From contig OX387191.1 of assembly GCA_947561395.2 (NCBI GenBank), positions 34,985,439 to 35,049,438 of the forward strand: a stretch of DNA of 64,000 bases, written 5' to 3'. The DNA comes from Buxus sempervirens (taxonomy: Eukaryota; Streptophyta; Magnoliopsida; Buxales; Buxaceae). The position numbers and the translations under genes were made by a program. Below are positions 1-64,000 of the stretch, piece by piece. A model generated the notes under the pieces. That model was not told where the DNA came from. It made no database searches and worked only from the letters and a program-made list of their open reading frames with translations. How positions within the stretch are numbered: the first letter of the stretch is position 1; each line of letters opens with the position of its first letter.

Positions 1-790
1 TGCTCCACTAATTTCGGAGTTGCCTTGCCCTTTTAGTCTTGAGATACGCCTTGTTCTCTGTGGTTGGGAGATGCCTTGCTCCTTAATTTCAGAGTCGCCT
101 TGCTCCAGGGTTGCCTTGCCCTTTTAGTTTTGAGAGACGCCTTGCTCTCTGTAGTTGGGAGACGCCTTGCTCTATTAGTTTCTGAGTCTCCTTGCTCCAG
201 GGACGCCTTGTTCTCTGTGGTTGGGAGACGCCTTGCTTTATTAGTTTTGGAGTCACCTTGCTCCAAGGACGCCTTGCCCTTTTAGTCTTGAGAGACGCCT
301 TACTCTTTGTGGTTGGGAGACGCCTTGCTCCACTAGTTTCGGAGTTGCCTTGCCCTTTTAGTCTTGAGAGACGCCTTGTTCTCTGTGGTTGGGAGATGCC
401 TTGCTCCTTAATTTCAGAGTCGCCTTGCTCCAGGGTTGCCTTGCCCTTTTAGTTTTGAGAGACGCCTTGCTCTCTGTGGTTGGGAGACGCCTTGCTCTAT
501 TAGTTTCTGAGTCTCCTTGCTCCAGGGACGCCTTGTTCTCTGTGGTTGGGAGATGCCTTGCTTTATTAGTTTTGGAGTCACCTTGCTCCAGGGACGCCTT
601 GCCCTTTTAGTCTTGAGAGACTCCTTGCTCTATGTGGTTGGGAGACACCTTGCTCTTTCTGTCTTGGGAGACGCCTTGCTCCTTATGTTTTGCTTTTTGG
701 GAGGCACCTTGCCCCTTAATTCTTCAATTTTGGGAGACATCTTGCTCCTTAGGGTTGGGAGACACCTTGCTCCTTCAATCTCTATCCGAC
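1..790. repeat. Minisatellite with a 325-bp higher-order unit
   Basis: About 30 degenerate copies of a roughly 24-bp unit carry the core GCCTTG, usually as GGGAGACGCCTTGCTC or GGAGTCGCCTTGCTCC. The block starting at base 1 recurs at base 326 with few changes, so the array has a 325-bp higher-order period. After about 650 the units become more degenerate (CACCTTGC, CATCTTGC). Many units carry GGAG before and CTCC after the core, so single-stranded copies could form short hairpins. Long open frames across it are a by-product of the repeat and have no protein character. It lies in what appears to be the interior of element X. Confidence 0.9.
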
Positions 791-956
791 GTGTGAGATG
801 TGTTAAGGATATATTTGTCTTGCATCCGATGTGTGAGTACACTGTGATGGATTTCTTCTGCGTCCAATGTGTGACTACATTGCGATGATTCTGTCTCGCA
901 CCCAACATGTGAGATGCGTTGTGGTGGCTTTGTCTGTCTGTTTCAAGTTTTTTCAG
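791..956. other. Non-coding remnant, probably interior of element X
   Basis: No gene is visible. The stretch contains degenerate repeats of a phrase like CATCCGATGTGTGAG (near 795, 824, 862 and 901), so it is another decayed tandem block. It ends at the insertion point of solo LTR A. It is assigned to X only because removing the dated insertions makes it continuous with 2775-3012 and 12929 onward. Confidence 0.5.
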
Positions 957-1058
957 TGTAGACACCCCAAATTGCACTAAAAAATGAGAAAATAATGAAA
1001 ACATTAATTGGGATATAAAACAGGCCAAAAATGCATGAAAATCAATAACTTGAGCCTT

Positions 1059-1163
1059 GACCGTATTATATCTACGGGCTAAGTGTGCCCGAATTTTATA
1101 TACGGGCACGCAGCGCCCGTAATACATATACGGACACCTTTGGACCGTAAATAATTTACGGGC
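1059..1163. promoter_or_regulatory. Alternating 14-bp-spaced half-site array in LTR A
   Basis: Eight 7-bp half-sites start at 1059, 1073, 1087, 1101, 1115, 1129, 1143 and 1157, every step exactly 14 bp. They alternate between GCCCGTA-type (GACCGTA, GCCCGAA, GCCCGTA, GACCGTA) and TACGGGC-type (TACGGGC, TACGGGC, TACGGAC, TACGGGC). The seven-base spacers are unrelated to those of the G LTRs although the half-sites match. Spacers between a GCCCGTA and the next TACGGGC are almost pure A/T. The array ends about 200 bp upstream of the TATA box. Function is not known; an operator for a dimeric DNA-binding protein is the simplest reading. Confidence 0.75.
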
Positions 1164-1363
1164 ACATTAGACTCGTGCGAGTTTTATTCTTCTCTCGATT
1201 TCAGAGCCTTATCTTTAGTCCAATATCCCTTTAAATGAGTGAATTATATATTTTATTCGTGCGAAATATCTTTGTGGATAAAGGATTGGCATGATCTTGT
1301 GTTTAACTCAAATTGAAACTCTATCTTGCCAAACCTTGGACCAACCATGCCCCTGTGTTTGCT

Positions 1364-1371
1364 TATAAATA
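1364..1371 (+). promoter_or_regulatory. TATA box of LTR A
   Basis: TATAAATA lies in GCTTATAAATAGAGGGC. It occupies the position equivalent to the TATA box of the G LTR (20005-20012), downstream of the half-site array and upstream of the splice-donor-like sequence. Confidence 0.7.
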
Positions 1372-1566
1372 GAGGGCCTTTCCTCAAGCAAAATGCCACG
1401 AAAATTTGAAGTCTAAAGAGCTCCAAGAGAAGAGAGGAACCCCTGCTGCTCTGCTTGCTCAATCCAAGTAAGTCCCTTTTCCCTTTTATTTTCTGTCTTC
1501 AATTCTAGAAGTAATAGGATCTTCTCTATTGCTGTAGAATAAGACCATCTTTTGTACTTGTATTCC

Positions 1567-1819
1567 TAAACTTGTCTCTAAGTACCTCAAGAGTCTCTCT
1601 AGCCGTAAAGCGTGAAGAGAGAGCTAGGGGAAAGGAGAACAGGTGGATCCCTAGAATAGAACCCCATATCTGTTTTTCTCCTTTTTTCTAGAATAAAGCC
1701 TTTGATTGTGTTTGTATAACCAAACCTATCTCCAAGTACCTCAAGAATCCTCTCTAGCCGTAAAACGTGAAGAGAGAGCTAGGGGAAAAGAGAACAGGTG
1801 GATCCATAGGGTAGACCCC
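1567..1819. repeat. Direct duplication of about 100 bp inside LTR A
   Basis: A segment beginning TAAACTTGTCTCTAAGTACC and running to the GTGGATCC phrase (about 1567-1665) recurs with about 153-bp offset (about 1720-1819). The G LTRs carry only one copy (near 20210-20310), so the duplication is specific to A or its subfamily. Confidence 0.75.
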
Positions 1820-2774
1820 CATGTGCTTAAATCTGTGAGATGTGGCTGCTTTGGATATCATGATCATGTTTTAATGGTTTTTATGTTGAATCTAAATGAA
1901 TCCTATGAATCTATGATGATTATGATGTTTATAGCATGAAATCCCCACTTTTTTCTAAAAATTTGGATTTTTCACATCTTTGCACCTACAGCACTATTTT
2001 CGTGATTTTTGTGATTTTAGGCTAAGACCTTGGATCTATCATGATCAATATGATAGATCTGGATCCAGAAGCCTGAAAATAACTTCTAGGGTTTCATGAT
2101 GTGGTTTTTGAGTCCTTTTTCATTATTGAGAGAAGACCCTATGGTCTAAGTTCTCCCCTTTTGATGTTCTTTATCAACGTGGGTATTTTTGGTTTTTACT
2201 TCTTAATTTAATGTGAAATTTGGGCTCTACCTATGTCTTGGACTGTTCAAGTTCAATTTTGAAATATTTTATAAAAATCATATTTTTCTAGATTTCTAGA
2301 ATTTAACTTGAAGCCAGATTTTTGGATTTTTCACTTTAAATTGATTTTATTTGATTTTATATCAATTTTATTTTGATCATGAAACCCTAGAAAGGGTATG
2401 ATCATATTTGAGAGTTTTGGATCAATAAGGCTATTCGTATGAAAAAACCATACAGTTTTGTCTTTTTGGTGATTTTTTATGATTTTTATGGCAAGCTCTT
2501 TTTCCTTTATTTTAACATGAACAATACCTGGCAACCACTTTGTGTGGATGAATAGGGGTGCCTAACACCTTCTCCTGTTCATAACCTAATCCCGTTACCC
2601 ATCTCTGGTTGTTTTTTTAGAGGGTTATTTTTACCCTAAAATTGCCTTTTTGTGCTTATTTGATATTTTGGTGTCCATTCACACCTAAATCGAATGGTGG
2701 CGACTCTTTGTTTTATTCAATCTCGTGTGATGATTGAGGAAGTCAATGAATTTGATTTTTTCCCATGTCTCACA

Positions 2775-3012
2775 GTCAGTACCTGCAAAAGTTCATGTGG
2801 AGTTCAGTCAATTGGACTTCATCTGTTTATTATCAAAATTACATGTAAATTCAAGCAATTTCTCTTTGATTAAAATGTCTTGGGAATTCATTAAGAGTTT
2901 GGAGTTTCTTCTTTGAAGTGAGTCCACGACAAGACCAGTAACCTTTGGGTAAGTCACCCAACAATGTCATTTAGACTTATGAAGTAGTGCCTCCCAGCAC
3001 TCCCTGCGAGGG
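2775..3012. other. Non-coding remnant between LTR A and element C
   Basis: No gene, TATA box or repeat is evident. It ends in GAGGG, the target duplication of element C, and before that insertion was continuous with 12929 onward. It is probably interior sequence of element X. Confidence 0.5.
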
Positions 3013-3140
3013 TGTAAGTGTGAAAACTCACACTCCTTTTATGGCAAATGTTTGACAAATTATGTCTTCTAATAAATCTTCAAGATGTGCAGATTAAATA
3101 ATGAAAATTCAGTGAATTTAGTAAAGAAGAAGAAGACAAT

Positions 3141-3492
3141 GCTGCCACACAGCTACCACGCCGCTGGTAGCTCAAGGAAATGAAAGATTTTCTAAATAGA
3201 GCATTTCTTGTAAAGGCACTTGCGAAGATCAACGCCGCTGCCACTTCGCTGGCAGCGCATAAGTGAATCAGTGCTTTGAAAGTAAGGCACGTGCACTAGC
3301 GTCGTAAGGCGACGCCGACACGCCGCTGGTAGCGCAGAGCGAGATTGAAGATTATATGATCAGCCGTGCACATGCCGCGTTCTCTCCCGCTAGCAGCTCG
3401 CTGGCAGCGCGGCCTTAACTGATTCAACTTGTTCTGAGTGGGACTTGAGTTCGCTTCCAGCCGTCTACCCCGATCGCACCACGATGCTACCA
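3141..3492. promoter_or_regulatory. 20-bp palindrome array in the U3 of element C
   Basis: Three inverted pairs share the form GCTRCCA-N6-TGGYAGC, always with half-site starts 13 bp apart: 3152/3165, 3237/3250 and 3389/3402 (the last has GCTAGCA as left arm). Single half-sites stand at 3141, 3327 and 3486. The N6 usually ends in CGC. The array lies directly upstream of the TATA-like sequence at 3520-3527, is repeated in the 3' LTR, and is partly kept in solo LTR F. Operator-like function is inferred. Confidence 0.7.
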
Positions 3493-3519
3493 GGGCTCGA
3501 CGCGATCTGAGTTTTCTCC

Positions 3520-3527
3520 TTTAAATA
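3520..3527 (+). promoter_or_regulatory. TATA-like box of the element C LTR
   Basis: TTTAAATA in CTCCTTTAAATAGACG is the only TATA-like sequence just downstream of the U3 palindromes, with room for a transcription start near 3550. The 3' LTR has the same sequence. Confidence 0.6.
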
Positions 3528-4198
3528 GACGTGCTGTAATTTTTAGAATGGACTTTTTCTTTGGATCAATTTGATTTCGGATCTTGAGGTGTTTAAGATT
3601 CGATCAAATCTTCTTTAGAGAGTCGGAGATCGAGTGAGGGGGAGATCTGAGATAGATCGCCTGGAATTGAAGGTCGAGGATTCTTCTTCAATTCGGAACT
3701 TCACCTGATCGTGTGATCACCTGGATTGGTGATCGGCTTTGGTTGATGCATAGGTGGATTCCTACTGCATTGGATCGTCTCAGTGGACTCTGAGGTGATT
3801 GGTGCGATCTGGATTGATCGTGTTCTGCAGCTTGTGGATTCAAGCTGTGTTGTAGTTCGTGGACTCGAACTGTGGATCACTGGTGAGTGATTGTTTGCGA
3901 TCTGGATTGATCGTGTTCTGCAGCTTGTGGATTCAAGCTGTGTTGCAGTTCGTGGATTCGAGCTGTGGTTGCTGTTGAGTGAGTTCAATTGTAAAGGTTA
4001 AGTGTGTGCTCCTTTGTAATTGTCTTTTCATTCAATAGTGGAATTTCGAAGGGTTAGTCGCCTCATATAGACTCGAGGTTTTTCCTGGATCTGGATTCAG
4101 GTTTCCTCGTATAATTCTCTATGTGTATGTTTCCGCATTGTTAAATTCTTAATTGTTGTAGATCGTGGACCTATAGAGTAGTCCTCTACTCTTTCAAT

Positions 4199-4210
4199 TG
4201 GTATCAGAGC
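4199..4210 (+). other. Primer-binding site of element C (initiator Met tRNA)
   Basis: TGGTATCAGAGC begins two bases after the 5' LTR. It is the standard 12-base complement to the 3' end of plant initiator methionine tRNA used by most Ty1/copia elements, and confirms the plus orientation. Confidence 0.95.
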
Positions 4211-4256
4211 CTATTCACTTTAAATTGCTATACAAAGTGTGATCTAGATCTATAGC

Positions 4257-7200
4257 ATGGACTTCGGAAAAGAAGGAGGATCTGCCTCTCGACCTCCATT
4301 ATTTGAAGGTAACAATTATTCTTACTGGAAAGCAAGAATGAGAGCTTACCTGAAATCTATTGATGAGCGTGTCTGGCTCTCGGTTTGTAATGGTTATCAT
4401 CCACCTGAGATCACAACAGAAGGAGGTGTTGTGATCCCTAAACCTCATGATCAGTGGACTAAAGCTGAATCTGATCTATGTGGATGGAACAACAAGGCAA
4501 TGAATGCCTTATTTTGTGCTATTAGTGTTGAGAAATTCAGGAGAATTTCCTCATGTGAAGTCGGTAAGGAAGCTTGGGACATTCTTGAGGTCACTCATGA
4601 AGGAACCTCAGCTGTCAAGCTGTCCAGACTTCAAAGACTTACTACATCTTTCGAAACTCTATATATGAAATATGATGAGTCTTTTGATGAGTTTTATGTT
4701 AAACTCTCAGATATTGTTAATTCGAGTTTTAATCTTGGAGAAAAGATCTCTACATCTAAGGTTGTCAGAAAAATCTTGAGATCTTTGCCTGAAAAATTCA
4801 GACCTAAAGTTAATGCCATACAAGAGGCAAAAGATGTAGATACCATGAGAATTGAAGATCTGGTAGGATCTTTACAGACTTATGAGCTAGATCTGAATAT
4901 TCCTAAAAGGAGTAAAGGAATAGCTCTAAAATCTGTAAATACTGAAGAATCAGATAATTCTGATGTAGATATGGATGAACTTGTTCTCTTAGCTAAAAAG
5001 TTTAAGAGAATGTTTAAAAAGAGACAATCCAATCCTTCATCATCCATGGACAGATCTAATAGGAGATCTGATAAGAAAATTTCTGATCTAAGAAAGGAGA
5101 AGAAATTTTCTCAGAATGATGAAGTTCAATGTTACAAATGTAGAGGATTTGGACATGTTGCCTCTGATTGTCCCTCAAAGGATAAAAAGAAAAAGACAAA
5201 TTATCAGGTTACTTGGGATGACAGTAATACTGATAATTCTTCTCAATCTGATGAGGATATTTCTGCTAATTTTACTGCTTTCAATTCCTTTTACTCATCT
5301 TCTTCTGGTAGTTCAATCTCTGGAATTGCAGGAGATAATAAAGAGACTTTATCAGATGATGAAGAAGAACTACAAGAAGCCTACAATTAGGTCTAGAAGG
5401 AATTCAATAGAGCTCAGAAGAAAGTAAAGAAACTGAGTAAAAAATTGAAGGAATCAGAAACAGAGAAAAATAAAGCTCTTGCAGAAATTGATTCAATAAA
5501 CAAGAAGTTACTTGAAAGACATGCCAAAGAAAATTCTCTGGTAACTTCTTTAACTGAAAAAAATGAAAAATTAAAAGAAAAGGAAGCTCAGATTTCTGCA
5601 CTTCAAGGTAAAGTGATTGAACTTGAGAAAGTTTCAAATTCAATTAAATCTAATGCTTCAAATTCTTCTGCAGGAAATTATCAAATTGATGAGGAATCAA
5701 CTTCAAAGGAAGTTCCTGAAAGCTCAAATTCTGCTGAAAAGAGAATGAGTGTAAGTAATCAAAACAAGGAATCTTCACAGAAAATTTATGCTGGAGAAGT
5801 AAGACCAACAGGTAAATCTTCAACATCTAAGAAATCTAATTCTGTACAGTTTAGAAATACTGTCAAATCTGGAAATGTTGTTCTTTCTGAACATAGGTTC
5901 ATACCTGTATGCCATCATTGCAATAAAAAGGGTCATATAAGACCAAAGTGTTATGTTTTGCATGGTTTTCCTGAGGGGTATTTTGACAATAAGAGGAAAG
6001 TAAATCAAAGTCAGTCCCTGGATTTACATAACAGATTTGATTCCCTGTTAAAATTGACTGAAACATTAAATAAGGAAGTCACAAATCTGTCAAAGAAACT
6101 TCCTTCAAAACCTCAAGTAGTTGATGAAGGTACTTCTCAGAAAACTCCTGAAAAACAGATTTGGGTTAGAAAAGATTCCTTAGTTGCTAATGTGGTTCAT
6201 GTAGCTTTGAAAGCTCATGATGTCAACATGTGGTACTTGGACAGTGGTTGTTCAAGACATATGTGTGGACATAGGTCTATGTTTAGTACTTTTGAAGAAT
6301 ACTTTGGTGGAAGTGTTACATTTGGTGATGGAAGCACTTCTCAAGTTAAAGGTAAATGAACTGTAAATGGTCCAAATGGTGTTTGTCTGAAAGATGTGTT
6401 ATTTGTATCTGGTTTGAAGGCAAACTTGATTAGTATTAGCCAGTTATGTGATTCCAGATTGTTTGTTAATTTTACCAGAAAAGAATGTAAAATTTTGGAT
6501 AATTCTGGTAAAACTGTTCTTATAGGTGTAAGAACAAATGAAAATTGTTATGGAATCATTGGAAATAATGAAAAATCTTTAAAATCTTCTGTATGTAATG
6601 AAATTGATTTGTGGCATAAAAGACTGGGTCACATTAACTATAGAGATTTGTCAAAAATCTATAAGTCTGAATTGGTTAGAGGAATTCCCAAGTTTGGGAA
6701 CAATAAAAAGAAAGGAATGTGTGGTCCTTGCAATCAAGGAAAACAAATCAAAGCCACACACAAGAAAACCAACATTGTAGGAACCTCTAGACCATTAGAA
6801 CTGATTCATATGGACTTAATGGGACCTACAAAGACTGAAAGTCTTGGAGGAAAGAGGTATATCTTTGTTGCTGTAGATGACTACAGTAGATATACCTGGG
6901 TAAATTTTTTAAGAGAAAATCTGAATGTTTTGATTGTTTTAAACAATTGTGCTGTCAAATTCAAGTTGAAAAGAACTTGCAAATAGGGAGAATAGTTAGA
7001 ATAAGATCTGATCATGGGACAGAATTTGAAAACCAGATGTTTTCCAAATTCTGTGAAGACCAGGGAAGTAAACATGAATTTTCTGCTCCTAAGACTCCAC
7101 AGCAAAATGGAGTTGTGGAAAGGAAAAACAGAGTTTTGCAGGAAATGGCTAGAACCATGATGATAGCTAAGAAAGTGTCAACAAAATTCTGGGCTGAAGC

Positions 7201-8824
7201 TATAAATACTGCCTGTTATATAAGTAACAGAGTATATGTCAGATCTGGATGGAAACAAACTCCTTATGAAATTTGGAAAGGAAAACAGTCAAACCTGAAA
7301 TATTTTAGAGTCTTTGGAAGTAAATGCTATATTCTAAGGGACAGAGAAAATCTAGGAAAATTTGATTCTAGAAGTGATGAAGGAATTTTTCTAGGATATT
7401 CTTCTTCTAGTAGAGCATACAGAGTTTTTAACTTGAAAAAATCTGTTGTAATGGAATCTATTAATGTGTTAATAGATGATGAAGGAACTGACTGTGAACT
7501 TTTGCAGGTTGTAGATGAAGAGGATGAAATCAGAGATGCTTCCTCAAGCAATGAAGTGGTTCCTCTGACAAAAACTCTCAAAGATCACCCAACTGAGCAA
7601 ATTGTTGGAAATATTTCAGATGGTGTAAGAACAAGACATTAAGTACATAATGAGGTAAGATTTTCCTCTTATCTATCTCAATTTGAGCCAAAATAATATA
7701 AAGATGCCTTGTTGGATGAATTCTGGTTAATTGCTATGCATGAAGAACTAAACCAATTTACTAGAAATAATGTATGGGAATTGGTTGAAAGACCCTCTGA
7801 TCTGAATGTGACAGGAACCAAATGGATTTTTAAGAACAAATCTGATGAGAATGGGATAGTAACTAGAAATAAAGCTAGGATTGTTGCTCAGGGATACACT
7901 CAAGTAGAAGGAATAGATTTTGATGAAACCTTTGCTCCTGTAGCTAGGTTAGAATCAATCAGATTACTTTTGTCTATTGCATGCTATTTGAAGTTTAAAC
8001 TGTTTCAAATGGATGTTAAGAGTGCATTCTTGAATGGAAATTTGAATGAAGAGGTCTATGTAGAGCAACCTAAAGGATTTGAGGACACACATCATCCTAA
8101 ATATGTTTATAAACTGAACAAAGCCTTGTATGGACTCAAACAAGCTCCTAGAGCTTGGTATGAGAGACTCGCCTCTTTTTTACTTGAATCTGGTTTTATG
8201 AGAGGAAATGTGGATAAAACTCTCTTTATTCAAAGAGAGTCCAAACATATTTTGATTACTCAAATCTATGTTGATGACATAGTGTTTGGATCTACTTCTG
8301 AAAATCATGCTCACTCCTTTGCAGACTTAATGAAAAGTGAATTTGAGATGAGTATGATGGGTGAACTGAACTTTTTCTTAGGACTTCAGATTTATCAATC
8401 TCAACAAGGGATTTTTCTCTCTCAAGCAAAATATGCTAGAAATCTAGTCAAAAGATTCAGTTTAACTCATGCAAAACATGCTAGGACTCCTATGAGTACT
8501 AGCTTAAAGCTTCGAAAAGATGAATCTGGTAAGGATATAGACCCTACCTTATACAGAGGGATGATTGGAAGTCTTCTGTACTTAACAGCAAGTAGACCTG
8601 ATATATGTTTTAGTGTTGGAGTTTGTGCAAGATATCAGGCCAATCCTAAAGAATCTCATCTAAATGCTGTAAAAAGGTTTATAAGAGAGTTAATTGAAGA
8701 CAAAACTGTTTTGATTGAATATATATCTATTGAAAAACAGTTGGCTGACATTTTCACTAAACCTTTAGATCAGAACAGATTTGAAACTCTTAGGAAATCC
8801 CTAGGAGTTTGCTCTCAAAACTGA
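4257..8824 (+). pseudogene. Element C gag-pol region, degraded
   Basis: The region reads as Sirevirus-type gag-pol. Gag opens at 4257 and carries a CCHC knuckle (CYKCRGFGHVASDC, near 5130). A second knuckle (CHHCNKKGHIRPKC) lies near 5920. The copia protease signature (WYLDSGCSRHMC) is near 6230. Integrase follows, with its zinc-binding part near 6600-6750, a catalytic IHMDLMGP near 6805 and PQQNGVVERKN near 7100. Reverse transcriptase has KWIFKNK near 7825, [11 protein letters not shown] near 8010 and YVDDIVFGS near 8270. The C-terminal end matches the usual ADIFTKPL close of copia pol (near 8750). The frame is interrupted by several changes and not every domain is complete. Confidence 0.9.
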
Positions 8825-9660
8825 AACAGGTTCTGTTTTGAGTTAATTTAGATGTAAAATAATCTACATATCTGTTCAAAATGATCTTGTGTGTTCTTGA
8901 TACTGAAATCTTAATTCAGGAAGCTTGAGTCTATGCATATTGATAGAAATGTCTTATAATCAACTATCATTTTTGTCTTAAACACTTTTGTGCATTGAAG
9001 TTTATTGTGTGTTTGAAGCTTGGATTCTATAGGCTATCACCTTTATGAAAAGAAAAGTTTTGGAAATGGCTGCCATAGAGATTAGAGTGAAAGCCACTGT
9101 TATTCTCAAAAAGAAAAAGAGAAAGAAGGTATATCCTTGGAATGAACTGTAAACTCAGGTTTTTTAAGGGTCAATGCCTTCTACAAAAAGAAAAGAAAAA
9201 GAGATCAGAAAAGGCTACCTATCTCTGATGTGCGAAAGCCACCAAAATGAAGTTGGGGTATGTCTATACTTTCCAAGTATGATTACACTAAAATAGCCTT
9301 CCATATGTATAAAGTGTAAAAGTCAAAAAATGTTTTTCACACACTACACAAACATTGACTAATTAATATGCATATGAGCTCAATATCTTGAAGAAAATTT
9401 ATAGTATGAGAAACCATGAAGGAATTTTTGTCATAGATATGAAATGTGTCACATCTGAATTAACCTTGATAGGTTCCTTAAGATCAGTTTTGTGAATAAG
9501 TACTTCTTGGATTGAATAACAGTTGATTATCTGGATGATTTTCGTTTAGTTAAAATCTTAGCTTTGTGTTTAGAAGTATGATTTTTTTTCATGAAGAATA
9601 GTTCAAACTCTTTTTATAAATATTTGCCTTATGAGTGTATTTCTTTTTGAGTGTGCATGT
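8825..9660. other. Spacer between pol and the extra gene of element C
   Basis: No coding sequence is convincing here. The stretch is A/T-rich with A-rich microsatellite-like patches near 9095-9125 and 9185-9205. Long non-coding spacers behind pol are usual in Sireviruses with an extra gene. Confidence 0.6.
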
Positions 9661-9674
9661 GCACCTTCTACGTC

Positions 9675-9768
9675 GCTAGAAGCGTGCTGGTAGCCTCTCT
9701 TCTAATTCGTGCTTTGGCACCTGCCGTGGTAAGCGTCGCCGGTAGCAAAATCTTTTTCCCTATAAAAG
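9675..9768 (+). promoter_or_regulatory. Internal promoter of element C with LTR-type palindrome and TATA box
   Basis: A copy of the LTR palindrome (GCTAGAA-N6-TGGTAGC, half-sites at 9675 and 9688, again 13 bp apart) is followed by weaker half-sites TGGTAAG (9727) and CGGTAGC (9740), also 13 bp apart. A strong TATA box TATAAAAG lies at 9761-9768. A splice-donor-like CAGGTAAAA follows near 9894, and the extra gene opens at 10075. The layout mirrors the LTR, suggesting that the internal gene has its own promoter under the same control. This is inferred from sequence only. Confidence 0.65.
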
Positions 9769-10074
9769 GGGGAAATCTGTTTCATTTTTTTTTAGCTCTG
9801 TTTTTTTTTTACTCTCTCTGCTTTTCACCTCGCTCCTCGCATCGTGGTCATACTCTGCCTTCGTGCTTACCCTCCGTCACCTTGTCCACTGTTCAGGTAA
9901 AATTTTTTTACTGTCTTCATCTTGCTTCTCCATTTTCTACTTCCTATTTCAGTGGTCTTCTCTTGTTCTTCTTAGCTAGGGTTTGGTAGATTATTCTGCC
10001 ATTAGGGCTTTATCGTGCATTGTTTGTTTTTGTCTGTTTGTTCTTTCTCTTTCATTTTTTTTTAAATCTTCACC

Positions 10075-11195
10075 ATGCCTCTCAAGAGAAAATCGAGGAC
10101 TGATTCTCCTTCCACATCTTCTCCTCCTGTGAGGTCTTCTCATGTTATCTCTTCTCCTCCAGTGAGACCCCCATCCCCTTCTCTGTCCTCTGAACCATTC
10201 ATTGGTAATGGTTTATCTGATTTTAATGAGTTCTTCAAGCATAGGCCACTCCTGTTGGAAAGGGCCATTAAGCTTGAGTCTTTTTCTGAATCTCCTCTCT
10301 ACTCATTGTTTTCGGACAATGGTTGGAAAAAATTTGCTTTGGTCAGTGGTTTTGCATATCCGGACCTAGTTCGAGAATTTTATTCTAACCTCCACCATCT
10401 TCATCTTGCCAATCAAGGCTATGTCAAAGCTATGTCAGGGGTATCTCTTTCGACCTCTCGAAAGAGCTTATCTCCTCTCTTCTCGAACTGCCCCTTGTTG
10501 ATTCTCCTTCCTTTAACTTTCTTGATTCTCATACTGATCCTCCGATGGAGTCTATTATTCCTTCTCTTATTGTTCCGGGCGCTCATACTTCCATCAAAAA
10601 CAAGCCCAACTACCTTCCTCATGGCTCTCTTCAAGATCTTCTCCGGATCTTGAATTTGTTTGTGTGTGCTTCTCTTGTTCCCTCAGATCACCATTCTGAG
10701 ATTTCTCACTCGAGAGCAAGACTTCTTCATGCTCTCTGGAACAGAGACAGTGTCTGTATTCCCTCCATCATCTTCCATCAGATCCTTCAGTCTCGGAATT
10801 TAAAATCCAAGACTGCTGCTCTTCCTTTTGGCATATTCATCACTTACCTGGGCATTCATCAGGGGGTACTCCCTGATCCTGTTGAAATGATCCTTCATCC
10901 CAGACCTCCCATTGATTCCTCCACCCTGACCAGAGGTAAACGAGCAAATCCTTTTCGTTTGGTGTCTTCTGAACCCTCTTCTTCTCAGTCCTCTTTGTCC
11001 AGCTCTGATGCTGTGGCAATTATGGAAAAACTGAATTCCATGCAAGCCTCCCAGGAGGCTTTAAATTCTGAAGTTAGGGCTCACATGCTCATGATGAGCA
11101 TGTTCAAATCAGAGACCCAAGAGAACCTGGAGAAACTGGCAAAGGATGTTGATTTTACCTGTGGTGAGGTACAAAGGGATGTTGCTGCTCAGTAA
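10075..11195 (+). pseudogene. Extra gene of element C, plant transposon-protein-like
   Basis: A proline/serine-rich N-terminus (MPLKRKSRTDSPSTSS) leads into a conserved-looking block with GWKKFALVSGFAYPDLVREF near 10322-10381. This W..F...YP.LVREFY pattern is what I recall of the 'putative plant transposon protein' domain (PF20167) that often accompanies plant retroelements. The downstream part (near 10980-11190) is serine-rich and then helical, possibly a coiled coil. The region is open in overlapping frames and is probably not a single intact reading frame. Sireviruses carry an env-like gene at this place, but I see no convincing signal peptide or C-terminal membrane anchor. The gene is preceded by its own promoter-like region. 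Confidence 0.6.
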
Positions 11196-11727
11196 TGAAT
11201 GCAAAATGAAGCTGATCATTTTCTGGAAAGCATTCGGAAGACTTAGTTGGAGATGGATCACAAACTCTGTTGGCTGCACTCCAGGTCCCAAGACGCATAC
11301 AAGCATTACTCAAGGACTTGGGAACCAAAACCACCTTCCAGAAAGGGGGAGTTTTTTGGATGATGATGCTGCTGGGGTTGATGTTTCTGTTGATGGTTCT
11401 GCTGGGTTGTTGCTGCTGCTTGCTGCTTGTTATTTTTTTTTCTTCTCTCTATGTGTTGTGTATTTGTTATGTTTCTGAAAGTTGGCTTGTGGAGGAGTTT
11501 TCTGTGGGTTTGTAAGGGAAGTTTTATGTTGGTTGGTTGGATGTGTATATATCTGTGTATATATCTGTTGGAACAATGTATATCCTTTTTGAATGAATGA
11601 AATTCTGGATTCTCCAAAATCATTGTGTCTCTCCTTATCAGTGTGGTTTTAAAATTCTTAAATGGAAATCAATATTAACTGAGTTTGATATTAAACACTG
11701 TTTTAAGGTTGTTGTCAGGCATTTGCC

Positions 11728-11737
11728 AAGGGGGAGA
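11728..11737 (+). other. Polypurine tract of element C
   Basis: AAGGGGGAGA lies one base before the 3' LTR. A second near-copy (AGAAAGGGGGAG) is at 11340-11351. Multiple polypurine-tract copies ahead of the 3' LTR are a reported Sirevirus trait. Confidence 0.85.
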
Positions 11738-11738
11738 T

Positions 11739-12923
11739 TGTAAGTGTGAAAACTCACACTCCTTTTATGGCAAATGTTTGACAAATTATGTCTTCTAATA
11801 AATCTTCAAGATGTGCAGATTAAATAATGAAAATTCAGTGAATTTAGTAAAGAAGAAGAAGAAGATGCTGCCACACAGCTACCACGCCGCTGGTAGCTCA
11901 AGGAAATGAAAGATTTTCTAAATAGAGCATTTCTTGTAAAGGCACTTGCGAAGATCAACGCCGCTGCCACTCCGCTGGCAGCGCATAAGTGAATCAGTGC
12001 TTTGAAAGTAAGGCACGTGCACTAGCGTCGTAAGGCGACGCTGACACGCCGCTGGTAGCGCAGAGCGAGATTGAAGATTATATGATCAGCCGTGCACATG
12101 CCGCGTTCTCTCCCGCTAGCAGCTCGCTGGCAGCGTGGCCTTAACTGATTCAACTTGTTCTGAGTGGGACTTGAGTTCGCTTCCAGCCGTCTACCCCGAT
12201 CGCACCACGATGCCACCAGCGCTCGACGCGATCTGAGTTTTCTCCTTTAAATAGACGTGCTGTAATTTTTAGAATGGACTTTTTCTTTGGATCAATTTGA
12301 TTTCGGATCTTGAGGTGTTTGAGATTCGATCAAATCTTCTTTAGAGAGTCGGAGATCGAGTGAGGGGGAGATCTGAGATAGATCACCTGGAATTGAAGGT
12401 CGAGGATTCTTCTTCAATTCGGAACTTCACCTGATCGTGTGATCACCTGGATTGGTGATCGGCTTTGGTTGATGCATAGGTGGATTCCTACTGCATTGGA
12501 TCGTCTCAGTGGACTCTGAGGTGATTGGTGCGATCTGGATTGATCGTGTTCTGCAGCTTGTGGATTCAAGCTGTGTTGTAGTTCGTGGACTCGAACTGTG
12601 GATCACTGGTGAGTGATTGTTTGCGATCTGGATTGATCGTGTTCTGCAGCTTGTGGATTCAAGCTGTGTTGCAGTTCGTGGATTCGAGTTGTGGATTGCT
12701 GTTGAGTGAGTTCAATTGTAAAGGTTAAGTGTGTGCTCCTTTGTAATTGTCTTTTCATTCAATAGTGGAATTTCGAAGGGTTAGTCGCCTCATATAGACT
12801 CGAGGTTTTTCCTGGATCTGGATTCAGGTTTCCTCGTATAATTCTCTGTGTGTATGTTTCCGCATTGTTAAATTCTTAATTGTTGTAGATCGTGGACCTA
12901 TAGAGTAGTCCTCTACTCTTTCA
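11739..12923 (+). repeat. 3' LTR of element C
   Basis: Same ends as the 5' LTR, about 99% identical by eye, with the same palindromes and TATA-like sequence at an offset of about 8726. The perfect GAGGG duplication follows. Confidence 0.95.
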
Positions 12924-12928
12924 GAGGG

Positions 12929-14568
12929 TCTCAACATTTTTCACCTTCAATAGCATGCCCCGAGTTGAAATGAGGGGAATTGTTTTGGTCCAGGGGGTTT
13001 CTTTGGCACTGCCTTTTCCCCAAGTCTTTTGCCTTCCTCTCTTGTTTTTTCTTTCCCCACCCTTGTCTGAGGGTTGTGGAATGGTTTTTCTCTCAATTGG
13101 TTCCTTCTCTCAGGTTCGGTGTCTTGCCCCAGTCTGAGGGTCCTGTCAATTTCCATGGATCATGATCCAACGATCAGAGATGACTTATCAGTAGGACGAA
13201 ATGTAGGCTTTGGTTCCAGTGTTTAGATATGAAGGATAAACGGGTTCAAACCCTATATAGCTTCATTCTATGGGTAACCATTATGTCTAGCCAAAGTTCT
13301 TCTGTCATTTTGGTTCCGTCATTGCCAATTCGTCTGAGATTCAGTGTTACATTCTTTGTAATTAGAAAAGACTTCATAATAGGACGAAACGTAGGCTGGG
13401 TTCAAGGGTCCAGAAGAAATGGTATAGAGGCTCAAAATTGATGAGTGGGGTAAGAGCCATGTTCTGTCCTTTTTTCTTGTTAGGGCTTGCTTCATCTTTT
13501 GTCTCCTCAACTTTGTGCCCAACATTGCTTGGTAGCTTTTTCTTCTTTTCCATCTTTGTTCTTTTCTCTTCTTCTTTCTTTCTTGGGTTCTTTATCCCAA
13601 TCTTTGACTTTTCTTTTGGGGGTTTGCCCCACTTCTTGTTTTTGCCTTTTTTCAAGGGATTGTCCCAGTTTCTTTTTTTCATTCTCGTTTCCTGGGGTTC
13701 ACCCCGTTTCCCCCCTTTTTGCCCCTTTGTTTTTAGGGTGCTTTTCACTTCGTCCTATCTTCACCTTTGTCTTTCTTGTGTCTTCAATTTCATGAAGCTT
13801 CATGCCCTAGTTCGAGGATAGAACATGGTAGGGTTGAGGAAGAAATTGTTAGGCCCAAAGTGTCTTGCTAGGGTTTCATCTTTTGTTAGATGATTTTTGG
13901 AGAAAACCAAGGATGGCATTTCATCCCTTCACAAAGAATGTAACACTTACTTGTCTTTGTACGATTAACTGGTTTAAGAACCATTCTCATCTTTATTCAT
14001 TTTGTCTTTTCTTCTTTGCTTTTTGACTTTGCCCCAATTTAGGGTGGCTAGACATAACGTGGGTTAGAAATGAGACGATCAAGCTCAACATGTTTGACTA
14101 GCGGAATTTATTTGAAGTATTTGAGCCAAAAATGACATCTCATCATTTCATCAGAATCATTGATCCTGGATCATGTCAGTGACCCCCGACTGGTATGGGC
14201 ACCTTGCCCCTTCTTTTTTCCTCTGATATCACAGCTTGCCCTTATGCCTGGCAAGGTAGGTTTCAAATGTGGTGCTGGTGGGGATCATTGGCTATGTCGA
14301 GACCTGCACAGTTTGTGCTATTTGGCACATTCCATCTGTCAAATTTGATTGGCCAGGTTTATTTCGAGATCACGGTCATGTCTTGGTGTGGTCCAACATT
14401 CTAGTGATTTCCCAAAAAATTTCATAAGTTTGCAAAAGAAACATGATATCGAGTTTTGAATTTAAAAGAAAAGAAAAGATAAACAAAACAGAGCAGCAAA
14501 CTATGCAAGGAGTGGCCGATGCAAATCGGCGTTCTTGGAATTCAGTTGCATGCCATGGGAGGAAGCCT
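12929..14568. other. Interior of element X without a recognisable gene
   Basis: The plus strand is C/T-rich, so the minus strand gives a lysine/glutamate-rich low-complexity frame (13374-13748) with no domain I know. A decayed tandem block at 13585-13705 holds spaced GGG...CCC hairpins. On the minus strand this follows gag, where protease and pol would be expected in an autonomous gypsy element, but none is seen. Confidence 0.5.
13585..13705. repeat. Spaced GGG...CCC mini-hairpins
   Basis: Four short inverted repeats stand about every 33-38 bp: GGGTTCTTTATCCC (13585), GGGGGTTTGCCCC (13618), GGGATTGTCCC (13656) and GGGGTTCACCCC (13694). They are separated by T/C-rich filler. Loops and filler differ, but the G-run/C-run pairing is kept. 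Confidence 0.55.
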
Positions 14569-16618
14569 TTAAGTGTTCTCCTCATCATCATCCTCTCCTT
14601 CCTGCGGGCAGATGACTGGTTCAAATGTTCGAATTTGTGCTAACACGTCAGAGATGTCTCGTCCTTCGATGGATCTTGGCATCTCGAGCAGTTCCTTCAA
14701 GAATCCTTGATTAATCAGATCTTGCACGTCATGTCGCAAATCCCAACATCGCTTCGTACTATGTCCTGGGGACCCCATGTGGCAAGCAAAAAATTCACCC
14801 GGTCTGTAACTGCGGTTAGCTGCTGCTTGCGGGCTAGACCACTTAAGCTACAAGAGGCCCTCCGTAAGTAAATCACGTAAGATCTGGACTGGTTGGATGT
14901 TCAAAGGGGTGAACTGCCTCTTGAGTCTGGCTTTCATTTCTTTTGGGATTCTCTTTGGGAGATCCTTCGAATGATTCATTAATCTATCATGCTTCCCTTT
15001 GATAGTAGACATCCAGCTTCTTCATGAGTTGGGGATCATCTACTACTACGGCTTATCCTTTCCCTCTTTGCACTCGACCATCTGCTAAGGTGGGTGGAAG
15101 GCTCACTTCTTGGTTGCTCCAGGGTATCTTTCCCTTCATGCTTTTAATCTTTTCTTTAAGAACCCTACTCGAGATCGCAGCTCAAAATTTTCTTTCTCTA
15201 ACGCTTCCCAGCATTTGTTCCACGTTCCTTCTTTGATTGTTATTGTCCGTAGTAGGCTCTGTAGAGAGGCCACTATACTGGTTATTTGCTGGGCTGCATC
15301 ATGATTTGTCCCTGAGGTATGGTCCATGTTAATCTTTGATGGGTTTCCTGGCAGGAAAAACAAGCATTAGAAAGCAGAGTATATGATATGAAATACCAAG
15401 ATGCATGATGATGGTGATGATTTTTTTTCTTTTTTTCCATTTTTTCTTTCTCTTTTTGTTTCTTCTTTTTTTTTTCTTCTTATTCTTTTTGCTTTTTTTT
15501 TAATTTGGCTGAGGATCGATTTTGAGTTCCCCAGGTTCAAGAAGATCTTGGATTGTATGACGAAGGCCCCAGCATCCATCAGTATCATGGCCTTGTGCAC
15601 CCATGTGGTACTCACAGCTCTTGTTTGGATCTTAGCCCCTCATTGTTGATGCCTTAGGATTTGGCGTTGCTAGTTGTAGATGACCCTCTCTCAAGAGTGT
15701 TGGTAACAATTCAGTCAGTGTATATGGAAGCGGAGTGAACTCCCGGTTCTTTCTTTCCTCCTTGGTGAGATGCCTCCTGAGTTGATACGCGATATTGTTT
15801 GTGGGGGGAAAGCTTGTGCTTCTTGAGGAAGGGATGCAAAACGGTGTGGAAGGTTGTACATGGTTAACCGTACTTGTGCCGTCGTCATTCTCTTGCTCTT
15901 TGCCACTTAAGATTGTCCATGCAACAAGCTCGTCATGGAGCCTCTGAAATTCTCCATTTTAATGGCATCCTCAATTCTATCTGCCGCCATAATTAGGTCG
16001 GTGAAGCTTACAGCGCATTGTCCCAACAGCATTGTGAAGTACGGTTGCCCCAGTGATGATATGAACAAAGAAGTCTGCACTTGTTCAAGAAGAGGGGTTG
16101 TACCACGTTGGCTAGTTCCATCCACCTTCTAGCATAGTCTCTCACAGACTTGCTATTCCTCTTTGACAATCTCTGCAATTCTGCCCGGGTTTGAACCATT
16201 TGGCTATTCAAACGGTACTGTTGGATGAACACAGCGGCGAGATCGTTCCATGTCTTAACCTTCTGCTTATCCAGACTTAGGAACCAAGAGTATGCTGCCC
16301 CAGTTAGAGATCTCTAGAAGAACTGAACCATAATCCTTTCATCCCTCGCGTATTGACACATGTCACCAACATACGATCGCAAATGTATCAAGGGACAGCC
16401 AGTGCCGTTGAAACTATGCAGTTCGGGACATCAGAATTTTACTGGCAGTTGGATGTCTGGGAAGAAACACAGACTCTCTAGAGTGGTTTCATCCTGCACT
16501 GGGTTGGGCTGGAGTTGCTTCAAGAGGTCTTCTTTCATTGCAGCCATTCGGGCCTCATTGTCTTCCTTCATTGCTACCAATATTTTCTTAAGTTGGGCCT
16601 TTCGTGCCCTATTTCGGT
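14569..16618 (-). pseudogene. Element X gag, left portion
   Basis: Minus-strand reading gives gag features parallel to those of element G: a charged helical stretch with repeated MKED words (about 16500-16600), a core with SKRNSKSVRDYARRWMELA (about 16120-16180), ADRIEDAIK (about 15970) and a C-terminal knuckle-like MGSPGHSTKRCWDLRH (about 14735-14780). The G equivalent of the last is MGAPGHPTDKCWPLKH. The upstream part of the same gag lies beyond the Y insertion at 41191 and beyond the hAT element. The region is degraded. Confidence 0.7.
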
Positions 16619-17659
16619 TGTGCGCGCGTGGGAAACGCGGCACGGGGTAATTCGGAGTCGCCACCGCCTGATGGGGTGCAGGCGGACACCTGGGTGCCTA
16701 ATCCTGTCTATTAGGGCTTTTTGGTCTGCGGCTTGAGATTCTAAGTCTGTTCTCGGTTGTGGTCCGGGGAAGTCCGTAGACACCCCGGTCCACCCCGTCG
16801 GATGACGGGTCCCGTGGGTTCCCTGGTTTGAGTCAGCTTACATTGGTCTCACCTGATTCCTAATCCGATGTGCAATTTGGTTAAGTCTGGCGGGACCACC
16901 TGAGTGGTGCGGGTCCCTTTAGTTGCTTTTATCTTGTTTAATTAGGTGATCTGGGTCTGGTTGGGTGGGCCCTGTTGGAAGGCCCACGGTATCCTTGGTG
17001 GGCTTAGTGAAGCCCGTGTACCCTTGTGGACCTCAGTCTAGCCTGAGAGGTCCTTTGGGCTTTGGTTAGTTCAATAGATTTTACTTTTAAGTTCAGATTT
17101 GAAGATTAAGTGTTTTTCATGCACAAGTGGGCCGGACTGGTTTGTGGGCCCCTAAGGTGGGCCCACATGGTGGCCAAGTAGTTTTATTAGATTTATCTTT
17201 TTAATCTGCCAAAGTGAGCTGGACACTGGGCTTGGGGCCCGTAGTCCAAATCTGGGCTTGTAAGCCCAAGTTACCAGAAATTAGGGTTTGCACCCTTCCT
17301 TGGTTCGGTTGGTGGGCTTTGGCGGGCCCGGTAGGCCCTTGCCCTTGGTCTCGGCCAAACCACGCAATTCATGCATCAATTTCACATAACAAGGCTCGGG
17401 TGGGCCGTATTGGGTTTGGCCCGCCCGGTTCAAATTGTTCGTTTTTACTTAAGTTATTTAATGGCATGCTTTGGTGTTTATTGGGCTGGGTGGGCCCCGT
17501 TGGAAGGCCCACTGGAAGTCAAGTTGGACCGGGGGTCCAAGTCCCACATTGGGTTTCCGGGTGACCCGGAAACCCTACTGGTTTATTCGGTTCGGTTCGG
17601 AAATAGCATTCACATCTAGCAATAATTACAAAAAAAACACAAGATGGACACTCTGTCAG

Positions 17660-17990
17660 AAAAAAACTGGCTCATTGTGCTGGGTCCAAGGGGAGGTACC
17701 CGGGGGCCCTGTGGGCGAAGCGAAGCGGAGCCCACGGGGTGGGGTACCTCCCCGTACCAAGGTACGAGTTGGATGCGCAACGAACAATTTGGCATTTTTT
17801 AGGGGTATGCGCCGACCTCGGGCACTAGGCGCGAGGTCGGCGCGGGCCGGGCGGACCGAAAACGCGAAAAACACACCAAAAAAAGGGGTGGGCGCGAGGT
17901 TCGCGCGAGGTTCGCGCGACCTCGTGCGAGCTTCGCGCGAGCCTCGCGAATACTCGCGAGCTTCGCGCGAGCTTCGCGGATACTCGAATT
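17660..17990. repeat. GC-rich palindromic island in LTR Y
   Basis: A long imperfect inverted repeat has arms GGGGAGGTACC (17690-17700) and GGTACCTCCCC (17743-17753), with inner arms GTGGGC (17711-17716) and GCCCAC (17730-17735). Next comes a block of TCGCGCGA-like palindromic words (about 17888-17985). GC content is far above the surroundings. Frames across it are repeat artefacts. Confidence 0.75.
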
Positions 17991-19063
17991 TCTCGGTTTT
18001 TTCTTTCAAACTCCATTTCTGAGCTACTTTTAAGGTCTGTAACTCATTTTTTAGGCTCTGTAATCCCTCCCAGGGCTTCAGCCACCCCCCAGAAGACACC
18101 TAGACTTGCGTTCAAATTAATCTAAACATGCTTCATGCTTCATCCTACAACCCAAAATCTCTTAAAAGAAAACAAACCCGATAAAAAAACTGGTACAGAT
18201 GCATTAATATCTTAAAAAAAAAGGGGGGTGATGGGAGCATGCTTACAGGGGCACCACAAGGAGCAAGCAGCATAGGCAGGGGGCTGGGGGGCATGTTAGC
18301 AAGTACAGCACAATAAAAAAAAAAACAGCATGCAGACATTACATGCACTTTCCTCCAACCGGCTGGACCTCAAGCATGCACACTAATATCCGAAGGCACG
18401 CTAACATCCGAAGAAGGGAAGTCGAAGGGGGGGTTACAGGGATACAAAAGACTTGTTTGAAGCGAGGGAACAGACTCCCTTTACTTTACTGAATGATCAA
18501 CCAAAAAGAAATAAATCTCCGAATAGTGGCCAGGGTGGTCTAAAGTGGGATGGCCAAGCTTCCTACATCCTCATGGGTCTCCCTTACCCTCGGAGACCTC
18601 CGAGTCACCAAAAATACAAGAACATGCATGTTACAGTAAAGAGAAAGAACAAGCCCGATAGCATGCTTAGATAACTCCCATCTTGATATATGTGAAATAA
18701 AAATAGATGGGGAACAATACCTGAGGTTCTGTAAGCTCACGTGCAGGGTGGAGGCTCCTCCTTGAGACGAATCCTCCTTGAGACGAAAGTGCTGGAGCTT
18801 CCTTCCTTTGAACCTCCAACAGCAACCTCCCCTTTTTTAGGCTTCGCGCGACAGTGGAGAAGACAAAGGGGAAAAGGGGTGATCAGGCGGGTGGGGTGTT
18901 CTGGGAGCTCAGGAGTTAATGAGGGATGAGCCCAGAGGGAGCTCGGACGAAAGAGGGAAGGCAAACAGAAGTCTTGACAGCCAAAACTTTTTTCCCAAAA
19001 ATCTTCCAACACTTAGCTTTTTTTTTGAAATTTTCCAACCCTGTGCGCGAGATTTCGCGCGGC

Positions 19064-19071
19064 TTATATAA
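19064..19071 (-). promoter_or_regulatory. TATA box of LTR Y
   Basis: TTATATAA in GCGGCTTATATAAGGG reads as a TATA box on the minus strand, the orientation of Y. It lies downstream of the tandem modules and upstream of the GC-rich island on that strand. Confidence 0.6.
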
Positions 19072-19380
19072 GGGAAACAAAGGGGGCGCCCACTTGCTTG
19101 CCACCTCGGCTCGAGCGACCGCATGATGAGAAATCATTAAATGCGGCCGCTCGTTTGTCTAAAGAATCGAAAAATCAAGATTTAGCCCCCGGTAATTTTC
19201 AATTCAATCCGATATTCTCGGATTTTTATGGATTTAGTCCCTGGGATATTTCGTATGTTTGGATATTTACGGATTTGATCCCTGAGATATTTTCCTGCGC
19301 AACTCGCCACGTGTGCAGCTTTTTGCCACGTGCGCAGATTGCCGGTTTTGCTGCCCGGGAATTTCGTCAGCTCATATTTT

Positions 19381-19602
19381 CTTCATCCGGACTCCGATCT
19401 GGGCAAACTTAGTTTCATTAGAATCATATCGGAGCCCTCCATCCCATGACCTGGGGGTAGGCCTCCGGATCTGATTTTAGCAGAAAGTCAACTTTTGGCT
19501 CTGCTCAAGTTTGACCGCCCGCAGAACCTTCATCCGGACCCCGATTCCTGCAAACTCAGTTGCGTTGGAATCGTGTCGAGATTCTCTATCCAATGACCTA
19601 GG
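19381..19602 (-). repeat. Tandem module of about 148 bp in LTR Y (continues at 40782-41075)
   Basis: Copies begin CTTCATCCGGAC at 19381 and 19529, and again at about 40848 and 40997 beyond element G. Each holds a core like CAGTTGCGTTGGAATCGTG and a closing CTATCCAATG. Recognisable copies of the core also occur in LTR Z (three, about 48400-48750) and LTR W (two, about 63795 and 63945), so the module is shared by at least three LTR families. Confidence 0.8.
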
Positions 19603-19710
19603 GGTAGTGTAGACACCCCAAATTGCACTACCAAATGAGAAAATAATAAAAACATGTAATTAGAGCTTAAAACAGGTCAAAAAGGCCTAAAAATAGAATG
19701 AACAGGCTTT

Positions 19711-19814
19711 GCCCGTATTGGCTTCACGGGCCGGTCTCGCCCGCAAAATATCTACGGGCAGGCGCGCCCGTAGTACTAATACGGTCACCATTGGACCGTA
19801 AATCATTTACGGGC
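19711..19814. promoter_or_regulatory. Half-site array in the 5' LTR of G
   Basis: Eight 7-bp half-sites alternate in orientation: GCCCGTA 19711, CACGGGC 19725, GCCCGCA 19739, TACGGGC 19753, GCCCGTA 19766, TACGGTC 19780, GACCGTA 19794 and TACGGGC 19808. Steps are 14,14,14,13,14,14,14. Spacers are unrelated in sequence. The array is about 190 bp upstream of the TATA box and is repeated in the 3' LTR (39234-39337). Confidence 0.8.
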
Positions 19815-20004
19815 ATTAAAGACACGTGCAAGTTTTGTCCTCCTCTCGATTTCCGAGCTTTATTTGAAGTCCAATATATCTTTAAACGAGCGAATTAAGT
19901 ATTTTATTCGCTGAAGCCACTATGGATGGGCATTATCTCTATATTTCACTCTATCCTGAGGATCAGGATATATCCTTCTGGACCAGCCTTGCCCCTGGGT
20001 GTGT

Positions 20005-20012
20005 CTATAAAT
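20005..20012 (+). promoter_or_regulatory. TATA box of the G 5' LTR
   Basis: TATAAATA in GTGTCTATAAATAGAGG. The copy in the 3' LTR is at 39528-39535, and LTR A has the same box. A transcription start about 30 bp downstream would put the splice-donor sequence roughly 75-80 bp into the transcript. Confidence 0.8.
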
Positions 20013-21255
20013 AGAGGCTCATTCCTCTAGCTTAAGGCCACGAAATTTTGAAGTCAAAGAAGTACAAGGAACTCCAAGAGAAGAACTCCTGCTGCTCTGC
20101 CTGCTCAATCCAGGTAAGTCCCCTACCCCTTTTATTTTCTGTCTTCAATTCTAGAAGTAATAGGATCATCTCTATTGCGGTAGACTAAGGCCATATCTGT
20201 TTTTGTATTCCTAAACCTATCTCTAAGTACCTCAAGGGTCTCTCTAGCCGTAAAACGTGAAGAGAGAACTAGGGGAAAAGAGAACAGGTGGATCCGTAGG
20301 GTAGACCCCCATGTGCTCTAATCTGTGAGATGTGGCTATTTTAAATATCCTGATCATGTTTTAATGCTTTTTATGATATATCTGAATGAATAACATGAAT
20401 CTATGATGTTTATAGCATGAGATCCCCACTTTTTGATAAAATTTGGATTTTTGCCACTTTTGCACCTACAGCACTGTTTTCATGATTTTTGTGGTTTTAG
20501 GCTAGAATCTTGGATTTATCATGATCAATATGGTAGATCTGAATCTAGAAGCCTGAAAGTAAATTCTAGGGTTTCATGAAATTGTTTTTAAATTGTTTTT
20601 CATTATTGAGAGAAGACCCTACGGTCTAAATTCTCCCCTTTTGGTGTTTTTCATCAACGTGGGTATTTTTGGTTTTTATTTTCAGATTTAATGTGAAATT
20701 TGGGCTTTATCTATGTCCTGGACTGTTCAAGTTAAATTTTGAAATATTTTATAAAAATCATATTTTTCCAGATTTCTAGAATTTGACTTGAAGCCAGATT
20801 TTTGGATTTTTCACTTTAAATTGATTTTATTTGATTTTATCTTGATTTTGTGTTGATCATGAAACCCTAGGCATGGTATGATCATATTTGATAGTTCTGG
20901 ATCAATCAGACTATTCATATGAAAAAACCATATATTTTGCCTTTTTTGTGATTTTGTGTGATTTTCATAGCAAGCTTTTTCCTTTATTTTTAACATGAAC
21001 AATACCTGGCAACCACCTTGTGTGGATGAATAGGGGTGCTTAACACCTTCCCCTGTTCATAACCTAATCCCCTTACCCATCTCTGGTTGTTTTTTTTAGG
21101 AGGGATATTTTGCCCTAAAAATTGCCTTTTGTGCTTATTTAATATTTTGGTGTCCATTCACACCTAAATTGGATGGTGGCGACTCTTTGTTTAATATAAT
21201 CCCGCGTGATGATTGAGGAAATCATTTAGATCGATTTTTTCCCATGTCTCACAAC

Positions 21256-21273
21256 TGGCGACTCTGCTGGGGA
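21256..21273 (+). other. Primer-binding site of element G
   Basis: TGGCGACTCTGCTGGGGA starts two bases after the 5' LTR and has the TGG start and 18-base length of a tRNA 3'-end complement. Tat/Ogre elements typically use an arginine tRNA, but I cannot confirm the tRNA identity by eye. Element X has a close relative (TGGCAACTCCGCTGGGGA on the minus strand). Confidence 0.85.
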
Positions 21274-22478
21274 CTTGTGGATTTAAGCCTTTTTGGTGTT
21301 TGTTCATGTTTTGATTTTTGATTTGCTTGCTATTTTGTGTTCTTAAGCATGTTGAATATGTTTTAAATCTGAATTATTGCTTAAGAATTCATGGGGGTAG
21401 AAACATGCTTAATTTTGATTTATAGGATTGTTTCTACAAACATGCGTAGGGGAGGTCCGTTTTGCTGAACCATGCTTATTTCTTGCTATATTTTTATGAT
21501 AGCATGTTTTAATTTTCAGCATGATCTCCATGATGATTTTGGGTGTATAACATGATCATATGTTTGCATGATAGATGATTTTTTTTATGAGCATGTTTTG
21601 GGTGCTATAGGATTGCTTTATTTACTTGTTTATTTTAAATATGCTTTCCTATTATGCCTTGGTTTGTTTATGCATGGCTGCGAAAAGAGTGGCAAGGGTT
21701 TGGGACGTTGTGAATGTGACCTATTTTTACAATGCACTGTGCACCTTTTATTTTTTTTTACACAGCCTACCCTTAACCTATAGGAAGTTGAACCCGAATG
21801 TGTGTAACTTGGCGCAACGAGGTCGATACTTCGGAAAGCGAAAGTGAAAACATTCACCTTAGAACTTTGAGCTAATGATGTGATGATAATGTGGATCTGG
21901 GATTCTGGTCATCACTAGGCTTGAGTGCTAAGTTGCCATTAAGCCAAAACCCAAAACCCCTACGCTTGAAGGTGGAGTTACACATTTTTGGCTAAATTAC
22001 ACAATTACGTGGGAATATGGGGTTTGTATGATTGTGGGAAGGCCGTATGCATGGCTTACAAACCAGGGCATAATGCGGATGCTATATTCAAGGTAAACAA
22101 GGTAACAAGGTAATCCTATTGTTTTGCATTATTTTCATATCATAGGGGTGTCATGGTACCCATGGGTTTGGGATAAAATTGGTCCCAAAATATGCATATT
22201 TGCTAAAAGTTGGTGCAGCCCATAGGAAGAGTTTCTAACTCTGTTTAGAATCAATCCTACCCTATGTACACACAAGAGGCAACAAAAGGGTATCAAATTC
22301 TTGAGTATGATGTCAATTTGGAGGGTACATGTGCCCTCCCTAGCATGTGTTTTACAAATAGGCCAAAGTCCACTTTGGGACAGTTTAGAAGCTCTGTACT
22401 GGGTGAACCGTACGTTTGGATGAGCAATTAAAGTGATCAAACCACTAAAAACTGGAAAAATATAACAGGGTTCCGTAA
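21274..22478 (+). other. Upstream leader of element G, no gene recognised
   Basis: About 1.2 kb with no recognisable protein. Some Ogre elements have a gene before gag, but nothing here looks like one. A minus-strand frame at 22135-22557 has no domain I know and runs into the half-site array, so I do not call it. Confidence 0.5.
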
Positions 22479-22611
22479 AACCGCATTTAGTACACGGGCT
22501 GGGCTTGCCCGTACTGGTTATACGGGCTAGGCTCGCCCGTGGATTGCATACGGTCACGGCAGGCTCGTAATTTGAATACGGGCACGACTGGACCGTAATG
22601 TGTATACGGTT
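22479..22611. promoter_or_regulatory. Half-site array in the G leader
   Basis: Nine clear half-sites start at 22493 (CACGGGC), 22507 (GCCCGTA), 22521 (TACGGGC), 22535 (GCCCGTG), 22549 (TACGGTC), 22563 (GCTCGTA), 22577 (TACGGGC), 22591 (GACCGTA) and 22605 (TACGGTT). All steps are exactly 14 bp. A weak tenth (AACCGCA) at 22479 keeps the grid. No TATA box is evident nearby, so the target promoter, if any, is unclear. Confidence 0.75.
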
Positions 22612-22707
22612 TTCTCGGAATATTCAACTTTAATCAGTTTTTCCCACTAAAATATTCTTTTAACCTTTAAATAATGATAAAGGGGAACAAGTTTGAATAA
22701 AATGCTT

Positions 22708-22785
22708 CAAAAAAAAAAACACAAAAAAAAAAAAAAAACAAAAAAAAAAAAAAAAAAAAAACAAACAAACAAACAAAATAATTAA
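22708..22785. repeat. Poly-A / A-C low-complexity tract
   Basis: Runs of A interrupted by single C, then a CAAA microsatellite. It may represent slippage. No tail-like context or target duplication suggests a LINE or SINE insertion. Confidence 0.9.
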
Positions 22786-22814
22786 AAGAAAAAATGTGAG
22801 AGAAAGGTTCCTTG

Positions 22815-23605
22815 GGCTTCTGAAAGCCTTTGAATTTCAGACTTTTTCAAAACTCTTGGGCCTCTGAAAGCCTTTGAATTTCAGATTTTTCAAAAAATCC
22901 TGGGCCTCTGAAAGCCTTTGAATTTCAGACTTTTTCTCAAAAAACCCCGGGCCTCTGAAAGCCTTTGAATTTCAGACTTTTTCTCAAAAAACTCCCGGCC
23001 TCTGAAAGCCTTTGAATTTCAGAACTTTTGGGCCTCTGAAAGCCTTTGAATTTCAGACCTTTTCCTTTTGGGCCTCTGAAAGCCTTTGAATTTCAGAACT
23101 TTTGGGCCTCTGAAAGCCTTTGAATTTCAGACCTTTTCCTTTTGGGCCTCTGAAAGCCTTTGAATTTCAGAACTTTTGGGCCTCTGAAAGCCTTTGAATT
23201 TCAGACCTTTTTCTTTTGGGCCTCTGAAAGCCTTTGAATTTCAGAACTTTTGGGCCTCTGAAAGCCTCTGAATTTCAGACCTTTTTCTTTTGGGCCTCTG
23301 AAAGCCTTTGAATTTCAGAACTTTTGGGCCTCTGAAAGCCTTTGAATTTCAGTCCTTTTTCTTTTGGGCCTCTGAAAGCCTTTGAATTTCAGAACTTTTG
23401 GGCCTCTGAAAGCCTTTGAATTTCAGACCTTTTTCTTTTGGGCCTCTGAAAGCCTTTGAATTTCAGAACTTTTGGGCCTCTGAAAGCCTTTGAATTTCAG
23501 ACTTTTTAAAAAAAAAAAAACCTGGGCCTCTGAAAACCTTTGAATTTCAGACTTTTATCAAAAATCCCCGGGCCTCTGAAAGCCTTTGAATTTCAGACCT
23601 TTCTC
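22815..23605. repeat. Minisatellite of about 20 hairpin units in the G leader
   Basis: About twenty units share GGGCCTCTGAAAGCC followed by TTTGAATTTCAGA. Each unit holds the inverted arms TCTGAAA and TTTCAGA separated by nine bases, so each can fold as a small hairpin. In the middle, units of about 34 bp (ending AGAACTTTT) alternate with units of about 40 bp (ending AGACCTTTTTCTTTT), giving a period of about 74 bp. Outer units are more irregular. The arms and loops are almost invariant; the linkers vary. Confidence 0.9.
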
Positions 23606-23859
23606 TCTTTTGTGGGACCTGTTGGAAGCCCTAGAATATTCCAACAATTCAATTCAAAATAAAAAAAAAATAAATAAAAAAAAAAGAAGCAAATAAAAAA
23701 AAAAAAAAAATCCAAACTCGTGTTCACCCAGCTCGCACATAGGCATACCTAGACATGTGAATGAGATTAAATTGGCACTGATATTTTTCCTTTATCTTTT
23801 CACCAGGTACTAATACACTCGCAATCATAGCTCCTGTAACCAGATCAAGAGCTCGAGCC

Positions 23860-26205
23860 ATGAATCCCATTGAAGATGAAGTTGATGCTCCTCATCCAGA
23901 TGTCGTTCTACTCCAAGAACAAGTGGCAGGACTGGCCCGAATGCTAGAGAACATACTGTCAGTACAGGCCCAACAAGTGCAGGCCCAACAAATGCAGGCC
24001 CAGAACCAGGCATCCACATCCAACCCTGCACCTCCACCCCAAGTCAATGTTCCACCTCCAGTGCAACCAACTCCTGAACCCGTCTATGAACCCACCCCTG
24101 AACCTATACTAACCAGGGATGAGACAGCTGAATCAAACAAGGCTAAGGAAAAGGAAAGGATAAGGGAAGAGGTTGAAAGAAAGTTCATGCATAAGCTAGA
24201 AATGATCCAGGATGAACTAAGGGAAGTCAAAGGGGTAAACAACTTTGGAGGCACCAATTTTGAAGACCTGTGTCTATACCCCAATGTTAACCTGCCGGCC
24301 AAGTTTAAGTGCCCAGACTTGGACAAGTATGATGGCACTGGTTGCCCCATGAGCCACCTAAAGTTATACTGTGGTGCCCTATGCCAGTTCGGGCAGGATG
24401 AGGGTATCTTGATCCAACTTTTCCAAAGGAGCCTAACAGGAACCGCATTAAGATGGTTCGCCACTCTGGACCATGGGAAGATCAAAAGATGGAAGGACCT
24501 AGCCGATGCCTTCCTGGCTCAATACCGGTTCAATTCAGAAATCATGCCAGATAGGTACGACGTCATGAGAATGAGCAAAGGAAGGGAGGAGACTGTAAGG
24601 CAATATGCCAAGAGATGGAGGGAGACGGCCTCCCAGGTCAGGCCACCCATGCTAGAACAGGAAATGATTTCTACCTTCATAAGCACTTTGGGTCAACCAT
24701 TCTACAGCCACTTGGTGGGTCAGACCACCACTAATTTTGCAGCTTTGGTTCAGGTGGCTGACCGAATTGAGGATGGAATAAGGTCAGGTAAGATAATTGA
24801 CCACTCTGCCATGGTTAGCCAGCAGGACCCCAACCTAAAGAAAGGAAGCGGGACAAAAAAGAATGGGAACAAGAAGGAGGGTGAGGTAAACATGGTACAG
24901 CCACCATCTGGCCCTAACAAGCCCATACAAATCAACGTACCTGCTCATTTTCCTACTCCATCTCCACCTACTCAGGCCCCTATGAGGGTTAATGTTCCAA
25001 CAGCACCTTCAGACCAAAAAAGGGTTTTTACCAAAGAGGAAAAGGACGCCTATTTTGCAGCAAGGAGAAATAGGGTTTTCACCCCTATTCCAATGACTCC
25101 CTCTCAATTGCTGCCCACTTTATTGCAAGGAGGGTATATCACCTTAAGAGAACCTAATCCGAATGCATCTAAGGGGAGAAATTTTGACCCCTCCACCACT
25201 TGTGATTACCATATGGGTGCACCTGGGCACCCTACAGACAAGTGCTGGCCTTTGAAACATGCCATTCAGGACTTACTAGACCAGAATACCTTGTCTTTCA
25301 ATACGGGGGCTTCCAATCCTCCAAGAACCGATATTGGACAAAACCCACTGCCCCAGCATCACGGGGCAGGCCCATCTAATGTCATAGGAGTCATCTCTTC
25401 TGACAAAATAACCTTTGACCCATCTCAATTAATTGCTCCCATAGGGACAACGGTCAAAGTATATTTTGACAGGAGAAGTGAAGGCAAAGAGATAAATATG
25501 ATTTCAAAGGGGAATGATAGTGCTGCAAAGAACATTAGCTCATCTTTGGACCGGGTCTCATCCCTCATGGCCCAGATGAACATCACCAAGCCACCCTTGG
25601 TCATTAATTGCCATTCATCCACTTTTACTCCGCCCATTCAGTCTAAGCCACCATTGGTCATAAATTGTGACCCCCTTAGTGCATCAGTCCCTTTTGCAAC
25701 CCCTCAACCAAAACAACTACCTCCATTGGTTGTTAATGTTCCTATTACTCAGACTTCCATCGCCAAGCCCAAACTTCCCCCATTGGTGGTGAATGTCCCC
25801 AAGCCTTCCTACTCTGAATCGGCTGTACCATGGAACTACAGTGAGGCATTTACCACTACATGCCCTGCAGTTGAAAGCAAGGAAGAAGTAAATCTCATGA
25901 TGAGGTCAGGAAAGTGTGTAGGGGTGGAAGAAAAACAGAAAGAAACAGAGAAGGATAAAGAAGAAGAAAGAAATAAAGGCAAGGCCAAAGTAGGGGAAGA
26001 GGCCCCTCAGGTAACTAACAGTGAGGCTGCTGACCTCATTAAGGTAATAAAAAAGAGTGAGTTCAATGTCATTGAGCAGTTGAACAAGGTCCCTGCCCAG
26101 ATCTCAATTCTGGGATTATTGTTAAATTCAGAAAAACATAGGGACTCCTTGTTAAGGATACTTCAGGGGGCCATGTGCCTAAAAACATTGAACCAGACCA
26201 ACTAG
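23860..26205 (+). CDS. gag: Element G gag
   Basis: A 781-residue capsid-type protein of the Tat lineage. The N-terminus is Q/P-rich (repeated QAQQ), then helical and charged. The retrotransposon gag core follows at about residues 165-300, with FQRSLTGTALRWFATLD and VRQYAKRWRETASQV. A CCHC-like knuckle (CDYHMGAPGHPTDKCW) starts near residue 448, and proline-rich repeats containing PPLVVNVP follow. The chosen start is the first Met after the acceptor-like sequence; upstream in-frame alternatives were not evaluated. Pol opens in another frame shortly before gag ends, a read-through or frameshift arrangement common in retroelements. No break was noticed. Confidence 0.88.
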   Translation: MNPIEDEVDAPHPDVVLLQEQVAGLARMLENILSVQAQQVQAQQMQAQNQASTSNPAPPPQVNVPPPVQPTPEPVYEPTPEPILTRDETAESNKAKEKERIREEVERKFMHKLEMIQDELREVKGVNNFGGTNFEDLCLYPNVNLPAKFKCPDLDKYDGTGCPMSHLKLYCGALCQFGQDEGILIQLFQRSLTGTALRWFATLDHGKIKRWKDLADAFLAQYRFNSEIMPDRYDVMRMSKGREETVRQYAKRWRETASQVRPPMLEQEMISTFISTLGQPFYSHLVGQTTTNFAALVQVADRIEDGIRSGKIIDHSAMVSQQDPNLKKGSGTKKNGNKKEGEVNMVQPPSGPNKPIQINVPAHFPTPSPPTQAPMRVNVPTAPSDQKRVFTKEEKDAYFAARRNRVFTPIPMTPSQLLPTLLQGGYITLREPNPNASKGRNFDPSTTCDYHMGAPGHPTDKCWPLKHAIQDLLDQNTLSFNTGASNPPRTDIGQNPLPQHHGAGPSNVIGVISSDKITFDPSQLIAPIGTTVKVYFDRRSEGKEINMISKGNDSAAKNISSSLDRVSSLMAQMNITKPPLVINCHSSTFTPPIQSKPPLVINCDPLSASVPFATPQPKQLPPLVVNVPITQTSIAKPKLPPLVVNVPKPSYSESAVPWNYSEAFTTTCPAVESKEEVNLMMRSGKCVGVEEKQKETEKDKEEERNKGKAKVGEEAPQVTNSEAADLIKVIKKSEFNVIEQLNKVPAQISILGLLLNSEKHRDSLLRILQGAMCLKTLNQTN

Positions 26206-29200
26206 GCCGGATGGTTGGTCAAATATTATCCCATAATGTCATAACCTTTTCTGAAACTGAAATTAGTCCAGCAGGATACCATCATGTGGATCCTTTGCAT
26301 ATTGCTGTGCTCAGTAAAGGCTGCATGATAGCCCGGGTCTTGATTGATAATGGGTCAGCCCTCAATGTCTGCCCATTAGTAACCTTTGTTAAGCTCAATC
26401 TGGAGCGAAACAAAATAAAACAAAACGGAAGAATTATAAGAGCATTTGACAGCTCTAAAACACACTCCCTAGGGGAGGTTGAACTGCCGGTCACAATTGG
26501 ACCGTATATTTTCAACATCACATTTGAAGTGATGGATATACCTGCGGCTTTCAACCTACTCCTAGGAAGGCCGTGGATTCATACGGCTAGGGCCATACCA
26601 TCTACCCTCCACCAAAGAGTCAAGTACATTAGAGGGCAAAAGGTGATTACCGTCCTGGCCGAAAACTTGGTTCCCCCCATGTGGTCCCCTGATGTACCCT
26701 GTATTAACACGGAAATGACAGCAGATAAAATGGCGTTTCACTCTTTTCAATTTGAAGCTGTGAATTATATACCTGGGGGGTATCAGCAAAAAGAAGGAAA
26801 ATTGACCTGTGCTGAAAAAATGGTCAAAAATGTATTAGAAAAGTACCATTTTCATCCTGGAAAAGGTCTGGGGGTTAACCTACAAGGAAGGATAGAACCA
26901 ATACAGGTCAAGAAGATGGTTCACAGAGCAGGATTGGGGTCTAAGCCAAGGAAATGGAAAAGTCAGGGGCAGATAGAAGCTATGAAATTCCCGCACATCA
27001 GGGAAACTTTTCCTAAGCTGTCTCACATGATTCAGCTGTCTCCTCCTGAGGATCAGTCTAAACCTCCATACTACAATGTCAACCCATTCCAGAAACCCAA
27101 ACCCTCCACAATACAACCATATGTTCCACCTCCACCTCCACAAGCATCTGGTGGGCCTGGGCCACAGACAGAACAGAGGCAGGATTTTTCTGAGGACATA
27201 GGGGCATTCTTTGCCATGACAGAAGGCAACCAAGAAAAAGTAGCAGAGGAGCTACCTTTTATTGATTGGGCCGCAGTAGAAGTTCCATCGGGAACTGGCC
27301 CTACCGAAGAAGCAGGCAATGCAACTCACCCAGTACTGGTGATTTCTGATGCAGACCATGAGCTCGAGGAGCAGGATTGTATCCCTGCCCCAGATTCTTT
27401 CATTTTGAATAATTGGGAGGAAACTCCCCTTACTTTTGAAGCCGCGTTTGTTTGGCAAACAGACATGGCTTCCAAAAAAAAAACTCCATTAGTGGAATGC
27501 CCTTTTCCTGAAGGTTTTAATGAGCCTTCGTCTTCAGGGAAAGATTTTGTAGAAGGCTCTCAAATAACACAAAAAGATTTTTCAGTTTTTTCTAGAAAAG
27601 ATAAAATTTTCAAAAGGGTCCAAACCATTTATGAACCATATAAGCAAACGGAATTGGATCAGGATGAGTATGACTTCGACCTTGAGCTCGACTTTGACCT
27701 AATGGGGGTTGAAGAAGAGACCGAGGACGAAGAAAACGACGTTCCAATAGAAATCACATATCAATTAGAGCGTCATGAAAAGGGGGTCCAACCCAATATC
27801 GAAGAGACCATATCAATCAACCTAGGGACCGAAGATGACCCAAAAATAGTGAAGATTGAGGTATGTCTATCTGAGGTACAGCGGGATGAAATGATACGAT
27901 TTTTGGCTGATTATGAAGATGTGTTTGCATGGTCGTATCGGGATATGCCGGGGTTAGACACAGATATGGTGGTGCACAGGCTACCCATTCTACCAGACTC
28001 TAAGCCAGTTAAGCAGAAACTGAGAAGGTTAAAACCTGAGTGGACATTGAAGGTTAAAGATGAAGTGGTTAAACAATTCCAAGCCGGATTCTTAGCAGTT
28101 TCCACATACCCCGAATGGCTTGCAAATATAGTGCCAGTGCCAAAGAAGGATGGGAAGGTCAGAATGTGCGTAGATTATAGAGATTTGAATAAGGCAAGTC
28201 CAAAGGATGATTTTCCACTTCCACACATAGACATCCTGGTGGATAACACCGCTGTACATAGTCTATTCTCATTCATGGATGGGTTTTCTGGGTATAATCA
28301 GATTAAGATGGCTAAGGAAGACCAAGAGAAGACGGCCTTTATCACCCCTTGGGGTACCTTCCACTACACTGTCATGCCATTTGGACTTAAGAATGCTGGG
28401 GCAACCTACCAGAGGGCCATGACAGCCTTATTCCATGATATGATCCATAAGGAGATGGAGGTTTATGTGGATGATATGATAGCCAAATCATGTGAGGAAG
28501 AAGACCACTTGATCAACTTGAAGAAGGTATTTGACCGACTTAGGAAATACAGTCTAAGGCTTAACCCTGCTAAGTGTGTCTTTGGGGCTACATCAGGAAA
28601 ATTATTGGGTTTTATAGTAAGCAGAAGGGGAATTGAGATTGACCCAGCTAAAGCTAAAGCCATCATTGAAATGCCATCACCTAGAACCGAGAGGGAAGTT
28701 CGGGGTTTTCTTGGGAGGATTCAGTACATAAGCCGGTTCATAGCACAGCTCACCGCTATCTGTGAACCAATTTTCAAACTTTTAAGAAAGAATAACCCGA
28801 CAGTCTGGAATGATGATTGCCAAGAAGCCTTTGACACAATAAAGGAGTATTTATTGAACCCACCTGTGCTAGTACCACCCACTCCAGGAAGGCCATTAAT
28901 CCTATACTTGTCAGTTTTGGAAACATCAATGGGGTGTGTCTTAGGACAGCATGACGATACAGGCAGAAAGGAGAGGGCGATTTACTACCTGAGTAAGAAA
29001 TTTACAGAATATGAAGCAAAGTACTCTCCATTAGAAAAGACTTGTTGTGCTTTAGTATGGGCAACTCAGAGACTAAGGCACTATTTCCTTAGTCATTCCA
29101 CCTTATTGATATCCCGAATGGACCCTTTGAAGTATCTATTTGAGAAACCAGCTTTAACTGGCAGAACAGCAAAGTGGCAGTTGTTGCTCTCTGAATTTGA

Positions 29201-31079
29201 CCTCACCTATATCACACAAAAGGCCATTAAGGGTCAAGCCATTGCAGATCACTTGGCTGCACACCCTTTACCAGAATACCAACCCTTAAAGACCAACTTC
29301 CCTGATGAGGCAATCCTGTTTGCTGAAGAGGAAGAAGGTGAAAGCTCATGGCAAATGTTTTTTGATGGGGCCGCCAATATGAATGGAAATGGAATAGGGG
29401 CTGTATTGATCAAGCCAGATGGGGCACATATCCCGATCGCAGTGAAGTTAAGGTTCCAATGCACGAACAATATAGCAGAGTATGAAGCATGCATAATTGG
29501 GTTACAAGCAGCCTTAGATCATGAAGTAGAGGAACTTGACGTATATGGGGATTCGAGTCTTATCATCTTCCAAACAACTGGTGAATGGAAAACCAAGGAT
29601 CACAAATTGATCCCCTATCACCAGTATTTGGAAGAAATAAGCAATAAATTTACTCGAATTTCCTTCAATTATATGCCAAGGGCCAAAAACCAGTTTGCAG
29701 ATGCTTTAGCAACATTGGCTTCAATGGTCAGTATGCCAGAAGGGGTTGATATTAGACCATTAGAAATTGAAGTCAGAGATGAACCAGCCTACTGCCTTGT
29801 TCTAGAAGAAACCCCAGAAGAAGAAGTACCATGGTTTCAAGACATTAAGAACTTCCTAAATGATCGGAGCTTACCAGAAAATGTCACCTCTACAGAGAAA
29901 AGAACAATACAGAGGCTGGCAGGACAGTTCTTACTAAGTGGTGGGCAGTTGTACAAAAGATCACACAATGATATACTACTTAGATGTGTTGCAAAAACCG
30001 AATCAGAAAGGATAGTGGAAACCGTACATGGAGGAGTGTGTGGACCCCATATGAATGGGCATATGCTTGCCAAGAAGATTCTGCGATTGGGATATTACTG
30101 GTCGACTATGGAGCATGATTGCTATATGCACGTTAAAAGGTGTCATTTATGCCAAGTGTACGCGGATAACAAGAATGCACCCCCAAGTGAATTACACAGT
30201 ATGACATCCCCGTGGCCTTTTTCTATGTGGGGTATAGATGTCATTGGAATGATCTCTCCAAAGGCATCAAATGGACATAGATTTATACTCGTAGCAATTG
30301 ATTACTTCACTAAGTGGGTAGAAGCGGCTTCTTATGCAAACATTACGAGTAGCCATGTTCTTAAGTTTTTGAAGCACAACATCATTTGCCGCTATGGTTT
30401 GCCAAGTGCCATAGTAACAGACAATGCTTCAAACCTTAAGAACAAAGACATGAGGAAGATGTGTGAACAATTTCAGATTACCCACCACAAGTCAGCGCCT
30501 TACAGACCAAAGATGAATGGGGCAGTGGAAGCAGCAAATAAGAATATAAAGAAGATTATTCAAAAGATGGTAGTGAGTTTTAAAGATTGGCATGAAATGC
30601 TGCCACTTGCTCTACATGCTTACAGAACCTCAATTCGGACTTCTACAGGGGCAACCCCATACTCCTTAGTCTATGGAATGGAAGCAGTTTTACCAGTGGA
30701 AGTGGAAATACCTTCACTAAGAGTGCTAATGGAAGCAGAATTAGAAGAAGCTGAATGGATACAGTCTAGACATGATCAACTCAATTTAATTGAAGAAAAG
30801 CGTTTGAAGGCACTTAGTCATGGCCAAATATATCGGAAGAGGATGGCTAGGGCTTACAATAAAAAGGTGAAGCCCAGAACCTTCCAAGAAGGAAATTTGG
30901 TATTAAAGAAGATTTTACCCTTTTTGGAAGATCCTCGTGGAAAGTTCAAACCAAATTGGGAAGGACCTTATGTGGTCAAGAAAGTTCTATCAGGGGGTGC
31001 TCTCATCTTAACAGAAATGGATGGGAAGGATTTTCCTGAGCCAATTAACTCTGATGCAGTAAAGAGATATTTTCCATGA
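26175..31079 (+). CDS. pol: Element G pol
   Basis: A 1634-residue open frame. Protease comes first (VLIDNGSALNV near residue 52, LLLGRPWI near 130). A glycine-rich G-patch-like stretch (GKGLGVNLQGRIEPI) lies near 235. Reverse transcriptase has MCVDYRDLNKASPKDDF near 660 and YVDDMIAKS near 763. A retroviral-type RNase H covers about 900-1020. A second archaeal-type RNase H starts near 1058 (MFFDGAANMNGNGIGAVLI; ADALATLASM near 1175). Integrase has a zinc-binding region near 1285-1330 and catalytic acidic residues in WGIDVIG, VTDNASN and GAVEAANK (about 1354-1451). The dual RNase H is the Tat-lineage signature. Confidence 0.93.
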   Translation: MPKNIEPDQLGRMVGQILSHNVITFSETEISPAGYHHVDPLHIAVLSKGCMIARVLIDNGSALNVCPLVTFVKLNLERNKIKQNGRIIRAFDSSKTHSLGEVELPVTIGPYIFNITFEVMDIPAAFNLLLGRPWIHTARAIPSTLHQRVKYIRGQKVITVLAENLVPPMWSPDVPCINTEMTADKMAFHSFQFEAVNYIPGGYQQKEGKLTCAEKMVKNVLEKYHFHPGKGLGVNLQGRIEPIQVKKMVHRAGLGSKPRKWKSQGQIEAMKFPHIRETFPKLSHMIQLSPPEDQSKPPYYNVNPFQKPKPSTIQPYVPPPPPQASGGPGPQTEQRQDFSEDIGAFFAMTEGNQEKVAEELPFIDWAAVEVPSGTGPTEEAGNATHPVLVISDADHELEEQDCIPAPDSFILNNWEETPLTFEAAFVWQTDMASKKKTPLVECPFPEGFNEPSSSGKDFVEGSQITQKDFSVFSRKDKIFKRVQTIYEPYKQTELDQDEYDFDLELDFDLMGVEEETEDEENDVPIEITYQLERHEKGVQPNIEETISINLGTEDDPKIVKIEVCLSEVQRDEMIRFLADYEDVFAWSYRDMPGLDTDMVVHRLPILPDSKPVKQKLRRLKPEWTLKVKDEVVKQFQAGFLAVSTYPEWLANIVPVPKKDGKVRMCVDYRDLNKASPKDDFPLPHIDILVDNTAVHSLFSFMDGFSGYNQIKMAKEDQEKTAFITPWGTFHYTVMPFGLKNAGATYQRAMTALFHDMIHKEMEVYVDDMIAKSCEEEDHLINLKKVFDRLRKYSLRLNPAKCVFGATSGKLLGFIVSRRGIEIDPAKAKAIIEMPSPRTEREVRGFLGRIQYISRFIAQLTAICEPIFKLLRKNNPTVWNDDCQEAFDTIKEYLLNPPVLVPPTPGRPLILYLSVLETSMGCVLGQHDDTGRKERAIYYLSKKFTEYEAKYSPLEKTCCALVWATQRLRHYFLSHSTLLISRMDPLKYLFEKPALTGRTAKWQLLLSEFDLTYITQKAIKGQAIADHLAAHPLPEYQPLKTNFPDEAILFAEEEEGESSWQMFFDGAANMNGNGIGAVLIKPDGAHIPIAVKLRFQCTNNIAEYEACIIGLQAALDHEVEELDVYGDSSLIIFQTTGEWKTKDHKLIPYHQYLEEISNKFTRISFNYMPRAKNQFADALATLASMVSMPEGVDIRPLEIEVRDEPAYCLVLEETPEEEVPWFQDIKNFLNDRSLPENVTSTEKRTIQRLAGQFLLSGGQLYKRSHNDILLRCVAKTESERIVETVHGGVCGPHMNGHMLAKKILRLGYYWSTMEHDCYMHVKRCHLCQVYADNKNAPPSELHSMTSPWPFSMWGIDVIGMISPKASNGHRFILVAIDYFTKWVEAASYANITSSHVLKFLKHNIICRYGLPSAIVTDNASNLKNKDMRKMCEQFQITHHKSAPYRPKMNGAVEAANKNIKKIIQKMVVSFKDWHEMLPLALHAYRTSIRTSTGATPYSLVYGMEAVLPVEVEIPSLRVLMEAELEEAEWIQSRHDQLNLIEEKRLKALSHGQIYRKRMARAYNKKVKPRTFQEGNLVLKKILPFLEDPRGKFKPNWEGPYVVKKVLSGGALILTEMDGKDFPEPINSDAVKRYFP

Positions 31080-32090
31080 ATGAATATTACTAGGAAAGGA
31101 TCTGAGGCCATTGTTCTTTATATCCCAAAATTTGAATCCCTAGTCAAACCAATTTGAGCCTGTTCGTATTTTTTTGTTAAACCCAAACTGGACTTACAGC
31201 CTTATACTGGGGCAAAGCCAATAAGGGCAAGGCCAATAGGGGCAAAAAGAAAAAAAAAAGAAGAAAAAATTTGAAAAAAAAAAAAAAAGAAAAAGGAAAA
31301 AAATAGGGGCAAATAAATGCCAAATACAAAAGAAGGGGAATGGGATTGAATTCACCATGACTGTAAGTCCAGTTGACCCATTTTCACACTTAGAAAATTT
31401 TGAGCCTTTAATACCTTTTCTTTCATAAACCGAACCTAGCCTTTGTTTCGTCCTATTATTAAGACCTCGGTGATTTTAGTATATTCATTCAACTTTCAGA
31501 GTAAGATTGGTGATGACGGAATGCAGAGGCCAACCCTAGTGAAAACCGTAATTGGCACTAGGGGCAAGAAGGGCAAAAAGAAAAAAAGAAAAAAAGAAAA
31601 AAAAAAAGAAAAAAAAAGAAGAAAAGAAAAAGAAGAAAAGAATCAAGGGATGAGTTGATCATGGGGTCTAAGTTTCAAATCAGCATGAGCACTGGAAACT
31701 GAGCAGATTAGCAAGGCCAATCAGGAAGGAAAAATCATTAGGGGATGATTCTAAAGGTCACGGGGTAGACAAATTTGGTCTCTCCCTATTGCTTGGACTA
31801 CCCTTTTCATTATTCAACCTGATTTTAATTCCTTTAATTATATGTGATTAAGTGTTTTGGATCAGCTTTCAAAAAAAAAAAAAAAAAACTATACTTTGGC
31901 CAGTGATGAGAAATCAAATACTTTTTCATAAAACTTCTGTTTTTATAAGCATCTGAGAATTCTGAGGCCAATAATATAAAACCTATTTTGAATTAAATAT
32001 AATATCTTTCCACTAATGGAGTTTGCTTTTGTAAAAAAGTATGGAAAAAATGAAAGAAAGGAAAAAAAAAAAAAATGATGATGAAAGAAT
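31080..32090. other. Convergent intergenic region of G, A/G-rich
   Basis: No gene. Two purine-rich blocks (about 31215-31320 and 31560-31650) each follow a GGGGCAA phrase, and there are further A-runs near 31870 and 32060. Sense pol ends at its left edge and the antisense gene ends at its right edge, so both transcripts would terminate here; no single terminator motif can be named. Confidence 0.6.
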
Positions 32091-33941
32091 CTAATCCCTA
32101 CTCCCTAACTGCTCCTCAAGCTCCCTAATCCTAGCTGCCTGAGTTGCAATGATTCCAGAAGCACCCTCTGCATCAGGATCACTCAAAAAGGAGATGACCT
32201 CATCTGAAAAGGAAAGCTTGATCTTCAACGTCCTAAGGTCAGCCAAGGAATCCTGATACTTCTTCCGCATCACACGGACTTCAAAGCGACGAGCCTGCCT
32301 TTGTTCTTCAAGTTTCTTCTCCATGGCAATGCAGCCAGACCTCTGCTCTTCAAGCTTCCTCTCCAGAACAAGGACTTTTATCCTAAGATCTTGAGCCTCC
32401 CGTACCCATATTTGTTGAAGCCGCTTATGGGTTGCCCTTTCTGACTCCAGAATGTCCTCATAAGTAGGAGGAAGAACTGCAGGAGGATCCTCTGGTACTG
32501 GGGCATGACTCTGCACCTGTTCCTTGATCCAGAAGTGATAGTCCTTCACATGGGACTCAGAAAAGACTGGACCCCGCAGAAAGCAAACATAGGACCACTC
32601 TTTCATTAATTGAGCATTTAGCCCCATGGTGGCTGAGGTAAGTGGCCCTATAAAGCTCTCATAACCTGTGGGAATCATAATTCCTTGGGTCGCTCCAAAT
32701 TGCCGAAGAACCCTCAAAGGAAGATAGAGAACGGCAGATTTCAAGCCTGCTAGGGCCAGAAAATTTTTATCCCTAAAGCTAATCACTGTCTCCGGAGTAG
32801 GCTGATAAGTGCCAGGCCATCTCACTTGATCATCCTGGAGAGTACCCAAGAAAGTGAACCAGCCTTGCTTGCCACCTTGGATGTTAGGACATCCCCTATT
32901 GCTCATCAAAACAGGAACTTTCAATCTTGGAAAGAAGCGGCGAGTTATTTCTTCTACCTGGCTAAGATGGTCAAGCAACCAAAGCTGCAGAAAAAGGGAG
33001 TATTTTAATTTATTTCCAAAAAGAAAAAAAAAAGAAAAAGAAAAAAAAAAGAAAAAAGGAAGAAGAAGAAAAAAAAAGAAAAAAAAAAAAAAGAGAGAAG
33101 AAGAAAAAAAAAAAAAGAAAAAAGAAAGGAAAGGAAGAATAGAAAAAAAAAAAAAATAGAAAAAAAAAATACATGCATATTTTACCTGTAGGATAGGGGC
33201 GCAGGCAAGGAAGCGTTTCTTCTTCCTGAAATAACAATCAGTAAGAGCCTGATATATCTCTGCTAGGATCATAGGGGCCAACCTCTCGCGTTCCCTAACC
33301 TGACAGATAACTGAGATGAGAGCCAAGTCAACCTGGTCATCACCCCGTGGAAAAAGCAGCTGATTGACCACTATCAGGGTCAATGCATTAAACCTAGAGT
33401 CCTTGTCATTACTCCTCAGAAGTTTTTCAGTCAAAAAGGTCTTGGACAAGGTCAATAGTGCATCAGAATTTCCTAAGTCCTTCTTCCCTATACCCAAGAA
33501 AGTGGAAGCCTCCTTTTTATAACTAAGCTTTAGGGGTGGGTTCACAACTTTTTTAGAAAATCTAAGGCCAAGGATGGTTCCAATCTCTTCTATGGTAGGA
33601 GTCATCTCTTTATCATCAAAACGGAAGAGATTCAGCTCAGGTACCCAATGGCCTATCAAAGCTTCAATGATTTCCCACTTAAAGGGAATTTTAGGGAGGT
33701 GTAGGATGTGCCCTAAGTGGATGGAATCCCAACGAATCTCCTCATCAAGGGTCATGGAGTTAACCCATCTATCATAAAAGGAATCCACAATATTGTACCT
33801 GGTAAGATTAGGAGGTTTTGATCTAACAGGTTGTCTTGCAGGAGGAGATTCAACGGCAGGAGAAAGCGGCGTAGGGGAAGCCATGGAAGCGCCAAAGAAG
33901 CCAAGGAAAGCGAGAAAAGACGTGCTCAGGGAGTTTTCCAA
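32091..33941 (-). CDS. Antisense gene 2 of element G, DUF7745-like with coiled-coil tail
   Basis: The minus-strand frame is open over 616 codons. It starts MENSLSTS at 33941, but Met-20 (MASPTPLSPA, 33884) is the likelier start because a TATA box lies only about 35 bp before 33941. The N-terminal half (WEIIEALIGHWVPELNLFRF, then PTIEEIGTILGL) resembles the plant DUF7745/mobile-domain-type proteins known from Tat-lineage antisense genes. A pyrimidine-rich 201-bp segment (32985-33185) has GT and AG ends and looks like an intron; its length is a multiple of three and it holds no stop, so the frame stays open either way. The C-terminus is a charged coiled coil. Function is unknown. Confidence 0.7.
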   Translation of the reverse strand: MENSLSTSFLAFLGFFGASMASPTPLSPAVESPPARQPVRSKPPNLTRYNIVDSFYDRWVNSMTLDEEIRWDSIHLGHILHLPKIPFKWEIIEALIGHWVPELNLFRFDDKEMTPTIEEIGTILGLRFSKKVVNPPLKLSYKKEASTFLGIGKKDLGNSDALLTLSKTFLTEKLLRSNDKDSRFNALTLIVVNQLLFPRGDDQVDLALISVICQVRERERLAPMILAEIYQALTDCYFRKKKRFLACAPILQVKYACIFFFYFFFFSILPFLSFFFFFFSSSLFFFFFFFFLLLPFFFFFSFSFFFLFGNKLKYSLFLQLWLLDHLSQVEEITRRFFPRLKVPVLMSNRGCPNIQGGKQGWFTFLGTLQDDQVRWPGTYQPTPETVISFRDKNFLALAGLKSAVLYLPLRVLRQFGATQGIMIPTGYESFIGPLTSATMGLNAQLMKEWSYVCFLRGPVFSESHVKDYHFWIKEQVQSHAPVPEDPPAVLPPTYEDILESERATHKRLQQIWVREAQDLRIKVLVLERKLEEQRSGCIAMEKKLEEQRQARRFEVRVMRKKYQDSLADLRTLKIKLSFSDEVISFLSDPDAEGASGIIATQAARIRELEEQLGSRD

Positions 33942-33975
33942 TCAATAAAAGTGTCACAATGACGTTCCCTAGGAG

Positions 33976-34137
33976 TTTATATAGAAAAAATCGCAAGGCA
34001 GTAAATTCCGTAATTATATTACGGGCAAGGCGCGCCCGTATAGGTATTACGGACACGCCTGACCGTGAAAACTTCACGGGCAAGGTACGCCCGTAGAAAT
34101 TTTACGGGCACCGCTTGCTCGTAGTATAAATACGGTT
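33976..34137 (-). promoter_or_regulatory. Promoter of antisense gene 2 with half-site array
   Basis: A minus-strand TATA box (CTATATAAA, 33976-33984) is preceded on that strand by ten alternating half-sites. They start at 34006 (TTCCGTA), 34020 (TACGGGC), 34034 (GCCCGTA), 34048 (TACGGAC), 34061 (GACCGTG), 34075 (CACGGGC), 34089 (GCCCGTA), 34103 (TACGGGC), 34117 (GCTCGTA) and 34131 (TACGGTT). Steps are 14 except a single 13 between the fourth and fifth. The nearest half-site is only about 20 bp from the TATA box. Confidence 0.75.
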
Positions 34138-34339
34138 CCTTCGAAAAAATGCAAAAAAATGGGAATTTTTAATTTCCTTTGTTTCCCTAAGCTTCACCTG
34201 TCCCTGTTTAACATTCATGAGGTAATAAATACTATAAATAAAGAAGAAAGAACACAAATGGAAATAAATCAAACTTCTTTTATATACATGAATGTTTACA
34301 TCACTTTTACCAAAAAAATACAAGTGTATATGAATAATC

Positions 34340-37218
34340 CTAATCTAATGACCATGCAGGTCCGACCCTACTGCCACGGCCTCGTCCTCTGCTTCGTCCT
34401 CGGCCTGAAGATCGCCTGCGCTCAAAGACATGCCGCACCACATTGCGGGCTGTGCTACGCGGCATCCTGCTCAAAACAGACTGAACATCATGCCACATAT
34501 ATAAAGGTACAAGGCCAGCAGTAGGATGATCAGGAGGGACATACCCTGAAGTATCTACATCAGAATCAGTACGGGAAGACTCCTCTGACGTATCCACAGC
34601 AGCATGTGTCTCCTCGATATCCTCCATAGTAGGACTAGCAGGGGCAGAGGTCTCAGGTACATCAGCATCAACCCCAGGCTCTACAGGATCAGCTGTAGCC
34701 TCCGCCATCACCGCAGTCTCCACGGTAGGCTCTACCACAGCGGCGTCCACAGCCGAATCCATATCAACATCAGCAGATGTAGCAGGAGCCGTCTCAGCTA
34801 CTGGGGCAGACTCTGGCACGTCCTCAGTAGCAGGTACAATATCAGCCTCGACCTCGGGCTCTGCTGCAGGAACCTCCACTGGACTAGGAGACGTCACGAA
34901 CTCCACCCGTGCCACAGAAAACACCTCATCCCGGAAATGCATAGGCACGGGTGAAGCAGGTGAAGAGGGACCAGCTGTGTACTCCTGAAACTAAGAGAAA
35001 AATTCAATCAGAACAAGATAGGCTAATACAAAAGCAGGAATGGAAATAAAAATAAAAAAAGAAAAAGAAATTAACCTGAGTATCAGACGGACCCGCCTGG
35101 TCCTGTGCATCAGATGGACCCTCCTGGCCCTGGGCTCTGGCTAGCTGCCCCCGGAGATCGGAAATAGTGATATAGAGGGCGTCCCGCTCAGCGATCGTTG
35201 CGTCACGCTGGCGCTCTAGATCAGCATAGCGAGACCAGATCTCTGCCAACTGAGCCTCCTGAAATAGAGAAGAAAGAAGTCAGAAAAATGCTAAGGACAG
35301 ATGAAATAGAAATAGAAGATCACAAAAGAAGAAAGCATACCGTGGTGTCGTAGGCCCTAATCACTACCCCTCCTATCTCCGTGACTCCGCCACGGACAGG
35401 CATGGGTGACATGAGGCACCCAACAGAAGATCGCCTGAACCATGCATCATAGTCACCCTCCTCCAATAATGTCTCTGCCCCAGTCCAATCTAAGAACTGG
35501 GCAGGATCAACAGGCATAGGAGGATAGAGAGGAGTAGTATCTGGCGGAATGGCAGGAATCCGTGGCTCTCCCACATGCTGAAAGAAGAAGCGCTCGCCGC
35601 AATACCAGATGCTGCCCAACTGACCAATAAAGAACTGGTATCTCTGTCGTCTCTGGTCAGGGACAAATGCATCATCTCTCGCAGCCTGCAGGGCCAGCAC
35701 CTCATGAATGTCCTCCATCCTGGGGACAAATAGCTGAAAAACAGAACAAGACATCAGATATGCGAGTCCAGGAAGAAAAAAAAAGAAGAAAGTAGAGAAA
35801 TTAAAGAAGATTACCTCAGACCGATACAACCTGTCCAAGTGGGCCCGGGCGGACCTGGGACGACTCTTTTCAGAGTCGTGCTCTACATGACACCATCTGA
35901 GTGCCATGGGATACGTCTCCTCAGGCATCGTAGAGGTAGGGCGGAAATAGGGTATATAAACCCTAGCAAAAAACTACAAAAATAAGAAAAGAGTTAGAGG
36001 AATAGAAAATGAGAGATAAGGAAAAGAGAAAGAGAGAAAAAAGAAAAGAAATAAACATTTCACCTGCAAGAAGGGCCAGAAGAACCTGCACCCAACTCCA
36101 GCCCCTCTGGAAGTAGAGAGGCCACTCACTGATCGGCGCAGGCCAGCCAGAATAGTACCAAATATGAGTGGGCCCCAGGCATACCTCCTCGCCCGCTGCA
36201 AATCTCCCAGAAGACTCAAGAAGTGAGGACTAACTGAAGTCGTGTCCTCTGGGAAGAAGCAGGATCCCATCATATACAGAAAAAGAAATCGGAAGGCGAA
36301 GGGGAACACATGGTCACCGGCAGCAAGTTGGCCAAACTGCCTCCTCCCGAAAGTCTCTCTCAGCCATGTCAGAGACAATCTAGCTCTCCCCCGATCCCAT
36401 GCCTCAGGAGGCAGCACAATATATCCAAGATAACCAGCAATCTCATCGGCCTCTGGCATCGCCATCTCAGTGATAACATCACCGATCATCCTAATCCCGG
36501 TGATGAGCGTGAAATCAGAAGGCCGGATCCCAATCTCAACATCTGGGAAGTGGAAGCTCAAGGTCTCTGGGAAAAACCTCTCCAATAATGCTGCAATGAG
36601 GGCTCGATCCAAGCGAACGTCCGGGATGGTGATAAACATGCCGAAACCGTATAATCCTAGCTCCCGACGATAGGCCGAACTGCAAGCTCTCAAGAATCTA
36701 GTAAAGCTGGCCCAACTCCCTCTATAATGGGACATAGCAAAATCCAAAGGGATATCCGCCCTAACGCAAGCTGAAGGATGAGTCCTCAAACCATGCAGAA
36801 GATCAGTGTCCCTAATCTGGGCAGCCACCTCCTCAGGGATCTCAACCCTGGTCCTGGCCTCATCTCTGCCACGGCCCCCTCTGCGGCCTCCTCTATGACC
36901 CTCATCAAGGTCTCTATCTACGCCTCCAGCTCTGCGTCTGCTACGGCTCCTATCTCTGCCGGAAGCCTCAACAATCGGCTAAAAGAAAATAATTGAAGAA
37001 TCAGGAAGATGTTTTTGTAAAAGAATGTTAAAATCTGAAGGGTTAGAGTATACCTCTGGGGTCGCCTCACGCGAATCCCCAGAAGGGAAATCTGGGATAT
37101 CAGAATCAGAATCCCTCTCGGTCCTCGAAGACGAGGCCACATCAGCAGGATCTCGCCTAACCCTCGAGGAGGAAGGCTCATCTGCAGGATCTCGGGAAGC
37201 CGATCTAAGGCGGGCCAT
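34340..37218 (-). CDS. Antisense gene 1 of element G, plant-mobile-domain-like, intron-containing
   Basis: Minus-strand open blocks are separated by short T-rich gaps with GT...AG ends, suggesting six exons: about 37218-37054, 36978-36064, 35972-35815, 35733-35341, 35258-35076 and 34984-34340. It opens MARLRSASRDPADEPSSS. The large second block has an R/G-rich lead and then a domain with LYGFGMFITIPDVRLDRALI, GIRPSDFTLITGI and RRYAWGPLIFGTILAGL, which resembles the plant mobile domain (PF10536-like). A short coiled coil (fifth block) follows. The last block is acidic, A/P/E-rich, and ends in an RGRSRGRGRG tail. Such antisense genes are known in Tat-lineage elements; their role is not established. 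Exon limits are by eye. Confidence 0.65.
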
Positions 37219-38675
37219 CTACGGTTCAAATCAGGGAGTTGGTTAATCATTCTTGTTAAAAATTCTTAATTGCTTAATCTTTATTTTAACCAAGCTTAAT
37301 TGATTTACAGGAAAAAGAAAATGGAAAATGGAAGAAAATGATTCAGAAACTCCCAATCAAATCAGAAGGAGTTTATGTTTGGAGAAATTTTATTGTTTTA
37401 TTTACTTGTCTTTGCTTTAATCAAGAAAATATATAAAAATTATATGTAGGAAGTTTAGGCTTCCTGTATATTCTATTTATATCACAAAAAAAAGATATGT
37501 GTTAAGAATTGATTTTAATCTTCTCTTTTGTATGTTTGTTTCAGGATGGAAATTCAAGCCTAATTGTGTTGTGATTGTGGTAAGAGAAGTGCTCATCAAG
37601 TTTAGGCTTATTCAGTTATAGATTCAAAAATCTATCATGGTTTTGTCAATTGGATTAAGGATCGGCTTGATGGAGTCAAGATCATTAGTCTACCGACCCC
37701 TCTGGTATAGATCCAAGTGGGTCAAAACCAATTTGCTAAGATGCATGGGCGAGCAATCATCTAGCATCCCATGATCAAAAGATAGTTTCAAGAAACTTAA
37801 AACAACATTCCAGAAGCTGGTATTGAGCATACAAAAGTCTACTAGCATGCATCAAAATCATGAAAAATGCAGTATCAATCAAAACATGATTTCAACAAGG
37901 CAGCACAGCAGTTCAATAAAAATTGAGCATGGGTCAAACATGAATCCAGAAGCATTACATTCTCATAGGTGTCATGGGCAAGGAAAGTGGCAGCCTATAA
38001 TGATGAACAAGCCAAAATTTGAGGGAGTTTGGCCATTCAAGTACTAGTGCATTCATTCAAAATTTTGCAATCATATTCAGACAGGAATTAACAGTATAAG
38101 AGTTTGGTTCATGAGGCACAAGTCATTCAATTTCATATGATCAGACAAGGTGTCGAAGAACTCTGGAAATTGAGCAGAAACAATTAAAAATCATTGTATT
38201 CATTCAGTCATGGATTTTGAACAATGATTCTCAGTCGAATAGTTGAGATGAAAGCTACTGTTCGACATACCTGTGTGGGTCGAATGAGAAGTTTGCAAAA
38301 TAGAAATGGAAGCCTCGAACTCACTCACAGGAGATGTTTGGGTGATGCTTGGAGTGAAAGGAAGCAGTCTCGGCAAGGCCACTGTCGCAAAGATCAAGCC
38401 AATGATCGTCAGACACACCACTGTTCTAATAAGAGCATCCAAGGCCGAATGAGCTAGCCGTTGTCGTCGGAAATTTGAGTCGCCGAAGATGGTCGCCGGA
38501 GATGATAGGAGTTGCCGGAGAAGAATAGTAGTCGCCGGCGAAGTCGTGTGAGATGTCGGACTGTTGGAGAAGAAGAGGCAGAGACCGGAGAAGAAAGCAC
38601 GGACAGAAGAGGTTTAGGGCAAAATGCGAGCAGAGAAGGAAAAGTCGCGTTCGCAAGATTAAGAAGGAGTTCAAA
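37219..38675 (-). other. Upstream region of antisense gene 1, possible 5' exon and intron
   Basis: Between the array at 38676 and the gene start at 37218 the minus strand shows a C/T-rich, UTR-like stretch (about 38480-38660). After it comes a frame opening at 38442 with a hydrophobic run (VVCLTIIGLIFATVALP) that reaches a consensus splice donor CACAG|GTATGT (GT at 38269-38270). The rest is A/T-rich without a gene. It may be a first exon and long intron of antisense gene 1, or a separate small gene; I cannot decide. Confidence 0.35.
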
Positions 38676-38779
38676 ATCCGTAAAATCAGTACGGGCATCA
38701 GACGCCCGTGAAAGCACTACGGTCCCGGTCGCCCGTGAACCCTCTACGGGCAGGGTCTGTCCGTAAGCCAAATACGGGC
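38676..38779 (-). promoter_or_regulatory. Half-site array upstream of the antisense unit near the G 3' LTR
   Basis: Eight alternating half-sites: ATCCGTA 38676, TACGGGC 38690, GCCCGTG 38704, TACGGTC 38718, GCCCGTG 38731, TACGGGC 38745, GTCCGTA 38759 and TACGGGC 38773. Steps are 14,14,14,13,14,14,14, the same pattern as the LTR array. On the minus strand it is followed by C/T-rich sequence like a plant TATA-less promoter, so it may serve antisense gene 1. Confidence 0.7.
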
Positions 38780-39113
38780 GAAGCCAAAATTGCATATTTT
38801 TATCATTTTCTCACAATTTTTAGGAGATTAATGTAGATATTAGTTGTAAGTTGCAAGGATTGCCATCTTACCCACTTTTGTTTAAAAATTTTGTCTCAAA
38901 TCTCACTTCATAGCCCACAAGTGCTCAGTGAGAAGAGAGAGGAAGATTTGGCCCTTAAGCTGAGGGATTACTTAGCAAATCTTCCACAATCAATTCTTTT
39001 TTTCGAAAATCAACCATTTTAATCCTTGCAAAGTGCAATTGATTATACAAAAATCTCAAAAAGTGCAATTGGCGGGTCTTTTTGCTCTCTGCTTATAATT
39101 GGTTCCAATTACC

Positions 39114-39130
39114 AGCAAAGAGGGGGCAGC
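39114..39130 (+). other. Polypurine tract of element G
   Basis: GCAAAGAGGGGGCAGC directly precedes the TG of the 3' LTR, as expected for plus-strand priming. Confidence 0.85.
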
Positions 39131-40776
39131 TGTAGACACCCCAAATTGCACTACCAAATGAGAAAATAATAAAAACATGTAATTAGAGCTTAAAACAGGT
39201 CAAAAAGGCCTAAAAATAGAATGAACAGGCTTTGCCCGTATTGGCTTCACGGGCCGGTCTCGCCCGCAAAATATCTACGGGCAGGCGTGCCCGTAGTACT
39301 AATACGGTCACCATTGGACCGTAAATCATTTACGGGCATTAAAGACACGTGCAAGTTTTGTCCTCCTCTCGATTTCCGAGCTTTATTTGAAGTCCAATAT
39401 ATCTTTAAACGAGCGAATTAAGTATTTTATTCGCTGAAGCCACTATGGATGGGCATTATCTCTATATTTCACTCTATCCTGAGGATCAGGATATATCCTT
39501 CTGGACCAGCCTTGCCCCTGGGTGTGTCTATAAATAGAGGCTCATTCCTCTAGCTTAAGGCCACGAAATTTTGAAGTCAAAGAAGTACAAGGAACTCCAA
39601 GAGAAGAACTCCTGCTGCTCTGCCTGCTCAATCCAGGTAAGTCCCCTACCCCTTTTATTTTCTGTCTTCAATTCTAGAAGTAATAGGATCATCTCTATTG
39701 CGGTAGACTAAGGCCATATCTGTTTTTGTATTCCTAAACCTATCTCTAAGTACCTCAAGGGTCTCTCTAGCCGTAAAACGTGAAGAGAGAACTAGGGGAA
39801 AAGAGAACAGGTGGATCCGTAGGGTAGACCCCCATGTGCTCTAATCTGTGAGATGTGGCTATTTTAAATATCCTGATCATGTTTTAATGCTTTTTATGAT
39901 ATATCTGAATGAATAACATGAATCTATGATGTTTATAGCATGAGATCCCCACTTTTTGATAAAATTTGGATTTTTGCCACTTTTGCACCTACAGCACTGT
40001 TTTCATGATTTTTGTGGTTTTAGGCTAGAATCTTGGATTTATCATGATCAATATGGTAGATCTGAATCTAGAAGCCTGAAAGTAAATTCTAGGGTTTCAT
40101 GAAATTGTTTTTAAATTGTTTTTCATTATTGAGAGAAGACCCTACGGTCTAAATTCTCCCCTTTTGGTGTTTTTCATCAACGTGGGTATTTTTGGTTTTT
40201 ATTTTCAGATTTAATGTGAAATTTGGGCTTTATCTATGTCCTGGACTGTTCAAGTTAAATTTTGAAATATTTTATAAAAATCATATTTTTCCAGATTTCT
40301 AGAATTTAACTTGAAGCCAGATTTTTGGATTTTTCACTTTAAATTGATTTTATTTGATTTTATCTTGATTTTGTGTTGATCATGAAACCCTAGGCATGGT
40401 ATGATCATATTTGATAGTTCTGGATCAATCAGACTATTCATATGAAAAAACCATATATTTTGCCTTTTTTGTGATTTTGTGTGATTTTCATAGCAAGCTT
40501 TTTCCTTTATTTTTAACATGAACAATACCTGGCAACCACCTTGTGTGGATGAATAGGGGTGCTTAACACCTTCCCCTGTTCATAACCTAATCCCCTTACC
40601 CATCTCTGGTTGTTTTTTTTAGGAGGGATATTTTGCCCTAAAAATTGCCTTTTGTGCTTATTTAATATTTTGGTGTCCATTCACACCTAAATTGGATGGT
40701 GGCGACTCTTTGTTTAATATAATCCCGCGTGATGATTGAGGAAATCATTTAGATTGATTTTTTCCCATGTCTCACA
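39131..40776 (+). repeat. 3' LTR of element G
   Basis: Same length (1646 bp) as the 5' LTR, with about three differences noted by eye. Half-site array at 39234-39337 and TATA box at 39528-39535. The target duplication GGTAG follows at 40777-40781, after which LTR Y resumes. Confidence 0.97.
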
Positions 40777-41278
40777 GGTAGGCCTCCGGATCGGATTTTA
40801 GCAGAAAGTCAACTTTTGGCTCTGCTCAAGTTTGACCGCCCGCAGAACCTTCATCCGGACCCCGATTCCTGCAAACTCAGTTGCGTTGGAATCGTGTCGA
40901 GATTCTCTATCCAATGATATAAAGCGAGGTACTTCGCACGGAATTCAAGGAAAAGTCAACTCTCGGCTTTTCCTTAAGTTTGACCGCCCGCCGAACCTTC
41001 ATCCGGACCCCGATTCCTGCAAACTCAGTTGCGTTGGAACCGTGTCGAGATTCTCTATCCAATGGCATAAAGAGAGGTGGCCAATTTTCACTTGATCAAA
41101 AAGTCAACTTTTCACCCCTTAGGGTTTGACTTTTTGTCCAGGTTTGTATTTTTGGTTTTTTTCGGGGAGCGCAAAAATGAGGTGCTTACATTGGTCTTGC
41201 TCTTTTTGCCCCAGTTGGACAGGCACAAATGGTTTTTGTTGTGGAGGATGAGTGGGAACTGCCGCCAGATGTGGGAAT

Positions 41279-43007
41279 TAGAGCTGTAAGTAGGGCGGGC
41301 TGGGTTTCAATGAGTTCGGGCTCAACCCTAACTAAAATTGGTGAACCCAAACTCTCCTCGGCCCGCCTTAACCCAAACTCTTTGAGCCCAAACCCAACCC
41401 TAAAATTATTTCTTGAGTTCGGGTTGGGTTCGGGCCAGCCCAAACTTTTTTTTCTACTTGATACAATGATACATTCACATATATAAGGCTACAATATTTC
41501 GATATATATAATAAAGTTTATTGGCATACATTGACTTGTTTGTGTATTAGGTTAAAAAATGATCTCTATAAGTCCACCAAACTTTTGATGTGTGTAAAGA
41601 GCCTTAGAACAAAATATTCACTAAGATATTTATGAGTTTCACATGTCTTCCAATCTGATGCAACCATCCATCATAACGCATGGAATTAACAGCAATACAA
41701 CAAATACAGTAGCAGAATTAATCCTAACAAGGCCTCCTCTACTCTCAAAGAAACAATAGATAGAAAATGATGACTTGATTAGCAACCCACTCAATCACTG
41801 TTTCACAAAAATTGCAATGTTGCATACAGGACCTACCCCATTTGAAATTCCAGAATTAGTTTCATTGCATTTTTACATTGTTTAAGTATTCAAACCTTAA
41901 TCTAAAAATAATACCTTTTACAAAATCAATCAACTTTTGTAATTTTAAATAGACTTAATATTCATGTTTCCTATCTCTTCCAATTACTTTAGAATCTACG
42001 TTTTTTTTTTGGCTGAGATAGAATCTACGTTTCAAATATTAGAACCATGAAATTATGTAAGAAACACATAACTCATTTGCATATGACCAAACAAGAACAA
42101 TAAATCAAGATTTTAGGGGATATATATTGATGTTAAAAATAACATAAAATAAAATACTACTAAAGTAATAAGATTTTCTATTTTGCTACCTTATCGGAAA
42201 TCAAATTTTAATGAAATTTTGCTTCTAGCAGTAAAAGATTGGGGATTGAAATATCTGAACTAACTTTGTAGTCAAAGAGGTAAATAATTTTAGATTATAT
42301 GGTGCATAGCTGAGGAAAAGAAACAAACCCTCCCAAGCACACATTAATGGATCTTATCCAAATCGAGTACTAGAAAAGAGAGGAATTAAACAGTACCTGA
42401 AAGCAGTGAACAAATGGGGAAAGATGAGATGCCCAATTTAAAGAGAGATGCCCGATTTGACAAAAATAGCAATCGCAAATCCCTTGTGACTTGTAAGCGA
42501 TGAATCTGTATCGCAAATCCCTTGTGAGCAATCGCAAATCCCTTGCTGCTGGAACTGTACCCCACTGTATTGACAGCGACGCCGACGGCAACTGTATTGC
42601 TAGCTCTTGCCGATCAAGCTCCCTTGTTGGGGGTTTGTCTAGCTAGGTTGTCTTTGAGATGTGAGGTATTGATAGTAGAAGAGAGGGACAGTAAGTCACT
42701 GAGAGGGGTGAGCAATTCCAACTTCCGCGGTAGAGATATGGGAGAAGACAAGAAACTTTTAGGTTTGCAGGAAACAATCGTATGGAGGTTTGCAGGAGGA
42801 GGTTTTAGTGGTATATATACTTCGGGTTATTCGGGTTTTTTTCGGGTTGTACCTTGTGAGCCCGAACCCAACCCGAACTCAACTTCGGGCTCCAGATTGA
42901 GCCCGGCCCAAACCCAAACCCAAACCCAAACTTATTTCTTAAATTGGGCTGTTATTCGGGCTGGGTTAGGCGGGCTTCGGGCGGTCCGGGCCAAACTTAT
43001 AGTTCTA
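41279..43007. mobile_element. Non-autonomous hAT transposon, 1.73 kb
   Basis: Perfect 8-bp target duplication GTGGGAAT (41271-41278 and 43008-43015). Terminal inverted repeats are TAGAGCTGTAAG and, on the other strand, TAGAACTATAAG, 10 of 12 matching. Subterminal regions are packed with GGGTTCGGG/CCCAACCC-type words in both orientations, as is usual for hAT elements. The core is A/T-rich, with three copies of ATCGCAAATCCCTTG near 42473, 42509 and 42531. No transposase is encoded, so it needs one in trans. It lies in element X gag. I cannot tell whether the core derives from a host gene. Confidence 0.93.
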
Positions 43008-43015
43008 GTGGGAAT

Positions 43016-44581
43016 AGAGTGTCCCGTGGTGGCGAATGTGTTGCCATAGGTGCTGGCTGAGGTGGTTGCCCCTGCTGGATTTCTGGCATTTGAATTCTCA
43101 TAGCTCGCATCATGGCCACCTATTGGCTTAGATCTATTATGACTGGTTGTTCTTCAACCCCTTGCTATGTGGATGACGGAGTTGGTACCTCAGAAGAATT
43201 CATCGCAATCCTTTCTTACTGTGAATATAGTGTTCTGAATGGTGATCTTGGTGTGAAATGTCCAAAGATTACATCAAGAGGCTGGTTTGTTCTTCATTGC
43301 ACCATCTTGTGTATGGAAACACCTTCAAGTCCTGATCAGTCTTTTGTCTTTCATTTGCTTTTGGTATCGGACCACAGAAAAACTTACAACTTGCCAGCAA
43401 GGGCGAAATTTACATGATATTTACAAAAATTTGCAAAGAATTCATCTTTAGGGTTGTTGGGAGCCCAAAAGAAGGGTATAAATTGCCTCAAAGGTAGGTG
43501 AGTTGAATTCCTAGATTTAGGTTTCATGCCCTTGTTTTGATCTGGCTTGCTTTCATTTGATTGTCTGATCTGGCCGGCTTTCATCTGCTCAAACAAGACC
43601 GATTTGGACTTAGGGTGCTCCCAGCGGACTTAATGGGTCAGGGCCCATGGCTAACAGGACTCATTGCATGGATCTGAGGTAGTCCCCCTGATCAAAGTTA
43701 GGTCAGCTTCCTAAATTAGGGCTAAGGCAGCCCTTGATCTGGGGTTTACTCAATTTGATGCAAAAAGGTGGGGGTTGCTGCCCTTCATGGACTCTTGAGT
43801 TTTAAATTGATTTTATTCCTCTTCATTCATCATTCACATAGTAGGGTGTATCAGAACATTAGGTGGGAAAAGGGGACCCAGCCCGAGACAAATGCCTACA
43901 AGGGTCTGAGCTAAGTACTAGACCCTCGCATACCATGGCAAGAAATCAGTGGCGCTATAGGAATCCAGTTACCTGGGAGGATGTTTTACCTTGCTTTCCC
44001 TGGCAAGCCACGGACGCGTGAGGCTAATACCATCCCAAAATTTGTTTATACTATAGAGAAGGGTGGCTGCTAGAGAGATCTAGGTTTTGGTAATCATTCA
44101 ATCGGATCACCCACAAAGGCTCCCTCGCGCGTGTCACCCCACACAATTTGTATCAAAGCATGTAAACAAACCACAATGTGCGTAAGTGCACATGTGTGCA
44201 TGGGAAGGAATTTTCACTATCTCATATAGTAAAGTGATGAATTGGTACACAAAACGATGTTCCGGGAGAGTTCCTAGGTAATTGGAGGGGTCACAGTGTC
44301 TCACTTAAAAACTAATTTCCTTAGGCAATTATTTCGTCCTTTATGACAGAACTCCCCATAATACGTTTTCTTGTGTATATTCAACACTTACTAAGTAAGG
44401 CGGCAAATCTTCCTTGACCAATTTGTGCAAGTGTGTGCATATGTATAAAAAGAGTGTGCATGCATGTGCAAGTGTGTGCACATGTGCAAAGAATAAGCCC
44501 ATTATAATCCAACTAATCAAACTGGGTTGGGTCAGCCCCCAGCGATTCTGGGTTTGATCAAAGCAGAGATTCTGGGTTCGA
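43016..44581 (-). pseudogene. Element X leader and start of gag
   Basis: Moving left from the primer-binding site there are about 1.3 kb of leader with no protein I recognise. A gag start follows near 43210 (MNSSEVPTPSS on the minus strand), and then a P/Q-rich segment (IQQGQPPQPAP near 43060) up to the hAT element. The same composition continues at 41191-41278 (PPQQKPFVPVQLGQ), up to LTR Y. The region is degraded. Confidence 0.55.
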
Positions 44582-44599
44582 TCCCCAGCGGAGTTGCCA
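44582..44599 (-). other. Primer-binding site of element X
   Basis: On the minus strand TGGCAACTCCGCTGGGGA follows the LTR end after three bases. The match continues into ATCGAACCC, the complement of a tRNA T-arm, so the similarity to a tRNA 3' end spans more than the usual 18 bases. It fixes the minus orientation of X. Confidence 0.85.
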
Positions 44600-44602
44600 A
44601 GT

Positions 44603-46861
44603 TGTGCTCACTTCGGGTTTGCTGAAAAAGCGTGTTACATGTTTTATGGAGTCGCCACTACCTGAAATGGTGCAGGTAGACACCTTGTTTAATTTTTTGG
44701 TCTGCACCAGTGATTTTGGATAAGTGACCCGATTACAACCCAGGGAAGTCCTTGAACACCTTGGGTTGCCTCACTGAAGTGGGTTCCCTTAAATCAGTTG
44801 GATCATATTTGGGCTAATTTATTATTACTTAATTTTTTTTATCTTTTATCTTCTATATTTTTTTTTTAATTTTTTTATGATCACATGTGTACAAACATTG
44901 GAGGAATGGGAGTTGTTGTGCTACATCCTATACCAAATATAATACATATGTAAAAAAAAAAATTCCAAAATAAGGAAATCCAAATCAAATATTTCAATAT
45001 GGAGCAATGTACTTGGTTTCTTACAAAAAAATAAAAAAAATATTTATTTATTTATATTTATATATATTTTATTTAACCTAGCCACATCATTTTATTTTTT
45101 TATTGCTTTCTTATGCCTTTTTTATCATAATTTAGTTGCACAAAGCATGTGTCAAAAAAAAAAAAAACTCAATCATATTTGATCATTGAAGATTACACTT
45201 TATTTTCCATATTTTTTTATTCTTATTTCTAAGAATTTGGATAAAAGGAGAAGTGTTATAAGAAATTAATTAAAGTTACAAATGTTTAAGCCTATGATCT
45301 AAAAAAATAATTAAGAAATTAAAATTAAATATATTAGTTAAACCTATTATCTAAAGAATTAAGAGAAGAATTAAAAAAAATTCTGGTTGTTATAGTTAAG
45401 TATGTTGTTATTTGTTTAAAAAGAAAGAACAAATGAAGACCTAAGGGTTATTTAAAAAGGTTTTAAAGAAGGGGTAAAACATGAAATAAAATAAGTTCTT
45501 TTTAAATCCTTCAACTTTTTAGAATAACAAATTAACCACAATAGTTCATCAAAATTTCAAAAATCAACCCCCAAAACCATTCGTTCAACAGATTTTTTTT
45601 TCTTTGCTTGGCTTTCCCCATCTTCCCATCTATCCCCTTTATTTCACTCCAACTTCTCTAAATTACTTTCTAATTTTCAAACACAAGAGAAGAAGAATTA
45701 AGAGAAGAATTAAAAATTAAAGTTACAAATAAAAAAAATGCGGCCATGTCCATAACAATGACATGCTTTATTTAAAAACACTAACATGAAATAACACATT
45801 CGGCCATAACAATAACATGCTTTGTATTATCTTCACTTTGACAATTTAACAATATTAAAAAAATACTTGATTAAAGAATCAACAAATAAAATAAAATAAA
45901 AAACCTGGTATGGAGTCGATTTCCTGGAAATTGGTGAGCACAACTCCATATGTTTCCCCCCTTTTTCTTGCACAAACTCCTTCCACCTCTTTTTCTCACT
46001 CCCCTCTTTGATTTTTTCAAAGAACTCTCTTCTTTTCTCCCCCCTTTTGCTCCCAACTTCAAGCCCTTTTATAAAGAATTCCCACCCCTTCAACTTCTTA
46101 ACCTCTAACCTTTCCTCTTCCTCTCCTAAACCTCTCCTCTCCCTAACTTCTCTTCTTCCTCTCTTAAACATCTAACTCCTCCTCTTCCTCTCTTAAACAC
46201 CTAAACTCCTAACTCCTCCTCTTCCTCTCTTAAACACCTAAACCCCTAACTCTTCCTCTTCTTCTCTTTAAATAGCTAAACCCCTAACTTTTCCTCTTCT
46301 TCTCTTTAAACACCATCATTTATTTAGGCTTGGTCAAAGTCTATTTTGTCCCATATTTTTTAAGCTTATATTTTTTTAAGCTTAGTCTTAATATCTCAAA
46401 AGAACATGAGTGGGACCAATTCGTCCAACTCATTTCTCTTTGTTTATATTTTTTTATTTGCTTTTAATCCTAAAACTTTCATTAACTTTGTTATTAAATT
46501 TTTTATTTATTTGCATAACAAACCCCATTAGGAAACTTACTTGTTTACTAAAAGAACCCCAAAATTTTTTATTTATCATTGGTTACATGTCAGCCACCAT
46601 GGCGTACACGTTGCTACCATGTGGCATCCAATTTCAGTTTTATAAAAATCACCAAACTACCCTTTATTTCTTTTATTCGTAACTTAGCCGTTTGAGCATG
46701 GTTTTGGTGCATCGGAATCGGCTCAGAATTCTCTTTATTATGGGCTTGTTATTTCAAAAAGATAGGTCCACTATAAAAACCACGATTTAGGTGTCCACAT
46801 ATATGCCTGTTTAAGATATGCTTCTTGGGCAATTTTATGGTGCAAAAATAGGGTGCTGACA
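44603..46861 (-). repeat. 5' LTR of element X
   Basis: On the minus strand it runs from TGTCAGCACCCTATTTTTGC (46861) to GTGAGCACA (44603), 2259 bp. TATA box CTTTATAAAA lies at 46067-46076 (minus). The sequence is A/T-rich and includes a CCTCTTCCTCTCTTAAAC tandem block. The start resembles those of Y, Z and W. CTAAG at 46862-46866 should be the target duplication. Confidence 0.85.
46085..46315. repeat. C/T-rich tandem repeat in the X LTR
   Basis: About six degenerate units of about 36 bp share CTCCTCTTCCTCTCTTAAAC and ACCTAAACCCCTAACT. They lie just upstream of the TATA box on the minus strand, so they are in U3. Confidence 0.8.
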
Positions 46862-48870
46862 CTAAGATCTCACCTCTTTTGCTCATAAGGAGGGACTAAA
46901 CATAGCCCAAAAAACCACAACCGATCTTCACTCATCCAAACTTGCTTCATGACCATTTACTTACTTAGCATAAGAAGCCCATAACATGTGTATATTCTGA
47001 GGTGAAACACCCAATATTAGTAAGTAAAGAAAAATTCTTAAGAAGCCAGATATGTCCTTAAAGACGAATTGAATATATCAAAGGTGGTAGTAATCAAAAG
47101 AGTATGTGCTTGTGAGTTAAAAAAACAAAGTGTTTCATGCCAACATTTAAAGAAAAGAAAAGAAAACAAACATAAATGGATTTTGGACACACTTTTAATA
47201 TGCTATGAATAAGTGTGTGTAGTGTACTATCTTTGGGAAAACACTTAACATAATGAGTGAAGATGGTCAAGTGGGTGCATGTGTGTCAATGAAACCGGCA
47301 TATCTATATATCTTATAAATGGCCAAGAACTCTACATACTCTACTTTCCATGCAAGAGAATCAAGAAGACAATTAATCTCTAAGATATACACACATGCAA
47401 GGGATTGACAAAAAAATCAATTAAAGAAAGGGAAGGGGGACAAGAGATTAGGGGTACAATAGATGGAATCAAGAGGACAACCCCCTCCTTAAATATAGGA
47501 TGGATCAATCATGAAAGAGATATTCACAATGTCCTAAATAGACCATTATTATGTACAAAGGCCCTCCTCCCCTTTCGGTGTAGAGATCCCCCTCTTATCA
47601 AGGGGGTCCCATATCATGCAAAGAAGAGAACAAACGGTGAGAGCAAAACAATAAGAAATAGATCCAAAGCAACTAAATGTAGGTATACTCAAAAAAATTT
47701 GATTTAAATGTATATTACATACAAAGCTAATGGGAATCTTACCTTGCTACTATTTCCCTTCTTAAGATGTGGTCCTCCAAGTTGACGATGACAGCAACTT
47801 CAAAGCCTTCCTTAGCTTAAAGAGAGGGTCTTTTCTAGTTTTCAAGAGGTTAGAAGAGAGAAAGGGATGAGAAGGATACTATAAGGGGCAAAATAGGGAT
47901 TTTTATGGAGGGTAGAGGGTTAGGAGTGATATGGATGTTTACTGGTCGCAGGAGAAGGGGATGGGATGAAAGGAGGGGACCAACCTTGAGACATGGGGGC
48001 TGGGGCCCCCTTTTATAGACAAAAAATTCCGAAACCGCACTTAAAGTGCGGTCGCGCCATCCATGTGCGCAAATCTTCGTGAATCTACCAACTGTCGCCG
48101 AAGATAAGATTTCATCAGCATTTCAAGTGCGGTTTAAGGCAAACCACACTTCAAATGCGGACACGCATGTTTTTAAAATGTGTGATTTGAGACCACTTAC
48201 TCAATTTAGTTTATAATTCAGATTCTGTCCGATTTTATCCGATTTTTTGATTATTTTAATATAAAAAATCAAGATATTTTTTTATGAAATAATTATTTTA
48301 TTCCGATATTTATTTGCTGCTCCTTTTTTTGCTCTTTTGCCACGCGAGCAGATTCCCTAAAACTTTGACCGGCCATAACTTTTTCGTTTGATGTCTGATT
48401 TTTGCAAACTTAGTGGCATTTGAATCAGCTTGGAATTCCATATCCACTAGGCTAGAGTTTGGCGGAAAATTCAGGCTTTTTAGCAGAAGTGCAAAATTGC
48501 TCCCCGGAATGCAGTTTTGCTCGTATCTTGCTCTCTGGGACTCCGATTCCAGCAAACTCAGTTGCGTTGGAATCGTGTCGAGATCCCCTATCCAATGGGA
48601 TTAAGTTAGGCAGCTAAATTAGGCTTGAGCAGAAAGTCATTTTCTGCTCCCCACAAGTTTGACCAGTTCATAACTTCTTCATCAGGACTCTGATTTGCGC
48701 AAGTTCAATTGCGTCGAAATCGTGTCGGAATTCTCTTTTGATTGTGAAGAAGTTTGGTGGTCAATTTTCATTGGATCAAAAAGTCAACTTTTTGACCCCT
48801 TCGGGTTTGAATTTTCAATTTGAATTTTTATTTTCTGCATTTTTTGGGGTGCAAAAATCAGGTGTCTACA
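46862..48870 (-). mobile_element. LTR Z (minus), cut by element X
   Basis: It starts at 48870 on the minus strand with TGTAGACACCTGATTTTTGC and runs left to the X insertion; the remainder is out of view. About three diverged copies of the Y-type module (core TTGCGTTGGAATCGTGTCGA) lie at 48390-48760. Two strong palindromes (48034-48052 and 48125-48151) precede a minus-strand TATA box (CTATAAAA, 48011-48018). A splice-donor-like CAAGGTAAGAT lies near 47740. No gene was found. Confidence 0.7.
48011..48151 (-). promoter_or_regulatory. Promoter of LTR Z with two palindromes
   Basis: ACCGCACTTAAAGTGCGGT (48034-48052) is a perfect 19-bp palindrome about 16 bp upstream of the TATA box on the minus strand. 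A 27-bp imperfect palindrome with arms AAGTG-C-GGTTT and AAACC-A-CACTT lies at 48125-48151. Both contain the word AAGTGCGG or a close match, and a third partial copy (TTCAAATGCGG) follows. Confidence 0.65.
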
Positions 48871-50548
48871 CAAGCCACGAGTGAACTACAAGCACGGCCA
48901 AAATATAGCTCTCAGGTGTGAGTCATAAGTAAACTATAAGCATGACCAATAAAAAGCATAGGTAATCCAATGCCACATTAAAGTGTATGGTGGTAACCCA
49001 AATAAAACCAATGTCGAGATACACGGCTAATGACCAAGTCGAGATACACGACGGGTCGGGATTGTTGTAGCACGACCAGATACAGGAAGGCCTCGTCGAG
49101 ATATACAACGGGAGCATAAGTGAGAGACAAGTTTAACTTACCAAGATAATTACATTTCACTTCCTAGCTATGCTATGGATCCACACTAAGCATTGCCCGT
49201 TAGAAACAACTCACAACCAAAAATATTTAATAATAACTTGTCTCAAAATAGAATGTGTTCAACAATGAAATAAGTTCTCAATCAACCATAAACATCTCAA
49301 CCCAAGACACATGAGAGATGAATTTAACTACAAACATCTTATCCCAAGATATATGAGAGAGGAATTTAAGCACTCTGAGATACACAAAGGAAAACAATGA
49401 AATAAATTCTGTTGTCGATGAAACCATATACAAATATTCAGAAATATAATATTAAAAGTAAGAAATTGCTCAAATCAGAAAATAAATAGATAACTCAATC
49501 CTAAGCTTGAAAATATATTATCTTTACCAAAATATGCCCAATTCCTTGATTAATTGTCTAAGCAGTAATTTACTGATGTGAACACTCTTAATTTACTTAT
49601 ATTAAAGTATTAGATAGCTTACCAAATCAATATATTAAGATTTACTTAAATTCATCCCCTAGTTGGTTGTTATTCTTAATATTTACTCAATAATGCCTAA
49701 ATATCCTCTTTAAAGAACCTAAGGTGTCAAAGCTTGTTAACATTGATATTTAGTACATCCAGAGGGTATTTTAGGTATGTAGTGAAGTTTAGGAGTAGGT
49801 TATTTTAACCAAAACCAATTCTAAATAGGTTAAGTCCACTTATTACTTCATAATACCTCTTTATAGTCCTTTACATTCATCGTTCCAAATTAATATTCTT
49901 TTATCCAAATTGAATTCTGCAACTTCTTACATCTCAAATTATCCTAATGACAGATGTTACAACTTTAGAATTCCAAGAAAAATCATTAAAATAGATTTGG
50001 GCAGAAAAACCAAAGTTCAAAAAAATTTGACAGAGGTCGCTCGACATTGCGCTCAAGCGGGTTGTCAAGCACCCTTTTCTGGGTGAAATTTTGCTTAGAC
50101 ATTCGGGATCGCACTCGAGCGTCCTCCCGGGTATTGAGTTTCAAGGTTATGTTATTCTATTTTTAAAATACACACGTGAAGCGCCTACGATTGCGCTTGA
50201 GCTCTGACGAGGGACTGGCCAAATTTCATTCTGGTCTTTCTGATTTCAGAAATATAAAATTCTTTTTGTAGTTTTAATTATTTCTAGTCTTCATTTTGAA
50301 TTACTTCTAAAACAACCCTAAAATATTCTCATCAATCATATCTTAATATAAAGTTTCCTACTTAAATTAAATCCCTTATGATCAACCTTTTTATGATTTC
50401 TTTAAAAGTGTATGAAAGCAAAACCATCTTATAAAATTCTCAACTCTTCAAACCAAGATCTAAATCAAAACAAATCATGATAAAACATCTAGATCATGTG
50501 AAAACATGCAATTTCTCCAGTTTTCAAAGTGTTTGCTACTTGCCTCAA
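48871..50548 (-). mobile_element. H: Tekay-like LTR remnant (minus)
   Basis: A/T-rich sequence without genes. A phrase near 49150-49190 (TTTCACTTCCTAGCTATGC, CTATGGATCCACAC) matches the D LTR equivalent near 51385-51415. Like the D LTR it carries CGCTCRAGCG-type words (about 50037-50065, 50110-50125 and 50190-50205). It is therefore taken as part of a related LTR into which D (left flank CTCAA) was inserted. Its own ends are not defined. Confidence 0.5.
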
Positions 50549-53004
50549 TGTAACGCCTCGGATCCAGGTTTATTTAAATGCATAAACCCAAATCTGGTTC
50601 GTTAGAAAAAATGGCCCAAAACACTATTCCAGACTTAAACAACTTCATTTATTATATCAAAGTGCGGAAACAAAATCGTCTTTCAGAAGCGCGGAATTAA
50701 ACTACCAAAATAATCATTTTATTTTTTCATCTATGAAGTCTGGAAAGAGTTCAACTAACTAACATAAATAACATCCACCAAGGTGTGGATTAAAGATACC
50801 AATCATTCTTTCAAAAGACATCAACTCCTTAATATAAATATTGAAAATAATCCCTAAGAAAATAAGTCTAACTGTCTCTCTAAGTCTTACACAGGAATGA
50901 AATAATCTTCTTCCTGGTATTCACAGTATTCTCCCGGTGTCTCTACCCCGAATATCTTCTCACCAGGAATATCTGAAAACAAAACTGATAAAACAATAAT
51001 GTGAGAAACACTATCTCAGTAAGCAGTCATGCAAATAGTTGACCATAATAAAATATGCAACGTTTAATCCGAATAACCACAAGAAGAATCAAGACAACGA
51101 TGAAATAAAATTTGTCCACCTCATGGGACTCATGAAATAGTATACCAGATAAAGAGAGTAGACATGTGCCAATATGCTACCTAGCCGAATTAGGATGGAT
51201 TAGCCACCTTGTAGTTTGGCTATTCAATACTAACGGAAGAACCCAACCATGAGTTAGCATGTACGGCCCAACCAATCCAGGAGTGGGTAACGTAGCGACC
51301 GACCAATCCAGGAGCGGTACCATCCTCGAGATGATGGAATGCCTCAGACACAGAATTCAAACCCCTCTAATACACATTTCACTTGCTAGCTATTCTATGG
51401 ATCCACATAACTGCTAAGCCCACTCAACAGTGAGAAAACCAACCAGGGTAATGGAAATACTTCTCAATGACACCCACTAAATACATAACCATATCTGTAA
51501 CCAAATCCGCCCATGCGGGATAAAATAAATCAGGCACCTGCCTTGTCACACCATGTGACCCAAAATAAAACTGAATGTACGAAGTCATATATCCAAAACT
51601 CCAGGTTTCAACGGGTCAATATGTCCCGAATGTGTATCGATGCCATCGATGCACATAATACCTTCATATTACCCAAACACAGGTATATGAACAAACAAAA
51701 CCAACCTTGGTTATAAATAAAATCTTTTGGAACAATAGAATCATGTAAAAGTTCTTATTTAGAAACATCTACCCAAAATCTTTATAAAACTGAATTTTAA
51801 ACATCCACCAATGCAAACACTTCCCAAATACCCCAATCTGGATGGTACATAGGCTAAAATTGAATAGAACCACTTCCTTAGTGAAAACTAGGTTGAAAAG
51901 TCAAGTTTCTCAAAATATGATAGACTGGTTGCTCAAGCGGCGGCCAAGGGTGCTCGATCGGCCTTACAAAACTGGTGAATTCAGGGTAGGTCGCTTGAGC
52001 GATTGTTCTAGCAGTTGTACAATCTCTGTAAAACTGCTCTTGGGTTTTCAACTATATACATAGATCGCTCGAGGGACTGCTCAGGCGGTCCGGTACGTGA
52101 AAATCCGTAACTTTACGAAATTCAATAAAAACTCCACAACTTAATATTCAATGCATAAAAACCATTCTAAATCATTCCAAAATACATTATACACATGCTA
52201 GAACAATTCCCAACACATAAAACATCATAAATAACGAAATCAACGTATCAAACATCGAATAACCATGAATATCGTTTAAACGTGAATTTAGATTTTATGT
52301 AAGTGTCAAGGGACTATTTACCTGGTTTTAGGAACTTAAATCTCCTTTAAGAGCCACGAAATATCCCTCCTAAGTTTGGCACACAATCTCAACAATCCTC
52401 GATCAAGTCTGGGTTCAAAAATCACACTTTTAAGACTTTCAAACATATGAAAATCTCCAGAACAGAACTTATCTCTATATGGCTCTTACCTGTTCTTTGT
52501 GCTCGAAAATCCTCTCTTTTCCTTCTCTAAGACGGCTCCACAGTTGTTTAGGGTTTAGGTTTTTGATCACAAGGCAGCTAAGAAGAAAATAGGAAACAAT
52601 AGAAACACATGGCTAGTATTTCTGTTTTTGTGATGGACGTGCATAACTCCATGCACTACTAGGTCTTTGTTTAATTTATTTTAAAGTCTTTTTACTTAAA
52701 TGCCCTTTCTTCCTTAAACCTATTGCAACTAAACCATCTTAACCCTCGGGTCAACCCACTAGCATTGGGTTCGACCAACCCCTTGTATTCTCCTTGTTTA
52801 TGATCCAATTAATTCTTAATAATAATATAGTAGCACAATAATTATTATTTTAAATTTATCACTCAGTCAATAATCATGATCTCACGTTACATAAGCGCTC
52901 CTATCATCTCCGGTTCATCTTGAACTCCTCCGGTTTGAACCATGATCTCATCCCCTGCATATTATTAATCAATTAGTTTAGTTACTAAAATCTGGGATTT
53001 TACA
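50549..53004 (-). repeat. 3' LTR of element D
   Basis: On the minus strand it runs from TGTAAAATCCCAGATTTTAG (53004) to GATCCGAGGCGTTACA (50549), 2456 bp. A purine-rich tract (TTGTAGGGGGGAGAA on the minus strand) lies next to it at 53005-53019. Degenerate GGTCGCTTGAGCGA words lie at 51930-52090. A splice-donor-like AACAGGTAAGAG (minus) is near 52490. Confidence 0.9.
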
Positions 53005-53972
53005 TTCTCCCCCCTACAATTAAATTTCGTCCTCGAAAATTTTACCTCGAGATTCCTCAAATAAGGACGGGTACTTCTTCTTCATTTTAGATTCCAACTC
53101 CCAAGTGGCTTCTTCCATTGTATGACTCTGCCACAGCACTTTAACAAGTGGAATCACCTTTGTACGAAGGATCTGCTCACGTCTGTCTAATATCTGCACT
53201 GGATGCTCTGCATAAGTCAAATCTTCACGTAAGACCAAAGGCTCGTGGTTAATGATATGACTAGGGTCATGCACATATCGACTTAGCATTGAAACATGGA
53301 ACACGTCATGAACTGTTCCAATTGATGATGGTAATGCTAAGCGGTATGCCACTGGTCCTACTGCACCAACAATCTTAAAAGGTCGTAAAAATCTGGGGGA
53401 AAGCTTTCCTTTCTTGCTGAACCTTCTTATATCACGGAAAGGAGATATCTTGATAAATACCTTATCCCCAATCTCAAATTTTAGATCTCGTCACCTAGTA
53501 TTTGCGTAACTCTTTTGGCGACTTTGAGTTGCCAATAATCTCTGCTTGATCAACTTCACCAAGTCTACATTGTCTTGCACATACTGAGGTCCTAATAGCT
53601 GCCTCTCACCAACTTCTTCCCAACAAACTGGTGATCTACATGCTCTTCCATATAATGCCTCATATGGTGCCATCTGAATGCTTGCCTGATAACTGTTATT
53701 GTAGGCGAACTCCACCAAAGGAAGGTGCTTACTCCAATTACCTCCCCAATCAAGGACACAACATCGCAACATATCCTCAAGTGTTTGAATGGTCCTTTCT
53801 GACTGCCCATCGGTCTGTGGGTGGGGTAATTCTTCCCATGAGGTTTTAATCTGAAGAATATGCTATAACTTGACCCTGCTGCATCAACACACAACCCAAA
53901 CCAATCCTGGATGCATCACAATAGACTGCAAAAGGCTCATTCGTGGATGGTACAATCAACACTGGGATCGTG
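53005..53972 (-). pseudogene. Element D integrase C-terminus and chromodomain-like region
   Basis: Minus-strand reading shows the end of integrase ([32 protein letters not shown] near 53620-53740), then VHDVFHVSMLSRYVHDP, and a chromovirus C-terminus (PVQILDRREQILRTK, VKVLWQSHTMEEATWE near 53090-53200). This tail is typical of Tekay/Del elements and is thought to guide integration to heterochromatin. The region is degraded and continues across E1. Confidence 0.85.
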
Positions 53973-53977
53973 GTAAG

Positions 53978-56336
53978 TGTAAAACCCCGAATTTTACTTA
54001 AATAATAAATTAAATTAGTAAATAATATTACTGAGGGTTATGATCGATGGGAATATTTTATTCTTGTAGGGGGTGATCAGTTTAGTGAAGATCCAGAATT
54101 AGAAGCAGATCTGACCGTCCGATCTTCAGATATCGAGGTACGTATTTTAATTGGGCGAGGTGTATGGGAGAGTTTGCATGGGAGATGCATGGGATCAGGG
54201 AGTATATATATGCATTAAAATAACCTAATCGTATTCTCGCTCGTATTATTCAGCCGCAAACGACGAGAGTTGAAACGACCGAGAAGAGAAGAAAGAGAAG
54301 GAAGGGGGAAGACCAAGGGAACTTGCTCAGAGCCTTGCCTTGCAACTGAGGAGAGGTTTGGGGGTTTGCTGTTCAGAAGAGAAGAGGAGAAACGCGTATA
54401 CGAGGTAGGTGACACCGTTTTGGTTTTGAAATTGGATTTTTCCTTGGTTAATCGCAAATGCATGTTTCTATGATATGTAATGTTGTATTTAGTTAGCTAA
54501 GCATGTTAGAAATACACTAGAATGAGTTTAGACGAGAAAAATCGTGATTTAGAACTATTCTGGCTCGATTTCGCACGACCGCCGACCTCGACTGTGCTCG
54601 GCGCTCGTCGGCGATCCTCGGCGCTGGTTGAATAAAATTAGGGCGCCGTAGACCGCGAGAAGACGGACCGCGGGCGCTCGAAAATACACGACCGCTGACC
54701 TGGGACCGCCAGGGCGATCCTGAGCGATCCTAGGCGCTCTCAACAGAATTTCCAATTTTTCCTAATTTCGAACCTAATTCAATTCTAAACTATTTTTAGA
54801 CAATTGTAATGATTAATTAAGGTGCTTTAAGACCAAAATAAATTACCTAAACCCCTGTTTTACAGAAAAACAAATTAGGGAGATATTTAGGACAATAGTT
54901 GCCAAGTTTTGAAGGTAAATGAGAAACGTGATTTTGGAAAAGCCTAACTATCATTTGACTATCTAAATACCTCTAAATGACATTATAAATCAGAATACTT
55001 TCTAAAGAGAATACTGAATTCAGATGAATAAATATTGAAGTAAATGTACAGATATAACCATTATATGCCGCTAGGCACCAACCCTTATAGAATATGACAC
55101 TTTAGGGAAGTTTTGGAGTCTAGTGGGCATAGCTGGTTGTGGATCCATAGTCGTAGCTAGATAGCTGAGGGATATGTCATTTGAGTTGAGTTACTCCTAT
55201 ATGCGACGCGCTTCCTTTGCAAGTTAGTTTGTCTGGGAAGGTCCTATGTCTGGAGGGACACCCCGGTGAGCCGCTGGTGATTCCCTGTACATGTGGATAA
55301 GCAACCACCTCCATGTATTGATTCTGGTGCTGCATGCTGGTGGTACATGCCAACTTTGATGGGTACGTGTGCAATAAGTCGGTGACTACGGCTCTTGTCT
55401 AAGCTGCGCTGCATGGGGCTTGAGTATCATTAGTAGCATCGCTCCTAAGACGCACGGTGGTATAGCAATTGGTTGAGAATCATCTCAAAAGGTTTATCTA
55501 TCTTTGTGAGTCCTACAATGACACTGAAAACACAACACTTGATATGATTATTATTCTTATTTTGCACGTGCGGGATGCATGTGATTGGGATATGGGTTGG
55601 ATGTGACTGCTTAGTACATCCTGGCAATGCATGGATTATGCTATTGATTTGGCTATTGAGTTCTTATATTAAAACTTGCTGGAATTCATCTCTAGAACTG
55701 TTTAGTATACTGTTTTGTATTTACGAATGATACGAATGATTATACGAGCCTGATTAATCGATGTGACTTATTCGTGCATGAACTGCTACTTTCCGTATAT
55801 TAACTGTTTAATCATGCATGTGTTACCTACTGAGATATTCGTATCTCACCCTACTGTTATTCCATTTTTTTCAGCTGATACGCGAGAGGGGGATCTCTTA
55901 GACTTCCAGGGAGAGATAGCTGAGTATTCTCCAGAGGATTACTATTATCCCGATCTTATCTGAGGTGGATTGATGTTATAGACTTAGCATTTTAATTGGT
56001 TTATTATCATTAATTGGATTTGATGTATGAGAGAGACAAGAGAGAGTTAGTAACCAATTCATACTACCAGACTTTGATACTATTGATTGATGGTCAAGCT
56101 TCATGCTTGTTTGATGATTTTAATCTACACTTCCGCACATACTTGTTTCCGCAACTCTGATGGATTATATATGGATTGGATTTACTTTCTTTGGTCTGGT
56201 ATGTTATTGATGTTGTGATTGATATGGGCCAGTAACACCTCGGATTTGGTTGTTGAACTAAATTCGGGTCGTTACAGTAGCGATCCGGGTTCGGGTCAGG
56301 TGCCGGTTTGGACTGATCCGGGTTCGGGGCGTTACA
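53978..56336 (+). mobile_element. E1: Tekay-like solo LTR in element D
   Basis: From TGTAAAACCCCGAATTTTAC to GGGTTCGGGGCGTTACA, 2359 bp, with perfect target duplication GTAAG (53973-53977 and 56337-56341). A TATATATA box lies near 54203, a splice-donor-like GAGGTAGGTGACACCG near 54404, and a GC-rich island of CGGCGCTCG/CGACCGC words at 54570-54740. No interior is present and D coding sequence resumes on the far side. Confidence 0.92.
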
Positions 56337-56341
56337 GTAAG

Positions 56342-56502
56342 CCTCTGCTTCAACTGTTGAAAAATCTGCTCACACTTGTCATCTCACTTAAATGGAACTG
56401 CCTTCTTGGTTAAATTAGAAAAAGGGTGATGCAATATTAGAAAAACCCTCGATGAATCGGCGGTAATAACCAGCCATGCCAAGGAAACTGCGGATCTCTG
56501 TC
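56342..56502 (-). pseudogene. Element D reverse transcriptase / RNase H fragment
   Basis: The minus strand reads EIRSFLGMAGYYRRFIEGF, the standard Ty3/gypsy motif after the reverse transcriptase palm. It lies between solo LTRs E1 and E2, showing that both hit the same pol. Confidence 0.85.
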
Positions 56503-57284
56503 ACTGTTGTAAAATCCCAGTTTTTAGAAAAAAAAAATTTAGATTGTATATATATCTATAAACATAAATGAATATAGAAATAATGCTTGATAGAAATATA
56601 TATATACATGAAAATGGACAACGGGATTTTGACAGGTTTAATCAACATTTAATTATTGCTGGAGATTGGGGTCATTAGTGGCAAAGGAAATGAGGTAGAA
56701 TATTAATAAGAAATTATTTACGAACTTAAAAGTATTGTAGTAGATAGGGAGCTAGCAAATAAGTAATCCGGGTTCCGTCAAGGGGTAGATAGGGTATTCC
56801 GAGAGTTAATTAGGGTGAGTCAGATTAAACCCTAGTGATGCCTATAAATAGATAATCAATGTAAAAATTTTTGGGGAGAGGCGGAGAGATTGGGGGAAAG
56901 GTTCCCGCTTCGAAAATTAGGGCGGCGGCCGAAGCTTGGGACTCGAATGGAGTTCATCAAAAATGGTTGGAAACTTGAAGAAGATCTCCAATACCAGGTG
57001 AGTGGCACCGTTTTAAAACCTGGTTTGTGTAATTCGTAGTATTTGATTTCAATGAATGCATGTGTTTATCGAATGAATTCTTCATTGGGTTTCTGGTCGA
57101 AGACGGTCCGAAGGGTTTTTGTATAACAAATTGGGGATAATTGAAAAGTAGGTTAGATTAAATTCAAAATAGGCTTGAATGTGTTCTGGAGGTATTAGGA
57201 GACTAGAGAAGTAGTTACAGATGGAAAAATTTCAGCCAGAGCCGAAGATTTGGAGTTAACAGAGAACAGAAAAACGCAGTGGGT

Positions 57285-57545
57285 ATCCGCTCACTTGGCG
57301 CCCACTTCGGAAGTAGGCGCATAGTAAAACTAACCTGGCGCTGAGCTCGCGCCCACTTGGCGCTCAGCTCGCGCCCACTTAAATGCATCGCGCTTTTCTC
57401 GCGCCTATCTCGCGCCCTTCTCGCGCCCACTCCGCGCCGAGCTTGCGCCCACTTACCCTCGAGTGAGCGCCTAACCTAGTTTTAATGATATAAGTGCCGC
57501 CCACTCGGTGCTCACCTGGAGCCCACCTTAGGAAGTGAGCGCCTA
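57285..57545. repeat. GC-rich GCGCCCACTT island in LTR E2
   Basis: Many copies of GCGCCCACTT/AAGTGAGCGC-type words occur in both orientations, including the near-palindrome GCGCCCACTTCGGAAGTAGG followed by CGC. A/T-rich sequence lies on both sides. Confidence 0.75.
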
Positions 57546-57884
57546 GTCCTTTTTCTTGCTGAATCTCATAATTTAGTAAACCAAAGGGGATTTTGGATGC
57601 TAGAAGGTCTTCGATCACTTAACAAATTACTTGTTTAGGACTTTAGAGACAAAATTACTTATGAGAATATTAAAGATAGATTTTGGAATTTCTTAAGAGC
57701 TTCCAAGGTAAATGTAGGGCAACATTATAGGCGATGTTCTGGACACCCAACACTGGGGTTTTTATTTTAGTTCCTTTGGTTACATACTGGACTTGATTTA
57801 GTTTTTATTAAACCTTGTTTTCTTGATGGCAAGTTGAATTATGTTGCAAAGATTATTTACTTGTTTACTTGTGAAGAATTATTG

Positions 57885-58050
57885 TTCTGGTTGGAACTCT
57901 TGTGAGATGATGTTCTGGTTGGAACACTTGTGAAGAATTATTGTTCTGGTTGGAACACTTATGAGATGATGTTCTGGTTGGAACACTTGTGAAGAATTAC
58001 TGTTCTGGTTGGAACACTTGTGTGAGTTGATGTTCTGGTTGGAACAACTT
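57885..58050 (+). repeat. GTTCTGGTTGGAAC minisatellite in LTR E2
   Basis: Seven copies of GTTCTGGTTGGAAC are spaced by about 24-30 bp linkers that alternate between GTGAGATGAT-like and GTGAAGAATTA-like forms. The core GTTC...GAAC is itself an inverted repeat. Confidence 0.85.
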
Positions 58051-58111
58051 GTGATGGTGTGTACCGAATACGGAGTTTTAATTGGTTATTTATCGGTTTT
58101 GGTTTAGCTTG

Positions 58112-59147
58112 TGAAAGAGTAGAAGACTACTCTATAGGTCCACGATCTATAACAATTCAGAATGGAACAATGCGGAAACAGTACACAGAGAATTATACGA
58201 GGAAACCTGGATCCAGATCCAGGAAAAACCTCGAGTCTATATGAGGCGACTAACCCTTCAAAATTCACTGTTGAATGAAAAGACAATTACAAAGGAGTAC
58301 ATACTTAACCTTTACAATTTGACTCACTCAACAGCAATACACAGTTCGAATCCACGAACTGCAACTCAGCTTGAATCCACAAGCTGCAGAACACGATCAA
58401 TCCAGATCGCAACCAATCACTCACCAGTGATCCACAGTTCGAATCCACGAACTGCAACACAGCTTGAATCCACAAGCTGCAGAACACGATCAATCCAGAT
58501 CGCAGCAATCCTCTCAGAATCCACTGAGACGATCCAATGCAGTAGGAATCCACCTACGCATCAATCAAGGCCGATCACCAATCCAGGCGATCACACGATC
58601 AGATGAAGTTCCGAATTGAAGAAGAATCCTCTATCTTCAATTCCAGGTGATCTATCTCAGATCTCCCCCTCACTCAATCGCCGACTCTCTAAAGAAGATT
58701 TGATCGAATCTCAAACACCTCAAGATTCGAAATCAAAATGATCCAAAGAAAAAAGTCGCAATTAAAAATTACAACACGTCTATTTAAAGAATAAAACCCA
58801 GATCGCGTCGAGCGCTGGTGGCGTCGTGAAGCGATCGATGTAGACGGCTGGAAGCGAACTCAAGTCCCGCTCAGAGTAAGTTGAATCAGTTACCAGCGCG
58901 CTGCTAGCGAGCTGCTAGCGGGAGAGTAAGCGGCATGTGCACGGACCTTTCTTTCAAAACACTAATTCCCTTATGCGCTGCCAGCGGGGTGGCAGCGGCG
59001 TGGTAACAGTGTGGTGGCATCAACTTCTTCTTCTTTACTAAATTCACTGAATTTTCATTGTTTAATCTGCACATCTTGAAGCTTCATTAGAAGACATAAT
59101 TTGTCAAACATTTGCCATAAAAAGGAGTGTGAGTTTTCACACTTACA
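58112..59147 (-). mobile_element. F: solo LTR of the element C family in E2
   Basis: The minus strand reads TGTAAGTGTGAAAACTCACA (from 59147) to CTCTACTCTTTCA (58112), the ends of the element C LTR, over 1036 bp. Perfect target duplication GCTTG (58107-58111 and 59148-59152). It is clearly diverged from and shorter than the C LTRs, but keeps palindromes such as GCTGCCA-N6-TGGCAGC (minus). Confidence 0.95.
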
Positions 59148-59261
59148 GCTTGTCCTGGATCCAGAGTCTAAGCTTAGTAATGTGATGTATTTTGTTTTAT
59201 TGGTGTAATGGCATGGCCATGGAGTGTTGCCACGACTGGTGTAGAGCAGCCAGAAACCCTG

Positions 59262-59362
59262 AGTAGGCCTGGTTGTCAATGCTGATACCCGGAGTAGGCC
59301 GCCATTGGATGACGATACCCTAAGTAGGCCGTCATTTCAGAGTGTCCGATACCCTGAGTAGG
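59262..59362 (+). repeat. GAGTAGGCC minisatellite in LTR E2
   Basis: Four units contain ATACCCTGAGTAGGCCG or variants, spaced about 28-35 bp. It lies between F and the end of E2. Confidence 0.8.
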
Positions 59363-60024
59363 CCGGAACTGTGTACATGGAGGTGTGGATGTCGCTCTGG
59401 CATGTCGATTAACCAATTCAAGCAACTACATGACATTGACCAATGTTGGTATTTGATTTTGTTTGACGTGGTATGTTTTATTCGCTGGTCTATTGGTACG
59501 GAGTGGCCCATGATAAACACTCTAGTATTTCAAAAACCTGAGTTGTTGAACTATGTTTTCTTCGATATGTTGCTACCTGGTTTTACGTGACCTTACGGCT
59601 ATATGCATGATTGATATCGTCTTTACTGCTTGGTTTATTTGATGGTTTTCCTCACGGATGTAAATTAGATCGGTGAAGTTTTGTTGGGTTATACGTGTTA
59701 TCATCGTTGTATATGGTTTGTAATCGTGGCATGTTTTTAGAACTGAACTAAATGTATTTGTGCATGCATGTGCTGCTCACTGGGATATTCGTATCTCACC
59801 CCGTTGTTTTCGTTTTGTTTTCAGATACTTATGGAGAGCTCGATACTTGAGGGTAGTTACTTGGGTCATGTGAGTTTTACTTTGGGGTTATTTTAGCGCA
59901 CTCTGTTATATAGCCATTGTTGTATTCATGTTTTTCCTTACTCTGGTAGTGCGATCCTGTTATTTATTATAACCTCTGGAGACGAGTTACGGGTTTTCAT
60001 GTGACTCGGATCCGGGGCGTTACA

Positions 60025-61475
60025 ACTGTGGTTGGTCTAGGCCAATCTGAAACTGCCTGGACTTTGGTGGGGTCTACTGAGATACCCTCACCTGAGATGA
60101 TGTGACCAAGAAAAGAGATTTGCCTTAGCCAAAACTGGCATTTACTAAACTTGGCATATAGTTGATGGTCTCTCAACGTATGAAGTATTATACTCAAATG
60201 ACCAACATGTGCCTCCTGAGTCTTTGAGTGTACCAAAATATCATCAATGAAAACCAACACAAAGTTATCTAGATACTGGTGAAAGACTCGATTCATGATA
60301 TCCATGAAAACTGCTGGGGCATTAGTCAACCCAAAAGGCATGACTAGGAACTCATAGTGTCCATACCGAGTTCGAAATGCTGTCTTCTCTATATCTTCTT
60401 CAGCCACTCTTAACTGATGATAGCCTGATCTCAAATCAATCTTAGAAAACCAAGATGTGCCTCTCAACTGATCAAACAAGTCATCGATCCTAGGCAGAGG
60501 GTACTTGTTCTTAACCGTGACTTGGTTAAGTTGCCTATAATCAATGCACATGCGTATACTACCATCCTTCTTTGGCACAAAAAGAATGGGTACCCTCCAT
60601 GGTGACACACTTGGCCTAATAAAACCCTTTTCCAGAAGCTCATCTATCTGCTTCTTTAACTCATCTTGCTCAGGTTTTTCCAACCTGTAAGGTGGCTTGG
60701 ACACAGGAATCGTACCAGGTTGAAGCTGGATTCTAAAGTCAACGGCTCTAGCGGGTGGTAATTCGGACAGATCATCAGGAAATACATCTACGAACTCGAA
60801 TACCACTGGCACATTTGAAATGTCAACTGTGTCACTTCTGGTCTCTTCTACTACCACCGAAGCCACTAACCCAATCCGACTATCCAATCCTTCACAAATA
60901 AAGCAATAAGTCGGCTGCTCAGGCTTACTTACTACAACTGTTCCCTTATGACAGTCAATAGTGACATAGTGTCTAAATAACCAGTCTATCCCCAATATCA
61001 CATCATATCCTCTAAATTCCAGCTCAATCAAATCTCTGGGTAATTCTACTCGACCCATTCTGATCATATAGTCTCTATATACAATTTGGACCCTAGTGGT
61101 CTCTCCCAAAGGTGTGTGCAAAGATAAAGAAGAATCCAAAGCAATGGGAAACAATCCAATACAATGTGCACCGTAGTCATCCACATGATCTCTCCTTGGG
61201 GCTCTCTCATCCCCTCGGTTCCTTTCCGATCTGCCAATCAAATCGGTCACTACCCCAATAGCTCTCCAAATATCCTCGTGTGGGGCGGGGACAAAAGCAG
61301 GTGGTGGAGGTGGAATAGGTTGCTCCACAGTTGGAGGGTCCACATACAAGTTTGCCTGTGGCGCCACGAATGGCTCTTGTTCCTCAGCTGGCATCATACT
61401 AGGAACGGATGCTGCTCTACCTTTGTCTCTTGATCTGGTGTTCATGATGAAGATCAACTGAAAAAACAATGACAC
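60025..61475 (-). pseudogene. Element D protease and reverse transcriptase region
   Basis: Minus-strand reading opens [15 protein letters not shown], then a P-rich segment, a protease end ([10 protein letters not shown] near 60990-61020), and reverse transcriptase with [20 protein letters not shown] near 60540-60600, [13 protein letters not shown] near 60400-60440 and [10 protein letters not shown] near 60230-60260. It stops at E2. A normal-length gag is not present before the protease, so this copy could not have been autonomous. Confidence 0.88.
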
Positions 61476-61590
61476 TTAATTAAGCAAAAAGGATCTCTCA
61501 TCCTAGAAAATCAATTAAGGTACTATCTAACGTATCACACATCCCCCAATACCTTGCCTAAAGGTCATCTACTTAGGTTAGGATCCTATT

Positions 61591-61602
61591 GCTCTGATAC
61601 CA
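61591..61602 (-). other. Primer-binding site of element D (initiator Met tRNA)
   Basis: The minus strand reads TGGTATCAGAGC next to the 5' LTR (four-base spacer), complementary to initiator Met tRNA. It fixes D on the minus strand. Confidence 0.93.
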
Positions 61603-61606
61603 TCTT

Positions 61607-63654
61607 TGTAACGCCTCGGATCCAGGTTTATTTAAATGCATAAATTCAAATCTGGTTTGTTAGGAAAAATGGCCCAAAACACTATTCCAGACTTAAACAA
61701 CTTCATTTATTATATTAGCGTGCGGAAATAAAATCATCTTTCAGAAGCGCGGAATTAAACTACCAAAATAATCATTTTATTTTTTCATCTATGAAGCCTG
61801 GAAAGAGTTCAACTAACTAACATAAATAACATCCACCAAGGTGTGGATTAAAGATACCAATCATTCTTTCAAAAGACATCAACTCCTTAATATAAATTCT
61901 GAAAATAATCCCTAAGAAAATAAGTCTAACTGTCTCTCTGAGTCCTACACAGGAATGAAATAATCTTCTTCTTGGTATTCACAGTATTCTCTTGGTGTCT
62001 CTACCCTGGCAACGTCCTCTCCAGGAATATCTGAAAACAAAACCGATAAAACAATAATGTGAGAAACACTATCTCATTAAGCAGTCATGCAAATAGTTGA
62101 CCATAATAAAATATGCAATGTTTAATCCGAATAACCACAAGAAGAATCAAGACAACGATGAAATAAAATTTGTCCACCTCATGGGACTCATGAAATAGTA
62201 TACCAGATAAAGAGAGTAGACATGTGCCAATATGCTATCTAACCGAATTACAATGGACCAGCCGCCCTGTAGTCTGGCTATTCAACACCAACGGAAGAAC
62301 CCAACCATGAGTTAGCATGTACGGCCCAACCAATCCAGGAGTGGGTAACGTAGCGACCGACCAATCCAGGAGCGGTACCATCCTCGAGATGATGGAATGC
62401 CTCAGACACAGAATTCAAACCCCTCTAATACACATTTCACTTGCTAGCTATTCTATGGATCCACATAACTGCTAAGCCCACTCAACAGTGAGAAAACCAA
62501 CCAGGGTAATGGAAATACTTCTCAATGACACCCACCAAATACATAACTATATCTGTAACCAAATCCGCCCATGCGGGATACAATAAATCAAGCACCTGCC
62601 TTGTCACACCATGTGAGCCAAAATAAAACTGAATGTACCAAGTCATATGTCCAAAACTCCAGGTTTCAACGGGTCAATATGTCCCGAATGTGTATCGACT
62701 CCATCGATGCACATAATACCTTCATATTATCCAAACACAAGTATATGAACACAGAAAACCAACCTTGGTTATAAGTAAAATCTTTTGTAACAATAGAATC
62801 ATATAAAAGTTCTTCTTTAGAAACATCTACCCAAAATCTTTATAAAACTGAATTTTAAACATCCACCAATGCAAACACTTCCCAAATACCTCAATCTGGA
62901 TGGTACATAGGCTAAAATTGAATAGAACCACTTCCTTAGTGAAAACTAGGTTGAAAAGTCAAGTTTCCCAAAATCTGACAGACTGGTCGCTCGAGTGGCC
63001 AAGGGCGCTCGATCGGCCTTACAAAACTGGTGAATTCAGGGTAGGTCGCTCGAGCGACTGTTCTTGCAGTTGTACAATCTCTGTAAAACTGCTCTTGGGT
63101 TTTCAACTATATACATAGATCGCTCGAGCGACTGCTCAGGCGGTCCGGTACGTGAAAATCCGTAACTTTGCGAAATTCAATAAAAACTCCACAACTCAAT
63201 ATTCAATGCATAAAAACCATTCTAAATCATTCCAAAATACATTATACACATGCTAGAAGAATTCCCAACGCATAAAACATCATACATAACGAAATCAACG
63301 TATCAAACATCGAATAACCATGAATATCGTCTAAACGCAAATTTAGATTTTTTGTAAGTGTCAAGGGACTATTTACCTGGTTTTAGGAACTTAAATCTCC
63401 TCTAAGAGCCATGAAATATCCCTCATAAGTTTGGCACACAATCTCAACAATCCTCGATCAAGTCTGGGTTCAAAAATCACACTTTGAAGACTTTCAAACA
63501 TATGAAAATCTCTAGAACAGAACTTATCTCTATATGGCTCTTACCTGAGTTCTTTGTGCTCGAAAATCCTCTCTTTTCCTTCTCTAAGACGGCTCCACAG
63601 TTGTTTAGGGTTTAGGTTTTTGATCACAAGGCAACTAAGAAGAAAATAGGAAAC
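61607..63654 (-). repeat. 5' LTR of element D, cut by LTR W
   Basis: Collinear with 50549-52597 of the 3' LTR at about 95-97% identity by eye. It carries better-preserved palindromes than the left copy: GTCGCTCGAGCGAC (63045-63058) and TCGCTCGAGCGA (63120-63131), with related words near 62986 and 63005. The last 400 bp or so lie beyond W, outside the window. Confidence 0.92.
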
Positions 63655-64000
63655 TGTTAGCACCTGATTTTTGCACCCCCAAAATAAAGAAAAATGAAAA
63701 GTCAAACTAAAAGTCAAACCCTGAGGGGGTCAAAAATTGACTTTTTGGTTCAAGTAAACTTGGCCATCAAACTTCATCTCATTGAAAAGAGCATTTCGAC
63801 ACGATTCCAACGCAACTGAATTTGCTGGAATCGGAGTCCAGATGAGAAAGATATAAGTTGGTCAAACTTTTGGGGAGCAAAAAATTGACTTTTTGCTCGA
63901 CCCCAATTCAGCTGCCAAACTTGATCCCAGTGGACAGGTGATTCCGAGCCGGTTCCAACGACACTAAGTTTGCTGAAATCGGACACCGGATGAAGAAGTT
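63655..64000 (+). mobile_element. LTR W, start only (runs off the window)
   Basis: It starts TGTTAGCACCTGATTTTTGC, in plus orientation, inserted in the D 5' LTR after GAAAC (63650-63654). Two copies of the Y/Z-type module (GATTCCAACGCAACTG, GGTTCCAACGACACTA) are visible. It is related to LTR Z but distinct. Confidence 0.8.

Follow-up and report, generated by a model that had tools for sequence, protein, structure and literature searches.

Functional cousins of the arrays reported here exist among plant transposable elements, namely the motif arrays of the VANDAL/VANC system and the U3 enhancer boxes of LTR retrotransposons. VANDAL elements of Arabidopsis (MULEs) carry dense arrays of short motifs in non-coding transposon DNA, and the family encodes its own regulator, a role that is shown there and proposed for a candidate here (PMC5735166, PMC10398659). 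Their arrays evolve by tandem repeat and their target regions diverge rapidly, both of which are likenesses to the element described below (PMC5735166, PMC10398659). LTR promoters with short cis elements include those of Tnt1, with its BII boxes (PMC3316501), and of Tto1, with a 13-bp element. Retand elements, which are also Ty3/gypsy, have antisense ORFs of proposed regulatory function between pol and the 3' LTR; their tandem arrays are family-specific and mostly located in the same region, with no target site proposed in the account sampled (PMC11963269). The plant-mobile-domain (PMD) proteins MAIN and MAIL1 of Arabidopsis act in silencing (PMC7156037, PMC5418596) and have been linked to a promoter motif, DOWN, and to TE silencing. 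In the literature sampled, no DNA target is shown for these PMD proteins, and direct binding to the DOWN motif is likewise not demonstrated (PMC7156037, PMC9899485). A preceding sequence-only reading knew of no equivalent of the arrays in Tat elements, and none was found in the open-access literature sampled, where TACGGGC together with retrotransposons yielded a primer and a monomer, both of satellites, and no array.

The window, i.e. the whole stretch analysed, comprises 64,000 nt of Buxus sempervirens (GCA_947561395.2, contig OX387191.1, 34,985,439-35,049,438, forward strand). It contains element G, a young Tat-like Ty3/gypsy retrotransposon, whose 5' and 3' LTRs differ by 3 substitutions and which is flanked by the target-site duplication GGTAG (19603-19607 and 40777-40781). 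Its parts, and a related solo LTR, are as follows.

957 (start), LTR match to 2775: solo LTR related to G
19608..21253, plus strand: 5' LTR of G, 1646 bp, with TATA box CTATAAATAG near 20005
23860..26205, plus strand: gag ORF
26175..31079, plus strand: pol ORF with G-patch, RT, RNase H, RVT_3 (second RNase H) and integrase
32094..33884, minus strand: antisense gene 1, DUF7745/PMD protein with a long C-terminal helix (predicted)
34340..37218, minus strand: antisense gene 2, PMD protein; ATG at 37218, PMD exon 35974-36828
39131..40776, plus strand: 3' LTR

The domain order of pol (RVT_1, RT_RNaseH, RVT_3, rve) is that of Tat-like elements, for which a dual RNase H has been described, and a further Tat-like trait is the presence of four ORFs of at least 200 aa on the minus strand between pol and the 3' LTR (32091-36828). 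Antisense gene 1 probably contains an in-frame GT-AG intron of 201 bp (33185-32985), and antisense gene 2 probably has further exons at 35320-35928 and 34340-34948. The antisense ORFs of Retand mostly encode TRP28 (97% of clusters; PMC11963269), whereas none of the four antisense ORFs of G matched TRP28 (PF04195) at E up to 1.

The sequence-only reading had described five arrays in G in which TACGGGC (F) and GCCCGTA (R) half-sites alternate. All five were found where it had placed them by a chain finder allowing at most 2 mismatches per half-site and only steps of 13-15 bp, and a sixth, absent from that reading, was added.

19711..19814, plus strand: array 1, U3 of the 5' LTR; 8 half-sites, 4 exact
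22479..22611, plus strand: array 2, between the 5' LTR and gag; 9 half-sites (22493-22611) and a degenerate first one
34006..34137, minus strand: array 3, promoter of antisense gene 1; 10 half-sites
38676..38779, minus strand: array 4, with antisense gene 2 and its pyrimidine-rich leader downstream; 8 half-sites
39234..39337, plus strand: array 5, 3' LTR copy of array 1; 8 half-sites
1059..1163, plus strand: sixth array, in the solo LTR; 8 half-sites

Since the LTR arrays 1 and 5 are duplicates, G holds four distinct arrays. The previous total of 43 clear half-sites stands as a count (8, 9, 10, 8 and 8), but "clear" was generous, as 18 are exact, and the leftmost one proposed, at 22479 (AACCGCA), has 3 mismatches. 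All six arrays lie outside ORFs of at least 200 aa and are thus non-coding. Thirty shuffles of the window that kept its dinucleotides gave no chain scoring 10 or more, against 18.8-24 for the six real ones. A TATA box lies about 190 bp downstream of array 1, and 22 bp separate the end of array 3 from TATATAAA, the TATA box of antisense gene 1; a TATA pattern sought within 300 bp of array 2 was not found.

The half-sites are spaced with great regularity. With at most 1 mismatch per half-site, opposite-orientation pairs in the window occur at 14 bp (16 F to R, 20 R to F) and at 13 bp (3 F to R), and any other distance between 8 and 40 bp is represented 0-1 times. The strict 14-bp grid proposed before nevertheless applies to one junction only: 544 of 544 R-to-F steps measure 14 bp, whereas F-to-R steps measure 14 (342) or 13 (79), counted among steps of 13-15 bp and without 7 redundant loci and 13 arrays near stretch ends. 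The rigid unit is therefore GCCCGTA-N7-TACGGGC, the other junction being 13 or 14 bp. Genomic R-to-F pairs taken by coordinates had a 7-bp spacer in all 50 pairs listed, although spacers of 0-30 were permitted, and 123 of 145 arrays begin with R and end with F. Most arrays are whole numbers of dyads and are mostly located at promoters. The claim that the spacers have no sequence in common holds only in part, because across 30 arrays (the window and array-selected loci) they show weak symmetric preferences: those between GCCCGTA and TACGGGC are A/T-rich (TTTNAAA-like, GC 0.198), and those of the other class, as the first reading had also noted, are not (ANGSCNT-like, GC 0.574).

Neither the motif nor its arrangement is confined to G. 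Overlapping three-site matches number 55,211 in the host genome and 1 in a reversed control, and the arrays, first ascribed to one retrotransposon, occur in at least two families. In the second family, a TATAAATA-type box follows the end of the array after 14-15 bp at each of the 20 loci, so that in both families an LTR TATA box lies downstream of an array, as in U3 enhancers. This TATA-proximal array has 4, 6 or 8 half-sites.

Its length varies by whole 28-bp units with spacers in common, which is what a functionless, decaying 28-bp tandem repeat might look like. For family G, this explanation is refuted and extremely improbable, because half-sites and spacers of such a repeat should decay alike, yet their rates differ about 4-6-fold (pooled over spacers, four arrays). 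The first reading had named half-sites mutating as fast as spacers across copies as its refutation, and it passes this test. Changes per column in half-sites versus spacer classes A/B were 0.29 versus 1.78/1.37 at the gene 1 promoter (array 3, 40 rows), 0.27 versus 1.40/1.89 at the gene 2 promoter (array 4, 15 rows), 0.27 versus 1.35/1.39 in the LTR array (20 rows) and 0.11 versus 0.29/0.64 in the 5' leader (array 2, 21 rows). Of 20,000 label permutations, 0, 0, 0 and 18, respectively, matched the observed difference. Locus L033, which is 0.775 identical to G in this stretch, was left out of the gene 1 promoter tests, as were 6 of 20 copies from the gene 2 alignment (4 partial, 2 without a match) and 1 of 20 from the LTR alignment.

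At the gene 1 promoter, the one array compared, the spacer rate was about 2.8 times that of fourfold-degenerate codon sites. No difference could be discerned between half-sites (0.10) and codon positions one and two (0.065; p 0.14), nor were half-sites significantly slower than fourfold sites alone (p 0.18), so the constraint is visible against the spacers. Family G spacers were faster than their flanks at all four arrays, weakly so at gene 2 (one flank 1.24 versus 1.40/1.89), and class A spacers of the 5' leader hardly exceeded theirs (0.29 versus 0.25/0.17). In the second family, tested on the 14 of 20 loci with a six-site proximal array, half-sites changed at 0.14, spacers at 0.29/0.76 and flanks at 0.54/1.80, and 287 of 20,000 permutations reached the observed value; this test is biased, because the loci were chosen by exact motif matches. 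As the spacers there are not faster than the flanks, spacer acceleration is shown for family G only.

Conserved half-sites could also form stems, and RNA hairpins or DNA cruciforms from neighbouring half-sites had been put forward as the selected feature. Adjacent half-sites are indeed complementary, and matching variants in neighbours slightly exceed expectation (6 versus 2.15 and 8 versus 4.38), an excess that shared ancestry could explain. However, of the mirror-position pairs in four copy alignments, 11 are variable at both positions, and a complementary double change was seen in one cell only; a cruder count gave mirrored half-site deviations in 14 of 41 cases, with gaps scored as changes and one copy gapped at a mirror pair. 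Moreover, the TATA box of antisense gene 1 is downstream of array 3, which is presumably outside the transcript of that gene. Stems are rejected as the main cause, because compensated changes are almost absent, and are considered very improbable.

The other proposal of the first reading, that a protein binds dyads cooperatively, has support from selection and from geometry: half-sites are kept, one of the two dyads is rigid, most arrays comprise whole numbers of dyads and most are placed at promoters; the binding itself is putative. On the favoured reading, for which belief and doubt are about evenly balanced, the arrays are promoter elements of a Tat-like Ty3/gypsy element that serve as docking sites for a dimeric DNA-binding protein. 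Each dimer would recognise GCCCGTA-N7-TACGGGC, a 21-bp palindrome with a soft A/T-rich centre, and adjacent dimers would follow each other at intervals of 28 (or 27) bp, so that several could be bound together near the TATA box. The bound protein would be a trans-acting activator, probably shielding the promoters from silencing.

The leading candidate for the binder is the PMD/DUF7745 protein that the element itself encodes, which would work like VANC of VANDAL transposons; the element would then regulate itself. This identification is the weakest step and is put forward tentatively, with slightly more doubt than belief. Both array-bearing families examined encode PMD/DUF7745 proteins. The antisense proteins of G match Pfam PMD at 56.8 and 66.2 bits (cut-off 34.9), and the product of antisense gene 1 also matches DUF7745 (90.4, cut-off 26). 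When DUF7745 genes were picked by protein search, an array was found 3.0-3.1 kb upstream, as predicted, in 2 of 2 fetched; both genes belong to one family, and C14 was expected from LTR similarity at the window edge, so this reflects family-wide linkage and not an independent association. The C-terminal helix predicted for protein 1 (residues 501-550, pLDDT 70-87) could act as a dimeriser, while single-sequence prediction of its overall fold failed (pLDDT 44.5). Searches of PDB sequences gave no match for the PMD exon of antisense gene 2 at E up to 10 and, for protein 1, a single myosin match (E 0.52) that was taken as chance. On C1, co-location of DUF7745 matches and arrays by coordinates was too sparse to be informative.

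A serious, if somewhat unlikely, rival is that the arrays are enhancers for a dimeric host transcription factor, as in the U3 boxes of Tnt1, with the PMD proteins otherwise employed. The two families share one half-site motif although identity between their PMD proteins is only about 30-37%, the arrays adjoin TATA boxes, and PMD was present within 10 kb at only 2 of 10 array-selected loci. Six of the eight PMD-less loci also lack a gag or pol match; of the other two, L013/L014 has gag and L019/L020 has gag and pol, and both bear arrays without a PMD match. The BII boxes of Tnt1, which bind defence-induced factors, provide a precedent (PMC3316501). Against a host factor, arrays precede antisense gene 1 and sit upstream of antisense gene 2, and not just ahead of the LTR TATA box. 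Inverted TACGG(G/T)C arrays at 14 bp are not known to us as the target of any host factor. SBP-box proteins recognise a GTAC core, and half-sites of the second family often read GTAC; those of G mostly continue with A or T, so this reading is not common to both families and an SBP-box binder was set aside.

The bound protein might instead repress the element's promoters and control copy number. A protein bound to arrays that adjoin TATA boxes could also block there, and MAIN and MAIL1 have a silencing role in Arabidopsis (PMC7156037, PMC5418596). Self-repression is nonetheless considered improbable: half-sites are kept in amplified copies, which suits sites that help propagation, although this argument is weak.

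The activating PMD reading can be extended, by analogy and rather speculatively, to a retrotransposon counterpart of VANC, in which a spliced antisense PMD dimer would hold the promoters open while the spacers are driven faster than neutral and escape small RNAs. On the 14-bp grid, any 24-nt guide must span a spacer, so small RNAs from one copy would mismatch other arrays. With PMD proteins encoded by the two array-bearing families examined, the 21-bp dyad, present at thousands of genome sites, offers a testable substrate for the DNA target of PMD proteins and for the function of Tat-like antisense genes.

A further parallel is TnpA of Spm/En, an element-encoded protein on subterminal arrays of short motifs close to the promoter of its element; Spm/En is a DNA transposon, and its motif and layout are unlike those of G. 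Plant U3 enhancer boxes are bound by host factors, whereas the arrays of G are also found upstream of internal antisense genes, and to our knowledge no such boxes form phased inverted dyads. The MAIN/MAIL1 system shares the PMD domain, but the DOWN motif (CATGCAGTTT as given for MORC1) is unlike TACGGGC (PMC7156037, PMC9899485). VANC21 has been localised and its binding seen in vivo and by EMSA, whereas the binder of G is putative; VANC21 motifs have one orientation (PMC5735166), whereas those of G alternate on a 14-bp grid. VANDAL is a DNA transposon (MULE), whereas G is an LTR retrotransposon with LTRs, gag, RT and integrase, and if the proposal is true, G would be an LTR retrotransposon in which phased, operator-like arrays serve the sense promoter and also lie upstream of the antisense genes.

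Element G, a young Ty3/gypsy element, is bounded by long terminal repeats (LTRs) that differ by three substitutions and by the target-site duplication GGTAG. Its sense strand carries a gag ORF and a pol ORF encoding RT, RNase H, RVT_3 and integrase; the region from pol to the 3' LTR contains two antisense genes.

Features of element G (window coordinates)
19608-21253: 5' LTR, 1646 bp
32094-33884, minus strand: antisense gene 1, with matches to DUF7745 and PMD (plant mobile domain)
ATG at 37218, minus strand: antisense gene 2, with a PMD exon
39131-40776: 3' LTR, 1646 bp

The flanks of G (19456-19596 and 40777-40917) are alike over 141 bp (99.3%), which would fit an insertion of G into a tandem repeat with a period of about 140-148 bp. 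Antisense gene 1, whose protein ends C-terminally in a long helix, probably has an in-frame GT-AG intron at 33185-32985, and gene 2 probably contains introns as well. The relative of gene 1 in the second array-bearing family is a sense gene that appears to be intronless, because its two matching pieces abut at G's intron position (host stretch L027). A sense gene without the intron and an antisense gene with it would fit an RNA intermediate that spares the introns of antisense genes only.

The five arrays of TACGGGC and GCCCGTA half-sites that the sequence-only reading had reported in G are present at 19711-19814, 22479-22611, 34006-34137, 38676-38779 and 39234-39337. A sixth, of eight half-sites, was found in a G-related solo LTR (957-2775; flanks TTCAG/GTCAG), which is 74-88% similar to the G LTR, piece by piece. 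No half-site chain appeared in 30 shuffles of the window. Further repeats comprise tandem units 46-47 and 74 bp long (GGCCTCTGAAAGCCTTTGAATTTCAGA...) at 22812-23609, in the stretch from the 5' leader array to gag, and a complex minisatellite at 1-750 with nested periods of 25, 66, 91, 158 and 325 bp. A 99% repeat pair (3013-4196 and 11739-12923) flanks split copia gag-pol ORFs and a Transposase_32 ORF (10545-11195), and a 95.7% pair at 50549-63654 flanks a gypsy protease-RT ORF on the minus strand (59997-61475). Half-site arrays are absent from both 3013-12923 and 50549-63654.

Genome-wide, TACGGGC-N7-GCCCGTA-N7-TACGGGC with up to three mismatches gave 27,561 matches on one strand and 27,650 on the other, versus 0 and 1 for the reversed control. 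Exact TACGGGC-N(0-30)-GCCCGTA occurs at 7,962 places (reversed pattern, 121) and exact GCCCGTA-N(0-30)-TACGGGC at 11,324 (reversed pattern, 89). Among the matches listed, the first ones along contig C1, the former has a spacer of 7 in 48/50 and 6 in 2/50, and the latter is 21 bp long in 50/50. The logo of 158 half-sites from the window and array-selected loci is TACGG(G/T)C, with six of seven positions at 0.90-0.98 and position 6 being G (0.72) or T (0.21).

Steps were counted in 145 arrays, no two of them identical, taken from the window and sampled loci, where copies of one family are not independent, with a finder admitting 13-15 bp and 13 arrays near stretch ends omitted. The proposed strict 14-bp grid holds from GCCCGTA to TACGGGC (544/544) but not from TACGGGC to GCCCGTA, where the step is 14 in 342 cases and 13 in 79. 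Arrays start with GCCCGTA and end with TACGGGC in 123/145, and 18 of the 22 exceptions belong to the 5' leader array, where the first half-site departs too far from the motif to be scored. GCCCGTA-N7-TACGGGC is therefore the rigid unit, its centre being A/T-rich (GC 0.198). Arrays mostly contain whole numbers of units, and where two units meet the distance can vary by one base. Arithmetically, 14 bp on a 10.5-bp helix is 120 degrees, so that three half-sites make up four full turns.

Number of parsimony-inferred changes per column on trees of the copies, with the pooled spacer/half-site ratio and the label permutations per 20,000 reaching the observed half-site count
Gene 1 promoter (40 rows): half-sites 0.29; spacers 1.78 and 1.37; flanks 0.63 and 0.47; ratio 5.4; permutations 0
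Gene 2 promoter (15 rows): half-sites 0.27; spacers 1.40 and 1.89; flanks 1.24 and 0.63; ratio 6.3; permutations 0
LTR (20 rows): half-sites 0.27; spacers 1.35 and 1.39; flanks 0.40 and 0.43; ratio 5.1; permutations 0
5' leader (21 rows): half-sites 0.11; spacers 0.29 and 0.64; flanks 0.25 and 0.17; ratio 4.2; permutations 18

In all four arrays half-sites thus changed several times more slowly than spacers, and displacing the grid by anything from 1 to 13 bases made changes more numerous every time. In 20 matched rows of the gene 1 promoter array, half-sites (0.10) changed less than spacers (0.85/0.69; p 8e-7; flanks 0.21/0.19), and spacers exceeded fourfold sites (0.27; p 4e-5; codon positions 1+2, 0.065); half-sites versus fourfold sites alone was not significant (p 0.18). 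Half-sites are therefore constrained relative to their own spacers, and the gene 1 array spacers are unusually fast, for which selection, conversion between arrays and mutation are candidate causes. The suggested RNA/DNA stem found little to sustain it: among 11 mirror positions of neighbouring half-sites that vary on both sides (four alignments), one cell alone held a complementary double change. Half-sites seem to be read singly, pairing apparently not being what is kept.

Within G, the LTR array lies in U3 with a TATA about 190 bp downstream, and on the antisense strand TATATAAA follows 22 bp after the end of the gene 1 array. The gene 2 array stands before a leader in which no TATA box was found, and none lies near the 5' leader array. 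In the second family, a TATAAATA-type box follows the array in 20/20 loci, chosen among the exact three-site matches listed with second-family spacers preferred; counted on from the last array base, it starts at 15 in 17 loci and at 16 in three. These TATA-proximal arrays have 4, 6 or 8 half-sites. The loci are probably LTRs, because L009 has copies at both ends and L027/L028 have gag and pol downstream. In three host stretches of the second family (L149, L150, L090), the DNA that separates the distal array from the proximal one includes a shared inverted sequence, ACACGCGT / CGTACGG.

Both families encode DUF7745/PMD proteins, which makes the element's own protein a putative array binder. A DUF7745 search of the host (118 scored out of 5,751 candidates) pointed to seven places to look for arrays, each about 3 kb upstream of a matching gene. 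The two examined both bear one array of 6 half-sites and one of 4, with the nearer array 3.0-3.1 kb upstream, as L027/L028 predicted. One was chosen by protein match alone; the other lies just past the window's right edge, where LTR similarity also foretold an array. The latter (L149, C14:35049500-35053926) resembles a second-family LTR and bears 4+6 half-site arrays; a DUF7745 frame of 498 aa follows 3.0 kb downstream. Similarity of this stretch to the family sets in near window 63942. Binding by a dimeric host factor instead is a serious rival: the motif stayed constant while the PMD proteins of the two families diverged (about 30-37% identical), and PMD lies within 10 kb at only 2/10 array loci; among the other eight, L013/L014 has gag and L019/L020 has gag and pol. 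The L013/L014 copy (L013 3935-6135, L014 1-191) has a second-family-type array and gag, with no PMD match between them. With the element-encoded protein as binder, this copy may depend on PMD from other copies.

Mostly judged by title-level matches, the open-access literature yielded no array of this kind. Plant Gypsy elements with PMD are already known. In the available text, a paper on Retand elements describes antisense ORFs and tandem repeats with no assigned function (PMC11963269), and MAIN/MAIL1 are linked to a motif other than TACGGGC, without demonstrated binding (PMC7156037, PMC9899485). Nearest in logic to the G arrays are the VANC systems, which differ, in the excerpts available, in element type and array orientation.
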